Assembly: GCA_009691705.1 (NCBI GenBank)
Contig: SIAR01000011.1
Location: 1 to 63,740 of the forward strand
Source: Phycisphaerales bacterium
GTDB taxonomy: Bacteria > Planctomycetota > Phycisphaerae > Phycisphaerales > SM1A02
Length of the DNA: 63,740 nt
Reading direction: 5' to 3'
Positions 1 through 63,740 of the stretch are shown one piece after another. The notes beneath the pieces were generated by a model, which worked only from the letters and a program-made list of their open reading frames with translations, was not told where the DNA came from and did not search any database. Position 1 is the first letter of the stretch, and each line of letters opens with the position of its first letter. Made by a program: the position numbers and the translations under genes.

Positions 1-86
1 GCGATGGCGACGATCGCGGCGAGGACAAGAGCCACCCCCACCGCGAACCCGCTGATTTTCGCCGCCTTTTTGAGCCTTGGACTCAT
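1..86 (-). CDS. Partial membrane-anchored protein, N-terminus only
   Basis: The ATG is at 86 on the minus strand and the gene runs off the left edge, so only 28 residues are visible. They start MSPRLKKAAK and continue into a hydrophobic stretch rich in Val, Ala, Leu and Ile, which is a basic head followed by a single membrane segment or uncleaved signal. It begins 15 nt after the stop of the upstream gene (102-2678), so the two are probably cotranscribed. Nothing visible identifies a family. Large periplasmic AsmA-like proteins and many other envelope proteins start this way. Confidence 0.6.
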   Translation of the reverse strand, partial: MSPRLKKAAKISGFAVGVALVLAAIVAI

Positions 87-101
87 GCTCGCACTCACAC
101 G

Positions 102-2678
102 CTACGGAGCGATTGGCGCGGACGGTGGCCGCACCTCTGGTGGTGCGCTCTGGCCCGGGACGATCACAGTGTCGGTACGGTCTTTGCGCTTCTCTTCAAC
201 CTTCAGCTTGTCGCGCACTCCCATCTTTGCTTGCGATCGCTCACCGCGCATGCGCTCATCCGCCCGCGCTGCTTCGCGTTGAAATCGAGCTGCGATGACC
301 GAGTGCGCCATTTTCGCGAACGGCTCATCAGAGCGAAGCGCGGCGGCGAGTTGGGGATCCTCTGGAGAGATGCAGTAGTTCAGCAGATACGCACCACGCA
401 CATCGCCCGAGGTCGTTGCGCGCGCGAGTTCGAGCACGGGGTGAAGCTCATTGACGTTGCGCGGTCCAACCAGCAACACCCACGCTTGACCATGCGCGGG
501 CAACTTGGCAAATCCATCGGTAATCGCCTTCCACGCCACTGCCGCTTGCTCGGCAGAGAGCAACTTGCTCTTTGCTGCGTAGATGAGCAGGACGAGCGTC
601 CGAAGATCTTCGTCTGTTTCTGGAGCGGCGGCGCGCGCAATTGCTGCGTCGATCCATTGGTCATTCACCCGCACTCCGGCAACTTCAACATTCGGCACAC
701 TCGGACTCGCCCCAAGCGTTCCTGGATTGAATGATCCCGCCTCGGCGTTGAAGTTCAACGCTCCGCGCACTGAGAGGGTCGACCCCGCGATTGGATCGAG
801 GTTTAGGCGAAATCCGACCTCGGTGAAACTCATATCCCAGAGCATTTCCATCGACTCACTCGGTGCGAGTTGGATCGCACGATCGAATGGGATAATTTGC
901 GGAAGGAGTCGTTCGACACCGGCAGCCGAACTCGAGTTGAGTCTTGGCTGCAGCAACACGTTCTGTTTGATGGGACCGCCAAGCGCCACAGCCATCGTCA
1001 AGTCAGATTGGTTCGTGACGATAAGTCGATATCGAATTGGATCGAACGCCTCGACAATAATTTTCTCGGGGATGACCTGAAAGAGGAATGCCTTGGTGGA
1101 TCCGGCGAGATACTGCTCGAACGCCGGCGGGATGGAGGCGACGATTCCGTCGAGGCTTGCGACTGATGGCCTGGCGGGGATGTCTGCGCCGACCAGTTCT
1201 TTGAATTCGGCCGCTGCCAGAATGCCAATGAGATTTCCACGCTCGCTCGTAGCGATGGCAAAAAACCCGCGAGCGGCATCCTTGAGATTCCCCGCCGCAG
1301 CGCGCGCTTTCGCGCGCATGAACTGCGCTGCAGGAGCGGTTGACGTTGACTGGTCGAGAATCGCGAGCGCACCTGCGCCATCCCCCGCTTTCATTTTCAT
1401 CCAGGCGCTGATGCGCAACTTGGCATCATCATTCAGAGGCGCCCTCTTCTCTGCTGCATCGATGAGCCCTTGCACTAGCGGCGCGTCCGCTCCAATTAGC
1501 GCCGCAGTCATGGCAGTATCAAGCAGACCTGATGCGGCGAATTCTGCTTGTCGGCGCCGCGCCTCAATGCTTGCAACCGCACCCGTTTGGGAAGGCCGCT
1601 GCGTTGGATCGTCCTGCTCAGCCTGCTCCTTTGACGCATCGATCATTCGCGCAATCGCCGCTGCTGCCTTCTGGTGCTTTGCTGAGACTTTAATCGCAGC
1701 GTCAACGACTGCGACGAGAGGCGGAGTCATGAACGGAATCAAGACGCATTCTGCGCGCGTCAGGGTTGGGTTGTACATTTGATACTGCACCGTTTGATTC
1801 TCTGTGCAAATCGCAATATGCCGCTGCAGCACGGCAACGGCATCATCCGCGCGGCCTGACGCCCAGAGCGCAAGCGCTTGATCGGTGACAATGAGGTCGA
1901 CGATCGCCTCGTTCCCTTTCTTTGCGCGCCCAGCAAGCGCGGCGAGTTGGTAGACGCGGGCTGCTGATCCGTAGGCGCCCTCTTGCATGAGAAGTGCTCC
2001 GAGTCGTCCCCACATGCGCTCTTCGATCGGGTTTGCGAGGATTGCGGTCACTAGCAACTCTGCTTCTGCAACTGGATCGTCGAGTCTTTCGTTGGCGAAT
2101 CCTGCGGCGGTCTCTGCCGCTGCCGGGAACGAAGGCGAGAGTGCGAGAGCCTGCGCAAGGTCACGACCGAACGCGTCAACATCACCCATGCGTAGTTCGA
2201 GCAGCGCCAAGTCAAACGAGAGGCGCGAGGCGACCGGAACTCCAATGATCTTGATGGTCTCTGGCGTGAGATACCGCTTAAAAACTTGAGTTGTTTCTTC
2301 AGCCTTCTGATAACGGCCGATTTCGTGCAGCAATCTGCGCAATCGAATCACTTCATCCGCTGGCTCGAGCCTCGTGAGTTGTTCAAGCGCCCGCTGCCCC
2401 GCCTCGACTGCGGCGGGCATGATGTCGCCCGCAAATCCGCTCAAACCCAAAAGCATTCGCCATCGGATTGGATCGTTTGGAGCGAGTAAGGCCGACTTTG
2501 TTGCGAAAAATATGGCCGCCTCAAGCTCGACAGGTGCGAGGTCTGTCGGCGTCACGGTCGAGTACGCCTCGCGCATGAGTATCTGTCCAAATCGAAGGGA
2601 TGCGGCATCCCATAGAGTGGGAGTGGAAGTCGCCTGAGCTTGGCCGCAAAGGCAAAGAGTCAGGACGATTGCGAACAT
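102..2678 (-). CDS. Large secreted protein with TPR-like helical repeats, unknown function
   Basis: An 858-residue protein. The frame is open further upstream, but the start at 2678 is preferred because it gives a clean signal peptide (MFAIVLTLCLCGQAQA) and sits exactly 6 nt after a TACACT box. The mature part is Ala-rich and helical, with degenerate TPR-like pairs (for example around LWASGRADDAVAVLQRH). A more beta-like segment follows near residues 570-720, and the charged tail ends in Pro-rich sequence (PPEVRPPSAP). I recognise no catalytic motif. It is probably an exported scaffold or assembly protein. It is divergent from the secreted protein at 2719, with only 40 nt between the two starts. 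Confidence 0.75.
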   Translation of the reverse strand: MFAIVLTLCLCGQAQATSTPTLWDAASLRFGQILMREAYSTVTPTDLAPVELEAAIFFATKSALLAPNDPIRWRMLLGLSGFAGDIMPAAVEAGQRALEQLTRLEPADEVIRLRRLLHEIGRYQKAEETTQVFKRYLTPETIKIIGVPVASRLSFDLALLELRMGDVDAFGRDLAQALALSPSFPAAAETAAGFANERLDDPVAEAELLVTAILANPIEERMWGRLGALLMQEGAYGSAARVYQLAALAGRAKKGNEAIVDLIVTDQALALWASGRADDAVAVLQRHIAICTENQTVQYQMYNPTLTRAECVLIPFMTPPLVAVVDAAIKVSAKHQKAAAAIARMIDASKEQAEQDDPTQRPSQTGAVASIEARRRQAEFAASGLLDTAMTAALIGADAPLVQGLIDAAEKRAPLNDDAKLRISAWMKMKAGDGAGALAILDQSTSTAPAAQFMRAKARAAAGNLKDAARGFFAIATSERGNLIGILAAAEFKELVGADIPARPSVASLDGIVASIPPAFEQYLAGSTKAFLFQVIPEKIIVEAFDPIRYRLIVTNQSDLTMAVALGGPIKQNVLLQPRLNSSSAAGVERLLPQIIPFDRAIQLAPSESMEMLWDMSFTEVGFRLNLDPIAGSTLSVRGALNFNAEAGSFNPGTLGASPSVPNVEVAGVRVNDQWIDAAIARAAAPETDEDLRTLVLLIYAAKSKLLSAEQAAVAWKAITDGFAKLPAHGQAWVLLVGPRNVNELHPVLELARATTSGDVRGAYLLNYCISPEDPQLAAALRSDEPFAKMAHSVIAARFQREAARADERMRGERSQAKMGVRDKLKVEEKRKDRTDTVIVPGQSAPPEVRPPSAPIAP

Positions 2679-2684
2679 GCGAAA

Positions 2685-2690
2685 AGTGTA
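2685..2690 (-). promoter_or_regulatory. -10 box of a probable leaderless promoter
   Basis: TACACT on the minus strand, preceded by GC, ends 6 nt before the ATG at 2678. In a standard promoter this puts +1 on the A of the ATG. There is no Shine-Dalgarno sequence. It forms an 11-nt-spaced inverted repeat with the plus-strand TACACT at 2702-2707. Confidence 0.55.
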
Positions 2691-2701
2691 GCGGTTTGGG
2701 T

Positions 2702-2707
2702 TACACT
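2702..2707 (+). promoter_or_regulatory. -10 box of divergent promoter
   Basis: TACACT, preceded by GT, ends 11 nt before the ATG at 2719. The transcript would have a leader of only about 5 nt. It is the mirror image of the minus-strand box at 2685-2690. Confidence 0.5.
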
Positions 2708-2718
2708 CCCCCGCTCCA

Positions 2719-3774
2719 ATGTGCGCAACACGAATCATTTCGACAGTGCTCTCGCTGATGATTACACTCGCAGCATCGGCACAAACCGTACTCACACTCT
2801 CAGACACGATCGTCTCGAGCACCGTTCTTGACGCCGACGGAAAGAAAGAAGTGGCGACCTTCATCAAGGCAACTGCGACATTGCTGCGCAGCCAGGATGC
2901 CAGTCAAGTGCGAAAGGGGCGCGAGTCGATCATCAACACGATCGGCAAGTCGCAAGCGAATTCGCCCTTTCGAACCCTCTTCACAGCGTTGATGCTGCCT
3001 AGCCTGAAAGAAGTCATCAAGACTGGAACGCAGTTGCAAGGGGTCAATGCCCTCGAAGTGATGCGCGCCCTGAACTCGCCAGACTCGCTCTCAGCACTCG
3101 CTGAGCAGTGTTCGCTCACTGCCCAACCACAGCCGTCGCTGCGGCTTGTTGCCAGCGGAGGTCTGGCAACATCAATTCTCTTCACCGATCTCAATACCGC
3201 TCAGGCCGACGCCATTGTTCGAACACTCAGCACATGCATCGATCGAGAGATTGATTGGATGGTCACCGCGTACGAGTTGCAGTCATTGAAGGCCTTGGCA
3301 ACCTCGCCGCGCGTGCCAAAGGCGAGCCAGGGGACCGCTCGGGTCGTTGAGTCGAGCGCACTGTCGACGCTCGTGAACAAGATTCGTAAAAAGTCGGTCG
3401 ACGCGATCATGATTAGAGCGGTCAATCGAACCCTCGATGCGATTCTTTCGGGACAGATCGAGGCCACCGATGCAACAGCGATGGCTGACTTTGGAAAGTC
3501 GCTCGAACCCGCGCTCAAGACCTTGATCGACATGGCGAAGGATCCGCCTTCAACTGAGCATGCGGTGGCATTTGCGCAGTCCGCGAAGTTGGCTGAATCT
3601 CTCTTGAACAACCTCGGCGGCAACCGGAAGCCGACGAAGGGTGCTGGGGGCAGCAAGCCCGCTACAGCGCAGAGCGGATCGACCGACGTTTCTTCTGAAC
3701 GCTTTTGCCGCACAGTGACTGCGTACGCTGTGCCGCGATGCGATGGGTCTGCTGCGTTCTCCTTGTACTGCTGA
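2719..3774 (+). CDS. Secreted helical protein, unknown function
   Basis: A 351-residue protein with a Sec signal peptide ending ASA-Q (residues about 1-22). The rest is mostly alpha-helical with HEAT-like Leu/Ala spacing, then a low-complexity Gly/Lys/Ser stretch near residues 300-325. The last 25 residues are cysteine- and aromatic-containing. No family is recognised. Its 3' end overlaps the next gene by 37 nt if that gene starts at 3738, so the last residues are constrained by two frames. It may be cotranscribed with the peptide-binding protein downstream, but nothing in the protein links it to transport. Confidence 0.7.
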   Translation: MCATRIISTVLSLMITLAASAQTVLTLSDTIVSSTVLDADGKKEVATFIKATATLLRSQDASQVRKGRESIINTIGKSQANSPFRTLFTALMLPSLKEVIKTGTQLQGVNALEVMRALNSPDSLSALAEQCSLTAQPQPSLRLVASGGLATSILFTDLNTAQADAIVRTLSTCIDREIDWMVTAYELQSLKALATSPRVPKASQGTARVVESSALSTLVNKIRKKSVDAIMIRAVNRTLDAILSGQIEATDATAMADFGKSLEPALKTLIDMAKDPPSTEHAVAFAQSAKLAESLLNNLGGNRKPTKGAGGSKPATAQSGSTDVSSERFCRTVTAYAVPRCDGSAAFSLYC

Positions 3775-5624
3775 CCGCTGGGGCCGTTGTTACATTTGAT
3801 GGATCGAGATCGCGGGCAGACATCACGTTTGCGAGTGCCGATGTCTTCACGATGGATCCGCAGCGGATGAGTTACATGCAAGACTTGCGGGTTGCGCGGG
3901 CGCTTTTCGAAGGACTCTGCGCCCGCGACAACACACTGGACAGAGCAACGCCTGGGGTCGCACTCAACTGGGACGTTTCTGCCGATGGAAAAAAGTGGAC
4001 CTTCCACTTGCGCCCCGAAGCGCGGTGGACCAACGGCGACCAAGTTACTAGTGGCGACTTTCGCAGTGCATGGCGAAGACTGTTGCTGCCCGACACCGCT
4101 GCCGACTACACCGAGTTGCTCTTCTCGGTGCGCGGCGCGCGGGCGTTCTTTGCGTGGAGGGTGGAAGCGTTGGCGCAGTACGTGGCAGGATCGATCCACG
4201 ACGATGCGGCGGCGCAAGCGCTCTGGACCACGACGCTCGAAACATTCGACGCGATGGTTGCGATTCACGCGCCCGATGATCAGACGTTGGTCGTCGAGCT
4301 TGAGAATCCAGTGCCATATTGGCTCGATCTCTGCGCGTTTCCGACGCTCGCACCGATTCACGAACGCTCACTGGCGAAGTGGACACGGATCAATCCTGCA
4401 ACAGGGCTCGTTCAATCCGATGCGGGATGGACAAAGCCCGGAGTGCTGGTAACGAATGGCCCGATGAAACTGGTCGAGTGGCGATACAAGCGTGGCATGC
4501 GACTCGAACCAAACGAACTCTATGTTGGAGCAAATCCACCGCTGGCGGGGAGCGTTGAGGTGGTTCCAATCGAGGATGCGAACACCGCCGTGCTCGCCTA
4601 TGAATCGGGAAGCATCGACTGGATCAGCGATCTCACTGCGGAGTTTCGAGCAGACCTTGCCCAAGCATCACGGCAGTGGCGTGAAGCACACCAGACCGAA
4701 TTCGAACTGCGAATTGCGGCCGGAGCAACAGTCGATGAGGCTCTTGCGGCACTTCCTGCGCCAGACATGGCGCGCGGCGAGCGGCGCGACGTGCATGTTT
4801 TGAGCGCGTTTGGTACGGATTTTTGGAGCTTCAACTGCCGTCCACTGCTCTCGAACTCACAGCCCAATCCATTCGCCGATGCCCGCGTTCGCCGGGCGTT
4901 TGCTCAGGCGGTCGACAAGCGCGCGCTCACGAGTTCTGTGACGCGACTCAATGAACCCGTTGCGACGACGCTTGTTCCAGTTGGATCGATCGCGGGATAC
5001 ACCTCACCCGCTGGTTTGTCGTTCGATGTCGCCAGGGCACGACAAGAGATGGCAGCAGCTGGATGGATCGACCGCAATGCAGATGGCATAGTCGAGAACA
5101 GTGCGGGAGTGCCATTTCCAACCGTCGACATGCTCTACATGACTGGCAATCCACGGGTGAAGAACATCGCGATTGCCCTTGCTGCGATGTGGCGCGATGC
5201 ACTTGGAGTGCAATGCGAACTGCGCGCAAAGGACGGCAAGTTTGCGAAGGAAGATTTGCGCCGCGGCAACTTCATGATTGCCCGCGGAGGGTGGTATGGC
5301 GACTATGCCGATCCAACAACTTTTCTTGATCTGTCGCGCACTGGCAACGGCAACAACGACCGCGCATTTTCAAACGCGCGCTTCGATGAATTGTTGGGCG
5401 AGGCTGAACGCGAACTCGATCCAACGAAACGCATGGCGCTCTTGACTGCTGCCGAACGATTGCTTGTCGAAGAGGAGATGCCGATCCTTCCGCTCTGTCA
5501 GTATGTCACGCTCTACATGTACGACCCGGCGGCGGTGGCTGGACTCACCCGCCATCCGCGTCTTGACCAACAACTCTCGCAGTTGCGACGGGTGCGCGAT
5601 GCATCGGTGAGTGTGTTGCCATGA
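3738..5624 (+). CDS. Peptide ABC transporter substrate-binding protein (OppA/DppA family)
   Basis: A 628-residue family-5 extracellular solute-binding protein. The start at 3738 gives MRWVCCVLLVLLTAGAVV as signal or anchor; there is no clear lipobox. Typical family features follow: the early MDP segment with ARALFEGLC, the WTFHLRPEARWTNGDQVTSGDF motif region near residues 85-110, and FADARVRRAFAQAVDKRAL near residue 385. The family binds oligopeptides or other small solutes outside the membrane. Its stop overlaps the permease start by 4 nt. Only one permease follows, with no second permease and no ATPase. An upstream start at 3705 is possible but would sit in the preceding gene without a signal-like N-terminus. 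Confidence 0.88.
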   Translation: MRWVCCVLLVLLTAGAVVTFDGSRSRADITFASADVFTMDPQRMSYMQDLRVARALFEGLCARDNTLDRATPGVALNWDVSADGKKWTFHLRPEARWTNGDQVTSGDFRSAWRRLLLPDTAADYTELLFSVRGARAFFAWRVEALAQYVAGSIHDDAAAQALWTTTLETFDAMVAIHAPDDQTLVVELENPVPYWLDLCAFPTLAPIHERSLAKWTRINPATGLVQSDAGWTKPGVLVTNGPMKLVEWRYKRGMRLEPNELYVGANPPLAGSVEVVPIEDANTAVLAYESGSIDWISDLTAEFRADLAQASRQWREAHQTEFELRIAAGATVDEALAALPAPDMARGERRDVHVLSAFGTDFWSFNCRPLLSNSQPNPFADARVRRAFAQAVDKRALTSSVTRLNEPVATTLVPVGSIAGYTSPAGLSFDVARARQEMAAAGWIDRNADGIVENSAGVPFPTVDMLYMTGNPRVKNIAIALAAMWRDALGVQCELRAKDGKFAKEDLRRGNFMIARGGWYGDYADPTTFLDLSRTGNGNNDRAFSNARFDELLGEAERELDPTKRMALLTAAERLLVEEEMPILPLCQYVTLYMYDPAAVAGLTRHPRLDQQLSQLRRVRDASVSVLP

Positions 5625-6586
5625 TGCACATGATTGCACGCCGGCTCTTGCAGTTGCCGTTGGTGCTGCTCGCTGTGGTTGTTGTCACCTTCGCACTCGT
5701 CTGGCTCATCCCTGGAAATCCGATGCAACATGAGGGGCGCCAACCGCCGCCCGAGGTCGCGCAGGCGATGAATCGTCAATACTCACTTGATAGTCCCGTG
5801 ACGTTTTTGGGCGGATACCTCGCCCGGGTGAGTGGCGTTGGATGGGTGCTCGGTTGGAACACTGCCCCGGTCGACTTTGGACCGAGCATGCGCCATCCAG
5901 ATTGGACTGTGAACGAGATCATTCGCGCTGGATTTCCAGTCTCGGCAACAATCGGCCTCGGCGCAATTGCCATCGCCCTCGTCGTCGGCACCTGCGCGGG
6001 GCTGGTGGGCGGGCTGCGGCCGGGATCGTGGTGGGATGCATCTACCCAAACAGTCGCGCTCATCGGAATCAGTATTCCATCGTTTGTCACTGGTTCACTA
6101 TTGATCGTGCTGTTCGCGGGGAAGTTGCGCATCTTTCCAATCGGCGGCTGGGGATCGCCCTCGCAGGCGATTCTGCCGATGGTGACGCTCTCACTGCCAT
6201 TCGCCGCCTACATCGCTCGGCTGCTTCGCTTTGGACTGATCGAACAGATGCACACCGATCACCTTCGCACCGCTCGCGCAAAGGGACTTTCGCGGCGTCA
6301 AGCGGCGTGGCGACATGCGCTCAAGAACGCGTTCTTGCCAGTGCTCTCGTTTTTGGGTCCGGCAACTGCGGCGGCGATGACCGGCTCATTCGTCGTTGAA
6401 AAAGTCTTTGCGATTCCTGGGCTCGGGCGGCACTTTGTTGAGGGAGTGCTCGGCAAGGACATCACGCTCGTGATGGGCATTGTGCTTGTTTATGCGGCGC
6501 TTTTGGTCGTTTTCAATCTATTGGTTGATGTGCTCTACGTGTGGATTGACCCGCGCATCGAACTGGCAAGCGCGCCGTCGCGGTAA
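5621..6586 (+). CDS. ABC transporter permease, OppB/DppB type
   Basis: A 321-residue inner-membrane permease with about six membrane segments. The N-terminus (MIARRLLQLPLVLLAVVVV) and the PGNPM motif are classic OppB/DppB. The cytoplasmic coupling loop (EAA motif) reads RTARAKGLSRRQAAWRHALK near residues 213-232. It starts inside the stop of the substrate-binding gene (ATGA, 5621-5624), so translation is coupled. An OppB needs an OppC partner and two ATPases; none is adjacent, so they must be encoded elsewhere or the pair works with shared subunits. Confidence 0.9.
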   Translation: MMHMIARRLLQLPLVLLAVVVVTFALVWLIPGNPMQHEGRQPPPEVAQAMNRQYSLDSPVTFLGGYLARVSGVGWVLGWNTAPVDFGPSMRHPDWTVNEIIRAGFPVSATIGLGAIAIALVVGTCAGLVGGLRPGSWWDASTQTVALIGISIPSFVTGSLLIVLFAGKLRIFPIGGWGSPSQAILPMVTLSLPFAAYIARLLRFGLIEQMHTDHLRTARAKGLSRRQAAWRHALKNAFLPVLSFLGPATAAAMTGSFVVEKVFAIPGLGRHFVEGVLGKDITLVMGIVLVYAALLVVFNLLVDVLYVWIDPRIELASAPSR

Positions 6587-6604
6587 GGCAAGCGCGCCGT
6601 CGCG
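6565..6604 (+). repeat. 18-bp direct duplication around the permease stop codon
   Basis: The 18-mer ggcaagcgcgccgtcgcg occurs at 6565-6582 and again at 6587-6604, separated by gtaa, which contains the permease stop. The second copy runs directly into the ctagact that forms the -10 box for the next gene. Confidence 0.85.
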
Positions 6605-6605
6605 C

Positions 6606-6611
6606 TAGACT
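6606..6611 (+). promoter_or_regulatory. -10 box of a probable leaderless promoter
   Basis: TAGACT, preceded by GC, ends exactly 6 nt before the ATG at 6618. No ribosome-binding site is present between it and the start. Confidence 0.55.
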
Positions 6612-6617
6612 TCGCCG

Positions 6618-7280
6618 ATGCGAATCGTCGCCCATCTTGCAACACTTTGCGCCTTCGCGATGAGTGGATGCATGGGGGCGCTATCGAGCGAGGGCGAAAC
6701 ACAGCTCACCGTGACACCGGCGCAATACAAGGATGCTTTCGATTCTGCCGCCCGCATCGTGCGCGAAATGGGATACACAGTGGTAGTCGTTGATCGATCC
6801 AACGGGATCATCGAAACCGCCGCGCGCCATGCCGGAAGTGCCCTAGAACCCTGGCGAGTTGACAACGCTTCGGCGAGCGAAGTAGCGGCAAACACCGCCG
6901 CGAATCGTCGGCGGCGCATCCGCTTCGAGTTCATTCCAGAGTCGGCGCAGTTTGCTACGGTGGGTGCGAACGACACGCTTCGCGGGGCCGCGATCCCAGG
7001 CAGCACGGCAGCGCAAGAACGCTTCGATGTTCAGAACAGCGTTGGGCCGATCGCAGTGGATATCTGGGTCTACATCGAACGCTCGTTCATCGAGGGGGTG
7101 AAGCCATCGAGTTATTCTGGTGCGATTGCATCACGTTGGACCAACCCACTGAACGCCAAACCGAGCGACGCCACCGACGATTCGATCCGCGAAAACGCAC
7201 AGTGGGTGCCAGTGGGACGCGACGACGACTACGAACGCACAATCATCGGCAAACTCGCTGCGGCTCTTGAAGTCCGATAA
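6618..7280 (+). CDS. Putative lipoprotein, unknown function
   Basis: A 220-residue protein with a short signal and a lipobox (FAMSGC, Cys at residue 18), so it should be lipidated and anchored in the envelope. The mature part has mixed alpha/beta character, with AARIVREMGYTVVVVDRSNG near residues 45-64 and a long central region without motifs. Family not recognised. It begins 31 nt after the permease stop but has its own TAGACT box 6 nt upstream, so it may be transcribed separately from the transport genes. Confidence 0.75.
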   Translation: MRIVAHLATLCAFAMSGCMGALSSEGETQLTVTPAQYKDAFDSAARIVREMGYTVVVVDRSNGIIETAARHAGSALEPWRVDNASASEVAANTAANRRRRIRFEFIPESAQFATVGANDTLRGAAIPGSTAAQERFDVQNSVGPIAVDIWVYIERSFIEGVKPSSYSGAIASRWTNPLNAKPSDATDDSIRENAQWVPVGRDDDYERTIIGKLAAALEVR

Positions 7281-7356
7281 TTTTTTGACCACCGTTTTTT
7301 TAGTTTTTTTGACTTTTTGCTCTTCTATGGCACCTTGAATGGAGATGAGGATCAAC
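7281..7356 (+). promoter_or_regulatory. T-rich leader before the cytochrome gene
   Basis: Four T-runs (5-7 long) stand out in GC-rich surroundings. Two TTGAC elements lie at 7285-7290 and 7309-7314, but I could not place a convincing -10 at standard spacing. A strong purine-rich Shine-Dalgarno (ggagatgagg, 7341-7350) precedes the ATG at 7357. The T-runs could also act in termination of the lipoprotein gene upstream. Confidence 0.35.
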
Positions 7357-9279
7357 ATGAAGAATCGACCAGATCTATCTATAGTCTTGCTCGCCTGCGT
7401 GGGGCTTACAGGAGTCGGTTTTTTTGTTGGATCGGTGCAGGGACTTCCAGGCGCGGGAGACCAAGTGCAGGTGCCCACGACGGCGAGTGACTTTTTTCTG
7501 CCGGGCACACAACCAAACACCGACAGTCTCGCATTCGAACCGATTCAAGCATCGAACAACTGCTCCTACTGTCACGGTGAATACAACGCGACCGTTGCTC
7601 CATTCGACACGTGGGTCGTGAGCATGATGGGTCAATCCGCGCGCGATCCAGTCTGGCACGCCGCGCTTGCCATCGCAAATCAAGATGTCAACATGTCGGG
7701 CGGACTGTGCATTCGATGTCACGCGCCGGGTGCGTGGCTCGCGGGGCGTAGCGAAGCGGCCGACCTTTCACAATTGACGCCCGACGACTTCGATGGAATC
7801 ACCTGTCACTTCTGCCACCGGGCAGTCAATCCAGTTGCAGGATCGCTCAGCGCAGTTGGCTATCCCGCAAATAGCGATCTGACGCCTGATCCAGAAATCC
7901 TCGCGCCGCTGGTTGCAGCGGGAATCCTGCCGAGCCCAACGCTGGGCAGCGCGACTTATGTTGTCGATCCTAAGGATGTTCGGCGCGGTCCATTCAGTGA
8001 TGTGACGATGAATTTCCACGGTAGACCCGAGTTGATCTATTCGCCCTATCACTCTGATGGATCGATGTGTGCCACCTGCCACGATGTGAACAATCCTGTG
8101 TTCAGCAGAACCCCAAATGGTCAACTCACTCTCAACGCGCTCGGAGCGGCCCATCCCACAATGCAAGGTGGCGATATGTTCGGAGAGCAGCGCACATACT
8201 CCGAGTGGCTGCAGAGTTCGTTTCCCACAACTGGCGTCTCGTACCAAGATGGTCGATTCGGCGGCAATCATGCCACTGGCGTGATGAAGACTTGCCAGGA
8301 TTGCCACATGCCCGACCAACAGGGCGGCGGATGCGTCTTCTACGACGGCAACCTCACGACTGAGCGGCCCAATGTTCCGCAACACTCCTTCGCAGGTGCG
8401 AATACTTGGGCATTGCGCGCAGTCAAGACTCAGATGGCTGATGATGCCGAATACTTCGGACTCACGCAAAGTCGCGTCGATGCTTCGATCGCCCGCAACG
8501 TGCAGATGTTGCGCGATGCCTCTGACATGGAACTCTCGCAAGTCGGCGGAACTCTGCGCGTGAAGATCATCAATCAGTCGGGCCACAAGTTGCCGACGGG
8601 GTACCCCGAGGGACGGCGCGCATGGATCAACGTCAAGTTTCTCAACGCCGCTAGTGTCGTCATCGCCGAGCGCGGGGGGTACAACTACACGACTGCGACG
8701 CTGACCGAAGGCGATACGAAGGTCTATCACTCGCACCAGACGATCAGTCCCGAGACCGCCGCTGCGACCCATCTTCCTGAAGGCACTGATATGCATCTCA
8801 CACTTTCAAGTGTGATCGAGTTCGACAATCGCATTCCACCGCGCGGATTTACAAACGCTGGCTTTGCGTCGGTGCAAGCAGCTCCAGTTGGATACACCTA
8901 CGCCGATGGTCAGTACTGGGACTTCACCAACTATGCGATTCCTGCCGGCGCCACAAATGCAGTCGCGACTTTCTACTACCAGACATCAACCAGGCAGTAC
9001 ATGGAGTTCCTGCGCGACACCGCGGCGGATGGCTCTGGATTGACCGCATACAACCTGTGGCTCTTGCACGGCCGAAGCGCCCCGGTCGATATGGACTCGA
9101 TGTCGATGCCATTGACCGCAGCGAATCCTGCCGACTTCAATGGCGACGGACTCGTCAACGGTGTTGATCTGTCGATCTTGCTCGGCAACTGGGCCGGCAG
9201 TGGTCAGGGCGATGCGAACGGCGATGGCGTTGTTAACGGCACCGATCTTTCGGTGTTGCTCGCGAGTTGGGGAAGCTAA
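7357..9279 (+). CDS. Secreted five-heme cytochrome c with C-terminal dockerin-like repeats
   Basis: A 640-residue protein. The start at 7357 is chosen over the in-frame ATG at 7339 because ggagatgagg sits 6 nt upstream of it. An N-terminal hydrophobic segment serves as signal or anchor. There are five CxxCH heme-binding motifs: CSYCH (about 69), CIRCH (118), CHFCH (150), CATCH (238) and CQDCH (313). This is the pattern of cytochrome c554-like multiheme electron-transfer proteins. Residues about 380-590 form a beta-rich domain. The last 45 residues carry two calcium-loop repeats, DFNGDGLVNGVDLS and DANGDGVVNGTDLS, as in type I dockerins. It should act outside the cytoplasmic membrane. Its redox partner cannot be told from the sequence. 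Confidence 0.88.
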   Translation: MKNRPDLSIVLLACVGLTGVGFFVGSVQGLPGAGDQVQVPTTASDFFLPGTQPNTDSLAFEPIQASNNCSYCHGEYNATVAPFDTWVVSMMGQSARDPVWHAALAIANQDVNMSGGLCIRCHAPGAWLAGRSEAADLSQLTPDDFDGITCHFCHRAVNPVAGSLSAVGYPANSDLTPDPEILAPLVAAGILPSPTLGSATYVVDPKDVRRGPFSDVTMNFHGRPELIYSPYHSDGSMCATCHDVNNPVFSRTPNGQLTLNALGAAHPTMQGGDMFGEQRTYSEWLQSSFPTTGVSYQDGRFGGNHATGVMKTCQDCHMPDQQGGGCVFYDGNLTTERPNVPQHSFAGANTWALRAVKTQMADDAEYFGLTQSRVDASIARNVQMLRDASDMELSQVGGTLRVKIINQSGHKLPTGYPEGRRAWINVKFLNAASVVIAERGGYNYTTATLTEGDTKVYHSHQTISPETAAATHLPEGTDMHLTLSSVIEFDNRIPPRGFTNAGFASVQAAPVGYTYADGQYWDFTNYAIPAGATNAVATFYYQTSTRQYMEFLRDTAADGSGLTAYNLWLLHGRSAPVDMDSMSMPLTAANPADFNGDGLVNGVDLSILLGNWAGSGQGDANGDGVVNGTDLSVLLASWGS

Positions 9280-9297
9280 GAATCGGCTGGCTTCACT

Positions 9298-9933
9298 TCA
9301 AACGCCGCCGAGCGGCTTTGGCAGTGGATCTGGATAGACCGCAACGTAATCCGCCATCGCGGCTTCAACAACCTTCGCGGCTCTCGCATATCCGTAGACA
9401 TCGCGAATCGAACTCGTACTCGGCTCGCCGATGCGCTGCTTGTATGTTGAAAAGTAATGTTGCAGCCTTTCGATGATCAGTGGCGGCAATTCCGAGAGTT
9501 CGCGCGCGCCATCCCAAACAGGATCTCCAACGAGCACCGCGATGATCTTGTCATCAGCCTCGCCAGCATCGAGCATCTGAAGTCCACCAACAACGCGCAC
9601 ATCGAGCACGATGTCACTCTTGTTGATCGGACGTTCTGAGAGCACACAGATATCAAGTGGATCGCCGTCGGCCTTCTTCGCGTGTGGACTCAGTGCCGCA
9701 ACGCGATCTGCACACAGAGTGCGCGGAACGAATCCGTAGAGCATCGGCGGAGTCGCACTTGTGCGCTGGGGACGATCGACGTGCAGATATCCCGATTCCT
9801 TGTCGACCTCATACTTCACGAGATCGAAGGGCGTGATCTCGATAAACGCCTGCAGAATGCGCGGTGGTTCATCGCCACAATGCAATCCATGCCATGGATG
9901 CGGCCGATTGATGTGATAGCGAATGGGATCCAT
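9298..9933 (-). CDS. ppa: Inorganic pyrophosphatase (soluble, family I)
   Basis: A 211-residue cytoplasmic enzyme that hydrolyses pyrophosphate to phosphate. Family I signatures are present: KYEVDKESGYLHVDR (residues about 39-53) and the metal-binding DGDPLDICVL (about 89-98), plus the later aspartate-rich DAGEADDKI. Its length is slightly above the usual 175-200. The gene lies 21 nt after the tricorn-like protease on the same strand but has its own TACTCT box 6 nt before the ATG, so it probably also has its own promoter. Confidence 0.93.
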   Translation of the reverse strand: MDPIRYHINRPHPWHGLHCGDEPPRILQAFIEITPFDLVKYEVDKESGYLHVDRPQRTSATPPMLYGFVPRTLCADRVAALSPHAKKADGDPLDICVLSERPINKSDIVLDVRVVGGLQMLDAGEADDKIIAVLVGDPVWDGARELSELPPLIIERLQHYFSTYKQRIGEPSTSSIRDVYGYARAAKVVEAAMADYVAVYPDPLPKPLGGV

Positions 9934-9939
9934 TAATGA

Positions 9940-9945
9940 AGAGTA
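9940..9945 (-). promoter_or_regulatory. -10 box of a probable leaderless promoter
   Basis: TACTCT on the minus strand, preceded by GT, ends 6 nt before the ATG of the pyrophosphatase gene at 9933. Confidence 0.5.
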
Positions 9946-9954
9946 ACTGGTTCG

Positions 9955-12900
9955 CTAGTTTGCTTTCTTGGGCAGCCGCTGCAGAAGATTGTCCGAGGCG
10001 GCGCGTAGTTGTTGATCGGCGTCGGCCGCTTCATCTTGCGGAGTCTGCGGCACAATAATGTCTGGCATTGCGCCGTTGAGTTCCATGTCGGTGCCATCGA
10101 GCAGATACCAACCGCGCGTCGGCATGCGCACGGATGTGCCGTCGAGCAACATCGCACCACCAGTCGAGATCACTCCGCCGTAGGTCGCAGAACCCACGAG
10201 CGTGCCACGGCGCAGCGTCTTGAAGGCGTGGGCGACAATTTCGGCATTCGAGAAACTCTTTTCGTTGCAGAGCATGTTGATTGGTCCAGTGAAGCGCTGA
10301 ATGAAGAGCCGATCTTGTGGATAGCCGTCGACGTGCGTTGGATCACTGCCGCGTGGCACGGTGTAGGCATGAATCGGTGCGCAAATCGAAGCGAGCAAGC
10401 GGTCGGCGGTCCACCCGCCGCCGTTGTTGCGCACGTCGATGAGCAATCCATCTTTGCCGATGCAGGCCGCATAGAGATCGCGTTCAAACTCGTCGAGCGA
10501 TGGTTGAGCCATGCCAGCGATGTGGATGTACCCCAGGCGACCACCAGACCACTCACTCACCCGTGCGGCGTTGGCGTTCTGCGTTGCCTGATAGGCGAGC
10601 GTGCCGATGGTGCCATCCGAGACTGGGATGATCGTTTCGTCGAACGAGACTTCACGACCATCTTCAAGCGTTCGCGCGATTGTCAGCACTACTTCCTTTC
10701 CAATCGTGCCCACCATGCGCGACGAGAGCGTGTCGCCCGCCAGAATCGGCGTGAAATCGAGCGCTGTTATGACGTCGCCGACGATGAGCGGCGTCTTCAA
10801 TGTTGCAGCAGGGCTCTCGGGAATGATGCGTTCGATGCGAAGTCCCTTCTGCGAAGATGCCACTGAGACGCCGATGCGCCCTTGTGGCAGAATCGTGCGC
10901 GCGCCAGCAGGAGGCGTGCGAATACCGAGGTGGCTCGCGTTAAGTTCGCCAAGGAAGCGATTCGCAACGTGATCGAATTCGCTCGCGGTGCGCGCGTGGG
11001 TGGCGAGTTCTGCGTACTGCTTCGTCACCGCCTGCCAGTCGAGATTCTTCATCGTCGGGTGGTAGAAGTTTTCGCCCATCAATCGCGCGGCTTCAGCGAA
11101 TTTCTGAGAGGACAGTGCGGCGCGGTCAACGACGATAGATGAGTCAACGTCAAGCGAGTCACCGCTGCTGCTGCTGGCACCACCGCTGGCGCGACCTCTA
11201 CCAGTTGTTGGCTCTGCGAGGGCTGGCTCTGGAGATGGCGTTGTCGATCCACCACCACTTGGAGAGAGCAGCTGTCCCTTGCCGCCCGAAACGACGACGA
11301 GCTTGTCGCCCGTCAGTGAGATGCCCTGCATCTGAACGCGCCCACCGATTCGGCGTTGGCCTGTGCCATCCCAACCGATCGAGAAGAGACCACTCTCGAG
11401 TCCATCGCCGCCCGTGAAATACATGCGGTCACCGGCCGGCGCGAGTTCGAGATCGCCTTCGTTTCCTGGCAACGAGCTCACCTGCCGCACGCGGCGATAT
11501 GCGTCATCGAGCGAGATCACGGGGGTGGCGTCTGGCTTCTCGGCCTTGTCTGATTTGTCTGACTTGTCAGCGTTGTCAGCAGCGTCATCCTTTGCGCTGG
11601 CATCGTCCCCTTCTGACTTCTCCTCTTTCTTCTTTGCCGCATCTGCGCCCAGAGGCTTACGCTTTTTGGCGGCATCGCCAGCATCTTTGAAATACTTTTC
11701 GAGTGCGAACTTGGGAAGCGCTTCGAGCGACTTGTCGAGAAAGACCATCCAGACATCTTCTTCTTCGTTCGTGCGTTCAGAGATGAATGCCAGAATGCGG
11801 CCATCGCCAGACCAGCGCGGCGAGTGGTCATTGTCTGGATGACGCGTGACATTGATCGCAGGTGTCGCGCCATCAGCGGAAGCGATGAAAATGTCTGTGT
11901 TGAAATCACGATCAGTACTTGTAAACGCGAGCCACGCGCTGTCAGGGCTCCAACGAAACTCGATCTCGGGGTCCCATCCACTGTTGACAACGCGTGCCAC
12001 GTGGGTTGTGAGATCGAGCACCATGATGTCGCCACGGCCACGGCGAAATGCGAGGTATTTTCCATCAGGCGAGGGACGGGCTGATCGATCATTGGTCGTC
12101 TCGTTGATGATCGGAGTGACTTCGAAACGAACCGCTTGCGACCAACGCTCGCTCTTGGGTTTGTCTTTCTCTTTGTTGGCAGGCTTCTTGGGCGATTTGG
12201 ATGGCGCCGCCGCCGCGGTTTCGACTGGTACCGGCGCAACAACAGGTTCGACGACCGGTGCAACGACAGGTTCGACGACCGGCGCAACGACAGGTTCGAC
12301 GACCGGTGCAACAACCGGTTCGACGACCGGTGCAACGACAGGTTCGACAACAGGTTCGACAACAGGTTCGACGACCGGCGCAACGACAGGTTCGACAATC
12401 GGTGCAACAACAGGTTCGACGACCGGTGCAACAACAATCTTAACTGGCTTCTTCTCGAGCACTTTCACAGTCGCCACGACATCCTCGCGCGTGGTTGTGA
12501 CCGTTGCAGCCATGATCGACTCGCCTCCTCCAGCATCGCTGGTGAAGTAGAGAGTCTGACCATCGGGACTCCACGCGATCTCGTGCTCGCGCGCAATGGC
12601 ATTCGTCACCCGGCGCGCTGAGTACTTTCCTTCAACTGGCTTGATCCACACATCACCGAAAGCAACCAGTGCCGCGCTCTTTCCATCGGGATTCAGCGCA
12701 ACTTCACTCACCGCACCCGCGAGCGACTTCGTCTCTTCATTGTCGAGCGTGTCATCGGGGGCGGTGAGCGTGAGTGCCACAGGAAGCGCCCCGGGCTTGT
12801 TGAGATCAAGGCGATAAAGCGTGTTCCACACGGTGAAAAACGCGCGACTTCCATCGCGACTCACCGTGAGATCTTTCACATCTTGACCCTCAAACCCCGT

Positions 12901-13659
12901 CACTCTGCGGGCCGTCGACAACGACTTCGCCTCTTGCGTGAAGACATTGACCGTGCTGAGATCACGGTCACTGAGAAACAGGAAGTTCGAATCGTCGCGC
13001 CACTGCGCCCAGCCATCGTTGCCCTGAAACCTTGTGAGTTGCGTGAACGCAGTCGCCGCGGGAGCGGTCGCGTCAAACATCCAGACATCGCAGTTATCGC
13101 TGCCTCGGTAACCACGACGCGACCAATCGCTTCCCCCGCGCTCGAAGAGGTAGCGCGTGCCATCCGGCGAAAGAACAGCGGCGCGACCGAAGGCCCCATG
13201 ACGACGAATCGGCTCGCCTCCAGTGAGCGCAACGTAGTAAGGACGCGGCGCCCGAAAGAGGTCGTAATCGACCGAAGCAGAAAACTCGAGAGTTGGCTCG
13301 CCACTCGCCGTGCGGCCGAAACCAGAGAGACTGAATGTCTCGTCTGAATTTGTGACGCGGCGAAGCGATCCACCCATTGGATCGACCGTGTACAAGTTGC
13401 GACCACCATCGCGCGAGCTCTCGAAGGCGATCATCGATCCATCATCACTCCAGACACTGCGCGATTCATCGGCGGGATGGCTCGTCAGACGCGTCGCAGT
13501 GCCGCCATCAGCGGATGCCTTCCATAGGTCGCCACGCCAACTAAAAGTGACAAATGCTCCGTCGGGGCTTGCGGCAGGAAGCCGCGGCAGGTCGATGTCG
13601 GCCGCTGAAACGAGTTGAGCGCACGCTGCAAACGCCCAGAGATAGTGGATGCATTTCAT
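9955..13659 (-). CDS. Tricorn-like S41 protease with beta-propeller and PDZ domains
   Basis: A 1234-residue protein with a signal peptide ending LVSA-AD, so it is exported. The order is: TolB/WD40-type propeller blades (LPRLPAASPDGAFVTFSW, WSDDGSMIAFES and similar); a long Pro/Val spacer of repeated PVVEP/PVVAP near residues 410-480; a second propeller; a Lys/Asp-rich linker; a helical C1-like domain; a PDZ domain (GRIGVSVASSQKGLRIERI); and the S41 catalytic core. The core has GYIHIAGMAQPS, DVRNNGGGWTADRL and NEKSFSNAE, where the first Ser is the likely nucleophile. Tricorn proteases degrade peptides, and the spacer is unusual for them. ATG 13659 is preferred to the GTG one codon upstream because TAGAGT lies 6 nt before it. 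Confidence 0.88.
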   Translation of the reverse strand: MKCIHYLWAFAACAQLVSAADIDLPRLPAASPDGAFVTFSWRGDLWKASADGGTATRLTSHPADESRSVWSDDGSMIAFESSRDGGRNLYTVDPMGGSLRRVTNSDETFSLSGFGRTASGEPTLEFSASVDYDLFRAPRPYYVALTGGEPIRRHGAFGRAAVLSPDGTRYLFERGGSDWSRRGYRGSDNCDVWMFDATAPAATAFTQLTRFQGNDGWAQWRDDSNFLFLSDRDLSTVNVFTQEAKSLSTARRVTGFEGQDVKDLTVSRDGSRAFFTVWNTLYRLDLNKPGALPVALTLTAPDDTLDNEETKSLAGAVSEVALNPDGKSAALVAFGDVWIKPVEGKYSARRVTNAIAREHEIAWSPDGQTLYFTSDAGGGESIMAATVTTTREDVVATVKVLEKKPVKIVVAPVVEPVVAPIVEPVVAPVVEPVVEPVVEPVVAPVVEPVVAPVVEPVVAPVVEPVVAPVVEPVVAPVPVETAAAAPSKSPKKPANKEKDKPKSERWSQAVRFEVTPIINETTNDRSARPSPDGKYLAFRRGRGDIMVLDLTTHVARVVNSGWDPEIEFRWSPDSAWLAFTSTDRDFNTDIFIASADGATPAINVTRHPDNDHSPRWSGDGRILAFISERTNEEEDVWMVFLDKSLEALPKFALEKYFKDAGDAAKKRKPLGADAAKKKEEKSEGDDASAKDDAADNADKSDKSDKAEKPDATPVISLDDAYRRVRQVSSLPGNEGDLELAPAGDRMYFTGGDGLESGLFSIGWDGTGQRRIGGRVQMQGISLTGDKLVVVSGGKGQLLSPSGGGSTTPSPEPALAEPTTGRGRASGGASSSSGDSLDVDSSIVVDRAALSSQKFAEAARLMGENFYHPTMKNLDWQAVTKQYAELATHARTASEFDHVANRFLGELNASHLGIRTPPAGARTILPQGRIGVSVASSQKGLRIERIIPESPAATLKTPLIVGDVITALDFTPILAGDTLSSRMVGTIGKEVVLTIARTLEDGREVSFDETIIPVSDGTIGTLAYQATQNANAARVSEWSGGRLGYIHIAGMAQPSLDEFERDLYAACIGKDGLLIDVRNNGGGWTADRLLASICAPIHAYTVPRGSDPTHVDGYPQDRLFIQRFTGPINMLCNEKSFSNAEIVAHAFKTLRRGTLVGSATYGGVISTGGAMLLDGTSVRMPTRGWYLLDGTDMELNGAMPDIIVPQTPQDEAADADQQLRAASDNLLQRLPKKAN
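12232..12435 (-). repeat. 24-bp minisatellite encoding PVVEPVVAP repeats
   Basis: Tandem units of roughly 24 bp (acaggttcgacgaccggtgcaa plus two), with some 12-bp half units, inside the tricorn-like gene. The coding strand reads alternating VVEP and VVAP, giving an extended Pro-rich linker between the two propellers. Near-identity of the units suggests recent copy-number change. The repeats also keep the opposite strand open (TGSTTGATTG-type reading), which explains spurious plus-strand frames here. Confidence 0.9.
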
Positions 13660-13665
13660 CACACC

Positions 13666-13671
13666 ACTCTA
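13666..13671 (-). promoter_or_regulatory. -10 box of a probable leaderless promoter
   Basis: TAGAGT on the minus strand, preceded by GT, ends 6 nt before ATG 13659 of the tricorn-like gene. Confidence 0.5.
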
Positions 13672-13717
13672 ACCGCATACACGGTCGCAGCCACCCGACT
13701 CTTGCGGCGATTGGGGC

Positions 13718-13723
13718 TATTCT
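13718..13723 (+). promoter_or_regulatory. -10 box of divergent promoter
   Basis: TATTCT, preceded by GC, ends 9 nt before the ATG at 13733. It shares the 73-nt divergent region with the tricorn-like gene promoter. Confidence 0.45.
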
Positions 13724-13732
13724 GAGGGACTC

Positions 13733-14830
13733 ATGCGAACCGAATCACTCTCGTTCTTGCGCCGTCTGCTTGACACTCCAAGCCCATCTGGATTCGAACA
13801 CGATGGCCAGCGACTCTGGCTCGATTACACCAAGCCACTCGCGACCAAGACCTGGTCGGACGCGTACGGAAACTGCTTTGCTGAACTGCTGCCAACGCGG
13901 GGTCTTGCAGACAACACCCGCACGATTGCCGTGTGCGGACACGCCGACGAGATCGGATTGATGGTGAACCACGTTGACTCGCAGGGATTCGTCTACTGCA
14001 AGGCGATTGGAGGCATTGATTCAGGATCGATCGTCGGCAAGCGCATCCAGTTTCGCTCGTCCGTGGCCGGAGTGACCGATCCTGTCATCGGACTCGTCGG
14101 TGCGACTGCGATTCACTTGCAAGACAAAGATGCCGGCGCGAAAGTTCGCAAGGTGCATGAGCTCTTCATCGACATCGGCGGCAAAGACCAAGCAGCCACC
14201 CTTGCCAGGCTGAACATTGGCGACGCAGGAGTTTTTCTCGACACGAGCATGATGCTGAGCGATGAACTCATCGTGGCGCGCGCGCTCGATAATCGCATCG
14301 GAACATTTGTCGCGGCCGAGACCCTGCGGCTTGTTGCAGAGCAGCGCGCATTGCTCAACGTGCGGGTTGTTGCAGTGAGCACGGTCCAAGAAGAAGTTGG
14401 ATTGAACGGCGCGGCGATGATCGCCGAGAGTTTGCGACCAGACATCGCGCTTGTGACCGACGTTGGTCATTCGACTGATAGTCCGGGCATCTCACACCCG
14501 CAGCATGGTCAGTTCAAGATGGGTGAGGGCCCCAAGCTCGCCATCGGTGGTGCGCTCCATCCTGCCATTGTGGCTCGACTGACCGCCGCGGCAGCAGCCA
14601 AGACAATTCCCCTGCAGCGGGCGGCAACGCCAGGACGCAGCGGCACTGACACCGATGCGATCTTTCTTCGCGCGGGAGGAATTCCTTGTGGATTGCTGAG
14701 CCTGCCAATTCGATACATGCACACCACAGTCGAACTCGGAAACATTCGCGATTTGCGGCAGATTTCTGAAGTGTTCGCGGCCATGATTCTCGACTTCCAG
14801 AGTGGCGAATCAATCACAAGTGGTCTGTGA
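13733..14830 (+). CDS. M42 family metallo-aminopeptidase
   Basis: A 365-residue cytoplasmic peptidase of the M42 (glutamyl/deblocking aminopeptidase, FrvX-like) family. The metal ligands and catalytic residues are visible: HADEIG (His70, Asp72), ARALDNRIG (Asp186), VQEEVGLNGA (Glu220/Glu221), TDVGH (Asp243), GTDTDAI and RYMHT near the end. These enzymes form large tetrahedral assemblies and trim peptides. It faces the tricorn-like protease divergently, which fits a joint role in peptide turnover, although the tricorn homologue carries an export signal. Its stop overlaps the next GTG by 4 nt. Confidence 0.93.
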   Translation: MRTESLSFLRRLLDTPSPSGFEHDGQRLWLDYTKPLATKTWSDAYGNCFAELLPTRGLADNTRTIAVCGHADEIGLMVNHVDSQGFVYCKAIGGIDSGSIVGKRIQFRSSVAGVTDPVIGLVGATAIHLQDKDAGAKVRKVHELFIDIGGKDQAATLARLNIGDAGVFLDTSMMLSDELIVARALDNRIGTFVAAETLRLVAEQRALLNVRVVAVSTVQEEVGLNGAAMIAESLRPDIALVTDVGHSTDSPGISHPQHGQFKMGEGPKLAIGGALHPAIVARLTAAAAAKTIPLQRAATPGRSGTDTDAIFLRAGGIPCGLLSLPIRYMHTTVELGNIRDLRQISEVFAAMILDFQSGESITSGL

Positions 14831-15528
14831 AACTTGCCCGAAACCGCACTACCATTCCCCACCCAATGTTGAAGTTTGTTCATCAAGCGCTTCGCGACAT
14901 TCGAACTACTGGATCGGTCTTTCCCAGTTCTCCGCGGCTTGCGCTGGCGATGACGAGTTCGCTGCGAGAGCATCGCGGCGAGAAGAGGATTCTCGAAGTC
15001 GGTCCGGGCACGGGAGCCTTCACCGAGGCGATTCTCTCGTCGTTGCGCGGGCATGACACCTTCGACGTCGTTGAGGTCAATCCTGTCTTCTGCGAACACC
15101 TCGAAGAACGCCTCTTGAAACCATTTCGTGCGCGGCACTCGAGCATGTCGATCAAGCTGCATTGCGGACCTATCGAAGCAGCAGCCCTCGAAAGTGGATA
15201 CGACTTTGTGATCTGCGGCCTGCCATTCAACAACTTTCCGCTTGCGCTCACCGAATCGATCTTCGCGCGCATGTTGCAGTTGATGCGCAATGGCGGCGAG
15301 TTGACCTACTTCGAGTATGCCGGAATACGCGAACTCAAACGTCCATTTGTCGGCGCCCACGGTCGCGCACACATTGCCAAGTTCATGGCATTCGCGAAGA
15401 AGACTGCGGCCGCACACACTGTCACCCGCAAACTAGTCGTGGCAAATGTCCCACCTGCACTTGCGGTGCGGCTGATTAAACGACACGGAGTACTCGAAAC
15501 ATGTTCCGCATCAATGAAAACTTCCTAA
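14827..15528 (+). CDS. SAM-dependent methyltransferase, PmtA/rRNA dimethylase-like
   Basis: A 233-residue class I methyltransferase. It has the SAM motif ILEVGPGTGAFTEAIL (about residues 55-70), an acidic motif II (VVEVNPVF), and FVICGLPFNNFPLAL, which resembles phospholipid N-methyltransferases (PmtA group) more than KsgA. The N-terminus RTTGSVFPSSPRLALAM also matches PmtA. Phosphatidylethanolamine methylation is therefore the best guess, but the substrate is not proven. The GTG at 14827 overlaps the previous stop (GTGA). The ATG at 14866, giving MLKFVHQ, is equally possible and is closer to the family start. The gene overlaps dapL by 28 nt. Confidence 0.78.
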   Translation: MKLARNRTTIPHPMLKFVHQALRDIRTTGSVFPSSPRLALAMTSSLREHRGEKRILEVGPGTGAFTEAILSSLRGHDTFDVVEVNPVFCEHLEERLLKPFRARHSSMSIKLHCGPIEAAALESGYDFVICGLPFNNFPLALTESIFARMLQLMRNGGELTYFEYAGIRELKRPFVGAHGRAHIAKFMAFAKKTAAAHTVTRKLVVANVPPALAVRLIKRHGVLETCSASMKTS

Positions 15529-16751
15529 AGCTCTCCGCTGGATACCTCTTTCCTGAAATCGCGCGACGGGTCGCGCTGTTTTCGTCTGAGAATCCGGTCG
15601 TCGCGCAGCGCATCATTCGCTGCGGAATCGGCGATGTCACCGAACCGCTCCCGACCGCCGCCGCCGAGGCAATGCACAAGGCGATTGACGACCTCACGAA
15701 GCGCGAAACATTTCACGGATATCCACCACCAGCGGGTTACGACTTCGTGCGCGCGGCGATTGCGCAGGGAGACTTTCGCTCGCGGGGTTGCGCGATCGCC
15801 GACGACGAGATTTTTCTCAGCGATGGATCGAAGCCCGACGCGAGTGCGATCCTCGAGATTCTCGGAAACGGAAATCGCATTGCGATCACTGATCCCGTGT
15901 ATCCGGTCTATGCCGACACCAACGTGATGGCTGGAAACTCAGGCGCAGCGCTCGATGGTGGCGGCTACGGCGGATTCACCTACCTGCCCTGCACGCCAGC
16001 GAATGGCTTCTCGCCCGCGCTTCCAACCGCTGACGTCGATGTGATCTACCTCTGTTCGCCGAACAATCCAACAGGCGTTGTCTTGGACCGCGCCGCGCTC
16101 ACCCGCTGGGTGCGGTATGCGCGCGATCACGGCAGTGTGATTCTGTTCGACGCGGCATACGAGGCGTTTATTCGTGAGGATGGCATCCCCCATTCGATCT
16201 ATGAGATTGATGGCGCGCAAGAGTGCGCGATCGAGTTTCGATCGTTTTCGAAAGTTGGAGGTTTTACGGGAGTACGTTGTGGATACACCGTGATGCCCAA
16301 GGCATTGCATGCCACGACAAGCAGTGGCACGCGGGTTGGCTTGCATGCGCTCTGGATGCGGCGCTGGGCAACGTGCTCGAATGGCGTTTCATGGCCAGTG
16401 CAGTGCGCAACCGCCGCGCTCTATTCGCCCGCCGGACGGGCGCAAACGCGCGCGTTGACCGACTTCTATCTTGAGAACGCAACGCTGCTCTCGACTGCCT
16501 GCGAGGCAATGGGTCTCAAGACCTATGGCGCGCGGAATTCGCCCTATGTGTGGATGACATGTCCGGCGGGTCTCGGCTCGTGGGAAGCATTCGATCTGCT
16601 CTTGCGCGAGGCGCATGTCGTGACGACTCCGGGCGCGGGATTCGGCCGCGGCGGCGAAGGCTTCATTCGCATTAGCGCCTTCAATTCACGCGCAAATGTT
16701 GAAGAGGTGGTGCGACGGATCGCAGTGCTAATGCCCAGCACAGCGCGGTAA
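15501..16751 (+). CDS. dapL: LL-diaminopimelate aminotransferase
   Basis: A 416-residue PLP enzyme that converts tetrahydrodipicolinate directly to LL-diaminopimelate, the short route to lysine and peptidoglycan precursor used by chlamydiae, plants and many planctomycetes. Diagnostic sequence: FPEIARRVALFSSENP at the N-terminus, YLCSPNNPTG, the PLP lysine in FRSFSKVGGFTGVRCGY (Lys251), RRWATCSNGVSWPVQ, and RISAFNSRANVEE near the end. Length is normal. A GGAG Shine-Dalgarno precedes the ATG at good spacing, within the end of the methyltransferase gene. Confidence 0.93.
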   Translation: MFRINENFLKLSAGYLFPEIARRVALFSSENPVVAQRIIRCGIGDVTEPLPTAAAEAMHKAIDDLTKRETFHGYPPPAGYDFVRAAIAQGDFRSRGCAIADDEIFLSDGSKPDASAILEILGNGNRIAITDPVYPVYADTNVMAGNSGAALDGGGYGGFTYLPCTPANGFSPALPTADVDVIYLCSPNNPTGVVLDRAALTRWVRYARDHGSVILFDAAYEAFIREDGIPHSIYEIDGAQECAIEFRSFSKVGGFTGVRCGYTVMPKALHATTSSGTRVGLHALWMRRWATCSNGVSWPVQCATAALYSPAGRAQTRALTDFYLENATLLSTACEAMGLKTYGARNSPYVWMTCPAGLGSWEAFDLLLREAHVVTTPGAGFGRGGEGFIRISAFNSRANVEEVVRRIAVLMPSTAR

Positions 16752-17101
16752 GTGCGCGCCGTGCCCCACTCGGGGGGCGCGCGGCGCGGTTGATCGCTCG
16801 TTCTCCGCGTCGCAGATCGCTCGGTATTGCTCGGCGCTCACACTCATCCGTCCGAGGTAAACGGGCTTTGTCATTGCGCGTTGATGCGCTAGCAGTGGCA
16901 ATTGTGGCGCAGCACTTGCGAGTTCAACGCGACAACACGTGGTGTAGTGGCACGCGGTGCGTGACACCCCAGCCCGTGCATCATCGCGCCAGTCACAAGT
17001 GCGGCTGCGGGCGCGCGATTCACTCTCGCACTGGTTGGATGCCTGTCTTTGTTGTATCGAATCGCGGGTGAGGCGATTGCTCGTCGAGTCATGTTTCGCC
17101 C
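16752..17101. other. 350-nt gap between convergent genes
   Basis: No gene is supported here. At the left edge, 16756-16787 can fold into an imperfect hairpin (GCGCCG with CGGCGC, CCCC with GGGG inside), which may end dapL transcription, but no T-run follows. Small frames on both strands lack ribosome-binding sites, -10 boxes and sensible composition. I found no tRNA-like fold. Confidence 0.5.
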
Positions 17102-17740
17102 TTACTCCCCCCAGCCGCCGCGTTTCTTGGCTTCACTTGTGTGCGTTGGCTCAGCTGGCGCACCGCGATAACCGTGACCAACGATGAACATCTCGACGCT
17201 CTCGCGCCGCGACGACGCGGGCTTCACACCTTTGGCCTCGCCAAAGAGTTGTTGCGTGCGCTTGAGGAGGGATGGGTATCCACCGCCCTCATACACCTTC
17301 ATCACGATGTGTCCGCCGAGCTTGAGCCAAACAGGCAGGCGGTCGAGCAGTGTGTTGCAAAGCGCGACCGATCGAATGCTGTCGCCCGATGCATCCCCCG
17401 AAGTATCAGGGCCGATGTCGCTGATGACCACATTGAAGAATTCTCCGTCGAACGCTGCGTTGGTGAGTTTGTCTAAGTCTGCTTGCATCACGCGCACGTT
17501 GGGTGCGAATCCGCGCGGATCGATCACTTTCAAATCGAATGCGCAGACGAATCCGGTTGGTCCCACCCGCGCCGCAGCGACTTGTGTCCACGATCCAGGA
17601 GCCGCGCCAACATCGAGCACGCGATCACCTTTACGCAAGACGCGCCGCCGCTCTTCGATCTCGATCAACTTGTAGGCACTGCGCGCCCGGTATCCCTCTT
17701 CTTTGGCCTTTCTAAAATAGTGATCCTGAACTTCGCGCAT
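17102..17740 (-). CDS. rlmE: 23S rRNA 2'-O-methyltransferase, RlmE/FtsJ family
   Basis: A 212-residue enzyme that methylates the 2'-OH of the A-loop uridine (U2552 in E. coli numbering). The start matches the family (MREVQDHYFRKAKEEGYRARSAYKL). The SAM-binding motif is VLDVGAAPGSWTQVA. The K-D-K-E catalytic set is visible: the Lys of RSAYKL, the Asp of SDIGPD, the Lys of MKVYEG and the Glu of RRESVEMF. It starts 8 nt after the esterase stop. A TAATCT box overlapping that stop lies 5 nt before the ATG, so independent leaderless expression is possible. Confidence 0.93.
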   Translation of the reverse strand: MREVQDHYFRKAKEEGYRARSAYKLIEIEERRRVLRKGDRVLDVGAAPGSWTQVAAARVGPTGFVCAFDLKVIDPRGFAPNVRVMQADLDKLTNAAFDGEFFNVVISDIGPDTSGDASGDSIRSVALCNTLLDRLPVWLKLGGHIVMKVYEGGGYPSLLKRTQQLFGEAKGVKPASSRRESVEMFIVGHGYRGAPAEPTHTSEAKKRGGWGE

Positions 17741-17745
17741 GGCAG

Positions 17746-17751
17746 AGATTA
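17746..17751 (-). promoter_or_regulatory. Possible -10 box overlapping the esterase stop
   Basis: TAATCT on the minus strand (its TAA is the esterase stop codon) ends 5 nt before the rlmE ATG. The flank is AC rather than the usual G[C/T], so this is weaker than the others. Confidence 0.35.
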
Positions 17752-19497
17752 GTCGTGGTGCGCGCCGACATGAAAGAAGGCGCGTATCTCGTGATTGAAT
17801 CGCACTTGCGCAGGTTGGTAGACGCTGTCGTGCGTTGCGCCAGGAACAATTTCGATGTAACCCGGTCCAGTAGCAAAGACCCGACCCGCCGCCGATTCTT
17901 GTCGCATGTGTTCATCGATCGAATCGCGCAAGCGAATGGCGGCGCGCTCGAGATAAAACGAATCGCGCTCGCCAACAATGACCCGCACCCGTTCAACAAA
18001 TATCTCTCCGATGCCACTCCAGTCCTGACGAACGCGCCGCGCAATGTCGTAGTGACTCCACGCCTCAACCGTCACTGCATCGATCACCCCAGTGTGCGCA
18101 TCGCAGAGTCGACGTGGTTCGCCCCCTCCCGTCGCGATGGGACTGAACATCGCAGCCCACGAATCCCACTGCTGCCCCGACGATCCTTGCGGCGAGAGTG
18201 CGTACTCCATGCCCACCTCATCGCGCACCAGCATCGGAACGAGGTCATGACTTGGACCAATGGCTTGCCGAAAACTTGGCCGGTGTGTGCCATCATCGGC
18301 CGTGTACAAGTTGATGTCGCGGTAAAGGTCGCTCATCTCGAACGCCGAAAAGTCGAGTGGATCGGGACTACTGGCGAACGCTCCTCCAAACATCTTGGGA
18401 TGGTTGATCGTGAGCCAGACGCTGGTCCATCCGCCCGAGGAGTGGCCAGTGACAACCCGCGCACTTGGATGGCGAATCAACCGAAAGCGCGTTTCAAGGT
18501 AGGGAATGAGTTCGGTCACCAGGGCGGTGCCGCGCGGACCATTCGCAGGACTGTCGACGAATCCATGATGGCCAAATGCACTTTCGGGGTCAAGAATCAC
18601 ATAGACGGCTTGCGGCCAGAGTCCGGCAAGGGCGGGATTGTCCACTTTCGCAGCGATATCGATCGCATCAGTGAATCGACCGCCAAACCCAGGCACAACA
18701 TAGACGGTTGGCCAAATGCGGCGCTTCGCACGAATGTCGTGGTAGCCAACCGGAAAGATCACCGCCGCTCGGTGCGTCACCGCACGCTCCGCCGCCGCCG
18801 ACAGCAGTGCGCTTGGATGGTCGATCCACACCACATTCTTGAGCGCGGGCAGAGCGAGCGCTGTGATCTTCTGCGAGAGCTCGAGCGCGACGACATCGGC
18901 CGCCTCGCGGTTGAAGAGGATGGTCACTGGCTCCGACGAGAGGTTTCCGTTGGCGAGGTGGCCGCATTCACTCTCGTTGACGTCGAACACCGCCTGCACT
19001 TCATACTCGCCTTCGAAGAGTTCAGACCCCCCTGGCCACCAGACGCTCGACGCTGCGAATTCGATCGGTACTCCCGGCGCCAACGCCGCGACCTGAATCG
19101 ATGCGATTGGTTGCGGGTCTTCGAAGAAAGGTGCCATTGATGGATCACCACTCGCCCGACTATCGAGCGCTCGAAAAAAGAGAATGAGGCGGCCGGATCG
19201 GTGCGTTGCGTCGAGCCACTCGCTTCGCGCTTGCGGCAAAACCACGGTGATGGTGTCAGCGGGAAGCGCCACCCCGGCCTGCGCCGGTCGCACGCGCCGC
19301 CCTTTGTCAATGCGGGTTCGGTCGGGCGCACTGGCCGTTGGTTGCGGCGCGGTTGTCGGTGCCGGCGAGTTTGCACTGGTGGGTTGCTGCGCGGGCGCCA
19401 CCCGCTGTTGTTGGTGTGGACACAAGAGTGCGAGCGAGATGAAGAGTGCCAAGACCACAAGACGATCGTAGTCAGTGACGGGATCGTTAGACTTCAT
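17749..19497 (-). CDS. Secreted or membrane-anchored alpha/beta-hydrolase (esterase-D type)
   Basis: A 582-residue protein. The N-terminal hydrophobic segment (LVVLALFISLALL) is followed by a Pro/Ala/Gln/Thr-rich spacer to about residue 65, then a beta-rich domain, then an esterase domain from about residue 240. The nucleophile elbow is GHSSGGWTS, with WPTVYVVPGFGG before it and a candidate catalytic His in GATHDS near residue 555. The family includes enterochelin and S-formylglutathione esterases; the substrate here is unknown. Its ATG lies only 2 nt from the GTG of the divergent lipoprotein gene, so each promoter must overlap the other gene. Confidence 0.85.
   Translation of the reverse strand: MKSNDPVTDYDRLVVLALFISLALLCPHQQQRVAPAQQPTSANSPAPTTAPQPTASAPDRTRIDKGRRVRPAQAGVALPADTITVVLPQARSEWLDATHRSGRLILFFRALDSRASGDPSMAPFFEDPQPIASIQVAALAPGVPIEFAASSVWWPGGSELFEGEYEVQAVFDVNESECGHLANGNLSSEPVTILFNREAADVVALELSQKITALALPALKNVVWIDHPSALLSAAAERAVTHRAAVIFPVGYHDIRAKRRIWPTVYVVPGFGGRFTDAIDIAAKVDNPALAGLWPQAVYVILDPESAFGHHGFVDSPANGPRGTALVTELIPYLETRFRLIRHPSARVVTGHSSGGWTSVWLTINHPKMFGGAFASSPDPLDFSAFEMSDLYRDINLYTADDGTHRPSFRQAIGPSHDLVPMLVRDEVGMEYALSPQGSSGQQWDSWAAMFSPIATGGGEPRRLCDAHTGVIDAVTVEAWSHYDIARRVRQDWSGIGEIFVERVRVIVGERDSFYLERAAIRLRDSIDEHMRQESAAGRVFATGPGYIEIVPGATHDSVYQPAQVRFNHEIRAFFHVGAHHD
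19488..19493 (+). promoter_or_regulatory. -10 box inside the divergent esterase gene
   Basis: TAGACT, preceded by GT, ends exactly 6 nt before the GTG at 19500. The box lies over the first codons of the minus-strand esterase gene (ATG at 19497), so initiation in one direction could interfere with the other. Confidence 0.5.
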
Positions 19498-19499
19498 CC

Positions 19500-20336
19500 G
19501 TGCGACGCGCCAGCTCGATTACCGGCCTTTGTTCAATGCTGCTGGGGACAGTCGCGCTGGCTGCTGGTTGCACCGCGAATGTGCGTCCTGGAATTGCATA
19601 CGGCGTAGTTCAAACATGGAACCGCAGTGTGGGTGGTCACGTGCATGAGAACGAATCGTTTCTCGTGCCAGCCGCTGGCGTGATCAACGTCGAAGTCGAC
19701 AACTTTGCTGGCAACGTTGTAATGCATGCGGTGGGCGATGGTGCGACGGCATCGATCGATGTCGTTCGACGCGCCACACATGGTCTTGGACGGCACAGCG
19801 AGTCTGAAGAATCACTCAAGCAACTCGCTGTGGCCTACGGCGTCGAAGAACGCGGCGGTCGCGCAACACTTGTCGTCAAAGCAACAACGACGCACGTCGA
19901 ACCTTGGTTTCAAGCCGTTGATATCGACATCGCCGTGCCGCGCCTCGGCGTAGTCATCGTGCGCACAAGTCGCGGTCACGTGATGGTCACCAACTTCGAA
20001 GATGGCGTCGACATCGAAACATCTCACGGCGATGTGCGCGCTGCAACGAACGCGGCCATCCTCTCGCCGTCGACAATCCTGAACCGAGAAGGATCGATCG
20101 ACTGGCGCGTTGCTCCAAAGAGCGCTGGTTCATTTCAAATGGAAGCGGTCAACGGGCAAGCTCAGATTCGTGTGCGCGATGGAGTGTGGCTTGCAACCGA
20201 TCGGCGCAACGACAGCAACTCGAACTACGGGGTGCTCAATCGTGGCACGAATCTTGTGATCCTGCGCACTGTTGATGGCGACATTCGCATGTACGTCGGC
20301 GAGAGCCCCACCGAAATGGGCACGTTCATCGATTGA
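19500..20336 (+). CDS. Putative lipoprotein with DUF4097-like beta-helix character
   Basis: A 278-residue protein. The GTG start gives a signal with basic residues and a lipobox (ALAAGC); an ATG at 19536 would remove the basic head. The mature part has repeating short beta strands (INVEVDNFAGNVVMHAV, VVIVRTSRGHVMVTNF, VDIETSHGDVRAAT, LRTVDGDIRMYV) in the style of the DUF4097/DUF2807 adhesin-like beta-solenoids. It is therefore probably an envelope lipoprotein of structural role. The assignment rests on pattern only. It converges with queF, only 8 nt apart. Confidence 0.7.
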   Translation: MRRASSITGLCSMLLGTVALAAGCTANVRPGIAYGVVQTWNRSVGGHVHENESFLVPAAGVINVEVDNFAGNVVMHAVGDGATASIDVVRRATHGLGRHSESEESLKQLAVAYGVEERGGRATLVVKATTTHVEPWFQAVDIDIAVPRLGVVIVRTSRGHVMVTNFEDGVDIETSHGDVRAATNAAILSPSTILNREGSIDWRVAPKSAGSFQMEAVNGQAQIRVRDGVWLATDRRNDSNSNYGVLNRGTNLVILRTVDGDIRMYVGESPTEMGTFID

Positions 20337-20344
20337 CTCGCCGC

Positions 20345-20713
20345 TCAGCCGCACGCCCACGCCGCTGGAACACTCCCGCGACTCGCAATAATGCGCGACC
20401 GAATGCCGCCGCGGCCACGCCAATGGGTGATCACCTGCATCCAAGAGGGACTCATCGCCTGCCCGAGATCGTCGCAGATGCGATTTGTCACCGCCTCATA
20501 GAAGATTCCCTCGTTGCGAAATGACTGGTAGTAGAGCTTCAGTGACTTCAGTTCGACGCAGACCGCGCCCGGTTCATACCGCAGCGTGATCGATCCAAAG
20601 TCTGGATGTCCAGTCTTTGGACAGACTGATGTGAACTCTTCGTTGATGTGTTCGATCAGAAACGATTGGTCGGTGGGTGAATCAAAGAACTCGAGCAATT
20701 GTGGATTTGGCAT
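20345..20713 (-). CDS. queF: NADPH-dependent preQ0 reductase QueF
   Basis: A 122-residue enzyme of the short (unimodular) QueF type that reduces the nitrile of preQ0 to the amine preQ1 in queuosine biosynthesis. Diagnostic: EEFTSVCPKTGHPDFG, carrying the catalytic Cys and Asp, and the NADPH-binding VELKSLKLYYQSFRNEG. Length is slightly below the usual 150. It begins 9 nt after the TPR lipoprotein stop and is the last gene of this minus-strand run. Confidence 0.93.
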   Translation of the reverse strand: MPNPQLLEFFDSPTDQSFLIEHINEEFTSVCPKTGHPDFGSITLRYEPGAVCVELKSLKLYYQSFRNEGIFYEAVTNRICDDLGQAMSPSWMQVITHWRGRGGIRSRIIASRGSVPAAWACG

Positions 20714-20721
20714 AGTCGCTT

Positions 20722-21750
20722 TCAGAGTCCGTAGGTGGTGTAGAGCTTGAGCACTTTGGGTTGGTTCGGATTCGCCTGCATCGAGGCGCGAAATGCGCGG
20801 CGTGCCTCAGACGCCGCGAGGTCATCCCTTTTCTCGGAAAGCAGCCAGCGATTGAGCGCGTTGACTCCGATGCCATTCCACGACGGCCAATAGTTGGGAT
20901 CGAGCACCACAGACTGTCGGTATGCGACGCTCGATGAGTCATAGTTTCCGGCGCGAAACTCAGCCCATCCAAGTCGCTCAAATGTTTCTGGACCCGACGC
21001 AAGCTTTGTCAGCGCGATCGCTGTGTTCACAGCCTCGGGATACCGCCCATCTGCGACGTATGCATTCACCATGTTGGTGAGCAGTTGGGGAGTCTGCGGC
21101 AACAACTCTGCGGCGGCCTGATACTGCATGATCGCATCTGCGGGACGGCCCAACCGCTCATAAGAAACGCCAAGGTTGACGTGCGCCGCTCCATTGCGTG
21201 GTTCGAGTTGCACAGCGCGCTCAGCAAACTGCGCTGCCACGCGTGGATCACCCAGCGACAAATACGCGGTCGCCATGTTGAGATTGACTTCAGCACTCTT
21301 TGGATTCGCGACGAGCGCCCGTTGATAGGCGCCGATCGATTCGGCAAGCCGTCCGAGCATTTGCAGTGATCTGCCGTGACCATACTGGGCCTGAAAGTCC
21401 GCCGGATCGAGGGTGACGGCCCGTTTGTACGAAGGCTCTGCTTCGACGAATCGGCCTTGCGAAAACCGCACGTCTCCGATACCGACGTACGCCTCGGGCA
21501 ACAATGGATTCTTGTCGAGCAGTTCTTGAAAGAGCGCGAGCGCAGCCTCGTTATCTCCAGCGTTGCGCATCTGCGTTGCCGTGACGAGTTTCGCCTGTTC
21601 ATTCGCGGTCGGTTCAACTGGCGCTGCGCTCGGTGAAAGCGCCGCGCGCTTGGTCGGGCGCTGTCCACCTGAAAACAGTTGGCAGCCCATGGGCAACCCA
21701 GCCAAGAGTGCGACCAACACAACCATCACGAGGGTCTTGAGCAGACGCAT
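20722..21750 (-). CDS. TPR lipoprotein, alternative product from an internal start
   Basis: The 342-residue product expected if translation starts at the internal ATG 21750. The first 23 residues form a textbook lipoprotein signal with lipobox (LPMGC), followed by a Gly/Gln/Pro linker and TPR units (LFQELLDKNPLLPEAYVGIG; AVTLDPADFQAQYGHG; ALVANPKSAEVNLNMATAYL; AVQLEPRNGAAHVNLGVSY). A signal peptide in the middle of a DNA-repair polypeptide makes little sense, so separate translation is likely. No strong Shine-Dalgarno precedes it. The family resembles PilF-like TPR lipoproteins, but the link is weak. Confidence 0.6.
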   Translation of the reverse strand: MRLLKTLVMVVLVALLAGLPMGCQLFSGGQRPTKRAALSPSAAPVEPTANEQAKLVTATQMRNAGDNEAALALFQELLDKNPLLPEAYVGIGDVRFSQGRFVEAEPSYKRAVTLDPADFQAQYGHGRSLQMLGRLAESIGAYQRALVANPKSAEVNLNMATAYLSLGDPRVAAQFAERAVQLEPRNGAAHVNLGVSYERLGRPADAIMQYQAAAELLPQTPQLLTNMVNAYVADGRYPEAVNTAIALTKLASGPETFERLGWAEFRAGNYDSSSVAYRQSVVLDPNYWPSWNGIGVNALNRWLLSEKRDDLAASEARRAFRASMQANPNQPKVLKLYTTYGL

Positions 21751-22719
21751 CGCTTCAAGTCGCTTGATGTTCACGAGATCCCATGCTTCATCTGAACGAT
21801 CACTCTCATCTTCTTCCTTGGGCGTTTCAAGAATCATTGGAACATCCCACAACGCCTTTGCGTTGAGAATAGCGTGAAAACAAGCATCGCCACAGCATCC
21901 AGCGCCGATGTGCGCGTGACGATCTTTGCGCGATCCCATCGCCCCTTCGGAATCGTTCAAGTGCACGACCCGCACCGCCGCGAGACCACACACCTCGTCG
22001 AACTCTTGCAGAACTGCGCGCGCCTTCGACCGAGTCGAGAGGTCATATCCCGCCGCAACGATGTGGCAGGTGTCGACACAGATGCCCACCCGCTCAGGAT
22101 CGCGCACGAGCGAACGAATCTTGGCAAGGTGTGCAAAGTCGTATCCGATGTTCGTGCCAGATCCGGTGGTGGTCTCAAGACACGTGACCACTTTGTAGCC
22201 ACCGAGCTCGCGGTGCAACTGGTCGAGCGCCGCGGCGATGCGTTCAATCCCCGCTGCTTCGTCAACGTTGGGTTGCGCGCGCAACACATTTGGGTCGCTC
22301 GGTCGCCGTGGCGCGCCGAGATGCGCGCCGGGATGCATCACACACCAGGCGATGCCGAGCACCTCGCAGCGCTCGAGTTCGTCGCGCTGCAGTGCGATAC
22401 TTCGAGCCCGTGCAACTGGATCGGGCGATGCAAGATTCACCAGGTATGAATTGTGACTCACGATGCGCTGCGGTGCGTCGGGCCAGCCAGTGGCTACGAC
22501 TGCTTCGCGCCAAAGCGCAATCTGCTCATCGCGCAGTGGTGGTGCTGTCCATTGCCGTTGGTTCTTCGTGAAGACTTGCACTGAGTCAAGTTGCAGTCGA
22601 ACCGCCGCGGTGAGTGCGAGGTGACCGCCGCCAGCGACGGAAAGATGGCTGCCGTAACGCGGGCGAAGTGTCGTTGCCTTGGCCTTCAAATCATCCGCGC
22701 ACCTGCACGGCGCGCGCAC
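20722..22719 (-). CDS. nfo: Endonuclease IV fused in frame to a TPR lipoprotein
   Basis: A single 665-codon frame. Residues 1-322 are a complete class II AP endonuclease: GSHLSVAGG, HNSYLVNLA, MHPGAHLG, CLETTTGSGTNIG, GICVDTCHIVAAGYDL, HLNDSEGA, DRHAHIGAG and ILETP supply the expected Zn ligands. It cuts DNA at abasic sites. With no stop between, residue 324 is a Met starting a lipoprotein-like signal (MRLLKTLVMVVLVALLAG, then MGC) and about nine TPR-like helices follow. Either this is one polypeptide or the second half is translated from the internal ATG at 21750. The ATG at 22719 overlaps the previous gene by 34 nt; a TTG at 22689 overlapping that stop (TTGA) is an alternative. The joined frame is highly unusual. 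Confidence 0.85.
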   Translation of the reverse strand: MRAPCRCADDLKAKATTLRPRYGSHLSVAGGGHLALTAAVRLQLDSVQVFTKNQRQWTAPPLRDEQIALWREAVVATGWPDAPQRIVSHNSYLVNLASPDPVARARSIALQRDELERCEVLGIAWCVMHPGAHLGAPRRPSDPNVLRAQPNVDEAAGIERIAAALDQLHRELGGYKVVTCLETTTGSGTNIGYDFAHLAKIRSLVRDPERVGICVDTCHIVAAGYDLSTRSKARAVLQEFDEVCGLAAVRVVHLNDSEGAMGSRKDRHAHIGAGCCGDACFHAILNAKALWDVPMILETPKEEDESDRSDEAWDLVNIKRLEAMRLLKTLVMVVLVALLAGLPMGCQLFSGGQRPTKRAALSPSAAPVEPTANEQAKLVTATQMRNAGDNEAALALFQELLDKNPLLPEAYVGIGDVRFSQGRFVEAEPSYKRAVTLDPADFQAQYGHGRSLQMLGRLAESIGAYQRALVANPKSAEVNLNMATAYLSLGDPRVAAQFAERAVQLEPRNGAAHVNLGVSYERLGRPADAIMQYQAAAELLPQTPQLLTNMVNAYVADGRYPEAVNTAIALTKLASGPETFERLGWAEFRAGNYDSSSVAYRQSVVLDPNYWPSWNGIGVNALNRWLLSEKRDDLAASEARRAFRASMQANPNQPKVLKLYTTYGL

Positions 22720-23741
22720 TCGACGATGCGCTGCGCGGTGCGAACTGCGGCGAATCCTGCTTGGGCATCAACAAATGGTTTGCTGCCGGTTCGCACTGCG
22801 TTGAGAAAGTTTTCGAGTTGCAACTTGAGTGGTTCGCCCTGTCCAACATCGAGCGCGTCGACCTTCACAAGTTCGAGGTAATTCAACCCTGAGAGGTCTT
22901 CGCCGCTCTTGAAACGGGCGCGAATGTCGGCGAGTTGTGCGGCGTTGACAGCCTTGCGCACCACCGTTCCACGCCGTTCGCCGAAGTCTGCAGAGACATA
23001 GGCGTCTTCGCTGATAATGCGCATCTTGCGTTCGGTCTTGAGTGCGAGGCGGCTCGCTGTGACATTTGCCGTGCAGCGGATGCCGTCGAGCCCCGCCGGA
23101 AAGACGAGTCGTGCGTTACACACATCTTCAGCTTCGCCCAGCACGCTGACGGCGTTGGCGTGAATCTCTTCGGGCTCGCTTCCCATCAACATGATGAGTA
23201 CATCGAGATCGTGAATCATCATGTCGAGCACAACACCGACATCGACCGAACGAAACGTCATCGGAGAGACGCGGTCGACTTCGACAAATCTCGGCGTGAG
23301 ATTTGGAATGTTTCTAATCGCAACCATCACGGGATCGAATCTCACAACATGTCCAACCTGCAAGATCGCCGTGCCGCGCGCCGCCGCATCAGCCATCGCA
23401 CGCGCTTCGGTTTCGTCGGGGGCGAGAGGCTTTTCGACTAAGCAGTGCACGCCCGCCGCGAGCAACTGTTCGACAACTGCGCGGTGGGTGACAGTGGGCG
23501 TTGCGACCACGCACGCATCGACCCCTGCGGCAATCAGCGCATCAACGCTCGCGAATGCGCCGCAACCATACTGTTCGACCATGTCATTGCGCCGGGCTTC
23601 GCTGGCGTCGACGACCCCCACCAGATCGGCCCCCTCGACTTGCGAGCAGAGTCGGGCGTGGTGGCGTCCCATGCGCCCGACACCGATGACCCCACAGCGA
23701 ATCGTTGCAGTCGATGGAAGTGCGGAGGCGTTGTTTGTCAT
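22686..23741 (-). CDS. Gfo/Idh/MocA family NAD(P)-dependent sugar oxidoreductase
   Basis: A 351-residue enzyme. The N-terminal Rossmann fold shows CGVIGVGRMGRHHA (about residues 16-29), then VVATPTVTH, the family EKP motif in CLVEKPLAP (residues 103-105), and MMIHDLDVLIML, which carries the catalytic-type His and Asp. The family oxidises or reduces sugars or nucleotide sugars. The overall look (GVVLDMMIHDLDVL, NARLVFPAG) resembles the UDP-GlcNAc 3-dehydrogenase (GnnA) branch used for lipid A amino sugars, which I cannot confirm. It overlaps the RsbW-like gene by 4 nt. Confidence 0.88.
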   Translation of the reverse strand: MTNNASALPSTATIRCGVIGVGRMGRHHARLCSQVEGADLVGVVDASEARRNDMVEQYGCGAFASVDALIAAGVDACVVATPTVTHRAVVEQLLAAGVHCLVEKPLAPDETEARAMADAAARGTAILQVGHVVRFDPVMVAIRNIPNLTPRFVEVDRVSPMTFRSVDVGVVLDMMIHDLDVLIMLMGSEPEEIHANAVSVLGEAEDVCNARLVFPAGLDGIRCTANVTASRLALKTERKMRIISEDAYVSADFGERRGTVVRKAVNAAQLADIRARFKSGEDLSGLNYLELVKVDALDVGQGEPLKLQLENFLNAVRTGSKPFVDAQAGFAAVRTAQRIVECARRAGARMI

Positions 23742-24169
23742 TGTTGTGCCCTCTTTCGGAATGTCATTTCAAGGTGATTGCCTGTGCCGTGGTAGGACGC
23801 CTCGGTCATATAGGCGCGAATGAGCATGAGACCGCGCCCAGATGGAATCTCAATATTTTCGTCGAGCGTTGGATCGGGCACGGACTCCGGGTCGAACCCT
23901 TCTCCTTCATCGATCACATGAAAGGTTGCGGCCTCTGCTGAGATGCTCCAGCGCACCTCGACAAACTTGCTGGCGTCCTGGCGATTGCCATGGCGAAATC
24001 CATTCATCACCGCCTCTTCGATGGAGAGCCGCATCGCGAATTGCGCCGCCGCTGAGTAGTCAAAGCGCGCGAGCGCCGCTTCGATGCGCGCCTGCAACTG
24101 TTCGACTTCTGAAGAGATTTCTTTGAGTCGCGCCGATCCTTCGTCGAGACTTTCGAGGGGAGAGGTCAT
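23738..24169 (-). CDS. Anti-sigma regulatory kinase, RsbW-like (HATPase_c_2)
   Basis: A 143-residue GHKL ATPase. The N box is SIEEAVMNGFRHGN (about residues 49-62), the G1 box is VIDEGEGFDPES, and the G2-like box is SGRGLMLIRAYM. These are the hallmarks of RsbW/SpoIIAB-type kinases that bind a sigma factor and phosphorylate an antagonist STAS protein. The STAS partner is the immediately preceding gene (19 nt gap), so this is a partner-switch pair. No sigma factor is encoded nearby, so the target is unknown. Confidence 0.9.
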   Translation of the reverse strand: MTSPLESLDEGSARLKEISSEVEQLQARIEAALARFDYSAAAQFAMRLSIEEAVMNGFRHGNRQDASKFVEVRWSISAEAATFHVIDEGEGFDPESVPDPTLDENIEIPSGRGLMLIRAYMTEASYHGTGNHLEMTFRKRAQQ

Positions 24170-24188
24170 CAGTTTGACCCCGAAACGA

Positions 24189-24554
24189 TCATCCTTTGCC
24201 GAAACCTTCGAGCGCCTGTTCGGCGGTGTCGGAGATGTGGAAGAGCTTGTTTAGTTTCGTGATGACGAAGACTTCAAGGATCGTTGGTTTGATGTCGGAG
24301 AGGCGCAGTTGCCCCCCCCGCTTCTTGGCGAGACTGTTGACGGTGATCAACGTTCCCAGGGCTGCGGACGAAAGGTGCTCGACTCCTCGAAAGCAAATCA
24401 GCACGTGCGGATTGGCGGCGGCCTCGATGCGTTGAATCAACTCTGTGCTGATCCTTCGAATGCTGGCTTCATCGAGGATGTCGCGATCGACAAACTCAAC
24501 CCGCATCACCCCGTTGATGTCTGTCACCCGAATGCGTGAGTTTTCGTGTGCCAT
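24189..24554 (-). CDS. STAS-domain anti-sigma factor antagonist
   Basis: A 121-residue single STAS domain. It includes IRVTDINGVMRVEFVDRD, then VLICFRGVEHLSSAALGTLI, where a Ser of the SSAALG loop is the expected phosphorylation site for the RsbW-like kinase, then GQLRLSDIKPTILEVF. The start at 24554 is 5 nt after the secretin stop; the ATG at 24575 would overlap that gene and adds a charged extension. It acts in the cytoplasm as a switch that releases the kinase's target when dephosphorylated. Confidence 0.9.
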   Translation of the reverse strand: MAHENSRIRVTDINGVMRVEFVDRDILDEASIRRISTELIQRIEAAANPHVLICFRGVEHLSSAALGTLITVNSLAKKRGGQLRLSDIKPTILEVFVITKLNKLFHISDTAEQALEGFGKG

Positions 24555-24558
24555 ACGT

Positions 24559-27500
24559 TTAGCGACTTCCCGCACCAGCGCCGCTCAACTGATCGCCAAG
24601 ACCTGGAAAGAGCAGATCTTCGGCTTCCTGTTGAATGATGACTTCGGGGCGAATGAGCAGCAGCGTGGTCGTCTCGATCTTGCTCGTCACCGAGTTCGTG
24701 AAGAATCGATTGACGAATGGAACCTTTGAGAGCACTGGCACACCGACTTCGATTTCGGTCTCCGCAACTTCACGGCGACCACCGAGCAGAATCGTTCCCT
24801 TGTCTGGAACCGAGACTGCCGTATTGATCTGGGTCACAGCCACGTCTGGCAACTGGATGGTTGCGCTGAAACTTCCTGCCCGACCGAAAGCGTCTCCACC
24901 TCCGGCAGCTCCAGAAACGCTCTGCTGATCGAACTTGATGAGGATGTTCTGGGCAAACTGCACGGTCATCGAGACGTAGCGGCGGTCTGCGCTTGTCACC
25001 GCTTCGATGTCGAGCACAAATCCAGTACGAAGGTTCTGGATGTTGGGTTGAAACGCTCCTGCGGCGTCGCCGGTCACTGCCTGCACGTTTGCCACATACG
25101 CTTGCGATGCACCGAAAGAAATCCACGAGCGCGATCCATTGAAGAGGGTCAAGCGTGGTGCAGTCAAAGTCATTGCCCGCTGGTCTGCTTGTGTGGCTTG
25201 CACCAACAGGTCGACCTGTACGTCATCGAGGTATGTGAATCCGACACTCAATGCTGGATTCGCCAGAGCGGCCTGCGCGACTGTTCCCTTGAGACCTGCC
25301 CCAAGCAACTGGATCAATGGCAGACCTTCTTGCTGCACTTGGATGGGCGACATTCCGTTGGAGTCGTAGAGTCCGCCGTAGCTATCGCCGTTGCGACGCA
25401 CGCCAATAGGGTTGTAGAAGCCGCCGTTGGTTGGTCCTGATTGTCCGTAGACGAGTCCGCCGCCGGCTGCGCCGCCGACTGGTACTGGTGGCGCAATCGC
25501 CGTACCAGTCGACGTCGAATTGCCGGATGCCAGAGTTTGACCGAGTCCCTGAAACACCACTGGATTCTTCAAGCGACCGACTCGTGGGTCACCAGTGTTT
25601 GACGCTGGACCAGGGGGGCGCTGAAAGAAGAAGTCGCGCAACTGAAAGTTGGGATCTTGATCGACCGCGTAATCGAACATGCCAGGATTCGAGTTGAAAT
25701 ACAAATCGAAGTCGATTCCGATCTGTTCGAACCACTGCACTTCGACCGAAATGAGTCGCGACTCGATGTTGATTTGAATTGCACGCACAGCGCGTAGCTG
25801 CGAGAGCAGATTCATGATGTCGCGGTGCGTCTTTGGAGTCGCAGTGACAATGAGATTTCCGCTGAAGTCATCGAGGCGGCTCTCGGTCATGTCGGCCTTG
25901 TCCCAGAATGCTTCTGGAACGAGGAACTTGATGAGTTCTTTGAGACGGGTGAGAATCTGTTCGCGTTGGTCTTCGATACCGAGGCTGGTGCCGCTTCCAA
26001 AGAGCGATCCACCACCACCACCACCACCGCCACCACCGCCTGATCCACCGCCACCGCCGCCACCAAAGCCACCACCGCCGCCGGTTCCACCACCACCACC
26101 ACCGCCACCGCCGCCGCCTTGGGCACCTTGGTTGAGTGCTGCGTCAATGTTGAAGTTGGGCGCGTTGTCGAAGTAAGGAACGAGGTAAAGAAGATCACGC
26201 ACGTCGTAAACGATCGTGACCCGGCGAAGTGCAAGTGCTTCAGTCGAAGCAACGACGACTATGCCATCCTCCATCGCCCAATCTGCGCGATTTGCCTGCG
26301 AATCTGCTGGATTTGCACTGTCTCCGCTCGCGGACTCAAGCGCCATATCGAGTGCCTTGTCGGCCCGAATGCTTGGAAAGGCGAGCGACACCGTTGATTG
26401 TTTCGTGACACCGGCAGCGTCGAGCGACTTCCAGTCGACGTAGAAATCGAGACCAGTGACTTCTTTGAAGTAGTTGATTGCTGCTTCGAATTCAGTTTCA
26501 GCAAAGTCAACATTGATCTTCTCGCGCATCTTGGCGAGTGCTGCTTGATCGGTCTGCGAGTCTGTGAACCCTGCTGCGCCACCTCGGCGGGTCGAAATCT
26601 GCGGCCAATCCTCTGGATATGACATCACAGCATCGGTGCTGCGCGGTCCAGGACCGCTGAAGTTTTTCTTCGGTGGCACGAATGCAGCTTGGGCGTCTAC
26701 TGCGAACTCTTGGAACGCGACCGAACGTTGGCGCTGCATTTCGGTGTATCGGCGATAGAGAATGCCCGACTCGATGGTGTCACGCAGCGCGAGCGCTGCT
26801 GGATTGGTTGGATCGATGAACAAGATCTCTTGCACGACTTCGAGAGCTTCCTTGTATTTCAACTCCGCTTGAAGTTGACGAATGCGCGTCATGTCTTCAT
26901 TGATCGTGCGCTGGCGCTGCTCGAGCAACTGCTGCTTCTGCAACGTGGCTGACTGAGAGGCGTCCTTTGAAGCTAGGACTTTTTGCGCTTCGGCGCTAGT
27001 GGTCTGCGCCGAGGCGATGCGCACCTGTTCTGACTCAGCACGCGCCATGCGATTGTCATAATCGGCCGGCGAAAAGAGCGACTTATTGCGTTGCAGAGCA
27101 ACCTTTGCTTGAACAACAGTGTTGTTAGCACTCGCGAAATTTCCCTGCGTAAAAAGTTCGCTCGCGCGAATGAGTGAACTATCAAACTCAACCTGGGCCT
27201 GCTCGCGAAGAACTGCGTCATCTCCAGCAACCTTGTCGACGGATGATGCTTGGTTCAGTGCAGCCTGAGCATCCGAGAGCCCCTTTGCAGCCTCAGCATC
27301 ACCGGGAACTTGAGCCATGACTGCCGACCAGAGGTCGGCCGCCGAAGCCCACTGACTGCGCGACATCGCCTGCCGCGCCTGCGCGCGAAGCATTGGCACA
27401 CTCGCGCCCTCTGTAGCACTGGCCGCGGCTGGGTTCTCAGAGGCTGGCGTTGGTTCTGTTGGAATTGGCTCAGAAGCTGGTGGATTGTCACCGCTGGCTG

Positions 27501-27627
27501 GTTCAGATTGAGCCTGAGAAATGGATGCGGTGATGGAGAGACAGAGAACTGCGACGGCGAATGTCGATTTTTCAAACTTCATGGTGATGGTGAAAGTGTT
27601 GCGAGCGAGGGGCGAAAACAGGTTCAT
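24559..27627 (-). CDS. Secretin-family outer-membrane channel (GspD/PilQ-like)
   Basis: A protein of about 1022 residues. ATG 27627 has a GGAG six nt upstream; ATG 27582 gives a shorter signal peptide (MKFEKSTFAVAVLCLS) without a ribosome site. After the signal come a Pro/Glu/Ala stretch, an N-terminal TPR/coiled-coil region, and short N-domains (FAETEFEAAINYFKEVTGLDF). A very Gly-rich loop lies near residues 525-570, followed by N3-like and secretin domains. The signature VPDKGTILLGGRR, then VPVLSKVPFVNRFFTN, closes the channel domain. It should form the outer-membrane gate of a type II secretion or type IV pilus machine, whose other parts are not in the window. Confidence 0.9.
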   Translation of the reverse strand: MNLFSPLARNTFTITMKFEKSTFAVAVLCLSITASISQAQSEPASGDNPPASEPIPTEPTPASENPAAASATEGASVPMLRAQARQAMSRSQWASAADLWSAVMAQVPGDAEAAKGLSDAQAALNQASSVDKVAGDDAVLREQAQVEFDSSLIRASELFTQGNFASANNTVVQAKVALQRNKSLFSPADYDNRMARAESEQVRIASAQTTSAEAQKVLASKDASQSATLQKQQLLEQRQRTINEDMTRIRQLQAELKYKEALEVVQEILFIDPTNPAALALRDTIESGILYRRYTEMQRQRSVAFQEFAVDAQAAFVPPKKNFSGPGPRSTDAVMSYPEDWPQISTRRGGAAGFTDSQTDQAALAKMREKINVDFAETEFEAAINYFKEVTGLDFYVDWKSLDAAGVTKQSTVSLAFPSIRADKALDMALESASGDSANPADSQANRADWAMEDGIVVVASTEALALRRVTIVYDVRDLLYLVPYFDNAPNFNIDAALNQGAQGGGGGGGGGGGTGGGGGFGGGGGGGSGGGGGGGGGGGSLFGSGTSLGIEDQREQILTRLKELIKFLVPEAFWDKADMTESRLDDFSGNLIVTATPKTHRDIMNLLSQLRAVRAIQINIESRLISVEVQWFEQIGIDFDLYFNSNPGMFDYAVDQDPNFQLRDFFFQRPPGPASNTGDPRVGRLKNPVVFQGLGQTLASGNSTSTGTAIAPPVPVGGAAGGGLVYGQSGPTNGGFYNPIGVRRNGDSYGGLYDSNGMSPIQVQQEGLPLIQLLGAGLKGTVAQAALANPALSVGFTYLDDVQVDLLVQATQADQRAMTLTAPRLTLFNGSRSWISFGASQAYVANVQAVTGDAAGAFQPNIQNLRTGFVLDIEAVTSADRRYVSMTVQFAQNILIKFDQQSVSGAAGGGDAFGRAGSFSATIQLPDVAVTQINTAVSVPDKGTILLGGRREVAETEIEVGVPVLSKVPFVNRFFTNSVTSKIETTTLLLIRPEVIIQQEAEDLLFPGLGDQLSGAGAGSR
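26010..26118 (-). repeat. CCACC/CCGCC low-complexity tract (poly-glycine in secretin)
   Basis: About 110 bp of near-uninterrupted CCA/CCG triplets. On the coding strand they read as long runs of Gly with a few Ser, Phe and Thr. The tract is prone to slippage and could vary between strains without shifting the frame when whole triplets change. Confidence 0.9.
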
Positions 27628-27789
27628 GCAGTACTCCGTGGGCACCCGATCAAGGGGACCCTCTCGATTCAACTTTTGATCCGACATACGTGGGTTGGCA
27701 ACCATGCCTCTGGCGGATTTGAATCGCCTCGCCTCAAGGCGAACGGAAAGACTAAACGGCATTCAGCGCATCCGCAAGCGCAGTCGCGT

Positions 27790-27795
27790 TACAAT
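27790..27795 (+). promoter_or_regulatory. -10 box of a probable leaderless promoter for carA
   Basis: TACAAT, preceded by GT, ends 7 nt before the ATG at 27803. No Shine-Dalgarno is present. The spacer to the divergent secretin gene (27628-27802) otherwise shows only a small TCGCC/GGCGA hairpin near 27727. Confidence 0.5.
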
Positions 27796-27802
27796 CAAAC
27801 AC

Positions 27803-29053
27803 ATGTCGATGTCAGAGTCCACTTATGCGCCCGCACAGCACCCCTGCCGCCTCGTCTTGGCAGATGGCACCATCTTCGACGGCCTCGGATTTGGGGCAGT
27901 CGGCACGGCCATCCTGAACTTTGGTGAGGTCGTCTTCAATACGGCGCTGACTGGGTACCAAGAGGCGCTCACAGATCCGAGTTATTGCGGGCAAATACTG
28001 ACATTTTCGGCGACTCAGATCGGCAACTACGGCATCACGACCGATGACGTGGAGAGCGGACGTCCGACTGTGCAAGGGGTGGTAGTTCGCGAGCTCAGTC
28101 GAATTTGGTCGAACCAACGCGCGGTCGAAGGGCTCTCGCAATGGCTCGCCCGTTTCGGAATTCCAGGAATTCATGAGATTGACACACGCGCACTGGTTCG
28201 CCGGCTTCGAAACTCTGGATCGATGAACGGTTTGATATGCGGCGATCCATCCCGTGATTCGGACGAACTTCTGCGGTTGGTGCGGGCGAGCGCGTCGATG
28301 TCTGGCAAGAACCTGGCGAGTGGTGTTAGCCCCAAATCGGCGTGCCAATGGGATGAACCGCTTGGAGAGTGGGCTCCGCGAGAGTCTGCCGGAATGCATA
28401 TCGCCCGACGCCCGCTCAAAGTTGTGGCGATCGACTGCGGCGCAAAGCGCAACATTTACCGCAACTTGACCGAGCGCAACTGTGAAGTACACGCCCTGCC
28501 GCATGATGTCTCGGCGGCGACAATTCGGGCACTCAAGCCCGATGGGCTTTTCATTTCGAATGGTCCTGGCGATCCTGCGGCGGTTACCGCGACCGTGAGC
28601 ACCCTGCGTGAAATCGCTGGAGAAATACCCACTTTTGGCATCTGCCTTGGGCACCAACTGCTTGCCCTTGCCCTTGGGGCGACGACCTACAAACTCAAGT
28701 TTGGTCATCGCGGATCGAACCAACCGGTGCGCAACTTGCTGAGTGGGCAGATCGAAATCACAAGCCAGAACCATGGATTCTGCGTCGACGAACTCAGCCT
28801 GCGCGCCGCGGGTGGCGAACCGACGCATGTACATCTGAACGACGGCACAGTTGCTGGATTCCGCCACGCCACGAAGCCGATTTTCAGCGTGCAGTACCAC
28901 CCAGAGGCGTCGCCAGGTCCGCATGATTCTGACTACCTCTTCGATTGCTTCGTCGAATTGATGGAAACGGGTGGAACGCTGACCGAAGCATCGATGCGAA
29001 AGGCGCAAACGCGCGCCGCAGTTCTCGCCCGTGGCGAACGCGCAGCGCGATGA
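27803..29053 (+). CDS. carA: Carbamoyl-phosphate synthase small (glutaminase) subunit
   Basis: A 416-residue subunit that hydrolyses glutamine and passes ammonia to CarB for carbamoyl phosphate, used for arginine and pyrimidines. The N-terminal domain shows GEVVFNTALTGYQEALTDPSY and GIPGIHEIDTRALVRRLR. The class I amidotransferase triad is Cys281 in FGICLGHQ and His366/Glu368 in QYHPEASPGPHDS. The start is set by the TACAAT box; longer frames upstream have a non-family N-terminus. Its stop overlaps the priA ATG by 4 nt. carB lies 27 kb away on the other strand. Confidence 0.94.
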   Translation: MSMSESTYAPAQHPCRLVLADGTIFDGLGFGAVGTAILNFGEVVFNTALTGYQEALTDPSYCGQILTFSATQIGNYGITTDDVESGRPTVQGVVVRELSRIWSNQRAVEGLSQWLARFGIPGIHEIDTRALVRRLRNSGSMNGLICGDPSRDSDELLRLVRASASMSGKNLASGVSPKSACQWDEPLGEWAPRESAGMHIARRPLKVVAIDCGAKRNIYRNLTERNCEVHALPHDVSAATIRALKPDGLFISNGPGDPAAVTATVSTLREIAGEIPTFGICLGHQLLALALGATTYKLKFGHRGSNQPVRNLLSGQIEITSQNHGFCVDELSLRAAGGEPTHVHLNDGTVAGFRHATKPIFSVQYHPEASPGPHDSDYLFDCFVELMETGGTLTEASMRKAQTRAAVLARGERAAR

Positions 29054-31359
29054 CCTACCCAGTCGCCGAGGCAATTGCCTACGTGCGCGTCGCTGTCGAG
29101 CGAGGAATTGATCGATACCCCGATGGATTGACATATCGAGCGCCCGCGCAACTCGGAGCGGTTTCATTGGGAGATCACGTCACAGTGCCGCTTGGTCGGG
29201 GCGATTCGCCGGTGCGCGGCGTCGTTGTTGGCATCGGCGGATCGGAGTTGCTCGCAGCGCGGGTGAGCGCGAGTCGCATAAAAGCGGTCACCTGTGTTGA
29301 TCGAACTAGCGATCCGATGCCGAGCGTTGTTGTGCGGCTCGCGCAGTGGATCTCTTCGTATTACTGCGCTCCAATCGGCGTGACGATCGCAGCGATCACA
29401 CCAAGTGCGGTGCGAAAGGGAGTCGGGCGGGTGCAGAAACTTGCTGTCGATTTGGCGCCAGCGCAACCCGCGGCTTCGAAGTTGCACGCGAAACGACAGG
29501 CGGTGCTCGACCAGCTTGCGCGGTGGCCGGCAGCGGAGCGTCCAGTCGACATTGATGCCTTGCGCGATGCGTGTGCGCTCGCGACGCGTGCGCCGATCAT
29601 GGCGCTCATCAAAAGTGGACACCTCATCACGACCGCCCGCACCTCGGTGCAGGCAAAGTGGCGGGCAACTTCGCCTGCGTCGGGGGTTGCTCCGCTGCTC
29701 ACTGGGCAGCAGTGCGCTGTCGTTGAAGCGATCGAAAACACTATTAACAAAGGCTTTTCGCAGCACTTGTTGCTGGGAGTCACAGGATCTGGAAAGACCG
29801 AGGTCTATCTGCGACTCGCCCAGCAGGTGCTTGCCGCGGGTCGCAGTGTGCTCTACCTCGTTCCAGAGATTTCACTGACTCCACAAACTGGTGGACGCAT
29901 CGCCGCGCGACTGCCACTGCACCGTATGGCGATATTGCATTCGGGGCTCACCGCTGCGCAGCGGCACGAGCAGTGGATCGTTGCCGCCCAGTCTGGCGCC
30001 AAGATTGTGATCGGGGCGCGCAGCGCAGTCTTCGCGCCCATTGCCGATGGCGAACTTGGACTAATCATCGTTGATGAAGAGCACGATCAGTCGTACAAGC
30101 AAGATCAAGCGCCTCGTTACAACGGACGCGATGTGGCGATTCGCCGCGCGCAACTTTCCGAGTGCCCGATCGTGATGGGAAGCGCGACTCCGAGCATGGA
30201 GAGTTGGTTCAACGCGACCAAGCGCGGCATCTGTGCGTTGCACCAACTGCCACAACGGGCGCCAGGGTTGCGCACTCCCCGCGTCGATATTGTCGATTTC
30301 CGCAAGGAAACGGCCCTTCACAAAGACCGTCGAGTGCATCTGATTGGACCCACCCTCGAGGTTGCTTTGCGACAGTGTTTCGACCGAGGTGGACAGGCAA
30401 TCGTGCTTCTGAATCGGCGTGGATATGCGAATTGGATCACATGCCCCGATCCAGCGTGCGGATGGACGATGCAGTGCGACCACTGCGAGGCCGGCATGGT
30501 CGTGCATCACATGTCAACCGATGCAAAGCTTGTGAAGTTCACGCGATGTCATCACTGTCAGACTGAGCAGAAGATTCCGACACGCTGTCCGCGCTGTGCA
30601 AAGAATGTTGTGATTTTCGGACTCGGCACGCAGCGCGTCGAAGAAGAGCTTGATCGGCTCTTTCCACAGTTGTCGGCGCAACGCAAGATCGCGCGCGTCG
30701 ACAGTGACTCGATGAGTCACGCAACCGACTTTCACGAGACACTCGAGCGCTTCGGTCGGGGAGATATTGCGCTGCTGCTGGGAACACAAATGATCGCAAA
30801 GGGGCTTGATTTTCCGAATGTTCAGGTGGTGGGGGTCATCAGCGCCGACACCGCGCTGAACCTTCCAGATTTTCGAGCTAGCGAACGAACATTTCAGTTG
30901 GTGGCACAAGTTTCAGGTCGATGCGGACGCAGTGACCATGCCGGACGGGCGATCATCCAGACATTTCAGCCCGATGCCGAACCAATTCTTGCGGCCGCCC
31001 GCCAGGATTTCATTGGATTCGCACAGGGTGAAATCGAGATGCGGCAGCGATATGGGTTGCCGCCATCCCACAGACTCGCTCGCATCATTGTGCGCCACGA
31101 GAGTCAACGCGAGGCGCATCAGATCGCCGATCGATTGCGCGGTGCGCTCGTGGCTCTTGACGCGGCGCACGGCGTGACCATTCGCGACGCGGCCCCCTGC
31201 GCCATCGCCCGCATCGCAGATCGGTGGCGTGTGCACATTGAGATTCTCGCCCAGACCCCAGCGCAGATTCAGAAACTGCTCGCAACTGCGCGCAGTCGTG
31301 GGGTTCTCGTGCCCGGCGAGATTGTCGCGGTCGATGTCGATCCCGTCGCGCTGCTGTGA
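29050..31359 (+). CDS. priA: Primosomal protein N', replication-restart helicase PriA
   Basis: A 769-residue SF2 DNA helicase that reloads the replisome at stalled forks. Walker A is GVTGSGKTEVY, the DEEH box is VDEEHDQSYKQ, and motif III is MGSATPSMES. Zinc-binding cysteines follow in the usual spread (CPDPAC, CDHC, CHHC, CPRC). Later motifs include GTQMIAKGLDFPNV and QVSGRCGRSDHAGRAIIQT. The ATG at 29050 sits in the carA stop (ATGA), so the two are translationally coupled, an odd functional pairing. Length is typical. Confidence 0.95.
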   Translation: MTYPVAEAIAYVRVAVERGIDRYPDGLTYRAPAQLGAVSLGDHVTVPLGRGDSPVRGVVVGIGGSELLAARVSASRIKAVTCVDRTSDPMPSVVVRLAQWISSYYCAPIGVTIAAITPSAVRKGVGRVQKLAVDLAPAQPAASKLHAKRQAVLDQLARWPAAERPVDIDALRDACALATRAPIMALIKSGHLITTARTSVQAKWRATSPASGVAPLLTGQQCAVVEAIENTINKGFSQHLLLGVTGSGKTEVYLRLAQQVLAAGRSVLYLVPEISLTPQTGGRIAARLPLHRMAILHSGLTAAQRHEQWIVAAQSGAKIVIGARSAVFAPIADGELGLIIVDEEHDQSYKQDQAPRYNGRDVAIRRAQLSECPIVMGSATPSMESWFNATKRGICALHQLPQRAPGLRTPRVDIVDFRKETALHKDRRVHLIGPTLEVALRQCFDRGGQAIVLLNRRGYANWITCPDPACGWTMQCDHCEAGMVVHHMSTDAKLVKFTRCHHCQTEQKIPTRCPRCAKNVVIFGLGTQRVEEELDRLFPQLSAQRKIARVDSDSMSHATDFHETLERFGRGDIALLLGTQMIAKGLDFPNVQVVGVISADTALNLPDFRASERTFQLVAQVSGRCGRSDHAGRAIIQTFQPDAEPILAAARQDFIGFAQGEIEMRQRYGLPPSHRLARIIVRHESQREAHQIADRLRGALVALDAAHGVTIRDAAPCAIARIADRWRVHIEILAQTPAQIQKLLATARSRGVLVPGEIVAVDVDPVALL

Positions 31360-31425
31360 GCAACCGCATCGCGTTAATCAGCGAAGACCGCGCCCTGTTT
31401 CGGAGCCGTTTTCGCATTGCCTTGC

Positions 31426-31431
31426 TACACT
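31426..31431 (+). promoter_or_regulatory. Possible -10 box for sucA
   Basis: TACACT, preceded by GC, matches the box seen before leaderless genes but lies 61 nt upstream of the sucA GTG. That start instead has a GGAG Shine-Dalgarno (31481-31484). If used, it would give a leader of about 55 nt. Confidence 0.35.
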
Positions 31432-31492
31432 CGCTCTTCGGTGTTGAGACGACTCTTCACCATTCTTTTCAGCACTCGTATGGAGCAAGTTC

Positions 31493-34414
31493 GTGACCCA
31501 GAACGGCCACGCCAATTCGGAATCTGCCCCACCCGCGCGCCAAGCGATCAACGGGTGGGATGCGGACTTTTTGGACACACTTTTCGCGCAGTGGAACCGC
31601 GACCCCAAATCGGTTGACGCATCTTGGCAACAGTTTTTCGCTGGGTTCGAACTCGGACTCGCGCGTCCAGTTCCTGCCGCAGATGCTCCTGCCGCTGCCG
31701 CAGATGCTGCAGCCACCGCGCCCGCGACCGGCACCGTGTCGCGAGCCCAGTGCGGAGTCGATCAACTCATCGCCCGCTACCGCGAGTTTGGACATCTTGC
31801 GGCGCATCTCGATCCACTGGGATCGACCCGACCGTTTCCTGACGCGCTGACGCTTGAAAGTGTTGAGTTAGGGGATGCTCATCTTGGACAGTCGTTCGAC
31901 GCTGGCTCGCTGCCAATCGCCTCACCTTCGACACTCTCCCAGATTGTCAGCCAACTCGAACAGACATACTGCGGATCGACCGGCGTCGAGTTTGTGCACA
32001 TCACAAACCTCGAACAGCGCGAGTGGATTCAGCGGCGCGTCGAACAGGCGCGTGGCAAACCAAACTTCTCGGCGCAGCAACAGCGACACATCTTGAGTCG
32101 CCTTGTCGACTCGGATGCGTTCGAGAGTTTTATGGCGTTGCGTTATGTGGGCAAGAAGCGGTTTGGTCTCGAGGGAGCCGACACGGTCATCCCGATGCTC
32201 GACAGCGCGATTGAAACCGGCGCAACGCTTGGCGCGCGCGAGTTCTGCTTTGCCTTTGCCCATCGCGGTCGCGTGAACTTGCTCACAAACATCGTGGGTA
32301 AGAAGTACGAGCAGGTGCTCACCGAATTCGAAGAGACCTGGACCGCCGCCTTCGTCGATGGTGGTGGTGACGTGAAGTATCACCAGGGCTACAGTTCAGA
32401 TCGCGCCACGAGCGCAGGCACGGTGCATCTCACGGCATCGGCCAATGCATCCCATCTTGAATATGTCAATGGCATCGCACTTGGGCGCACCCGCGCAAAG
32501 CAAGATCTTCGTGGTGATAGCGAACGACGCGAGGTGATTCCGATTCTCGTGCACGGCGACTCGTCGTTTCCAGGACAGGGCTCAGTTTCGGAATGCTTCA
32601 ACTTCATGAAACTCGCCGGATATGACGTTGGCGGCGCGTTGCATGTGATCATCAACAATCAAGTTGGATTCACTACGAATCCGCAAGATGTCTTTGGCGG
32701 ACAATATTGCTCTGACTTGGCCAAGGCATACGACGTGCCGATTTTTCATGTGAACAGCGATGATCCAGATGCGTGCGTGTGGGCAATGCAGACGGCGACT
32801 GAGTTTCGTCAAGCATTTGGTCGCGATGCGCTCGTCGAACTCTGGTGCTACCGAAAGAATGGCCACAACGAGACAGATGAGCCAGCGTTCACGCAACCGA
32901 TTCTCTATCGCCGTGTGCGCGATCATCAACCAATTGCTGCGGTCTACCGCAACCGACTCGTGGCAAGCGGCGCGATTTCGCGCGAAGATGCCGACGCACT
33001 CGTAAAGAGCGTGCACGATCGAATGGACGCCGCGCAAACTGCCGCCAAGGCCAAGGCGGTCTTTCCGGCAGTTGCTGGCTTCGAAGGACGATGGAAGGGG
33101 CTCGACAACCCCTACCACACCGAGAGCGATGACACGGGTGTCGCCCTCGCGACACTCGCGAAACTTTCTGCGGTGATTTCGACCATTCCAGATCACATCA
33201 CCCCCCACCGAACAATCGCGCGATTGGTCGCAGCGCGCGGAGCATTCGACAGTGATGCAAAGGTCGATTGGGCGACTGCTGAGTTGTTCGCCTATGGATC
33301 GCTGCTCTTGGATGGATGCCGCGTGCGAATCAGTGGACAGGATGTTGAGCGTGGAACGTTCAGCCATCGCCACGCGGTTGTGAATTGCCAAGACACGGGC
33401 GGCAAGTACAACGCGTTGGCAACCATCGCCAAGAACGCCGGAGACCTTGGCGTGTGGAACTCGCCTCTGACAGAGAATGCGATCGTCGCATTCGAGTTGG
33501 GCTATTCGCAGACCGATCCCAATGCGCTGGTCATTTGGGAGGGACAGTTTGGCGACTTTGCAAACGGGGCGCAGGTGATCTTCGATCAGTTTCTCACGAG
33601 CGGCGAAGTGAAATGGCATCGGGCCGCAGCACTAGTCTTGCTCTTGCCGCACGGCTATGAGGGGCAGGGTCCGGAACATTCATCGGCACGCATCGAACGC
33701 TTCTTGCAGCTCTACGCGAACGAGAGCTTTGAGGCGGTTTATCCGTCGACGACAGCGCAGATGTTTCACGTTTTGCGCCGACAACTCAAACGCGATTTCA
33801 GAAAACCGCTGGTGGTCTTGACTCCCAAGAGCATGCTGCGCCTTCCTGCTGCGCAGAGCACTGGATCGGACTTCGTGCAAGGACAGTTTGAGCGCGTGAT
33901 TGATGACGCAAGCGTGAAGAGCGCGCGCGAGATCAGCCGCTTGTTCTTCTGCAGCGGTAAATACTTTCACGAATTGCATGCACAGCGCACGGCGCTCGCA
34001 GACATGACCTGCGCTTTCGTGCGCCTCGAGCAACTCGCTCCGTTTCCGGCCGATGAGGTTGATGCGATCATGCAGCGCTATCCGCAGGCGCAGGTGCACT
34101 GGGTGCAGGAAGAGCCGCGTAACATGGGCGCGTATCGGTTCGTGCAAGCGAACATGCTCGACCGGTTCAATGTGAATCCGAAATATGTTGGACGCCCCGA
34201 CTCAGCCACGCCTGCCGTTGGTTCGACCAAGGCTCACGAGAAACAAGCCCACGCCCTGCTCACTGAAGTGTTCCCAACGCTTGATGGTGTTTCGACCCAG
34301 GTCAAAGAGAGTGCGAGTCATGGCAGCGCTGGCAAAGTTGATCCAGTCAAGAGTGATCCAGTCAAGAGTGATAAGAAATCGAGCGGCCGCAAGCCGACTG
34401 CCAACAAACGCTAA
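31493..34414 (+). CDS. sucA: 2-oxoglutarate dehydrogenase E1 component
   Basis: A 973-residue thiamine-diphosphate enzyme that decarboxylates 2-oxoglutarate in the TCA cycle. The N-terminal signature DTLFAQWNRDPKSVDASWQ recruits E2. Core motifs include FAFAHRGRVNLLTNI, VKYHQGYSSD, HGDSSFPGQGSV, INNQVGFTTNP, YRKNGHNETDEP and LPHGYEGQGPEHSSARIER. The GTG start has a GGAG upstream. The C-terminus has an added Lys/Ser tail with a perfect 15-bp tandem duplication (DPVKSDPVKSDKK), not normally part of E1. It is followed 15 nt later by the E2 gene. Confidence 0.95.
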   Translation: MTQNGHANSESAPPARQAINGWDADFLDTLFAQWNRDPKSVDASWQQFFAGFELGLARPVPAADAPAAAADAAATAPATGTVSRAQCGVDQLIARYREFGHLAAHLDPLGSTRPFPDALTLESVELGDAHLGQSFDAGSLPIASPSTLSQIVSQLEQTYCGSTGVEFVHITNLEQREWIQRRVEQARGKPNFSAQQQRHILSRLVDSDAFESFMALRYVGKKRFGLEGADTVIPMLDSAIETGATLGAREFCFAFAHRGRVNLLTNIVGKKYEQVLTEFEETWTAAFVDGGGDVKYHQGYSSDRATSAGTVHLTASANASHLEYVNGIALGRTRAKQDLRGDSERREVIPILVHGDSSFPGQGSVSECFNFMKLAGYDVGGALHVIINNQVGFTTNPQDVFGGQYCSDLAKAYDVPIFHVNSDDPDACVWAMQTATEFRQAFGRDALVELWCYRKNGHNETDEPAFTQPILYRRVRDHQPIAAVYRNRLVASGAISREDADALVKSVHDRMDAAQTAAKAKAVFPAVAGFEGRWKGLDNPYHTESDDTGVALATLAKLSAVISTIPDHITPHRTIARLVAARGAFDSDAKVDWATAELFAYGSLLLDGCRVRISGQDVERGTFSHRHAVVNCQDTGGKYNALATIAKNAGDLGVWNSPLTENAIVAFELGYSQTDPNALVIWEGQFGDFANGAQVIFDQFLTSGEVKWHRAAALVLLLPHGYEGQGPEHSSARIERFLQLYANESFEAVYPSTTAQMFHVLRRQLKRDFRKPLVVLTPKSMLRLPAAQSTGSDFVQGQFERVIDDASVKSAREISRLFFCSGKYFHELHAQRTALADMTCAFVRLEQLAPFPADEVDAIMQRYPQAQVHWVQEEPRNMGAYRFVQANMLDRFNVNPKYVGRPDSATPAVGSTKAHEKQAHALLTEVFPTLDGVSTQVKESASHGSAGKVDPVKSDPVKSDKKSSGRKPTANKR

Positions 34415-34429
34415 TGCGAGGATGCAATC

Positions 34430-35608
34430 ATGGTTGAAGTCGTCGTCCCAAGTCCTGGTGAATCGATCACCGAAGTCACACTCGGAACGTGGCGCAAGAA
34501 CGATGGCGACTGGGTTGAGAAGGATGAACTGCTCAACGAGATCGATTCTGACAAGGCGACCCTTGAATTGCTCGCTCCAGCATCCGGCGCACTTCGATTG
34601 GCAGCGAAGTCGGGCGCTGAACTGAAAGTCGGAACGCTTGTTGCGAAAATCGACGAGAGTGCGAAACGACCAGCAGGTAGTGCGCCCGCAGCCGCGAAGG
34701 CACCCGCTGCTGCGAAACCAAGCAAAGATTCTCCAACGCGCGTCTCAGGAGTCGCAAAGAAAGTTGCTGCCGAGCGTGGGATCGATGCGGGAGCGCTGGC
34801 AGGAAGCGGCCCATCCGGACGAGTCATGAAGATTGACGTCGAAGGAGCCACGACTGCGAACGTGCCAGCCTCAAGCACACCAGCGCCAGCCAGTGGAACC
34901 CGCACCGTTCGCCGCGAAAAGATGACACGTTTGCGACTGCGAATTGCCGAACGACTTGTCAGCGCGCAACACACCGCTGCGATGCTCACCACATTCAACG
35001 AAGTCGACATGAGCGAGGTGATTCGCTTGCGCAGCGAACACAAGGTCGACTTCGAGAAGCAACATGGCGTTTCGCTTGGCTTCATGGGATTCTTCATTCG
35101 TTCGTGCGTCTCAGCGCTGCAACAGTATCCGCGCGCAAACGCCTATCTCGCGGGTGATGAGATTGAGTTTCACGATTACGTCGACATCGGCGTTGCGGTT
35201 GGCACCGAACGCGGACTCGTCGTGCCAGTGCTGCGCAACACCGAAGGTCTGTCGCTTCCTGCGATCGAGAAGACACTTCGCGCCTGTGCTGTGCGCGCCC
35301 GCGATGGCAAGCTCACCGTTGACGAGATGACTGGTGGCACGTTCACCATTTCAAACGGCGGCGTCTATGGGTCGCTCATGTCGACTCCGATCTTGAATCC
35401 ACCGCAGTCGGCGATTCTTGGCATGCACGCCATCAAGAAGCGGGCGGTTGAGGATCCCAACAACCCAGGACAGATTGCGCTGCGTCCAATGATGTACCTC
35501 GCGCTCTCGTACGATCACCGAATCATCGACGGCGCTGAGGCTGTCGGATTTCTGGTTAATGTGAAGGACTGCATTGAAAACCCCGGTCGCCTACTGCTCG
35601 GCGTCTAA
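34430..35608 (+). CDS. sucB: 2-oxoglutarate dehydrogenase E2 (dihydrolipoamide succinyltransferase)
   Basis: A 392-residue E2. The lipoyl domain has the lipoylated Lys42 in [10 protein letters not shown], followed by an Ala/Pro/Lys linker, the peripheral-subunit-binding domain ([29 protein letters not shown]), and the catalytic core with [12 protein letters not shown] (His363, Asp367). It forms the 24-mer core of the complex and transfers the succinyl group to CoA. A GAGG ribosome site precedes the ATG. The E3 subunit (lpd) is not in the window. Confidence 0.95.
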
Positions 35609-35620
35609 GAGAGGATCGTC

Positions 35621-36184
35621 GTGAAAACATCTGCGCTCTTGATCGTCCTGTCATTCATGATCTCAGGATGCGGTGGCGGCGATGGCGCGGCGGATTCTTC
35701 GCCGAGTGCGGCAACGACCCCACGCGCGACGAGTCCGAAGCCGGCGGCTGGGCTTGTGACTCCGGCTGCACCAATCACGGTCGATCTCAACAAGATTGCG
35801 AGCGATCTTGGGGCGGCGTACAAGACACGCGCCACTTGCTACGCGAAGATGACCAAGGGACAGACTCTCGACGCGGCGCAGTCGACCGAGTTTTACAAGG
35901 CGATGGAGAGCTGCGCTCAGATCTCCCAAGACATCTGCGACCTCATGAAGAAGAATCCGCGCTGGCAGCGGCAAATCACCGAGGCGCTCGAGAAGAACAC
36001 AAAGAGTTCGATCATCGCTCTCACCAAGGGTGAGAAGGCATACGCAAAGGCCAAGACTTCTGGCAAGGTTGGCGGTGCTGGTGGACCTTGCCCGGCGAAC
36101 ATCGCGGCGACCATCTCGAAGTATCAGATGTCTGAGATGCGCGTGAAGGGGCTGATGCCCTACACAAAAGCCGAAATGGAATGA
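35621..36184 (+). CDS. Small lipoprotein, unknown function
   Basis: A 187-residue protein starting at GTG with a GAGAGG ribosome site, 12 nt after sucB. The signal peptide ends in a lipobox (MISGCGGG, Cys at 17), then a Ser/Pro/Ala/Thr-rich linker and a helical domain. That domain has four cysteines (near residues 69, 92, 101 and 155) that could pair as disulfides. No family is recognised. The position suggests cotranscription with sucAB, but a functional link is not evident. Confidence 0.75.
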   Translation: MKTSALLIVLSFMISGCGGGDGAADSSPSAATTPRATSPKPAAGLVTPAAPITVDLNKIASDLGAAYKTRATCYAKMTKGQTLDAAQSTEFYKAMESCAQISQDICDLMKKNPRWQRQITEALEKNTKSSIIALTKGEKAYAKAKTSGKVGGAGGPCPANIAATISKYQMSEMRVKGLMPYTKAEME

Positions 36185-36226
36185 GTCGCGCTATTCAGCG
36201 GCGGGTTTGAGTCGCGCTATTCAGCG
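36182..36226. repeat. 19-bp direct duplication at a convergent gene junction
   Basis: tgagtcgcgctattcagcg occurs at 36182-36200 and 36208-36226. Copy one begins with the stop codon of the lipoprotein gene; copy two contains the minus-strand stop of ftsI (36221-36223). The unit carries a stop for each strand. Confidence 0.9.
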
Positions 36227-36229
36227 CGA
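36212..36229. terminator. Possible bidirectional terminator hairpin
   Basis: TCGCGCT and AGCGCGA pair around an ATTC loop (7 bp) at the junction of two convergent genes. There is no adjacent T-run, so intrinsic termination is only plausible. The first copy of the surrounding duplication forms a weaker 4-bp version. Confidence 0.35.
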
Positions 36230-38248
36230 GAGGGTCGCACCACTCACGCGCCGGCTTGTGTCGCCTGATTTCGCAGCTGGAACAACAGTAGCAGTGCGAT
36301 TCTTCGGCCGCGCAGGTAGTGACTCTGGTGCATCTGGATTCGATTCGGCCGTGAGGTCTTCGTCGCCCGCAACTCCCGTAAAGATCAGCGCCGCAGAAAC
36401 CAGTTCGCTCGCGTCGACCGGAAGATCTTGTCCCGATGCGAGGATGGCCTTGCGTCGCTCAGGAAGTTGATCGGGCTTCACGCCGAGATATTGCAGAGAC
36501 TCATCGATGACATCGCGCACGACCGGTCCAGCAATCGATCCGCCGAAGTGTCCCTTCTTCTTGTCTGGGTCGTCGATCACACATAGCACGACCACCCGTG
36601 GATGATCGAACGGCGCGCCTGCAATGAAGTTGGCAACGTATCGATCTTCGAAGTAGCCCTTGCCTTGTCCCGCTGGCTTTGGCAGTTGCGCGGTTCCCGA
36701 CTTGCCAAACATTCGGTAGACGGCACTCTGCGCGCGGCGACCCGTTCCTTCGGTGATCACGCCTTCCATCGCCGAGCGCGTCTCATGCGCGATCGATGAT
36801 GGGATGACGTTGGTGTGGGGCGACGCGAGCACGCGTCCATCGGCACCCACACGAAGTTCGATGCGTGGTTGTGGCATCCAACCATCGGTACAGAAGGTGC
36901 TGAATGCGCGCACCATTTGCACGGGAGTAACAGCGATTTCGTGACCCATCGCAACGGATGTTTGCGTGTACTTCGACCAAGCGCTTGGCGCGGTCACGAG
37001 TCCGGCGGTCTCACCTGAAACCCCGAGGTTTGTGAGGTGCCCGAACCCGAATCGACCGACGGCCTTCTCTTGCATCTCCGCGAACGACATGCGTTCTCCG
37101 GCGATTGCCATTCCACTGTTGAGACTCTTGACGAGCACGGTTCTCCACGAGACTGGACCGTAGTACTTCACGTCACGAATCGCACGACCAAATGATGTGC
37201 GATGCGGGCCATTGGTCGGCGTCTGCACGCGCGAGTTCGGGGTGAATATCCCGACCTCTGTCGCGGCAGCCCACACGAATGGTTTGAAGGTCGATCCAGG
37301 TTCGAATGGATCGGTCAGACAGCGATTGCGACCGAGGGCGGGATCGATGCGTCGACTTGGATCGTCGGTGACTTCCTTCCAACCAGGTCGCCTGTGCAAG
37401 ATGTCGACCATCGCGAGCACATCACCCGACTGCGGATCGAACACCACGAGGCGTCCACCACCCGCGTTGTATTGGCGCACTGCTTCGGCAAGTCGTCGCT
37501 CTGCGATGTCTTGCAAGACGAGATCGATCGAGAGACGCACATCACTGCCGTCATCGGCAGGAACGTAGTTGCCATCTTCGATGTGCAAGACGTTGCGCTG
37601 TACATCGCGCAGGTAGGTGAGTTTTCCGTTTGTTGCAGCGAGCTTCTTCTCGAAGGAGAGTTCGGCTCCGGCAAGACCTTTGTGCTCGAATCCAACTTTT
37701 CCCACGACCGCAGCGCCAACCGATCCTTGCGGATAATGGCGCACAAGTTTCGACTCGATGCCGAGCCCTTCAATCGCAAGCGTCTTGATTCCGTCGAGTT
37801 CGGCCTCGGTGAGATCTCCATCGAGCACGACGTATCGATCATCCGCGCGCTGCCGCAAGATGCTTTCGAAATCTGCTTGCGGACGCCCGAGAACCGAGGC
37901 GAGCATCGCGGCAACATCTTCAAATGGATCACTCGCAACCGATGCTTGCGGATCGCTCTTGAGTCCGGCGCGAATCTTCTCGTTGCCATGCTTCCAAATT
38001 GTTGCCGGGTCTGCGAAAAGGCGATATCCAACGACGCTCGTTGCCAAGATGCGACCGCGTCGATCGAGAATGCGACCGCGCGCCGCGAGTTCAGTTGAAG
38101 TCGAGGTGCGCGATCCCATTGCTGGGAGGAGTTGGGATGGCGGCACCATCTTGAGTTGCGCGACGCGAATGAGTGTGCCGCCGAGTGCAACGATCGTGAC
38201 GATCACGATGCCACGCGACCACGCCCGGATACCGCCCATCGAATTCAT
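36221..38248 (-). CDS. ftsI: Peptidoglycan transpeptidase, FtsI/PBP2-3 class (class B PBP)
   Basis: A 675-residue class B penicillin-binding protein that cross-links septal peptidoglycan in the periplasm. It has one N-terminal membrane helix, a dimerisation/pedestal domain, then the three active-site motifs: STFK (Ser319-Lys322, in EPGSTFKPF), SLN (375-377) and KSGT (516-519). The position directly after an ftsL-like gene and close to rsmH matches the dcw cluster and supports FtsI over an elongation-type PBP2. The C-terminal 80 residues are a low-complexity tail. It overlaps the previous gene by 4 nt. Confidence 0.9.
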   Translation of the reverse strand: MNSMGGIRAWSRGIVIVTIVALGGTLIRVAQLKMVPPSQLLPAMGSRTSTSTELAARGRILDRRGRILATSVVGYRLFADPATIWKHGNEKIRAGLKSDPQASVASDPFEDVAAMLASVLGRPQADFESILRQRADDRYVVLDGDLTEAELDGIKTLAIEGLGIESKLVRHYPQGSVGAAVVGKVGFEHKGLAGAELSFEKKLAATNGKLTYLRDVQRNVLHIEDGNYVPADDGSDVRLSIDLVLQDIAERRLAEAVRQYNAGGGRLVVFDPQSGDVLAMVDILHRRPGWKEVTDDPSRRIDPALGRNRCLTDPFEPGSTFKPFVWAAATEVGIFTPNSRVQTPTNGPHRTSFGRAIRDVKYYGPVSWRTVLVKSLNSGMAIAGERMSFAEMQEKAVGRFGFGHLTNLGVSGETAGLVTAPSAWSKYTQTSVAMGHEIAVTPVQMVRAFSTFCTDGWMPQPRIELRVGADGRVLASPHTNVIPSSIAHETRSAMEGVITEGTGRRAQSAVYRMFGKSGTAQLPKPAGQGKGYFEDRYVANFIAGAPFDHPRVVVLCVIDDPDKKKGHFGGSIAGPVVRDVIDESLQYLGVKPDQLPERRKAILASGQDLPVDASELVSAALIFTGVAGDEDLTAESNPDAPESLPARPKNRTATVVPAAKSGDTSRRVSGATLSR

Positions 38249-38604
38249 CCGCCAAACTCCACAGGTTGCGCGTGGTCAGTCGACTCGAACTGTGCGGGAG
38301 ATGATGATTCTTCGATTCGGTATGGGATCGCCCGCCAACGACGATCAAGTCGATGAACTGCGGTGCGAATTTCTTCAGGGCGGGTGCGGCGCGCAATCTC
38401 TGCGCGCAGTGACCAGAGTGTTCGCTCTTGTTCGAGCATGCGCCAGTGGGCGCGTGATATGTCGCGGGCGAGTTCGTAGCGCTGCTGTCGCTGCACTAGT
38501 ACTCCGCACGCGAGCACGCCGATTCCGATGATGATTGCGGTGACCTTTGCGAACAAGGGCGCGCTCTTACTGGGCGTCGCTAGGAATGCGCAGACCCGTA
38601 CCAA
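38245..38604 (-). CDS. FtsL-like bitopic divisome protein
   Basis: Up to 119 residues: a short cytoplasmic head, one membrane helix (VTAIIIGIGVLACGVLV), then a heptad-like charged helix (RRYELARDISRAHWRMLEQE-type spacing). That is the shape of FtsL, which partners FtsB/FtsI in the divisome. Sequence identity to FtsL is generally too low for recognition by eye, so the call rests on topology and on lying between rsmH and ftsI. The start is uncertain: TTG at 38604 overlaps the LysM gene by 38 nt, and another TTG at 38556 would avoid the overlap. Confidence 0.65.
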   Translation of the reverse strand: MVRVCAFLATPSKSAPLFAKVTAIIIGIGVLACGVLVQRQQRYELARDISRAHWRMLEQERTLWSLRAEIARRTRPEEIRTAVHRLDRRWRAIPYRIEESSSPAQFESTDHAQPVEFGG

Positions 38605-39298
38605 CCTTGAGAGCGGCTGGATTCTTGAGCCGATCGCGATTCGCGTCGAAGATCAACTCCCATTTCTTCGCTGATCCGAGTTCGTGCGCTGCGATCGTGC
38701 CGAGTGTGTCGCCCTTCTGCACAACGTATTCGCGCTGAGTCGGGGTGGCCTGCGGAAGCGCCGCACCGCCGCCGCTTTGCGCTGGTTGGGGAAGCGCAGG
38801 CGCCACGACTGCTGTTGGTTGATCTCCCCGAAGCACGCTCGCGGATGGCAAGCGGATTGTGGTTCCCTTGCGCAGTTTCGTCGGGTTCGAGATCGTTCCC
38901 TTGTTGAACTCAGCGAGCTTCTGCCAGAGATTGCCGTTGCCATAGCGCGACTGGCAAATCTTGTAGAGCGTTTCGCCATCCTTCAATGTGTATAGCTCGG
39001 CTGGCACGCCCGTTGGCAGAGCAGCTGGAGCGGGCTGCGCAACGACTCCCAGCGGAAGCGCAAGACCGTCGCCCCCTGGAGTCTGCGATGTGTGCTGAGC
39101 GAGCGCCGTTCGATTGGTCACTTGCACCGGTTGAATCGAGACTGGGCCCTGCGGACGAACGACGCGCATCTGCGTGTTCGCAACGAGGTCGGCGGGGTTT
39201 CTGCGTTGAGTCGCTGAGAAATGATCAGAGACGAGGATGCCCACGAAGAGGAGCAGTCCGAATCCGAGTACGACGGCCAGTTTGTGTTCACGTGTCAT
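38567..39298 (-). CDS. Membrane-anchored protein with two LysM domains
   Basis: A 243-residue protein: an N-terminal membrane anchor (LAVVLGFGLLLFVGILV), a linker, LysM 1 (YTLKDGETLYKICQSRYGN, about residues 103-150), a Pro/Ala/Gln-rich spacer, and LysM 2 (YVVQKGDTLGTIAAHELG, about 190-238). LysM binds N-acetylglucosamine in peptidoglycan. Insertion between rsmH and ftsL is not standard for the dcw cluster and suggests a wall-binding role at division. A GGAAG site precedes the ATG. Confidence 0.88.
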   Translation of the reverse strand: MTREHKLAVVLGFGLLLFVGILVSDHFSATQRRNPADLVANTQMRVVRPQGPVSIQPVQVTNRTALAQHTSQTPGGDGLALPLGVVAQPAPAALPTGVPAELYTLKDGETLYKICQSRYGNGNLWQKLAEFNKGTISNPTKLRKGTTIRLPSASVLRGDQPTAVVAPALPQPAQSGGGAALPQATPTQREYVVQKGDTLGTIAAHELGSAKKWELIFDANRDRLKNPAALKVGTGLRIPSDAQ

Positions 39299-39310
39299 GG
39301 TGCAACTTCC

Positions 39311-39334
39311 TTGTTGACTTGTTGACTTGTTGAC
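39311..39334. repeat. Three tandem 8-bp units in the rsmH-LysM spacer
   Basis: ttgttgac is repeated three times at 39311-39318, 39319-39326 and 39327-39334, just upstream of the LysM gene's ribosome site (read GTCAACAA on the transcribed strand). Copy number could alter leader length between strains. Confidence 0.85.
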
Positions 39335-39354
39335 TTGCAGGTTTTCTGCGTGAC

Positions 39355-40290
39355 TTACGATTTTCGAGCGAGGCGGACAACGGTGCGAAGCTTTGCCGAA
39401 CGAGACCTGGGGTTGCGTGCGACCTCAGAGTCGCCCGCAACAACGGGCTTTCGATTCACCCTCTCGACGACTCCTTCGTCTGCGAGGGCGGCGAACGTGC
39501 GCTTGACTTGACGGTCCTCCAATGAATGGAAGGAAATCACCGCCACACGTGCTCTTGAAGAAATCCACCCATCACCCGTCGATCTAACCGCTTGCGCGAT
39601 CGACCTCAAGAAATCCTCAAGGGCTCTCAGTTCGTCGTTGACGGCGATCCTGAGCGCCATGAAGGTCCGGGTGGCAGGGTGCAATCTGGAAGCACGGGCG
39701 CGCGAGCCATAGGCCTCGCGCACGAGTCGAGCCAAATGCGCCGTCGTAAGAATCGGCTCATGCGTTCGAGTTTGTGCAACTTTCCGCGCGATCAATCGTG
39801 CGAATGGATCCTCGCCAAAGTTGTAGATGAGATCTGCAATATCGGACTCGCGCAGGTCGCGAATGAGATCGGCGGCGGAGTACGCCGACGACTGATCGAG
39901 ACGCATGTCGAGTGGACCATCCTGTTGGAATGCAAAGCCGCGGTGCGCATCGTCGAGTTGGTTCGAAGAGATGCCCAGATCGGCAAGCACGATGTCGGCT
40001 GAAACGCCTTGTTTTCTAGCGATTTCTGCGACGGTTCGGAAGTCGCAGTGCACCCCGTCAACCTGCGATTCGGGAGCGATTTCACGCACCCGCGCCAGAG
40101 CGAATCTCAGATTGTCCGCATCTCGGTCAAGCAACAGGATGCGTCCCGGATTGATCGCCGCCGCGATCGCGCTGGCATGCCCTCCGCGCCCCGCAGTTGC
40201 ATCGATGAAGACATCTCCGCGACGAGGAGCAAGCGACTCCAGCACCTCCTCAAGAAGAACGGGGAGGTGACCAGAATCTGAAGCGCTCAC
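39355..40290 (-). CDS. rsmH: 16S rRNA m4C1402 methyltransferase RsmH (MraW)
   Basis: A 311-residue methyltransferase acting on the 16S rRNA P-site region, a standard first member of the dcw cluster. Diagnostic: GHLPVLLEEVLESLAP at the N-terminus, DATAGRGGHASAI for SAM, DIVLADLGISSNQLDDAHRGFAF, and SFHSLEDRQVKR. Its ATG lies within the stop of the transferase gene upstream (4-nt overlap), so the two are translationally coupled. This ties cell-wall and ribosome genes to the polysaccharide locus. Confidence 0.94.
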   Translation of the reverse strand: MSASDSGHLPVLLEEVLESLAPRRGDVFIDATAGRGGHASAIAAAINPGRILLLDRDADNLRFALARVREIAPESQVDGVHCDFRTVAEIARKQGVSADIVLADLGISSNQLDDAHRGFAFQQDGPLDMRLDQSSAYSAADLIRDLRESDIADLIYNFGEDPFARLIARKVAQTRTHEPILTTAHLARLVREAYGSRARASRLHPATRTFMALRIAVNDELRALEDFLRSIAQAVRSTGDGWISSRARVAVISFHSLEDRQVKRTFAALADEGVVERVNRKPVVAGDSEVARNPRSRSAKLRTVVRLARKS

Positions 40291-41573
40291 GCCGAGCGAT
40301 CCGGTGCATCACTCTCGGCCGGCGGCGCGGGAGTCGCGTTCCAGCGGTGCAGGAGTGCAATCTTGATCGCGACTGAGATGACGAATCCAAAGAGTGCCAT
40401 CCCAATGCAGTAGATAACCAGAACCCGCGTCGAAGTGAGCAGCACGATGGCGGCGATTGCGACGCCGAGTATGGTGAAGGCGCAGGTGATTCCGTAGAGG
40501 GCAAACACGGTCTTCTTCACTGATCCAAGCGCGCGCTTGATTTGGTGATGCAAATGGTTTGCATCTGCGGTGTTCATTGGCACCCCCGCGAGTTTGCGCC
40601 GGATGATCGCGAGCGTCGTGTCGACAATCGGAAGGCCAAAGATGATGAAACCTGCAACGACCATGCTGGGGGATCCCTGCTCGCCGAAGAGCAGGATTGT
40701 GGTCACGCAGAGGTAACCGATTAGCAGACTTCCGCAATCTCCCAGAAAGATCACTGCGGGATTGAAGTTCCACGGCAAGAACCCGAGCATTGTGCCAAGG
40801 AGCGCGAGCGCGAGGATGACCCGCACGCCCACCAAACTGGTGGTCGGATCATCAACTGTGGCGATGGAGGCCAACAGTAACGCGATGGCGAGAAAGCCAG
40901 CGGCCATGATCGCGGTTGATCCAGATAGCAGTCCATCGAGACCGTCAATCAGATTGGCCGAGTTGCACCCCGCGATGATGACGAAGCCAAGGAACGCGGT
41001 GCCGACCCAGTAATAGAGCGCGGCGTTGGGCACGACAAATCCAGCAACAGAAAAGAGTGCTGCTTCTGGCGCGCCGATGAGAGGTTGCAGCACACCAGTC
41101 ACCGCACCGATACCGATCTCGGAATAGGACAGCGCTGCGGCCGCAACTAGTTGTCCGGCAATCTTGAGTCGCGCGTCCCACTTCCAGATGTCGTCGGCGA
41201 GTCCAGTCATCGCGATTGCGCTCGCTCCGATCAGGATCGAGAGCGGAACTGGTGCGAAGTCGGCTGCATCGCCATCGATCAGAATAAAGCTCGCCACCAT
41301 TGCACACATGAAACCGATGAACACGGCGAGACCGCCGAGGTATGCCACGGGAGCCTTGTGATGCTTGCGGTGCAGGTCGGGGGTGTCGATCACTCCCACG
41401 ACCACAGCGACGTGGCGCACAACTGGTGTCGCGGCGAGAGTGATGAGAAAGCCCGCAATGAACACTGGCGAATAGACATTGAGCATCTCAACCGCATCAA
41501 CAAACACCTCACGCACAGGCGCAGGCGCTGGCGTTAGTTGTTCGATGTGCGCCGCTGCCGCTTGCCACATCAT
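40287..41573 (-). CDS. Undecaprenyl-phosphate sugar-1-P transferase (WecA/MraY family)
   Basis: A 428-residue polytopic enzyme of glycosyltransferase family 4, with about ten membrane segments. Motifs: DTPDLHRKHHKAPVAYLGG, GLADDIWKWDARLK, AGCNSANLIDGLDGL, FLGDCGSLLIGY and DANHLHHQ. The HLHHQ box and overall length favour a WecA-type transferase, which moves GlcNAc-1-P or a related sugar phosphate onto undecaprenyl phosphate, rather than MraY. It would make the lipid-linked starter for an exopolysaccharide. It starts 3 nt after the Wzz/kinase stop and overlaps rsmH by 4 nt. The first codons (MMWQAAAAH) may be a non-native extension before Met30. Confidence 0.87.
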   Translation of the reverse strand: MMWQAAAAHIEQLTPAPAPVREVFVDAVEMLNVYSPVFIAGFLITLAATPVVRHVAVVVGVIDTPDLHRKHHKAPVAYLGGLAVFIGFMCAMVASFILIDGDAADFAPVPLSILIGASAIAMTGLADDIWKWDARLKIAGQLVAAAALSYSEIGIGAVTGVLQPLIGAPEAALFSVAGFVVPNAALYYWVGTAFLGFVIIAGCNSANLIDGLDGLLSGSTAIMAAGFLAIALLLASIATVDDPTTSLVGVRVILALALLGTMLGFLPWNFNPAVIFLGDCGSLLIGYLCVTTILLFGEQGSPSMVVAGFIIFGLPIVDTTLAIIRRKLAGVPMNTADANHLHHQIKRALGSVKKTVFALYGITCAFTILGVAIAAIVLLTSTRVLVIYCIGMALFGFVISVAIKIALLHRWNATPAPPAESDAPDRSA

Positions 41574-41576
41574 CCT

Positions 41577-43778
41577 TTACGCGGCTCCTTGGGCGGGAGT
41601 CGGCGTTGAGCTCGTCACAACGTACCCAGTCATGATGCGGGCATTCTTCTTGTAGTAGCCACCCGCCGTCTGCTGTGGACGATTGAGAATTGCCCCGACG
41701 AACTGAGCGCGCTGGGCCTGCAACTGGGCGAGCAAGCGCGTGACAAGCCCGCGTTGATCACTCATTGCGCGCACGACAAGAACAGCGGCATCGACACGAT
41801 TTGCGATGACGATCGACTCTGCTGCGATTGCCGCTGGCGCCGTGTCAACTAACACAAGGTCGTACTTCTCCCGAGCGCTATTGAAGACTTCGGTCGCCCG
41901 CAATGTGTCGAACATTTCGAGGGTTCGCGTGTTGCCCGCGACCATCACGTCGATACCCCGCCCTGCAGTTTGAATAGCGTTTGAAAAATCAACAGTTCCC
42001 GCAAGAACGTCCCCGAATCCTTGCGACTGTTCTGAAAGTGCAAAGCATCGAGCCACCGCTGGCTTTCGAAAATTTGCGTCGATGATCAGTACCCGCTTGC
42101 CGACTACTGCGGCGCTCGACGCGAGATTGCTGATGATCGCGGTCACTCCTGCCTCGGGCATCGCGCAGAAGACTCCAACAACCTTGGCATCTTGCCCGTC
42201 AATCGCCTTCGACATATTTGTAGAAATCTGCCGCAACGACTCAGCCATCGCTGACTGTGGCGCATCGCGAACAACAAACTCAACCTTCTGTGGTTTCGAT
42301 TCATCATCGGCGAGGTCTGGGATCACGCCAAGCATCTTGCCGCTGGTCAGTCCTGCCAAGTCTGCCGCGAATCGAACCCGCTGATCGAGAAACTCACGCA
42401 AGAAGATCACGCCGATTCCCATCGCAATCACAGCGAGCCAGACTCCAGGAAGCACAATCTTCCAATTGGGAAAGGCGAGTTCACGGGGAGTCAGCGACTT
42501 CTGCGAAATATCAACGGGAATGGAGTCTTTGCGCACGCTCGCCAGGCGCAGATCTCCGATGGTCTTTGTGATTTCGTTGCGCTCTGATTCGAGTTGCAAT
42601 TGCTGATCTTTCATCGCTTCAAGGTCTGCAACGCGCGAGGCGAGCTCTTGCACGCGCTTTGACTCAAAGGCGTGGTCGGCCGTCTGTTGCTTCAGCAGAT
42701 CTTCAAGCCCCGATTGACGGTCACTGACCGTCTTGAACTGGGCGTTCAGATCGCGCTTGACGATGTCAGCGAGCACCTTCTCCTTCTGGGCGAGCCCCGA
42801 CGCGAGCAAGTTCATGCTCGCTCGAATCTCAGGATGGTCCGGTCCAAATCGATGCTTCTTGCTCTCGAGACCAACCGTCATGTCGTTGATGTCTCGGCCT
42901 AACTGCAGAAGCACTGGATCGCCCTCCGCCCGTCGAACATCATCTTCGGATGCCTCGAGTCTTCCTTCCAACTTCGCGTTGAGTTGATTGCGCTGCGACT
43001 TGACGAGGCTCAGGTCCATGGTCGTCTCGGCGATTCGGCGAGCAAGCTCTTCGACTCCGCGTTGGGTTTGGCTCGAATCTTCTTCGAAGGATGGGATGTT
43101 CTGTTCGGTAATGAACCGTCGCACCGACGACTTCATTTCGCTGATGCGCTTGTCGAGTTCTTCTTGCTGGCGCACGAAGACTTCTTCGGTCGAGTTGAAC
43201 TTTCGTTCACTTTCACTTCTCAACTCTTTCAGGTAGGTATCGACAATCGTGTTGAGAACCGTGGGCACATCGCTGGCGACGTGGGCGGCCCAATAGATGG
43301 CGAAGAATTGCGTTCCACGGCGATGACCCGCCGAAATGTCATCTTCGAGATCATCCACCGCTTCGTCGATGATGAATTGCCCGTCATCATCCAGAAAATA
43401 CTCATGCCACTTCGTCGTCAAGATGTCGCGATGCGTCATCGCACGTACCAGAATGTCTCGCGAAATCATCTGCTGCGCTTCGGTCTGGGCGAGTCGGGCA
43501 ACCGTTTCTTCTTGCGGCGTGGTTTCTCCGAAGATCTCCTTGGCATCACCTAACTGGCTGCGCAATCGCAAGACGACCTGTCCGCTATAAATCGGGAAGA
43601 CGACCGCGGCTCCAAGTTGGAATGCCCCTGAGACGAAGATCCCCGCGACCGCCCACATCACAATCGTCTTCCAGTGTTGCCGCAGCACGCGCACTGGATC
43701 GATTGTCGCCGCACGACTCGGCGCACGACTCACAGGTTGTCGTGACGGAGAACTCGGATTCGAAGTGGTGGGTGGCAT
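41577..43778 (-). CDS. Wzz-type chain-length protein with degenerate BY-kinase domain
   Basis: A 733-residue inner-membrane protein. Start 43778 has a GGAG and follows the TPR gene by 17 nt. Order: basic Pro/Ser-rich head, TM1 (IVMWAVAGIFVSGAFQL), Wzz domain, long coiled coil (about 180-420), TM2 (VWLAVIAMGIGVIFL), then an MRP/ParA-type kinase domain. The P-loop reads AMPEAGVT where BY-kinases have GEGK[ST], so the catalytic Lys is Val. The Walker A' is IIDANFRKP (Asp replaced by Asn), while LVLVDTAPA (Walker B) is kept. The tail has few tyrosines (GGYYKKN and TGYVV). It probably controls chain length without normal kinase activity. Confidence 0.88.
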   Translation of the reverse strand: MPPTTSNPSSPSRQPVSRAPSRAATIDPVRVLRQHWKTIVMWAVAGIFVSGAFQLGAAVVFPIYSGQVVLRLRSQLGDAKEIFGETTPQEETVARLAQTEAQQMISRDILVRAMTHRDILTTKWHEYFLDDDGQFIIDEAVDDLEDDISAGHRRGTQFFAIYWAAHVASDVPTVLNTIVDTYLKELRSESERKFNSTEEVFVRQQEELDKRISEMKSSVRRFITEQNIPSFEEDSSQTQRGVEELARRIAETTMDLSLVKSQRNQLNAKLEGRLEASEDDVRRAEGDPVLLQLGRDINDMTVGLESKKHRFGPDHPEIRASMNLLASGLAQKEKVLADIVKRDLNAQFKTVSDRQSGLEDLLKQQTADHAFESKRVQELASRVADLEAMKDQQLQLESERNEITKTIGDLRLASVRKDSIPVDISQKSLTPRELAFPNWKIVLPGVWLAVIAMGIGVIFLREFLDQRVRFAADLAGLTSGKMLGVIPDLADDESKPQKVEFVVRDAPQSAMAESLRQISTNMSKAIDGQDAKVVGVFCAMPEAGVTAIISNLASSAAVVGKRVLIIDANFRKPAVARCFALSEQSQGFGDVLAGTVDFSNAIQTAGRGIDVMVAGNTRTLEMFDTLRATEVFNSAREKYDLVLVDTAPAAIAAESIVIANRVDAAVLVVRAMSDQRGLVTRLLAQLQAQRAQFVGAILNRPQQTAGGYYKKNARIMTGYVVTSSTPTPAQGAA

Positions 43779-43795
43779 TGGAATCTTTGACTCCT

Positions 43796-46700
43796 TTAGC
43801 GCGGAGAGGCTGAAAGCAGTTTTTCTACGATGGCACACTCCGCGGCAGCATCAGCGTCGGCGGTGAGTGCCTTCGCTCGTGTGATGGATAGGACCGCGTC
43901 TGCGTGCCTACCAGCGGCCAATTGCGCAGCAGCGAGATGCGCAAAGACCATCGCGCTTGGTTGAATTCGTGACGCGCGACCTAGCAGGGTGATTGCCTCG
44001 GGATACTCTCCAACCTTCGTCAGCGCGTATCCCAGAGTGTCCATCAAGTCGGTGCTGATGGGATAGTCAATGAGCGCTTTGCGCGCGCGCTTCACAGCCT
44101 GCGCTGCTTTGTTGAGATCTCGCGCTTCGATGTACGCAATATTGTTGAGCGCAGCCATGTCAGTTGGGTTGAAGCTGAGCGACTTTTCGAACGAATCAGC
44201 TGCCAACGCGAAGTTACCCACCCGATACTCGAGACCTCCCAACACCCGCAGAGCGTTGAACTTCTGCGCGTTGTCTTCTCCGAGTTCGAGCGCGCGCGTC
44301 GCGTAACTGCGCGCCTTCGCGTAGCCGGACGGTCCAGACTCGAGGAATCGCTGGGAGACCGCCCGACAGAGCGAACTGTCAGGCTTGTCGGCACACGCCT
44401 CGAGAACAAACTTTTCGAACTCTGCGGTCTGTGCAAACGGGAAAAGTGTCGAGACACTTAGCACCCACGGGTCGGTCAACTCGCCATGCGATTGGCCAAC
44501 CAACTTGTACATGTCACGCAGTTGCACCATCCCCTGGGTTCGCTGTCGATCGCTGTCTGCTGAACCAGCGATCGCCGCCGCACCGATCATTTGAAGAAAT
44601 GGCACGGAGGCTGTGCTGTCAGAAGTCGTTCGTAGCACCCCGAGGATGCCTTCAAAGTCTGGTGGAATGTTTGTCGCCCGCATCACGAGTGAAGTGGTGA
44701 GAGCACTTTGATCCCTCGTGATCGAGTACATCTGTTGGTAGTCCGCGGCAGCATCGAGCGTCTTTCCTGCCGCGATGTGGGCTTCGGCAAGTACCTTCCA
44801 CCAGGTTGGGTTCTTGGGTTCGGCCGCAAGTACTTCTTCGACCGCGCGAATCGCACCGGTGTAATCACCAGCAGCAAGGAGATACCCAATCAACGAACGT
44901 CGTGCATCTTGCATTCGTGGATTCTGCCCCGTGAACTGACGCACGGTCTGAGTCGCGGCGCCGAGATCGCCCTCTTCGAGTTGCAGCGAGGCCAGCAATC
45001 GCACTGCAGGCCAGTAGTTGCCCTGGAGTTCTATTCCGCGCAAGGCGTCTGCTTTCGCCTTCTTGAGGAGTTCGACGTCGCCCGTGCGCTGATAGCGGCG
45101 CTGCGCTGATCCGCCGCGCACAACAAACGGCACTCCGCTCGATGGATCTAGCCGCATCGCATGCTCGATAGCCTGTGAGAAATCGCTGACCTTCTTTGCG
45201 GATTCCTCTGGAGTAAACGTTGAGAAAGACTCTTCGAGTTCAGCGTTGGCGATGTCTGCTGCGAGCAGTTGGTCGCTAAATGTGTCACCCGATGGCGACA
45301 ACTTTGCGACTTGCTCGATCGCCTCTCGCGCCCCAGCAAAGTCGCGCACCTCAGTGCGCAACGCCGCGAGTTGACGGGCAATGTCGATCGATGGCTTCTT
45401 GGCAAGCTCAGTGGTCAACAAAGCGATCGCCCGCCTGGGCTGATGGCGCTCCGACCAAAGTATCGAAATCATAAGCGCCGCATCGTGGGACTCTCCTTGT
45501 GAATCCGCCATCGCGCGGTCTAGGCTCTGTTGCGCGTCATCGATTCGCTCAGCTTCGAGTTGGAGTTCGCCAAGATCCATCCACGACGCCCACGCCTTGA
45601 TTCCAGTCGACTTTTCCGCCATTACGGTCAATGCGGCTATCGCCTCGGTGCCGCGTCCAGCGCGCTGCATCGAAGCTCCATACGTGCGCGTGCTCGCGCG
45701 GTCTGCTGGGTTGATTCGCATCAAGCGTTCGAAGATCGCTTGAGCCTCTTCATGGTGATTGCGCGAAAGCAATTCGAGTTCTTGCGCTTGACGGTCACGA
45801 CCTAACGCCTCCCACTCCTTTGGTGGAAAGGTCGCAGTTCCATCATTGTTAAAAATGAGCTCACGCGTTGGAGGCGTACTCATCAAAATGCGCATGAGTT
45901 GTCGGGCATTGTCCGCGTCCGCCGGACGGATTGCGTACATGCGCCGCCGTCCAAGCAAAGTGTCAGAAATATTTCCGAATTGACTCTCGAGGTCAAGATA
46001 CGCACTTCGCACCTCCGACGACTGTGGCATGGCAAGCATGGCGGACCGCATCACCTCTCGGGCGCGGTCCAACTTTCCGTGCCGACTGAGCAGCGCTGAA
46101 TAGAGTTGAATCGTGATGAGGTCATTGGGGCGCCGCTGATACGACTTCGCATAAGCCTCCTCAGCCCCTGCAACATCGCCAAGCCGCTCACGGGCGAATC
46201 CGAGCAATCGATACCCAGTCGCACTCGCGCTCGGCAGTTCTTGCGCTTGTTCGAAGAGTTCGGCTGCTGTCTTGAAGTCCTTGCGCTCAGCGGCGACACG
46301 ACCGCGCAGCAGGAGCGGCACCGTTGGATCTGTGCTGTGTTTTTCTGCAAGTTCGATCAGTTTGGCGTACTGCGCTTCACTCTTTGCTACGGTCGCTTCA
46401 ACGAAGAGTCGGTCGAGGAGTGCGGCATCGCCTGGAGCGACTTCAATCGCCTTGGCCACGGCAACCTTTGAGGCTGCCTCGGCTTCGGAAACATCTGCGG
46501 TCAGAGCGGCAACCTCTGCGGGTGCACTCACCAAAACCCGCGATTTCAAGTTGTCGCGCAAGTTGAGCAGTGCGATTGCTAAATCAACTGTCTTCTCGGT
46601 CGCCGAGCGCTGCGAGAGGTCGACGAACAAGGCCACGCGACCAACAGGGGTGCCCACGCCCGAAATGACCTGAAGACGCTGGAGCGCCTCATCGGTTGGA

Positions 46701-48619
46701 TTCGCGACGAGAAACTCGCCAACCAACTTGTTCGCTTTTGGTGCATCTCCCTTGAAAAGAATCCATTGCACAAGGGTTCTCTGCAAACGCAGGTCGGTTG
46801 GAAACCGCTCAAGTGCGGTCCGGATCTGAGTGAGCGCCTCGTCGATGTTTCCCTCATTTGCGGCGAGTTCAGCGTCGCCAAGAATCTTGATGATTGGATC
46901 AGACAGATTGAGAGATCCATCTCCTCCCACCTTGTTAAGCATCGCCATCATCTCAAGCGCGCCTGAGTTGGTGGGGTCTTTGCCAAGCATGAAGTCCAGC
47001 GTGCGCTTTGCGTCGCTGATGCGTCCGAGTTGCCCCTGAATTCGCGCACGAACCAAGAGAAACTGCCCGACATCAGGATGCTCCTCGAGCGCCCGCTCGA
47101 TCTTGAGGAGTGCAGCGCCCGGCTCACCTCGCTCGAGCAGGCTGATGGCTGCGATGAGATATAGCTCGGGCGCAACATTTTTCTGTCGAATGAACACCTC
47201 TTCGAGTCTCGTCACCGCAGTCAGGTAATCCTGCTGCGCGAAGGCCACCTTTGCATCGGCCCGGATCAGTGCAAGTTCGCCTTCACGACCTTGGATGATT
47301 GTTGCGATGCGTTGGCGATCTGCCTTGACATTAGCCAGCGCGGTGGACTTCTCATCGTCAGTCACGGCGCCCTCCCACTGCGCGAAATCCAGTTCAAAGA
47401 TCTGCTCAATCGCAGTGACTTTCACCTCATCTGAATAGGCAGCGAGGATTGAGACCTTGGGGGACGGAATGTTCAGCAACTGTTCGAACGACTTTCGCGC
47501 GGCATCGAACTGCTCGATACTGCGCTGCATGCGCCCGAGCGCCCCAATCTCCAACATCGCCGCTGGGTTACGAGCAATGTAGGCCTGCAATATCTCTACC
47601 GCTCTTGCGGTCATTGTTGGATCGCTGATCGTTCCGATGACACCGACAAAGTTTTGCATGACATCGCCTGGCAGGTTGCCGCAGGTTCCGAAGTCTGGAG
47701 AATCTCGGTCGGATCCCTTCCACAGCAGTGGATCAGCGACCGCCGCGATCGCTGCAGGCGTCGCGAGTGGATTGCGAGCGCGTCGTCGATCAACCAAGTG
47801 TTCGAGCTCAACGATACTGAGCATGACGCTGTCGGGATGGAGACCGCGCGCCTGCGCGAGGACGGCGTCGTACTGGGCTGAACGGGCAACTGCTTCCGTT
47901 GTCCGGCTGGCTGCGGCGAGACGGCTCGAATCTTCAGCAATGGATCGCAGATACTCCGCCCAGATACTCGCGTCGGCTGGAAACTCCTTGAGATACACCC
48001 TGGCAGACTCCTCTCCAGCCGCGCGTTCCGATGTCGACAACACACCGCCTTGCCTCAATGCCGCCTTCACGCTCAAGGCCCGAATTGTTGCGACTTGTGG
48101 TGACGAAGCGGGAAGTCGGTCGAGGGCCTCGGTGGCGACCTTCGCAACTTCCACCCATAGCCCTGGCTCCCCGAAGAGTTGTGCCCGCTCGTTGAGTGCG
48201 GCGAGCAGACCCATCCACTGCTCTCCATCAAGAGGTGCCGAACGCGTGCGGCGACGCAGCAGCGACTCGCGACGGAGATAGAGCTCTTGCGCATCACCCG
48301 AAGTCTTTGGGGTCATGAGCGCAAGCGTGTCGAGAATCTTTTGGTTGTACATCAGATTGTTGGGCTTCTTGCTCACGGCGCGGCCGTAGCGGCTGATTGC
48401 TTCTTGATACTTCTTGTATGCCTCATCGACATTTCCGGCACTCTCGGCGGCTCGTGCTGCCACCATGCACTCATCGCCAATGCGGATGTTGCGTTCTGGC
48501 GCGACTGTAATCTGGTAGTACGCGATGCCTCCGAGCACGAGCCCGACGAAGAGCATGAGTCCGATGCCGAGGGTTAGAAACTTGCGGTTGAACTTTGATT
48601 TCTTTGCGGGATTTGCCAT
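43796..48619 (-). CDS. Giant TPR membrane protein of the exosortase/EPS locus
   Basis: A 1607-residue protein. A basic cytoplasmic head and one membrane helix (LTLGIGLMLFVGLVLGG) are followed by about 1550 residues of TPR and TPR-like repeats (for example AYKKYQEAISRYGRAV, GYRLLGFARERLGDVAG, FNPTDMAALNNIAYIEA). It is likely periplasmic and comparable in role to the PrsT-type TPR proteins that accompany exosortase EPS clusters, but it is anchored by a helix, not a lipobox. It begins 3 nt after EpsI. It may scaffold polymerisation and export. No enzyme motif is visible. Confidence 0.85.
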   Translation of the reverse strand: MANPAKKSKFNRKFLTLGIGLMLFVGLVLGGIAYYQITVAPERNIRIGDECMVAARAAESAGNVDEAYKKYQEAISRYGRAVSKKPNNLMYNQKILDTLALMTPKTSGDAQELYLRRESLLRRRTRSAPLDGEQWMGLLAALNERAQLFGEPGLWVEVAKVATEALDRLPASSPQVATIRALSVKAALRQGGVLSTSERAAGEESARVYLKEFPADASIWAEYLRSIAEDSSRLAAASRTTEAVARSAQYDAVLAQARGLHPDSVMLSIVELEHLVDRRRARNPLATPAAIAAVADPLLWKGSDRDSPDFGTCGNLPGDVMQNFVGVIGTISDPTMTARAVEILQAYIARNPAAMLEIGALGRMQRSIEQFDAARKSFEQLLNIPSPKVSILAAYSDEVKVTAIEQIFELDFAQWEGAVTDDEKSTALANVKADRQRIATIIQGREGELALIRADAKVAFAQQDYLTAVTRLEEVFIRQKNVAPELYLIAAISLLERGEPGAALLKIERALEEHPDVGQFLLVRARIQGQLGRISDAKRTLDFMLGKDPTNSGALEMMAMLNKVGGDGSLNLSDPIIKILGDAELAANEGNIDEALTQIRTALERFPTDLRLQRTLVQWILFKGDAPKANKLVGEFLVANPTDEALQRLQVISGVGTPVGRVALFVDLSQRSATEKTVDLAIALLNLRDNLKSRVLVSAPAEVAALTADVSEAEAASKVAVAKAIEVAPGDAALLDRLFVEATVAKSEAQYAKLIELAEKHSTDPTVPLLLRGRVAAERKDFKTAAELFEQAQELPSASATGYRLLGFARERLGDVAGAEEAYAKSYQRRPNDLITIQLYSALLSRHGKLDRAREVMRSAMLAMPQSSEVRSAYLDLESQFGNISDTLLGRRRMYAIRPADADNARQLMRILMSTPPTRELIFNNDGTATFPPKEWEALGRDRQAQELELLSRNHHEEAQAIFERLMRINPADRASTRTYGASMQRAGRGTEAIAALTVMAEKSTGIKAWASWMDLGELQLEAERIDDAQQSLDRAMADSQGESHDAALMISILWSERHQPRRAIALLTTELAKKPSIDIARQLAALRTEVRDFAGAREAIEQVAKLSPSGDTFSDQLLAADIANAELEESFSTFTPEESAKKVSDFSQAIEHAMRLDPSSGVPFVVRGGSAQRRYQRTGDVELLKKAKADALRGIELQGNYWPAVRLLASLQLEEGDLGAATQTVRQFTGQNPRMQDARRSLIGYLLAAGDYTGAIRAVEEVLAAEPKNPTWWKVLAEAHIAAGKTLDAAADYQQMYSITRDQSALTTSLVMRATNIPPDFEGILGVLRTTSDSTASVPFLQMIGAAAIAGSADSDRQRTQGMVQLRDMYKLVGQSHGELTDPWVLSVSTLFPFAQTAEFEKFVLEACADKPDSSLCRAVSQRFLESGPSGYAKARSYATRALELGEDNAQKFNALRVLGGLEYRVGNFALAADSFEKSLSFNPTDMAALNNIAYIEARDLNKAAQAVKRARKALIDYPISTDLMDTLGYALTKVGEYPEAITLLGRASRIQPSAMVFAHLAAAQLAAGRHADAVLSITRAKALTADADAAAECAIVEKLLSASPR

Positions 48620-48622
48620 GGC

Positions 48623-49465
48623 TTAGTTTTCCTTCGATTGAGAGTCTTCGATCGCCGACCAATCGGGCAGTCGGCGCATGAGAGGCGGAAGCAGTTCAGC
48701 GAGTAATTCCGATGCGAATTCGGTCCAAAGTGCGAGAGCGCCATCGCCATTTGGCAGGAGCGCGCTCAACTGAACCTTACAGTAATAGGCGTAACGGCTA
48801 GAGAGGTCGAATGCGTAGGTTCTCACCACGTAGGGAGAGGGGGTCATTCGACCGTTTGCGATGAAGAGATATCCGCCAACCATCCGCAGATTCGGGTTCT
48901 TTTCATCCTGAAAGACGGTCACAGACATCGCCGTCTCACCCACAGGTAGCAGCACGCTTTCTTCAACGCGTGTCACGTGATCGGTGACGCGAGCGACTGG
49001 ATACGCATCGCCCGTCGCTTGATTCTTTGGTCCAGATTTGAGATCCCACTGCGCGCGATCGATGGGGACGATCACCGTTTGCGGTTGGCTGACCATCGTC
49101 AATCCTGCCGCGCCCCAGCAGCGTTCGGGCACATGCGGCACTGCGTCGACCATCCCCGTGTAGTAGGCGATGTGCACGGTGACGACTCCGCTTTGTGGAT
49201 TGCCGTCGAGCGCATACTGTCGGTCGAGGTAGAGCTTTGTTCCGAGGCTCTCAGTCATCGCCTCACCCATGCGTGAGTCAACCCCTATGCGCTTCCAACG
49301 ACCGAGCTTTGTTGGAATCGTGTCGAGCGCTCCACGAAGCGCAACTGGTTCCTTGCGCAGGTAGAGATTGAGTTGTGAAACACCGGCGCGAAACCCGATG
49401 GTTGAAATCACGAGCAACCCGACCAGAGCGAAGAATGCGATGCGAATGGACGGACTAAATCGCAT
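48623..49465 (-). CDS. Exosortase-associated EpsI-family protein
   Basis: A 280-residue protein with one N-terminal membrane helix (FFALVGLLVISTIGF) and a periplasmic domain of the EpsI (DUF3485) type. The hallmark HVPERCW segment lies near residues 110-118, with LGRWKRIGVD before it and YCKVQLSALLP later. EpsI occurs either fused to exosortase or next to it in EPS-type loci; its exact function is not settled. It overlaps the exosortase stop by 11 nt, so the two are coupled. Confidence 0.88.
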   Translation of the reverse strand: MRFSPSIRIAFFALVGLLVISTIGFRAGVSQLNLYLRKEPVALRGALDTIPTKLGRWKRIGVDSRMGEAMTESLGTKLYLDRQYALDGNPQSGVVTVHIAYYTGMVDAVPHVPERCWGAAGLTMVSQPQTVIVPIDRAQWDLKSGPKNQATGDAYPVARVTDHVTRVEESVLLPVGETAMSVTVFQDEKNPNLRMVGGYLFIANGRMTPSPYVVRTYAFDLSSRYAYYCKVQLSALLPNGDGALALWTEFASELLAELLPPLMRRLPDWSAIEDSQSKEN

Positions 49466-50393
49466 CGGGTGATCCCGATGGTTGCTCGGTCATGTTTCGA
49501 ATCGCCCAGAGTGTTCCCATGTAGAAGAAGAGGGCTGGCAGCATCCAGACGACCCCGACGAGTTCATGAAACTCTCCGTCCAGAAAGTTCTGATCAAACT
49601 GGGTGAGGATCCCAAGCGATGCCACGCGGATGATGTTGACAGCGATTGCGATGGGAACTCCTAGCGCCACGAGCAGCACTCTCTGCCATACGGAGGTGAG
49701 ATTTGTGCGTGCCAGAAAGACTCCCAGTGCAAGAAAGGCGACCAGCATGCGCATTCCTGAACAGGCTTCGGCGACATTCAGCGGGTGGGCGATTCCGTCT
49801 GCCCAGACAGTCAGCGTGTTGCCGCTGCGTTCGACTTCGGTGCCGATGACGACGAGCAAAATTTGCGCGCCGACCGCCGCGATGTCTTGCAGTTGAAATG
49901 TGATCTTGTTGAGTAAGACCTCAGAGACGGTCTGTCCGAAAACGCAAGTAAACGCGAGTGGAAACCAAAGCCAGCGCATCGCCGCGCTTCCAAAAAGCAA
50001 CCACGCCGTCCCGAAGAGCGCGATGGTCGGTCCAAGGGACATGATGTTGTGGTGATAGAGCGGCTTTGGTCCAAAGACGCAGAGCATGTACCAAGCGACG
50101 CCGATGAGTACCGGCAGCAATCCCCACCAACATTGTGCGAAGGGTTGAAGTGCGCGCAATTCGCTTCGGCGAAGCCATACGAAATAGCCCGAGACGATCG
50201 GGATGATGAGTGTGTGACCCCAGTCGCTCGGCTGCGACCAAGCGAAGCTCACCTGCCGTTGAAAGAAGTCAAAGAAGACGACGCCAAACAGTGCGAGCAC
50301 GACGAGCCCTGCGCCGATTGCGAGCGCGACGGACGCGACGATCTCCTTCGCATCGTCTGATCGTGTGTCTGTGGTTGGAAGAACAGTTGTCAA
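49455..50393 (-). CDS. Exosortase (transmembrane cysteine transpeptidase)
   Basis: A 312-residue protein with about eight membrane helices. The catalytic triad of exosortases is present: Cys211 in NVAEACSGMRML, Arg256 in NIIRVASLG, and His276 in GEFHELVGV. Exosortases cleave C-terminal PEP-CTERM-like signals and hand proteins on to the cell surface. The TTG start at 50393 is weak and a later start cannot be excluded. It lies between the Wza-like exporter (83-nt gap) and EpsI. No protein in this window ends with a recognisable PEP-CTERM signal, so substrates must be elsewhere or diverged. Confidence 0.9.
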   Translation of the reverse strand: MTTVLPTTDTRSDDAKEIVASVALAIGAGLVVLALFGVVFFDFFQRQVSFAWSQPSDWGHTLIIPIVSGYFVWLRRSELRALQPFAQCWWGLLPVLIGVAWYMLCVFGPKPLYHHNIMSLGPTIALFGTAWLLFGSAAMRWLWFPLAFTCVFGQTVSEVLLNKITFQLQDIAAVGAQILLVVIGTEVERSGNTLTVWADGIAHPLNVAEACSGMRMLVAFLALGVFLARTNLTSVWQRVLLVALGVPIAIAVNIIRVASLGILTQFDQNFLDGEFHELVGVVWMLPALFFYMGTLWAIRNMTEQPSGSPDAI

Positions 50394-50476
50394 TGGAGTG
50401 GCGCTATTGTGACAAACGAGTGGAACCTTCAGAGTGTTCGGCGTTTTTGCCTCGCGTCATGAACCAGGGAGAGCGA

Positions 50477-52183
50477 CTAGAAGTTGATCGTTTCCTGTTG
50501 CGGCGGCGGTCCAAAGACGTCGTTACCCCAGTTTCTGTCTAGGAGGAATCCAAAGCCGTAGGTCATTCGAAGGCCATTTCTGAAGACCGCCAGGGGCGTC
50601 GCCCAAAAATTAGTTCCGATAACGATGTAATCGTCCTTTTTCAGGATCACATCTGGCTCGCCTCGATTGCGAATCGCTGCGAGATTGAGGCGGATCGCAG
50701 CTTCACGACCACCAGGCAGTCTTCGAACGAGGTCAACCCGTTCTGGGATAGCGATTTGCGAGAGTCCGCCCGCCGTTGCGACGAGTCGGCTCAGTGTCAG
50801 CCGACCATAGGACGGCAACTGAAACACTCCTGGACGGTTGACCTCGCCATCGATGTAGACCATTCCGATCGGCGGGAACTGGAGATAGATGTCATCGCCG
50901 GGGCGGATCACCACGTTCTGAGACGCATCACCGCGCATGAGTCGGTCGTAATCGACTTCGATGATGCGCGTCTTGAGGAATGAATTTGAAGCGGTCGATC
51001 GAGGAGCGGTGGCCGATGGCAAACTGGCGCGCGCAGCCTCGCCCGTCAGCGCTGCTCTAGGTGGCACAGGCTGGTTTAGAGCCGAGACGGTGACCGGCTG
51101 AGCGAGTGGTTGTCCACTGCCGCGAATGCGAACCCACTGCTGGCTGTTGACGTCAAAGATGAACGAATCGCCGTCATTGGCGAGTTGAGCCGCGGGAGTT
51201 TTCTGAGTCGCGCTCTGTAGGTTGACGCTCGGTGCATCGATGATCGAAACTGGTTCGAGCGTGTCGATGTCGATGGGCGGCGCACTCTGTTGTCCGCGCA
51301 CGGCACCTGGGCTTGGGGCTGGCGCTGGAGTTTCGGGCGCGGGAGTTTCTGGCGCGGGAGTTTCTGGCGCGGGAGGAGGTGTCGGCGCACCGCTCAATTT
51401 GTTGATCAGCGCCTCGATGTCGACGGGTTGCGCCGTCGTGTTTTGGCTTGAAACTGGCGGATTTGTCGAGGTGGCGTCCTGCGGAGGATTCGTCGGTAGT
51501 GACCCCCCGTTGCTCGTCGAGTCGACATCGTCGTTGGTCGCCTCTTCGGTTGACATCGCCCGCACAATGAGCACCCGCTCGGTCACAACATCTGCGCCGC
51601 CCGCGAGGGCGATCGCTTGGGTGAGACGAAAGTTTGGCTTGTTGAGAGCGAAAACACCCGCGTTCTGAATCGCCCCTTGAATCGTGAACTCGAAACTGCG
51701 CCCCTCCTGGATGTCGACTGTGACCGTCGGGTTCTTCACGAACACCTGCAGTTTCGTGCGGATCGCCTCGCGCAATTGTTCGAGGGTTAGTCCAGCCGCT
51801 TTGACTTCGTTGATCGTCGGCAATCGGATGTAACCCCCCTGATCAACGCTGCGAACGGCGGCTTCTGTCTTGCCCTGCGAAATCAGTTCGTAGATTTCAA
51901 CGACGATGACGTCGCCTGAGGCAATCCGATACTGCAAACTGTTGGCGATGAGATCTTGCGGTTCTGGCGGACCCGTGACACCCAGCGGTTCTTCTGCTGG
52001 TTCGATGACATCGATGCGATCGAGCACTGGGAGGGTCGTGGGCGTGTGTTCGTAGTAGCCCGTCACGCTTGGATTCATGTACGAGTCAGTCTCACAACCC
52101 GTCATTGCAAGCAGCGCCGCAGCCAATGCAACGGCAATTGCAGCGCCACGGGCGCTTGAGTAGTTGTGTCTGCAGAAGTACAT
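50477..52183 (-). CDS. Wza-like polysaccharide export lipoprotein with SLBB domains
   Basis: A 568-residue outer-membrane exporter. The start at 52183 gives a signal peptide and lipobox (LLAMTGC). The polysaccharide-export domain follows (LQYRIASGDVIVVEIYELI, then GYIRLPTINEVKAAGLT), then SLBB 1 (FTIQGAIQNAGVFAL). A long low-complexity insert (Thr/Pro/Ser-rich, with three APETP units) spans about residues 215-330, and SLBB 2 (VYIDGEVNRPGVFQLPSYG) follows. The family forms the outer-membrane channel for capsule or EPS. The large insert is unusual and presumably projects into the periplasm or out of the cell. Confidence 0.88.
   Translation of the reverse strand: MYFCRHNYSSARGAAIAVALAAALLAMTGCETDSYMNPSVTGYYEHTPTTLPVLDRIDVIEPAEEPLGVTGPPEPQDLIANSLQYRIASGDVIVVEIYELISQGKTEAAVRSVDQGGYIRLPTINEVKAAGLTLEQLREAIRTKLQVFVKNPTVTVDIQEGRSFEFTIQGAIQNAGVFALNKPNFRLTQAIALAGGADVVTERVLIVRAMSTEEATNDDVDSTSNGGSLPTNPPQDATSTNPPVSSQNTTAQPVDIEALINKLSGAPTPPPAPETPAPETPAPETPAPAPSPGAVRGQQSAPPIDIDTLEPVSIIDAPSVNLQSATQKTPAAQLANDGDSFIFDVNSQQWVRIRGSGQPLAQPVTVSALNQPVPPRAALTGEAARASLPSATAPRSTASNSFLKTRIIEVDYDRLMRGDASQNVVIRPGDDIYLQFPPIGMVYIDGEVNRPGVFQLPSYGRLTLSRLVATAGGLSQIAIPERVDLVRRLPGGREAAIRLNLAAIRNRGEPDVILKKDDYIVIGTNFWATPLAVFRNGLRMTYGFGFLLDRNWGNDVFGPPPQQETINF
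51328..51372 (-). repeat. Three 15-bp tandem units (APETP) in the export gene
   Basis: gagtttctggcgcgg in three near-identical copies (the first has one change), encoding repeated APETP in the Pro-rich insert of the Wza-like protein. Confidence 0.85.
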
Positions 52184-52290
52184 CAGATCAGGTCCATTCG
52201 TGGGGGAAACGAAGGGTGGAGGATAACGAAAACTGACTAACAGAACGCCCTTCCTCATCGTTATGTTCGCGAAAGCATAAAAAGTTGCAG

Positions 52291-53208
52291 TCAATTTGCG
52301 ATGAGGTCTTCGAGGACCGCCATGCGCGCCGCAACACCGTGGGTGACTTGCCGCAGAATGCGACTTCGCTTGGGATCATCCGCGACTCGATCATCTATTT
52401 CAATACCGCGATTGATAGGACCAGGATGAAGGATGACAACATGGGGAGCGAGTCTCGTGATTCGTTCTGGGGTGAGTCCAAACATCTGCCGATAGTCACT
52501 CGAAATTGCACCGCCAGCGGCTCGTTCGAATTGCACTCGCAACATCATGACAGCATCGACCCCTTCGAGAGCCGTATCTAAATTGGTCATCGTCGAAACA
52601 CTGCCGGGTCCTTGCGTAATTCGCTCAAAACTCTTCGAAACGAGCGTTGGAGGACCGACGAGTCGCACATGTGCGCCGAGCGTCGAGAGCGCGTGGGTCG
52701 TCGAGCGCGCGACGCGACTATTTGTGATGTCGCCAACAATCGCAATCGTGCGGTCTTCGAGCGGTCCAAACTCTTCGATGAGGGTTGAGACATCGAGCAG
52801 GCCCTGGGTGGGATGCTCGTGGCGGCCATCCCCTGCATTGATAACTGGGCACTTCACCCCGTCGGCGATCATCTGCGCGCCGCCCGAAATCGCACAGCGC
52901 ACGACGATCGCTGCAACTCCCATGCACTCGATGTTTCTCGCCGTATCGACCAGCGTTTCGCCCTTGTTGAGACTCGAACCGCTCGGCGTGAGGTTGAACA
53001 CCTGCCCGCCGAGTCGGTGCACCGCCGTTTCGAAACTGCAACGCGTTCGGGTCGAGTCTTCGAAAAACAGATTGGCGATCACACGACCATTGAGCGATGT
53101 GCGATTGGGAGCCTTACCCTCGGCAATGGGAACATTCTTGCTCGTCGCATCGAGCAGTCGAATGAGTTCTTGGCGGGGTATTCCCGCGATCTTGAGAAAG
53201 TCTGCCAC
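52291..53208 (-). CDS. pyrB: Aspartate carbamoyltransferase catalytic subunit
   Basis: A 305-residue enzyme that joins carbamoyl phosphate and aspartate, the first committed pyrimidine step. Signature: FFEDSTRTRCSFE for carbamoyl phosphate, DGRHEHPTQGLLD, and HPGPINRGIEI. No regulatory pyrI and no dihydroorotase follows. The GTG start at 53208 is 15 nt after the radA stop, so the gene is probably cotranscribed with radA. It uses the product of carAB, also encoded in this window. Confidence 0.94.
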   Translation of the reverse strand: MADFLKIAGIPRQELIRLLDATSKNVPIAEGKAPNRTSLNGRVIANLFFEDSTRTRCSFETAVHRLGGQVFNLTPSGSSLNKGETLVDTARNIECMGVAAIVVRCAISGGAQMIADGVKCPVINAGDGRHEHPTQGLLDVSTLIEEFGPLEDRTIAIVGDITNSRVARSTTHALSTLGAHVRLVGPPTLVSKSFERITQGPGSVSTMTNLDTALEGVDAVMMLRVQFERAAGGAISSDYRQMFGLTPERITRLAPHVVILHPGPINRGIEIDDRVADDPKRSRILRQVTHGVAARMAVLEDLIAN

Positions 53209-53223
53209 AGTTTCTGCCAGAGT

Positions 53224-54621
53224 TCAGTTCACACGCTTCACCGGCGATAATAGTTCAAGTGCATGGGCAATGCTGCGCATCGCAACGACTTCACCGACGC
53301 GGCGCTTGATCGTGTCGACCTGCCCTGCCGGCACGAGCACAGTGTTGCAACCTCGGCGCACTGCCTCGGCGACGCGTTGCTCAAGCATGCGCACAGGACG
53401 GATCTCGCCAGAGAGCCCGACTTCACCGATGATCGCCGTGCCTGGCGCAAGGGCCCGCGAAAGGTGCGCCCCCGCGATTGCGAGGCAGAGCGCGAGGTCG
53501 GCGGCTGGTTCGACGATACGAAGTCCACCTGCGACGCTTGTATAGATGTCTTGATCGGCGAGACGCAATCCACCGTGCTTTTCTAGAACAGCGATCATCA
53601 TCGAGAGGCGGCCGCTGTCCATGCCGCTGGCCTTGCGCTTGGCGCTGCCAAGAAAGCCTGCCGCGGCGAGCGCTTGAATCTCGGCCAGAAGCACCCGACT
53701 TCCTGCCATGACTGGAACAACTGCCGTTCCAGGACGCGGCTCGGTGGCGTTCGCTGCGGCAAGTGCGCTCTCGTCGACTTCGATGAGTCCTGCGCCAGTC
53801 ATCTCGAAGAGACCGATCTCGTGGGTCGATCCAAAACGATTTTTGGTTGCACGCACCAGGCGATAGGCGTGGTGGCGCTCTCCCTCGAACGAGAGCACAA
53901 CATCGACAAGGTGCTCGAGCAACTTAGGACCTGCGAGGTCGCCTTCTTTGGTGACATGTCCCACGATGATCACAACGGTGCCGGTGGTCTTGGCAAACTG
54001 CACGAGCTCGAGACAGCAACGGCGCAACTGGGTCATCGATCCTGGAAGTGCATCAGCGTCGTGTCGATGCACGAGTTGAATACTGTCGACCGCAAGCAGC
54101 GTTGCCTTCACACGACGCGCTTCATTCGTGATGCGCGCGACAGAACTTTCGGCGAGCAAGAAGAGATTGGCATCGCGCACGGCGCCTTCGTTCTCGCCCA
54201 GAATGCGCTGTGCGCGCAACTTGACTTGCTGCGCGCTCTCTTCGCTGCTGGCGTAAAGCACCCGTTCACCCGCGCCCGCCAGTGCTGAGAATGCCTGCAA
54301 AAGCAGCGTGCTTTTACCGATTCCAGGATCGCCACCCACCAGAACGGCGCTGCCTGGCACCAGACCGCCGCCAAGCGTGCGATCGAATTCGCTGATACCA
54401 GTTGGAAGTCGCGGCACTGCAAGCGGAGAGATTTCTGCCATCGGCGCAGCGGATGGCGGCGTGCCGTCAACGCCAGCACTGGGCGAGTCATCATCGGCGC
54501 CGGCGTCGGTTCGGAACGGCTCGACGGTGTCCCATGCCCCGCACTCGAGGCAACGCCCCGACCAACGTGGTGCGACCGCGCCGCAATCTCGGCAGAGAAA
54601 ACTTGTCTTGAGTTTGGACAC
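53224..54621 (-). CDS. radA: DNA repair protein RadA (Sms)
   Basis: A 465-residue RecA-like branch-migration protein. N-terminal zinc finger (CRDCG and CLECG), Walker A in GGDPGIGKSTLL, the RadA-specific KNRFGST motif (in TKNRFGSTHEIGLFEM), and a Lon-protease-like C-terminal domain with the usual catalytic residues missing. An ATG seven codons upstream (54642) is open, but TACACT lies 7 nt before the GTG at 54621, and the family starts at SKLKTSF. GTG is therefore the likely start and the upstream codons are promoter. Confidence 0.93.
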   Translation of the reverse strand: MSKLKTSFLCRDCGAVAPRWSGRCLECGAWDTVEPFRTDAGADDDSPSAGVDGTPPSAAPMAEISPLAVPRLPTGISEFDRTLGGGLVPGSAVLVGGDPGIGKSTLLLQAFSALAGAGERVLYASSEESAQQVKLRAQRILGENEGAVRDANLFLLAESSVARITNEARRVKATLLAVDSIQLVHRHDADALPGSMTQLRRCCLELVQFAKTTGTVVIIVGHVTKEGDLAGPKLLEHLVDVVLSFEGERHHAYRLVRATKNRFGSTHEIGLFEMTGAGLIEVDESALAAANATEPRPGTAVVPVMAGSRVLLAEIQALAAAGFLGSAKRKASGMDSGRLSMMIAVLEKHGGLRLADQDIYTSVAGGLRIVEPAADLALCLAIAGAHLSRALAPGTAIIGEVGLSGEIRPVRMLEQRVAEAVRRGCNTVLVPAGQVDTIKRRVGEVVAMRSIAHALELLSPVKRVN

Positions 54622-54628
54622 TCCCCGC

Positions 54629-54634
54629 AGTGTA
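54629..54634 (-). promoter_or_regulatory. -10 box of a probable leaderless promoter for radA
   Basis: TACACT on the minus strand ends 7 nt before GTG 54621. It lies inside the alternative longer reading frame, arguing against the ATG at 54642. Confidence 0.55.
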
Positions 54635-54642
54635 GAGATCAC

Positions 54643-54823
54643 TTGGCGCCATCCCCAAAACCGAGATATTCCGCTGCCAAAAAGAACGCAGGCGCCGGTC
54701 GAGTCGGAGTTCGGTCGGCGCCCGCGAGGGGAAAGACTCTTTGGTTGTCACAGCGCGCAATGCGCGCCGCACGTGAACTCTAACCGAACATTGCGCACAA
54801 CTGCAAGTTGTACGGGTGCGCGG
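54643..54823. other. Intergenic region upstream of radA
   Basis: 180 nt. Apart from the radA -10 box at its edge, the only structure is a GGCGCCG/CGGCGCC inverted repeat near 54692-54723 with an 18-nt loop and no T-run. It may end the carB-side transcript. No gene is seen. Confidence 0.4.
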
Positions 54824-55054
54824 TCACTTCATCAGTTGCCGCATGCGCGCAACCCACGCGCCATATTCGAGCACTGCCTGCGTCTGCGAACGCCATGAAA
54901 AGCGCGATTGGGTTGCGACGTCGCTGCGGGTTGTTCCGAATGCTGTCTCATTGCGCCACACCCAATATGCGCCGCCAAAACGAAATCTCGTTGTCACGCC
55001 CAGTCGCGCGAGGGCGAAGATGGCGCGCATTTTGTCTAGAAATGTGAGTTGCAT
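54824..55054 (-). CDS. Small uncharacterised protein, likely real
   Basis: A 76-residue basic protein with no signal or membrane segment. It begins MQLTFLDKMRAIFALAR, has an aromatic core (RFRFGGAYWVWRNETAFG) and ends LEYGAWVARMRQLMK. Composition is protein-like (regular Trp, Tyr and Phe with a helical head and tail), and the ATG lies 14 nt after the nuoH stop on the same strand. I do not recognise the family. The FRFGGAYWVWR and LEYGAWVARMR segments look conserved enough to search with. It could be a small nucleic-acid-binding or regulatory protein, but that is a guess. Confidence 0.6.
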   Translation of the reverse strand: MQLTFLDKMRAIFALARLGVTTRFRFGGAYWVWRNETAFGTTRSDVATQSRFSWRSQTQAVLEYGAWVARMRQLMK

Positions 55055-55068
55055 ACGGTGGGTCTGAT

Positions 55069-56445
55069 TCAGTGAATCGAGATGATGCCTTGGCGGGGAT
55101 CTTGAATCGGTGCGTCACTGAGCGCAACGGGATGGGTCGACGCCGCTGCGACATTTTCCTCAGCAAGCGGCGAATACCGGCTTCCGGCGAGCGGCAGTTT
55201 GTGATTTGGATTCGCCGCGCGAGGCATGAATGGACGCACGAGGCAGATGATGGCGAGGCAGGCGAGGGATGCGATCCACATGTACTGGGTCACGCCAAAG
55301 AATGTCATCGCAGCTGCGGCGGTGAGCAGTAAGAGTGATATTGGAATCATCCCTTCCCAGGCGAGTTTCATGAGCTGATCGAAGCGAAAGCGCGGAAGGG
55401 TCCAGCGAATTGCCATCGTGAATGCGACGACGAGGCCGGTCTTGCCGAGCATGATTGCCATCTGGGCGAGGATGATTGGCAGCGATCCAACAATTGGAAG
55501 TTCGAAGTTCCACGATGGTGGAGTGACGCCGCCCAGTGGGTTGACGCTGAATCCGCCGAGAAAGAGCAGCGCGAAGAACGCCGATCCAGTGATGACGTGA
55601 AAGTATTCAGCGAGAAAGAACATCGCGAAACGCATCGACGAATACTCGGTGTGAAAGCCACCAACTAGTTCGCTCTCTGCTTCGGCGAGATCGAATGGCG
55701 CGCGATTCGATTCGGCGAGCATGCATGTATAGAAGAGGATCGCAACGAGCGGTTGCGAGATGAGATTCCAACTGTATTGTTGTTGGTGGGCGATGATGAC
55801 GTATGGGTCGAGTGACCCAGCAACCAAGATGATGCAAAGCAGGCAGAGCCCCATCGGAATCTCGTACGAGATCATCTGCGCACTGGCGCGCAGTCCTCCC
55901 AAGAATGAGAACTTGCTGCCGCTTGCCCAACCGCCCAGTGCGACACCGTAGACGCCCAGGCTTGTGACTGCGATGAGATAGATCACACCGACGTTGATGT
56001 TGGCGCCGATGACTTTGACGAGTGATCCGTCAAAGCCAAAGGTCGAGGACAAGAATGAAGTAACGAATGTTGGCAGTGTCGCGAGGTCGAGAATGCCTCC
56101 CCACGGAATGATCACGAACGCGGCCATTGCCGGCAGAATTGCGAGCGCAGGGCCGAGCGTGAAGAGCACCGCATCGGCACCCTTGGGAGTGTGCTCTTCT
56201 TTCATGATGAACTTGAGACCATCGGCGAGTGGTTGCAGAAGCCCCTTGGGACCGACCCGATTTGGACCGACCCGATCTTGCATCCAGGCGCTCAGTTTTC
56301 GCTCGAGCATGACGCCGTACGCGCAGCCACCCAGAAGCACATGCACCATCAACACGATGACGATCACGTTGGCGATCAACTGCGGCATGCCACCCGTGAT
56401 TGGGATGAGGGTCGGCAAGCTCGCGAGAGTATGCATAGGAATCAT
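55069..56445 (-). CDS. nuoH: NADH-quinone oxidoreductase subunit H
   Basis: A 458-residue membrane subunit of respiratory complex I that bridges the Q-module and the proton-pumping arm. Diagnostic: ERKLSAWMQDRVGPNRVGPKGLLQPLADGLK, in which the quinone-binding Arg and Glu lie, and the loop ESNRAPFDLAEAESELVGGFHTEYS. About eight or nine membrane helices plus a C-terminal 60-residue extension. It stands alone between carB and a small gene, with no other nuo gene in the window, and has a TAGACT box 9 nt before its ATG. Confidence 0.94.
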   Translation of the reverse strand: MIPMHTLASLPTLIPITGGMPQLIANVIVIVLMVHVLLGGCAYGVMLERKLSAWMQDRVGPNRVGPKGLLQPLADGLKFIMKEEHTPKGADAVLFTLGPALAILPAMAAFVIIPWGGILDLATLPTFVTSFLSSTFGFDGSLVKVIGANINVGVIYLIAVTSLGVYGVALGGWASGSKFSFLGGLRASAQMISYEIPMGLCLLCIILVAGSLDPYVIIAHQQQYSWNLISQPLVAILFYTCMLAESNRAPFDLAEAESELVGGFHTEYSSMRFAMFFLAEYFHVITGSAFFALLFLGGFSVNPLGGVTPPSWNFELPIVGSLPIILAQMAIMLGKTGLVVAFTMAIRWTLPRFRFDQLMKLAWEGMIPISLLLLTAAAAMTFFGVTQYMWIASLACLAIICLVRPFMPRAANPNHKLPLAGSRYSPLAEENVAAASTHPVALSDAPIQDPRQGIISIH

Positions 56446-56454
56446 GAGAATCGA

Positions 56455-56460
56455 AGTCTA
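56455..56460 (-). promoter_or_regulatory. -10 box of a probable leaderless promoter for nuoH
   Basis: TAGACT on the minus strand, preceded by GC, ends 9 nt before the nuoH ATG at 56445, just after the carB stop. Confidence 0.5.
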
Positions 56461-56464
56461 GCGT

Positions 56465-59400
56465 TCACGCCACGCAGGGGGCGCAGGCTGGTGGTTGCGG
56501 TGCGGCGGTTGGTCGGGCGAGGTGAGGAAAATAATCTTGGATCGCACAAACATCCCATGCCCCGGCCTGCAGCGCAGTGATCGCCTGCACCGCGGCGCGT
56601 GCGCCTGCGACTGTGGTCATGATCGGCGTTCCTGAACGCACTGATCCAGCGCGAATGCGACCCTCGTCGGTGTGCGCACCCTTGCGGGTTGGAGTGTTGA
56701 TGATGAGCGCAATCTCACCCGATCGAACAAGATCAAGAATGTTTGGACGCTGCCCCTCGGCAATCTTTGGGACGAGTTGCGAAACAACGCCGTGGGTGGC
56801 GAGCAGATCGTGCGTGCCGCGGGTGCACACGAGTGTGAATCCAATGGCGATGAGGCTGCGTGCGATCTCGACCACTGCCCGCTTGTCGCTCTCGCGCACT
56901 GAGAGAAAGACCTTTCCGCTCGTGGGAAGTTTGACTCCCGCGGCCATCTGCGCCTTGGCGAATGCAACGGGCAGCGAGCGGTCTGCTCCCATGACCTCGC
57001 CAGTGGATCGCATCTCTGGACCGAGCACGATGTCGACTCCAGGAAACTTTGCGAATGGAAAGACGGACTCTTTCACCGAGAAGAATCCGCAGTCGGGTGT
57101 TTCTTGAATGTTGAGTTGATCGAGCGACGCGCCCATCATGACCTTGGCAGCGATGCGGGCCCACGAAACACCCTTGGCCTTGCTGACAAATGGTGCTGTA
57201 CGCGATGCGCGCGGATTGACTTCGAGGATGTACAGGATGTCATCCTTGCACGCCATCTGAATGTTCATGAGTCCACGCACCCGCAGTCGTTTGGCGAGCG
57301 CGCGTGCTTGGGTGCGCACTCGTTCGACCATTGCGGCGCTTAGCGAATACGGAGGGATGGTGCAGGTCGAATCGCCGGAGTGGATGCCCGCCTCTTCGAT
57401 GTGTTCCATCACGCCGCAGACGACGGCGCGCGAGGTGCATTGGGGAAGGGCGATCGCCGAAGAACTGCTCTCTTCGTTGGGGATGAAGTCGGACACAACA
57501 TCTACATCGATCTCGATGGCATCTGAGAGAAAGCGGTCGATGAGAATTGGGCGGTGCGCCAGTTCGCTGGCATCGACTGCTTCGCTCATGTAGCGACGCA
57601 AGCTCGTTTCGTCGAAGCAGGTTTCCATGCCGCGACCGCCGAGCACATACGACGGGCGAACGAGAACGGGATAGTTGATGCGCGTGGCGATGGCGAGCGC
57701 CTCATCGAGACTGCGGGCGATGCCGCTCGCGGGTTGATTGAGCCCAAGCTCGTCGAGCATCGATTTGAATCGATCGCGATCCTCGGCGAGATCGATCGAG
57801 TCGATGCCCGTGCCGATGAGTGGGACTCCAGCCGCGTGCAGTCCGTGGGCGAGATTTAGGGGTGTTTGCCCACCAAATTGCACGATTACACCTGCGACGC
57901 GGCCGGTGCGATCTTTCACATCGACGCCGCCGCCGTTGAGTCGCTCGATGACATTGAGCACATCTTCAAGGGTGAGCGGCTCAAAGAAGAGCAGGTCGCT
58001 GGTGTCATAATCGGTTGAAACGGTTTCTGGATTCGAGTTGATCATCACACTCTCGAAATCCATGTCCTCGCAGGCAAAGGCCGCTTGGCAGCAGCAGTAA
58101 TCGAACTCGATCCCCTGCCCGATTCGATTGGGACCGCCACCGAGAATGATGATCTTGGGCCGCGCCGAGATGCGGATTTCGTCTTCGACAGTGCTGACAC
58201 CTTCGACGGTGGCTGGCGATTCATAGGTTGAGTAGTAGTAGGGAGTGACCGCTTCGAACTCTGCGGCACAAGTATCGACCAACTTGAAGACTGGTTCGAT
58301 CTTGAGCCGCTTGCGATGGGCGCGAACGGCAAGAATCGTGCGCGACGAGATCTCACCCATATAGAGGAACGCGAGCTGTGCATCCGAGTAGCCAAACTGT
58401 TTGGCGCGAAAGAGCGTTTCAGGGGCAAGCGCTTCAAGCGAGTCAACTGCGCACAACACATCTTCGAACTCGACGAGCTGTTGAATCTGATCGAGATACC
58501 AGCGGTCGTAGCCCGTGGACTGCGCGACCTGCTCGATCGTCCATCCCATCTTGAGCGCGTAGCGCACGAAATAGAGACGGCCCTGACTCGGCACAGTGAG
58601 TTTGCGACGCAACAGTTCGTCAGGAATCGGCCAGACTGCAAGCGATCCATCGGCGAGTTCTTTGCGCGCTGCGCGCCGCCCAGCGAGCCACTTGTCGTTG
58701 GCGTCGAGTCCGAGCCCGAATCGCTTGACTTCCATCGAGCGAATCGACTTTTGCAACGCTTCTTTGAAGGTGCGGCCGATCGACATCGCCTCGCCGACGC
58801 TCTTCATCTGTGTGGTGAGCGTCTCGTCTGCTTCTGGAAACTTCTCGAAGGTCCAGCGCGGCATCTTGACGACGACATAATCGATCGATGGCTCAAAGCA
58901 GGCACTGGTCGATCCTGTGATGTCGTTGCGAAGTTCATCGAGCGAATATCCCACGGCGAGTTTCGCCGCGATACGTGCGATGGGAAAGCCTGTGGCCTTC
59001 GATGCCAGCGCCGATGAGCGCGAGACGCGCGGATTCATCTCGACCACCACCATCTGGCCATTGGCTGGATTGATCGCGAACTGAACATTGCTGCCGCCAG
59101 TGTCGACCCCGACGGCGCGCATGATGGCGAATGCTGCATCGCGCATGCGCTGATACTCGCGGTCGGTCAGCGTTTGGATCGGCGCAACCGTGATCGAATC
59201 GCCGGTGTGCACCCCCATCGCGTCGATGTTCTCAATGCCGCAGATGACGATGCAATTGTCGTTGTGATCGCGCACAACTTCGAGTTCATATTCCTTCCAT
59301 CCCAACGCACTCTGATCGATCAATACTTGACCGATCATGCTTGCCGAGAGTCCGCGGCGAATGATCTCTTCAAACTCTTCGACGTTGTACGCAATGCCGC

Positions 59401-59950
59401 CGCCGCTTCCACCGAGTGTGAATGCAGGACGAATGATCGCTGGCAGCCCGATCTCTTCGAGGAAAATGCGGGCGTCTTCGACGTTGGTGACCGTGCGTGA
59501 GTGCGGTTGATTCAGTCCGAGCCGCTTGACGATTTCGCGGAATGCTTCGCGATCTTCGGCGCGGCGGATCGCTTCACGCGAGGCGCCGATCATGGAGACA
59601 CCGTGACGTTCGAGCACCCCAGTGTCGACCAGCGCGCAGGCGCAGTTCAGCGCCGTTTGTCCGCCGATTGTTGGCAAGAGCGCGTCGATTGGAAAGCCGA
59701 GTTCGCGCTCGCGCACCAAGATGCGCTCGACAGCTTCGGGGGTGATTGGCTCGATGTATGTGCGGTCGCTCATCGCCGGATCGGTCATGATCGTGGCGGG
59801 ATTCGAATTGACTAGCACCACGCGGTAGCCCTCTTCGCGCAGCGCTTTGCACGCTTGTGTTCCCGAGTAATCAAACTCGCAGCCTTGGCCGATGACGATC
59901 GGTCCAGAGCCGATCAGGAGAATGTTGTGTATATCGTTTCGTCGTGGCAT
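56465..59950 (-). CDS. carB: Carbamoyl-phosphate synthase large subunit
   Basis: A 1161-residue synthetase with two ATP-grasp halves: carboxyphosphate formation ([34 protein letters not shown]) and carbamoyl phosphate formation ([34 protein letters not shown]). A C-terminal MGS-like allosteric domain ([29 protein letters not shown]) follows. The start at 59950 matches the family ([17 protein letters not shown]). It works with CarA, whose gene is 27 kb away and convergently oriented. It shares a 50-nt divergent region with plsC. Confidence 0.95.
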
Positions 59951-59975
59951 TGCGTGTTCAATCCAAATTCGCTCC

Positions 59976-59983
59976 ACTATAAC
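59976..59983. promoter_or_regulatory. Overlapping divergent -10 elements for carB and plsC
   Basis: The segment actataac reads TATAAC on the plus strand (17 nt before the plsC ATG) and TATAGT on the minus strand (25 nt before the carB ATG). A near-palindromic AT-rich core in a 50-nt divergent gap is a good candidate for a shared promoter; no clear -35 elements. Confidence 0.4.
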
Positions 59984-60000
59984 GGGGAAACCCAGCGACG

Positions 60001-60690
60001 ATGCTCAACTCTCTGCAAAGACGAATTCGCTCGGGCGCCGTGATGGGTGGGATTCACCTTTTGGCGACACTCTTCGTGCGATTTGTGCACCGATTGCGCG
60101 TCGAAGGTGTGCCTGACGGTCGGGTCTGGGCGAATCGCGCGCCTGGCGCGGGGCTGATCGTCGTCGCGAATCATGTTTCGGGGATCGATCCCGTTCTGAT
60201 CCAAGTTGCTTTCCCCCGCGAGATTCGCTGGATGATGGACCGCGCCATGATGCTGCGCTCACTTGCATTCTTCTGGAGGTTTCTGCGGATCATCGCCGTT
60301 GACACCGAGGGAGCCAAAACATCCGTGGGAGCCATCCGCGAGTCGCTCAGGCACCTGCAGGCGGGCGGCGTGCTCGGCATCTTTCCAGAGGGACAGATCG
60401 CACGGCCGCCAGGAGTGATCCATCCATTTCTTCCTGGGATGGCATCACTCGCCGCGCGATCGGGGGCACAGACCGTGCTCTTTGTGATCGATGGTGTGCC
60501 CGCTTGCAAACGCGCATTCATCGGCATCATCCGACCAAGCCGCGCGCGGGTGCGAATGATTGGTGTCATCGATCCACCACGGCGCGGCGAAGAGGTGGCG
60601 TGGACCGCCGCAATTCGACTCAAGATGGCTCAAACGCTTGGCTATCCAACAACAGATCGCCTGACGGGCGATAGCCTTACCAACGAATGA
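60001..60690 (+). CDS. plsC: 1-acyl-glycerol-3-phosphate acyltransferase (PlsC family)
   Basis: A 229-residue membrane-associated acyltransferase that makes phosphatidic acid. Catalytic HX4D in [10 protein letters not shown], the glycerol-phosphate motif in GIFPEGQIA, and a hydrophobic N-terminal segment. It is somewhat short but within family range; other acyltransferase substrates are possible. A gggga sequence precedes the ATG. Its stop overlaps the ruvA start by 4 nt. Confidence 0.9.
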
Positions 60691-61382
60691 TTCACAGCAT
60701 CGACGGTGTTCTCGAATCTGTGCAAGACACAGCGGCCCTCGTGCGTGTCGGCGAGATCGTCTATGAGATTTCAGTGCCAGCGGCAGACTTGGCAGCGCTC
60801 TACAGCGAAGTGGATCGCGCGGTCACCTTTCACACGCTGCACTATCTCGAGTCGCAAGGACAAGGTTCGAGTTTCTGGCCAAAGCTCATCGGATTTCGCA
60901 CCCCCAGTGATCGCGCATTCTTTCTGCTCGTGACTTCGGTCAAGGGGATCGGCACACGGCGGGCACTGCGCGCACTGACCATTCCCTTTGCGCGCGTTGC
61001 GGAGGCGATCATGATGAAAGACCTTGCGCTGCTGATGAGCCTTCCCGAGATCGGTCGCAAGACCGCCGAGACAATGGTGATCGAACTGCGCGAGAAGGTT
61101 GCGCCATTTGCTGCGCCTGCGGTTCGCGTGCAAGCGGCGGCGCCTGCGACGAAGGGCGGTGGTTCGGCGCGAGCCGCAACCGCCGTTGCCGCGCCACCTG
61201 CTTCGACGCTCACCTCATCCGAAGTGATGGATGCGATGACCGTGCTCGTGCAACTCGGAGAGAGTCGCCTCGACGCGCGCGCGATGATCGACCGCGCGCT
61301 CGAACGCGATCCCGAACTCATGAGTGCCAACACGCTGGTCGCCGCTGCGCTGGCGTCGAAGGGACTTTCAGGAAATCTATGA
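60687..61382 (+). CDS. ruvA: Holliday junction branch migration protein RuvA
   Basis: A 231-residue protein that binds four-way junctions and loads RuvB. The N-terminal OB fold ([11 protein letters not shown]) is followed by two helix-hairpin-helix motifs (VKGIGTRRALRAL and LPEIGRKTAETMVIELREK), a flexible Ala/Gly/Pro linker, and the C-terminal RuvB-contact domain (SEVMDAMTVLVQLGES). It is longer than the usual 190-205 because of the linker. ruvB and ruvC are not adjacent. Overlaps manC by 4 nt. Confidence 0.94.
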   Translation: MIHSIDGVLESVQDTAALVRVGEIVYEISVPAADLAALYSEVDRAVTFHTLHYLESQGQGSSFWPKLIGFRTPSDRAFFLLVTSVKGIGTRRALRALTIPFARVAEAIMMKDLALLMSLPEIGRKTAETMVIELREKVAPFAAPAVRVQAAAPATKGGGSARAATAVAAPPASTLTSSEVMDAMTVLVQLGESRLDARAMIDRALERDPELMSANTLVAAALASKGLSGNL

Positions 61383-62482
61383 CCGCGCCCAGCGCCCATC
61401 CACACCGCTACGCGCTCATCATGGCAGGCGGGTCAGGGACGCGACTCTGGCCGATGAGCCGAGTGACCAAGCCCAAGCAACTCTTGCCACTCATCGGTGG
61501 CAAGTCGATGCTGCAATTGAGCAGCGAACGGCTCGAGGGATTGATTGCGAGCGACAAGCGACTCGTGTGCGCCTCGTGCGCGTATGCCTCGGATGTGCTC
61601 GCATCGATCAGCGCACTCGCTCCACACAACTTTCTCGGCGAACCCGTTGGCCGCGACACACTCAATGCCATTGGATTCGCCGCGGCGGTTCTCTTCGAGC
61701 GCGATCCTGATGCAATCTTCGCTGTGATGACGAGCGACCATGTCATCGAGCCGCACGAGGCATTCTGCAAGGCCGTCGACACCGGTTTCGCGCTCGTCGA
61801 GGCCGACCCGCGCCGACTCGTCACGTTTTCGGTGCCGCCCACTTTCGCCGCAACGGGATATGGATATGTCGAGCGCGGCGCTGCGATCGCCGGCTTCGAT
61901 CACGCCTTTCGTGCCAAGCGTTTCATCGAGAAGCCCGACCTTGCCCGAGCAACCGAGTTTGTCGCGAACAAATCATTTGGATGGAACACGGGCATGTTTG
62001 TCTTTCACGCCCGCACCGTGCTCGACGCGATCGGCTGGTTCATGCCGCAGAATGCTGCGGGATTGGCGCGCATCGGCGCAGCGTGGGGAACGCGCAATGA
62101 AGATGCGGTCATCACTGATGTCTATCCGACCCTCACCAAGATCAGCGTCGACTTCGGATTGATGGAGCCCGCCTCGCGCGATGAGCGACTTGCGATTTGC
62201 GTTGTGCCGATGGAAGTCTCGTGGCGCGATGTTGGCAACTGGCAAAGTTTCGGCGCGGTGCTCGCGGCCGATGCCCAAGGCAATCGCACGGTCGGTGCGG
62301 CGGTCCACCTTGAATCGAACAATGTTGTCGTGGCGAGTGACGATCCAAATCATCTCATTGCAACAATTGGCGTTGAAGGGTTGGTCATCGTGCATACGCG
62401 CGACGCGACTCTGATTTGTCCCGCGGCGATGGCCGAGCGCGTGAAAGATCTCGCCGGCCGCGTGCCGAGCGGATATCAGTAA
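61379..62482 (+). CDS. manC: Mannose-1-phosphate guanylyltransferase
   Basis: A 367-residue nucleotidyltransferase making GDP-mannose from GTP and mannose-1-phosphate. Signature: MAGGSGTRLWPMSR with KPKQ shortly after, EPVGRDTLNAIG, TSDHVI, FIEKPD, SFGWNTGMFVF and SWRDVGNW. It is the short form without the C-terminal isomerase domain. GDP-mannose feeds surface glycans, so it may serve the EPS locus on the other side of this window. Coupling to ruvA (ATGA overlap) is positional only. Confidence 0.93.
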   Translation: MTAPSAHPHRYALIMAGGSGTRLWPMSRVTKPKQLLPLIGGKSMLQLSSERLEGLIASDKRLVCASCAYASDVLASISALAPHNFLGEPVGRDTLNAIGFAAAVLFERDPDAIFAVMTSDHVIEPHEAFCKAVDTGFALVEADPRRLVTFSVPPTFAATGYGYVERGAAIAGFDHAFRAKRFIEKPDLARATEFVANKSFGWNTGMFVFHARTVLDAIGWFMPQNAAGLARIGAAWGTRNEDAVITDVYPTLTKISVDFGLMEPASRDERLAICVVPMEVSWRDVGNWQSFGAVLAADAQGNRTVGAAVHLESNNVVVASDDPNHLIATIGVEGLVIVHTRDATLICPAAMAERVKDLAGRVPSGYQ

Positions 62483-62518
62483 CCAAAGTAGTCACCAGCG
62501 CCAGAAAGGCAAACCGCC

Positions 62519-62932
62519 ATGCGTTACCTCGCCATAGATCTCGGTGATCGACGAACCGGCGTGGCTTGTGGCGATGACATACTGCGGTTGCCATCCCCTG
62601 TTGGAATGATCGAAGCGAGCGACCGCGAAGTTCTCATGAGGGGACTCGAGAAGTTCATTCGCGAGTACGGACCCGACGCGCTCATTGTGGGATTGCCAGT
62701 CAACATGGATGGCACTGAAGGACCGCGCGCCGCGATGTCACGACAGTTTGCCGCCGAGTGCACCGCGCGCTTTTCGCTTCCATGCGAAATGCAAGATGAG
62801 CGACTCACCAGTTTCGGGGCGGAGCAACATCTCAAGCAGAGTGGACGCACCCACGCGCAGAAGAAGAGGTTGCGCGATGCACTCGCGGCGTGCGAAGTGA
62901 TGAAGGACTTTTTCGGTCGCGCGCACGACTGA
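62519..62932 (+). CDS. yqgF: YqgF/RuvX-family pre-16S rRNA nuclease
   Basis: A 137-residue RNase H-fold protein. Motifs: LAIDLGDRRTGVA (first catalytic Asp), LIVGLPVNMDGTEGPRA, DERLTSFGAEQHL (Glu), and DALAACEVMKDFF (last Asp). The family trims the 5' end of 16S rRNA and was earlier proposed as a resolvase. An aaagg ribosome site lies upstream. The gene is 36 nt after manC. Confidence 0.93.
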   Translation: MRYLAIDLGDRRTGVACGDDILRLPSPVGMIEASDREVLMRGLEKFIREYGPDALIVGLPVNMDGTEGPRAAMSRQFAAECTARFSLPCEMQDERLTSFGAEQHLKQSGRTHAQKKRLRDALAACEVMKDFFGRAHD

Positions 62933-63170
62933 CCCCCCCGTCACTTGCGAATCAGCAGACTGGCGGACACGGTCGAGCGCACGAAGGCTGCGGGCAGATT
63001 CTGCCTGCCCCACGACGCGATCTGCCCGTAACCGCGGGGACGCTCGAACCACGCGTGATTATCGATGTGGTTCAACAGCCTGCTAGGAGCCGAGCCCCCA
63101 CGCCAAACATAGCGTCTCTGAAGGCATTTTCTTCAAGGCTGACCTGTCCCAAAATCTCGTTCGCAAGCGA
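62933..63170. other. Intergenic region, no gene seen
   Basis: 238 nt. A small hairpin (GGGCAG with CTGCCC) near 62993-63011 could end the yqgF transcript. A GGTTCGAG on the minus strand near 63045 looks like a tRNA T-loop, but its flanks do not pair. No coding frame is convincing. Confidence 0.4.
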
Positions 63171-63182
63171 ATGGCTGCGATG

Positions 63183-63740
63183 ATGCATTCACTCAATCGC
63201 TCCATGACGGTCGCCGCGCTCATCTGCACTGCCACGGCTTCAGCGCAGTGGCAACTTTCGACTGGCACAGCATCGCTCAATATGCAGTCGCTGCTCTCGC
63301 GAGGCAGCGATGTCTTTGCAGGCGGTGCAACCGGGGCGTACCGATCGACTACGAATGCAGCGAGCTTCGTGGCGTCCAACTCGGGCAACGATGCGGTGGG
63401 CCCAACGCGCGGATTCACATCTGACGCCACATACATCTACACATGCACAAGCCAAGGGGTGTTTCGCAGCGCCAACGGCGGCACCACTTGGGTTGCAAAG
63501 AGCAGTGGAATGACGAACTTGCTGACGAGCGGAATCGTGCAAGCAGAGTCACGCCTCTTCGTCGCGACGCCAACGGGCGTCTTTCGCTCCGACAATCAAG
63601 CTGATAGTTGGACCGCCGCTGGACTTGTTGGCACCGATGTTCGTTGCATCAACGCGGTCGGCAGCACGATCTTTGCCGGCACAAATGGCGCTGGTGTTTA
63701 CAAGAGCGCGAACTGGGGAGTGACATGGGCGACGGCGAAT
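63183..63740 (+). CDS. Secreted beta-propeller (BNR/sialidase-like) protein, 3' end cut off
   Basis: The frame is open from ATG 63171 (also 63180, 63183 and 63204) to the right edge. The N-terminus is a Sec signal peptide ending ATASA-QW. The next 160 residues show repeating propeller blades with Asp-box-like motifs: GVFRSANGGTTWVAKSSG, GVFRSDNQADSWTAAGL and GVYKSANWGVTWAT. Such proteins (photosystem-stability-factor or sialidase-like folds) are common secreted proteins of planctomycetes and often end in a dockerin-like or sorting domain, which would lie beyond this window. The exact start is uncertain. Confidence 0.8.
   Translation, partial: MHSLNRSMTVAALICTATASAQWQLSTGTASLNMQSLLSRGSDVFAGGATGAYRSTTNAASFVASNSGNDAVGPTRGFTSDATYIYTCTSQGVFRSANGGTTWVAKSSGMTNLLTSGIVQAESRLFVATPTGVFRSDNQADSWTAAGLVGTDVRCINAVGSTIFAGTNGAGVYKSANWGVTWATAN

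Follow-up and report, generated by a model that had tools for sequence, protein, structure and literature searches.

In mycobacteria, leaderless transcripts have a TANNNT -10 box and carry an RTG codon at the transcript 5' end. Those transcripts were mapped experimentally, whereas the case that we describe here lies in an unrelated phylum, the planctomycetes, and is read from sequence. A -10 motif adjacent to ORFs has also been described in Deinococcus-Thermus (Zhong et al. 2025, PMC12340547). According to the accessible parts of that report, close to a third of the genes in D. radiodurans have it, and the -10 box alone suffices in Deinococcus, as tested by reporters and transcriptome. The Deinococcus-Thermus box is TANNNT (TACACT being the commonest form) about 6-7 bp before the start codon, with GGAG-like sites preceding other genes, and in both respects the arrangement below is like it; the two differ in phylum and in that the planctomycete case is known from sequence only. 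Planctomycetes may have been included in the domain-wide scan of the same article (Fig. S7).

In the accessible text of Zheng et al. 2011 (PMC3160421), TA-led genes carry TANNNT roughly 12 bp before the start, are taken as leaderless, make up >20% of genes in Actinobacteria and Deinococcus-Thermus, and belong to a class for which a decreasing trend in evolution was proposed. Our genes share the upstream box and the leaderless reading; they differ in that a single genus exceeds the other members sampled from its order and class. The stem 'planctomyc' has no occurrence in the text of that article. Nakagawa et al. 2017 (PMC5397173), as far as its accessible parts go, found few Shine-Dalgarno (SD) genes in one planctomycete and ascribed a nucleotide bias to leaderless mRNA and/or ribosomal protein S1. 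Non-SD genes are common in a member of the phylum there as here; unlike our analysis, that work had a single species, resolved no motif or gap in those parts and did not separate the two mechanisms. Among the matches listed in our literature search, which covered titles and abstract openings and few subscription journals, none concerned leaderless transcription or mapped transcription starts in planctomycetes, and a description may exist elsewhere; the accessible parts of PMC2784483, PMC10783764, PMC9581028 and PMC12825309 held nothing decisive for the leaderless question. The kind of arrangement is thus already known from Deinococcus and actinobacteria, and what appears to be new is a planctomycete lineage as a member.

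TAnnnT boxes upstream of start codons

The window analysed is a 63,740-nt stretch of contig SIAR01000011.1 from a Phycisphaerales bacterium (GCA_009691705.1), a lake relative of Phycisphaera with a small genome. A preliminary description had listed eleven TAnnnT boxes and a weaker twelfth shortly before start codons in this window and had read them as widespread leaderless transcription. All twelve were located at the starts and gaps that it gave (Table 1), and its reading is supported by the analyses below, which establish from sequence the motif and its position, its conservation within the genus, its presence at tRNA genes, the absence of a clear -35 element, SD avoidance and an intact RpoD. 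A further box precedes an in-frame GTG at 19458(-), which is probably where the ORF given as 17749-19497(-) really begins.

Table 1. TAnnnT boxes in the window and the start codons that they precede (gap, nucleotides between box and codon)
Box	Position	Strand	Gap	Start codon	Gene or remark
TACACT	2685..2690	-	6	ATG 2678(-)	divergent partner of 2719(+)
TACACT	2702..2707	+	11	ATG 2719(+)	
TACGCT	3724..3729	+	8	ATG 3738(+)	weak twelfth case
TAGACT	6606..6611	+	6	ATG 6618(+)	
TACTCT	9940..9945	-	6	ATG 9933(-)	inorganic pyrophosphatase gene (Pfam PF00719)
TAGAGT	13666..13671	-	6	ATG 13659(-)	tricorn-like protease gene (named from Pfam domains)
TATTCT	13718..13723	+	9	ATG 13733(+)	M42 peptidase gene
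TAATCT	17746..17751	-	5	ATG 17740(-)	FtsJ-like methyltransferase gene
TACGAT	19465..19470	-	6	GTG 19458(-), in frame	absent from the preliminary description
TAGACT	19488..19493	+	6	GTG 19500(+)	
TACAAT	27790..27795	+	7	ATG 27803(+)	carbamoyl-phosphate synthase small chain gene
TACACT	54629..54634	-	7	GTG 54621(-)	presumed RadA-like gene (from domain content)
TAGACT	56455..56460	-	9	ATG 56445(-)	

For the wider survey, 1172 starts were called without regard to the motif over 1,503,601 of 1,985,919 genome bases (about three quarters), with a crude caller that is not a precise start finder. In the window, its final run matched the preliminary description at seven of twelve starts (9933, 13659, 17740, 13733, 56445, 2719 and 3738) and chose a different one at 2678, 6618, 19500, 27803 and 54621; an earlier run, with less sequence, also missed 2719 and placed 56445 elsewhere. 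Among the disputed starts, the original choice is backed at 2678, 6618, 19500 and 27803 by a box and start kept in relatives, and at 27803 and 54621 by Pfam domains, which begin at residue 17 (PF00988) and residue 9 (a zinc ribbon), respectively. Such misplacement by the caller should lower a TAnnnT peak, not raise it.

A TAnnnT box stood exactly 6 nt upstream of 96 of the 1172 starts and, in a lower peak, 7 nt upstream of 49, far above the chance expectation of 5.5-5.75 per offset, with a tail to gap 11 (23, 39, 28 and 17 starts at gaps 8, 9, 10 and 11). The genome-wide peak 6-7 nt before starts, on which the preliminary description had staked its claim, was therefore present in the three quarters of the genome surveyed, and the TAnnnT observation is confirmed in window and genome alike. 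After background subtraction, boxes at gaps 6-10 accounted for 17.7% of starts, or about one gene in five. Neither control gave a peak: a gap-6 box preceded 4 of 2519 out-of-frame RTG codons within 60 nt (background 9.95) and 14 of 15,432 internal in-frame RTG codons (background 14.4). Over the whole genome the raw pattern GYTANNNT-N6-ATG was not enriched (49 matches, against 53 for the reversed pattern), so the box signal becomes visible only once real gene starts are singled out.

Conservation of box and gap within the genus

At 2678(-), all 19 of the 19 genus genomes, our own included, have TANNNT separated from an in-frame ATG by exactly 6 nt, among proteins whose identity falls to about 39% over the N-terminal query. 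For 13659(-), 18 loci were examined and the gene was found in 16; all 16, our own among them, keep the gap-6 box, the in-frame ATG lying no more than 90 nt from the aligned start. At both genes the six bases between box and codon vary and the 6-nt gap is invariant. The longer spacings are also retained: at 2719(+), every one of the 19 genomes has a TANNNT that precedes an ATG by 10-11 nt (own included; rows read by eye, 11 of the 19 recounted by script), and at 13733(+), 14 of 18 loci (own included) show the gap-9 box, the other four having no gap-9 box and an in-frame ATG further upstream.

Smaller sets of congeners were fetched for six further starts. TAGACT stands 6-8 nt before the ATG of 6618(+) in six of six, and in four of four we found TANNNT-6-GTG at 19458(-), TAGACT-6-GTG at 19500(+), and TACAAT or TATGAT 7-9 nt before the ATG at 27803(+). 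At 56445(-), three of four have gap 9, and the fourth (G002) has TAGACT with the start codon beyond the stretch examined; for 17740(-), one of two congeners has gap 5 (G005) and the other TACTCT at gap 10 (G008).

Promoter elements and sigma factor

De novo EM with no prior recovered TAnncT upstream of operon-first genes and aGGAg in operon-like genes; we did not read the mixing proportions as fractions of genes, since similar values came out of shuffled sequence, where the motifs were weaker. The box consensus was TA[C/G]nCT, and an origin as an overlapping stop codon was rejected on the third base, where C was as common as G (0.38 each). The preliminary description had also included a G[C/T] prefix. 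Nine of its eleven boxes do carry one, but genome-wide the prefix occurred at 42 of 144 gap 6-7 boxes versus 56 of 226 TAnnnT words 20-59 nt upstream (Fisher p 0.40), and we regard it as belonging to the window sample and not to the motif.

Upstream of 34 tRNA genes, TAnnnT occurred at 22 places 4-20 nt away, versus 4.4 expected, which indicates that the box marks transcription and not translation. A -35 element, sought by TTG words and TTGACA matches, gave no clear peak upstream of gene boxes: at least four matches to TTGACA were present at spacings 15, 16, 17 and 18 in 11, 4, 9 and 7 of 144 gene boxes and at most other spacings in 3-7, and 4 of 23 tRNA boxes had a -35-like match at spacing 16. 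RpoD is intact, its C-terminal half being identical to E. coli RpoD at 146 of 237 residues, and YATWWIRQAITR, which we take to be residues of -10 recognition, is identical. The 300 nt upstream of 16S held no TAnnnT in three of three congeners (G003, G013 and G009), which could be explained by long rRNA leaders; a search for a 16S gene in the window's own genome found none. A box on both sides was seen in 26 of 189 divergent pairs, with 24.8 expected under independence, so we claim no special pairing of divergent boxes.

Shine-Dalgarno sites and operon position

GGAG or GAGG words were found before 15501, 31493, 34430 and 43778, in agreement with the GGAG-like sites previously noted at operon-internal genes. 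Across the survey, SD-like words were scarce in genes with a gap 6-10 box and present in others in all three operon classes: 6/117 with a box versus 70/377 without among first genes, 6/39 versus 92/268 among operon-like genes, and 1/20 versus 21/93 in the class between. The anti-SD sequence CCTCC was present in the 16S of three of three congeners read. A gap 6-7 box also preceded 28 of 307 operon-like genes (first sample), so that first-gene specificity is only partial.

Boxes at longer gaps

The preliminary description had reasoned that a 6-nt spacing places +1 on the start codon. This fits gaps 6-7, but the boxes at gaps 8-11 break the strict rule. In gap 9-10 cases purines were depleted at -3..-1 (62/201 versus 232/435 in gap 6-7 cases, p 1e-7); the depletion was weak for gap 9 and gap 11 each alone (p 0.06 each) and absent at gap 8 (19/46, p 0.88). 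The bases from +7 up to the codon were free of purines in only 17 of 67 gap 9-10 cases, and a purine was already at +7 in 16/39 gap-9 and 11/28 gap-10 cases, which under a first-purine rule would give leaders of 3-4 nt. A box at gap 9-11 calls for a start displaced downstream or else for a leader of 1-5 nt, and it is therefore safer to say 'leaderless or nearly so'.

Distribution outside the genus

The excess of gap 6-10 boxes over background was 15-22% of starts in the four genus samples, patchy in four other families of the order (-2.5 to 12%) and close to zero in two further members of the class; the signal was undetected (about zero) in four genomes taken from beyond that class. With the same pipeline, the positive control, which was the D. 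deserti plasmid only, gave 7.5% (1.3-15.4), and the box index of E. coli was negative. The 'rpoD loci L064-L069' sample is not independent, the same few orthologous genes being repeated in it, and a 20-kb piece of G020 (L183) was excluded as too short. Of 24 box genes of G000 matched in the four other families (mean identity 42-48%; best matches may include paralogues), 0 showed the box in the same column, 7 showed one at another gap and 17 showed none, which speaks against an order-wide feature.

Discussion

We consider it very likely that these boxes are -10 elements of the primary sigma factor that place the transcription start at or near the start codon, and from this we infer leaderless mRNA. 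An ordinary sigma-70 would use the box without a clear -35 element, and RNA polymerase would begin with the start codon's first base at gaps 6-7 and within about 0-5 nt of it at gaps 8-11. The resulting transcripts would lack an SD site and be leaderless or carry only a very short leader, and their translation would begin on a 5'-terminal AUG or GUG, probably by the route known for leaderless mRNA elsewhere in bacteria, while operon-internal genes would mostly rely on SD initiation.

A neighbouring reading keeps the -10 element but gives the transcripts short leaders of about 1-10 nt, so that they would be short-leadered and not leaderless. It gains from the frequency of gap 8-11 boxes, from the purines at +7 and undepleted gap-8 cases, and from the 10-11 nt gap at 2719 itself, conserved throughout the genus. 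We nevertheless regard it as unlikely overall: the main peak is at gap 6, a spacing that does not vary within the genus at 2678 or 13659, and the purine depletion before the codon at gaps 9-10 argues that the start has moved towards the codon.

That the box is instead a translation signal, such as an S1 site or an unusual ribosome binding site, is suggested by its occupying the usual place of a ribosome binding site and replacing SD words, and the accessible text of Nakagawa et al. (PMC5397173) left leaderless and S1 explanations both open for its planctomycete. The boxes at tRNA genes led us to reject this possibility, which we rate as very improbable; in Deinococcus, moreover, TANNNT is not replaceable by a ribosome binding site, according to the accessible parts of PMC12340547. 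Chance or annotation, with starts picked because a box was present, is scarcely credible. The preliminary choice was indeed made by eye, five of its twelve starts disagree with the motif-blind call, and the raw pattern is not enriched; but the genome-wide peak emerged from starts chosen without the motif, against flat controls, and boxes are kept in relatives, and on these grounds chance and selection by eye were rejected.

As to how the arrangement arose, we tentatively suggest, at somewhat less than even confidence, that leaderless units with only a -10 element became more numerous in a single lake lineage of Phycisphaerales with small genomes, whose ancestor relied largely on SD sites; there may instead have been loss in the relatives. 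A gain, if true, would run counter to the proposal that leaderless genes tend to decrease in bacterial evolution. The finding extends the set of bacterial lineages with many leaderless-looking genes to one in a phylum whose transcription has received little study. Gene finders that expect SD sites may misplace starts of this type, and several starts in the window shift when the box is taken into account. With its uneven occurrence among close relatives, the arrangement lends itself to tracing gain or loss of leaderless initiation over short evolutionary distances.

TAnnnT boxes before start codons across the genome

The genome that carries the window (G000) comprises 1,985,919 bases in 46 contigs and is 93% complete, and the window is the entire contig C5. 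We analyzed 1,503,601 of these bases, in stretches that include the window. A codon-pair model blind to upstream motifs called 1201 genes, 1172 of them with a usable upstream region. Taking the gap as the number of nucleotides between the end of the TAnnnT box and the start codon, we found the box at gap 6 before 96 of the 1172 starts and at gap 7 before 49, with 23, 39, 28 and 17 starts at gaps 8, 9, 10 and 11. The background farther upstream was 5.5–5.75 per offset, and gaps 0–5 fell under it (1–5 each). A peak 6–7 nt before starts had been set beforehand as the test of the widespread leaderless transcription proposed in the preliminary description, and it was found on three quarters of the genome; the boxes listed there were each present in the sequence, at the gaps given. 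With background subtracted, 17.7% of starts (bootstrap 15.6–20.0) have a box at gap 6–10. When the start was allowed to be any ATG or GTG in frame up to 90 nt from the call, a gap 6–7 box was found for 204 of 1169 genes versus 28.1 in shifted controls (excess 15%), and a gap 6–10 box for 331 versus 68.2 (excess 22.5%).

The peak at gaps 6–10 was absent from 2519 out-of-frame RTG codons near starts and from 15,432 internal in-frame RTG codons, and the raw pattern, counted across the genome with genes ignored, was not enriched (49 versus 53 for the reversed pattern). Among 623 operon-first genes, the altered words AT...T, TA...A, AA...T, CA...T and TA...C gave no signal of like size; T...AT was raised at gap 6 (18 versus 7.9), perhaps owing to the bases it has in common with TA..AT. 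An EM search given no motif returned TAnncT from the set of 494 operon-first genes, most commonly ending 6 nt before the start (likelihood 308 versus 53–77 in shuffled sequence), and aGGAg from the set of 307 operon-like genes, whose upstream neighbour on the same strand is no more than 25 nt away (200 versus 62–75). In the same 494-gene sample, Shine-Dalgarno-like words preceded 6 of the 117 genes with a gap 6–10 box versus 70 of the 377 without. The division between box and Shine-Dalgarno by operon position is not absolute, as 28 of the 307 operon-like genes have a gap 6–7 box, in these cases a possible promoter in the 3′ end of the preceding gene. The anti-Shine-Dalgarno sequence was intact in all three congeners read.

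Nature of the box

Alignments of boxes chosen at gap 6–7 (n = 119 and n = 144) brought out a preference for C at position 5 (0.53), and A is avoided directly after the box as well as at −4 and −3; no −35 element emerged from them. An overlapping stop codon was rejected because C and G are equally common at the third base. TAnnnT also occurred 22 times 4–20 nt upstream of tRNA genes, where 4.4 occurrences were expected (counted over 34 genes; a separate listing covered 30). Since tRNAs are untranslated, the word is a transcription element, which would be the −10 element of the primary sigma factor. In the C-terminal half of RpoD, 146 of 237 residues, those of YATWWIRQAITR among them, are identical to the E. 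coli protein, and on this comparison RpoD is ordinary. In the three congeners with a complete 16S gene, the 300 nt preceding it contain no TAnnnT, which may be due to long rRNA leaders. A 16S match was obtained in only 4 of 19 genus genomes and not in G000, these genes having perhaps been lost in binning.

Predicted transcription starts

At the usual distance from a −10 element to +1, a gap-6 box places +1 on the start codon. Before 2678(−), the gap to an in-frame ATG is exactly 6 in all 19 genus genomes, own included, with N-terminal identity down to 39% and the ATG at the aligned position in 18 and 21 nt upstream in one. For 13659(−), 18 loci were examined and the gene was present in 16, own included; the gap is 6 in all 16, and about half have the ATG off the aligned position. 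The six bases between box and codon vary freely at both genes across the genus. A leadered gene needs no such base-exact spacing. This result and the next one go beyond the rule of thumb on the −10 to +1 distance.

At gaps 9–10, purines at −3 to −1 were depleted (62/201 versus 232/435 at gaps 6–7; p 1e-7), an arrangement that would shift +1 nearer to the A of ATG. The effect is incomplete: among 67 gap 9–10 genes, only 17 (11/39 and 6/28; expected 14% and 6%) lack a purine from +7 to the codon, gap-8 cases showed no purine depletion before the codon, and the depletion was weak for gap 9 alone and gap 11 alone. Leaders of 1–5 nt are therefore likely for some genes with gaps of 8–11. From the sequence we infer leaderless transcripts and their translation.

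Conservation of boxes in the window

Boxes before start codons in the window and their recurrence in the genus
Start	Box	Recurrence
2719	10–11 nt before ATG	19/19 genus genomes, own included; 11 recounted
6618	TAGACT 6–8 nt before start	6/6 congeners fetched
13733	gap 9	14/18 loci, own included; other four with in-frame ATG upstream
17740	gap 5 in one congener, gap 10 in the other	2 congeners
19500	TAGACT-6-GTG	4/4 congeners fetched
27803	TACAAT or TATGAT 7–9 nt before start	4/4 congeners fetched
56445	TAGACT 9 nt before start	3/4 congeners; start of the fourth beyond the stretch read

The boxes of 2678(−) and 2719(+) lie back to back at 2685–2707, separated by 11 bp, where the whole intergenic region measures 40 bp, and both recur in all 19 genus genomes, own included; at this distance two polymerases could hardly open there simultaneously. 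A further case, outside the preliminary list, is the minus-strand ORF given as 17749–19497(−): its in-frame GTG at 19458, probably the true start, is preceded at gap 6 by TACGAT. TANNNT-6-GTG is kept at 19458(−) in four of four congeners. The starts 19458 and 19500 are thus also paired back to back, with boxes 17 bp apart that both recur in the four congeners fetched. The motif-blind start 60687(+), also absent from that list, has a TAnnnT word 9 nt upstream.

Spread among relatives

By RpoD, the closest relatives bearing a name were metagenome genomes labelled Planctomycetia, Planctomycetota and Phycisphaerales, and outside the genus most of 80 loci bore Phycisphaerales or Phycisphaerae names, so the placement in a planctomycete group is correct. 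The excess of gap 6–10 boxes was measured with one pipeline throughout; samples outside G000 were small (50–377 starts), making single values loose. Within the genus, two congeners had an excess of 15.4% and 21.9%, and the rpoD neighbourhoods, whose genes are not independent, one of 22.2%. Four other families of the order gave 4.9, 8.4, −2.5 and 12.2%, two other class members 0.8 and −2.9%, and RpoD-neighbourhood loci of other relatives 2.7, 1.7 and 5.9%. Four genomes outside the class, where Shine-Dalgarno words are common, ranged from −4.5 to 0.5%. For comparison, the value was 7.5% for plasmid 3 of D. deserti and −6.5% for a 100-kb stretch of E. coli. In orthologue-like pairs within the genus, 33 G000 boxes were in the same column in 21 cases, at another gap in 8 and lost in 4; in pairs with the four other families, none of 24 boxes had a counterpart in its own column.

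The mechanism, here read from sequence alone, is the one already known in Deinococcus-Thermus and actinobacteria; passages of PMC12340547, PMC3160421 and PMC5397173 report a box of this type in this position, or are compatible with one. Within the literature searched, what appears to be new is how strong the box signal is in this genus of Phycisphaerales and that it falls off in the relatives.
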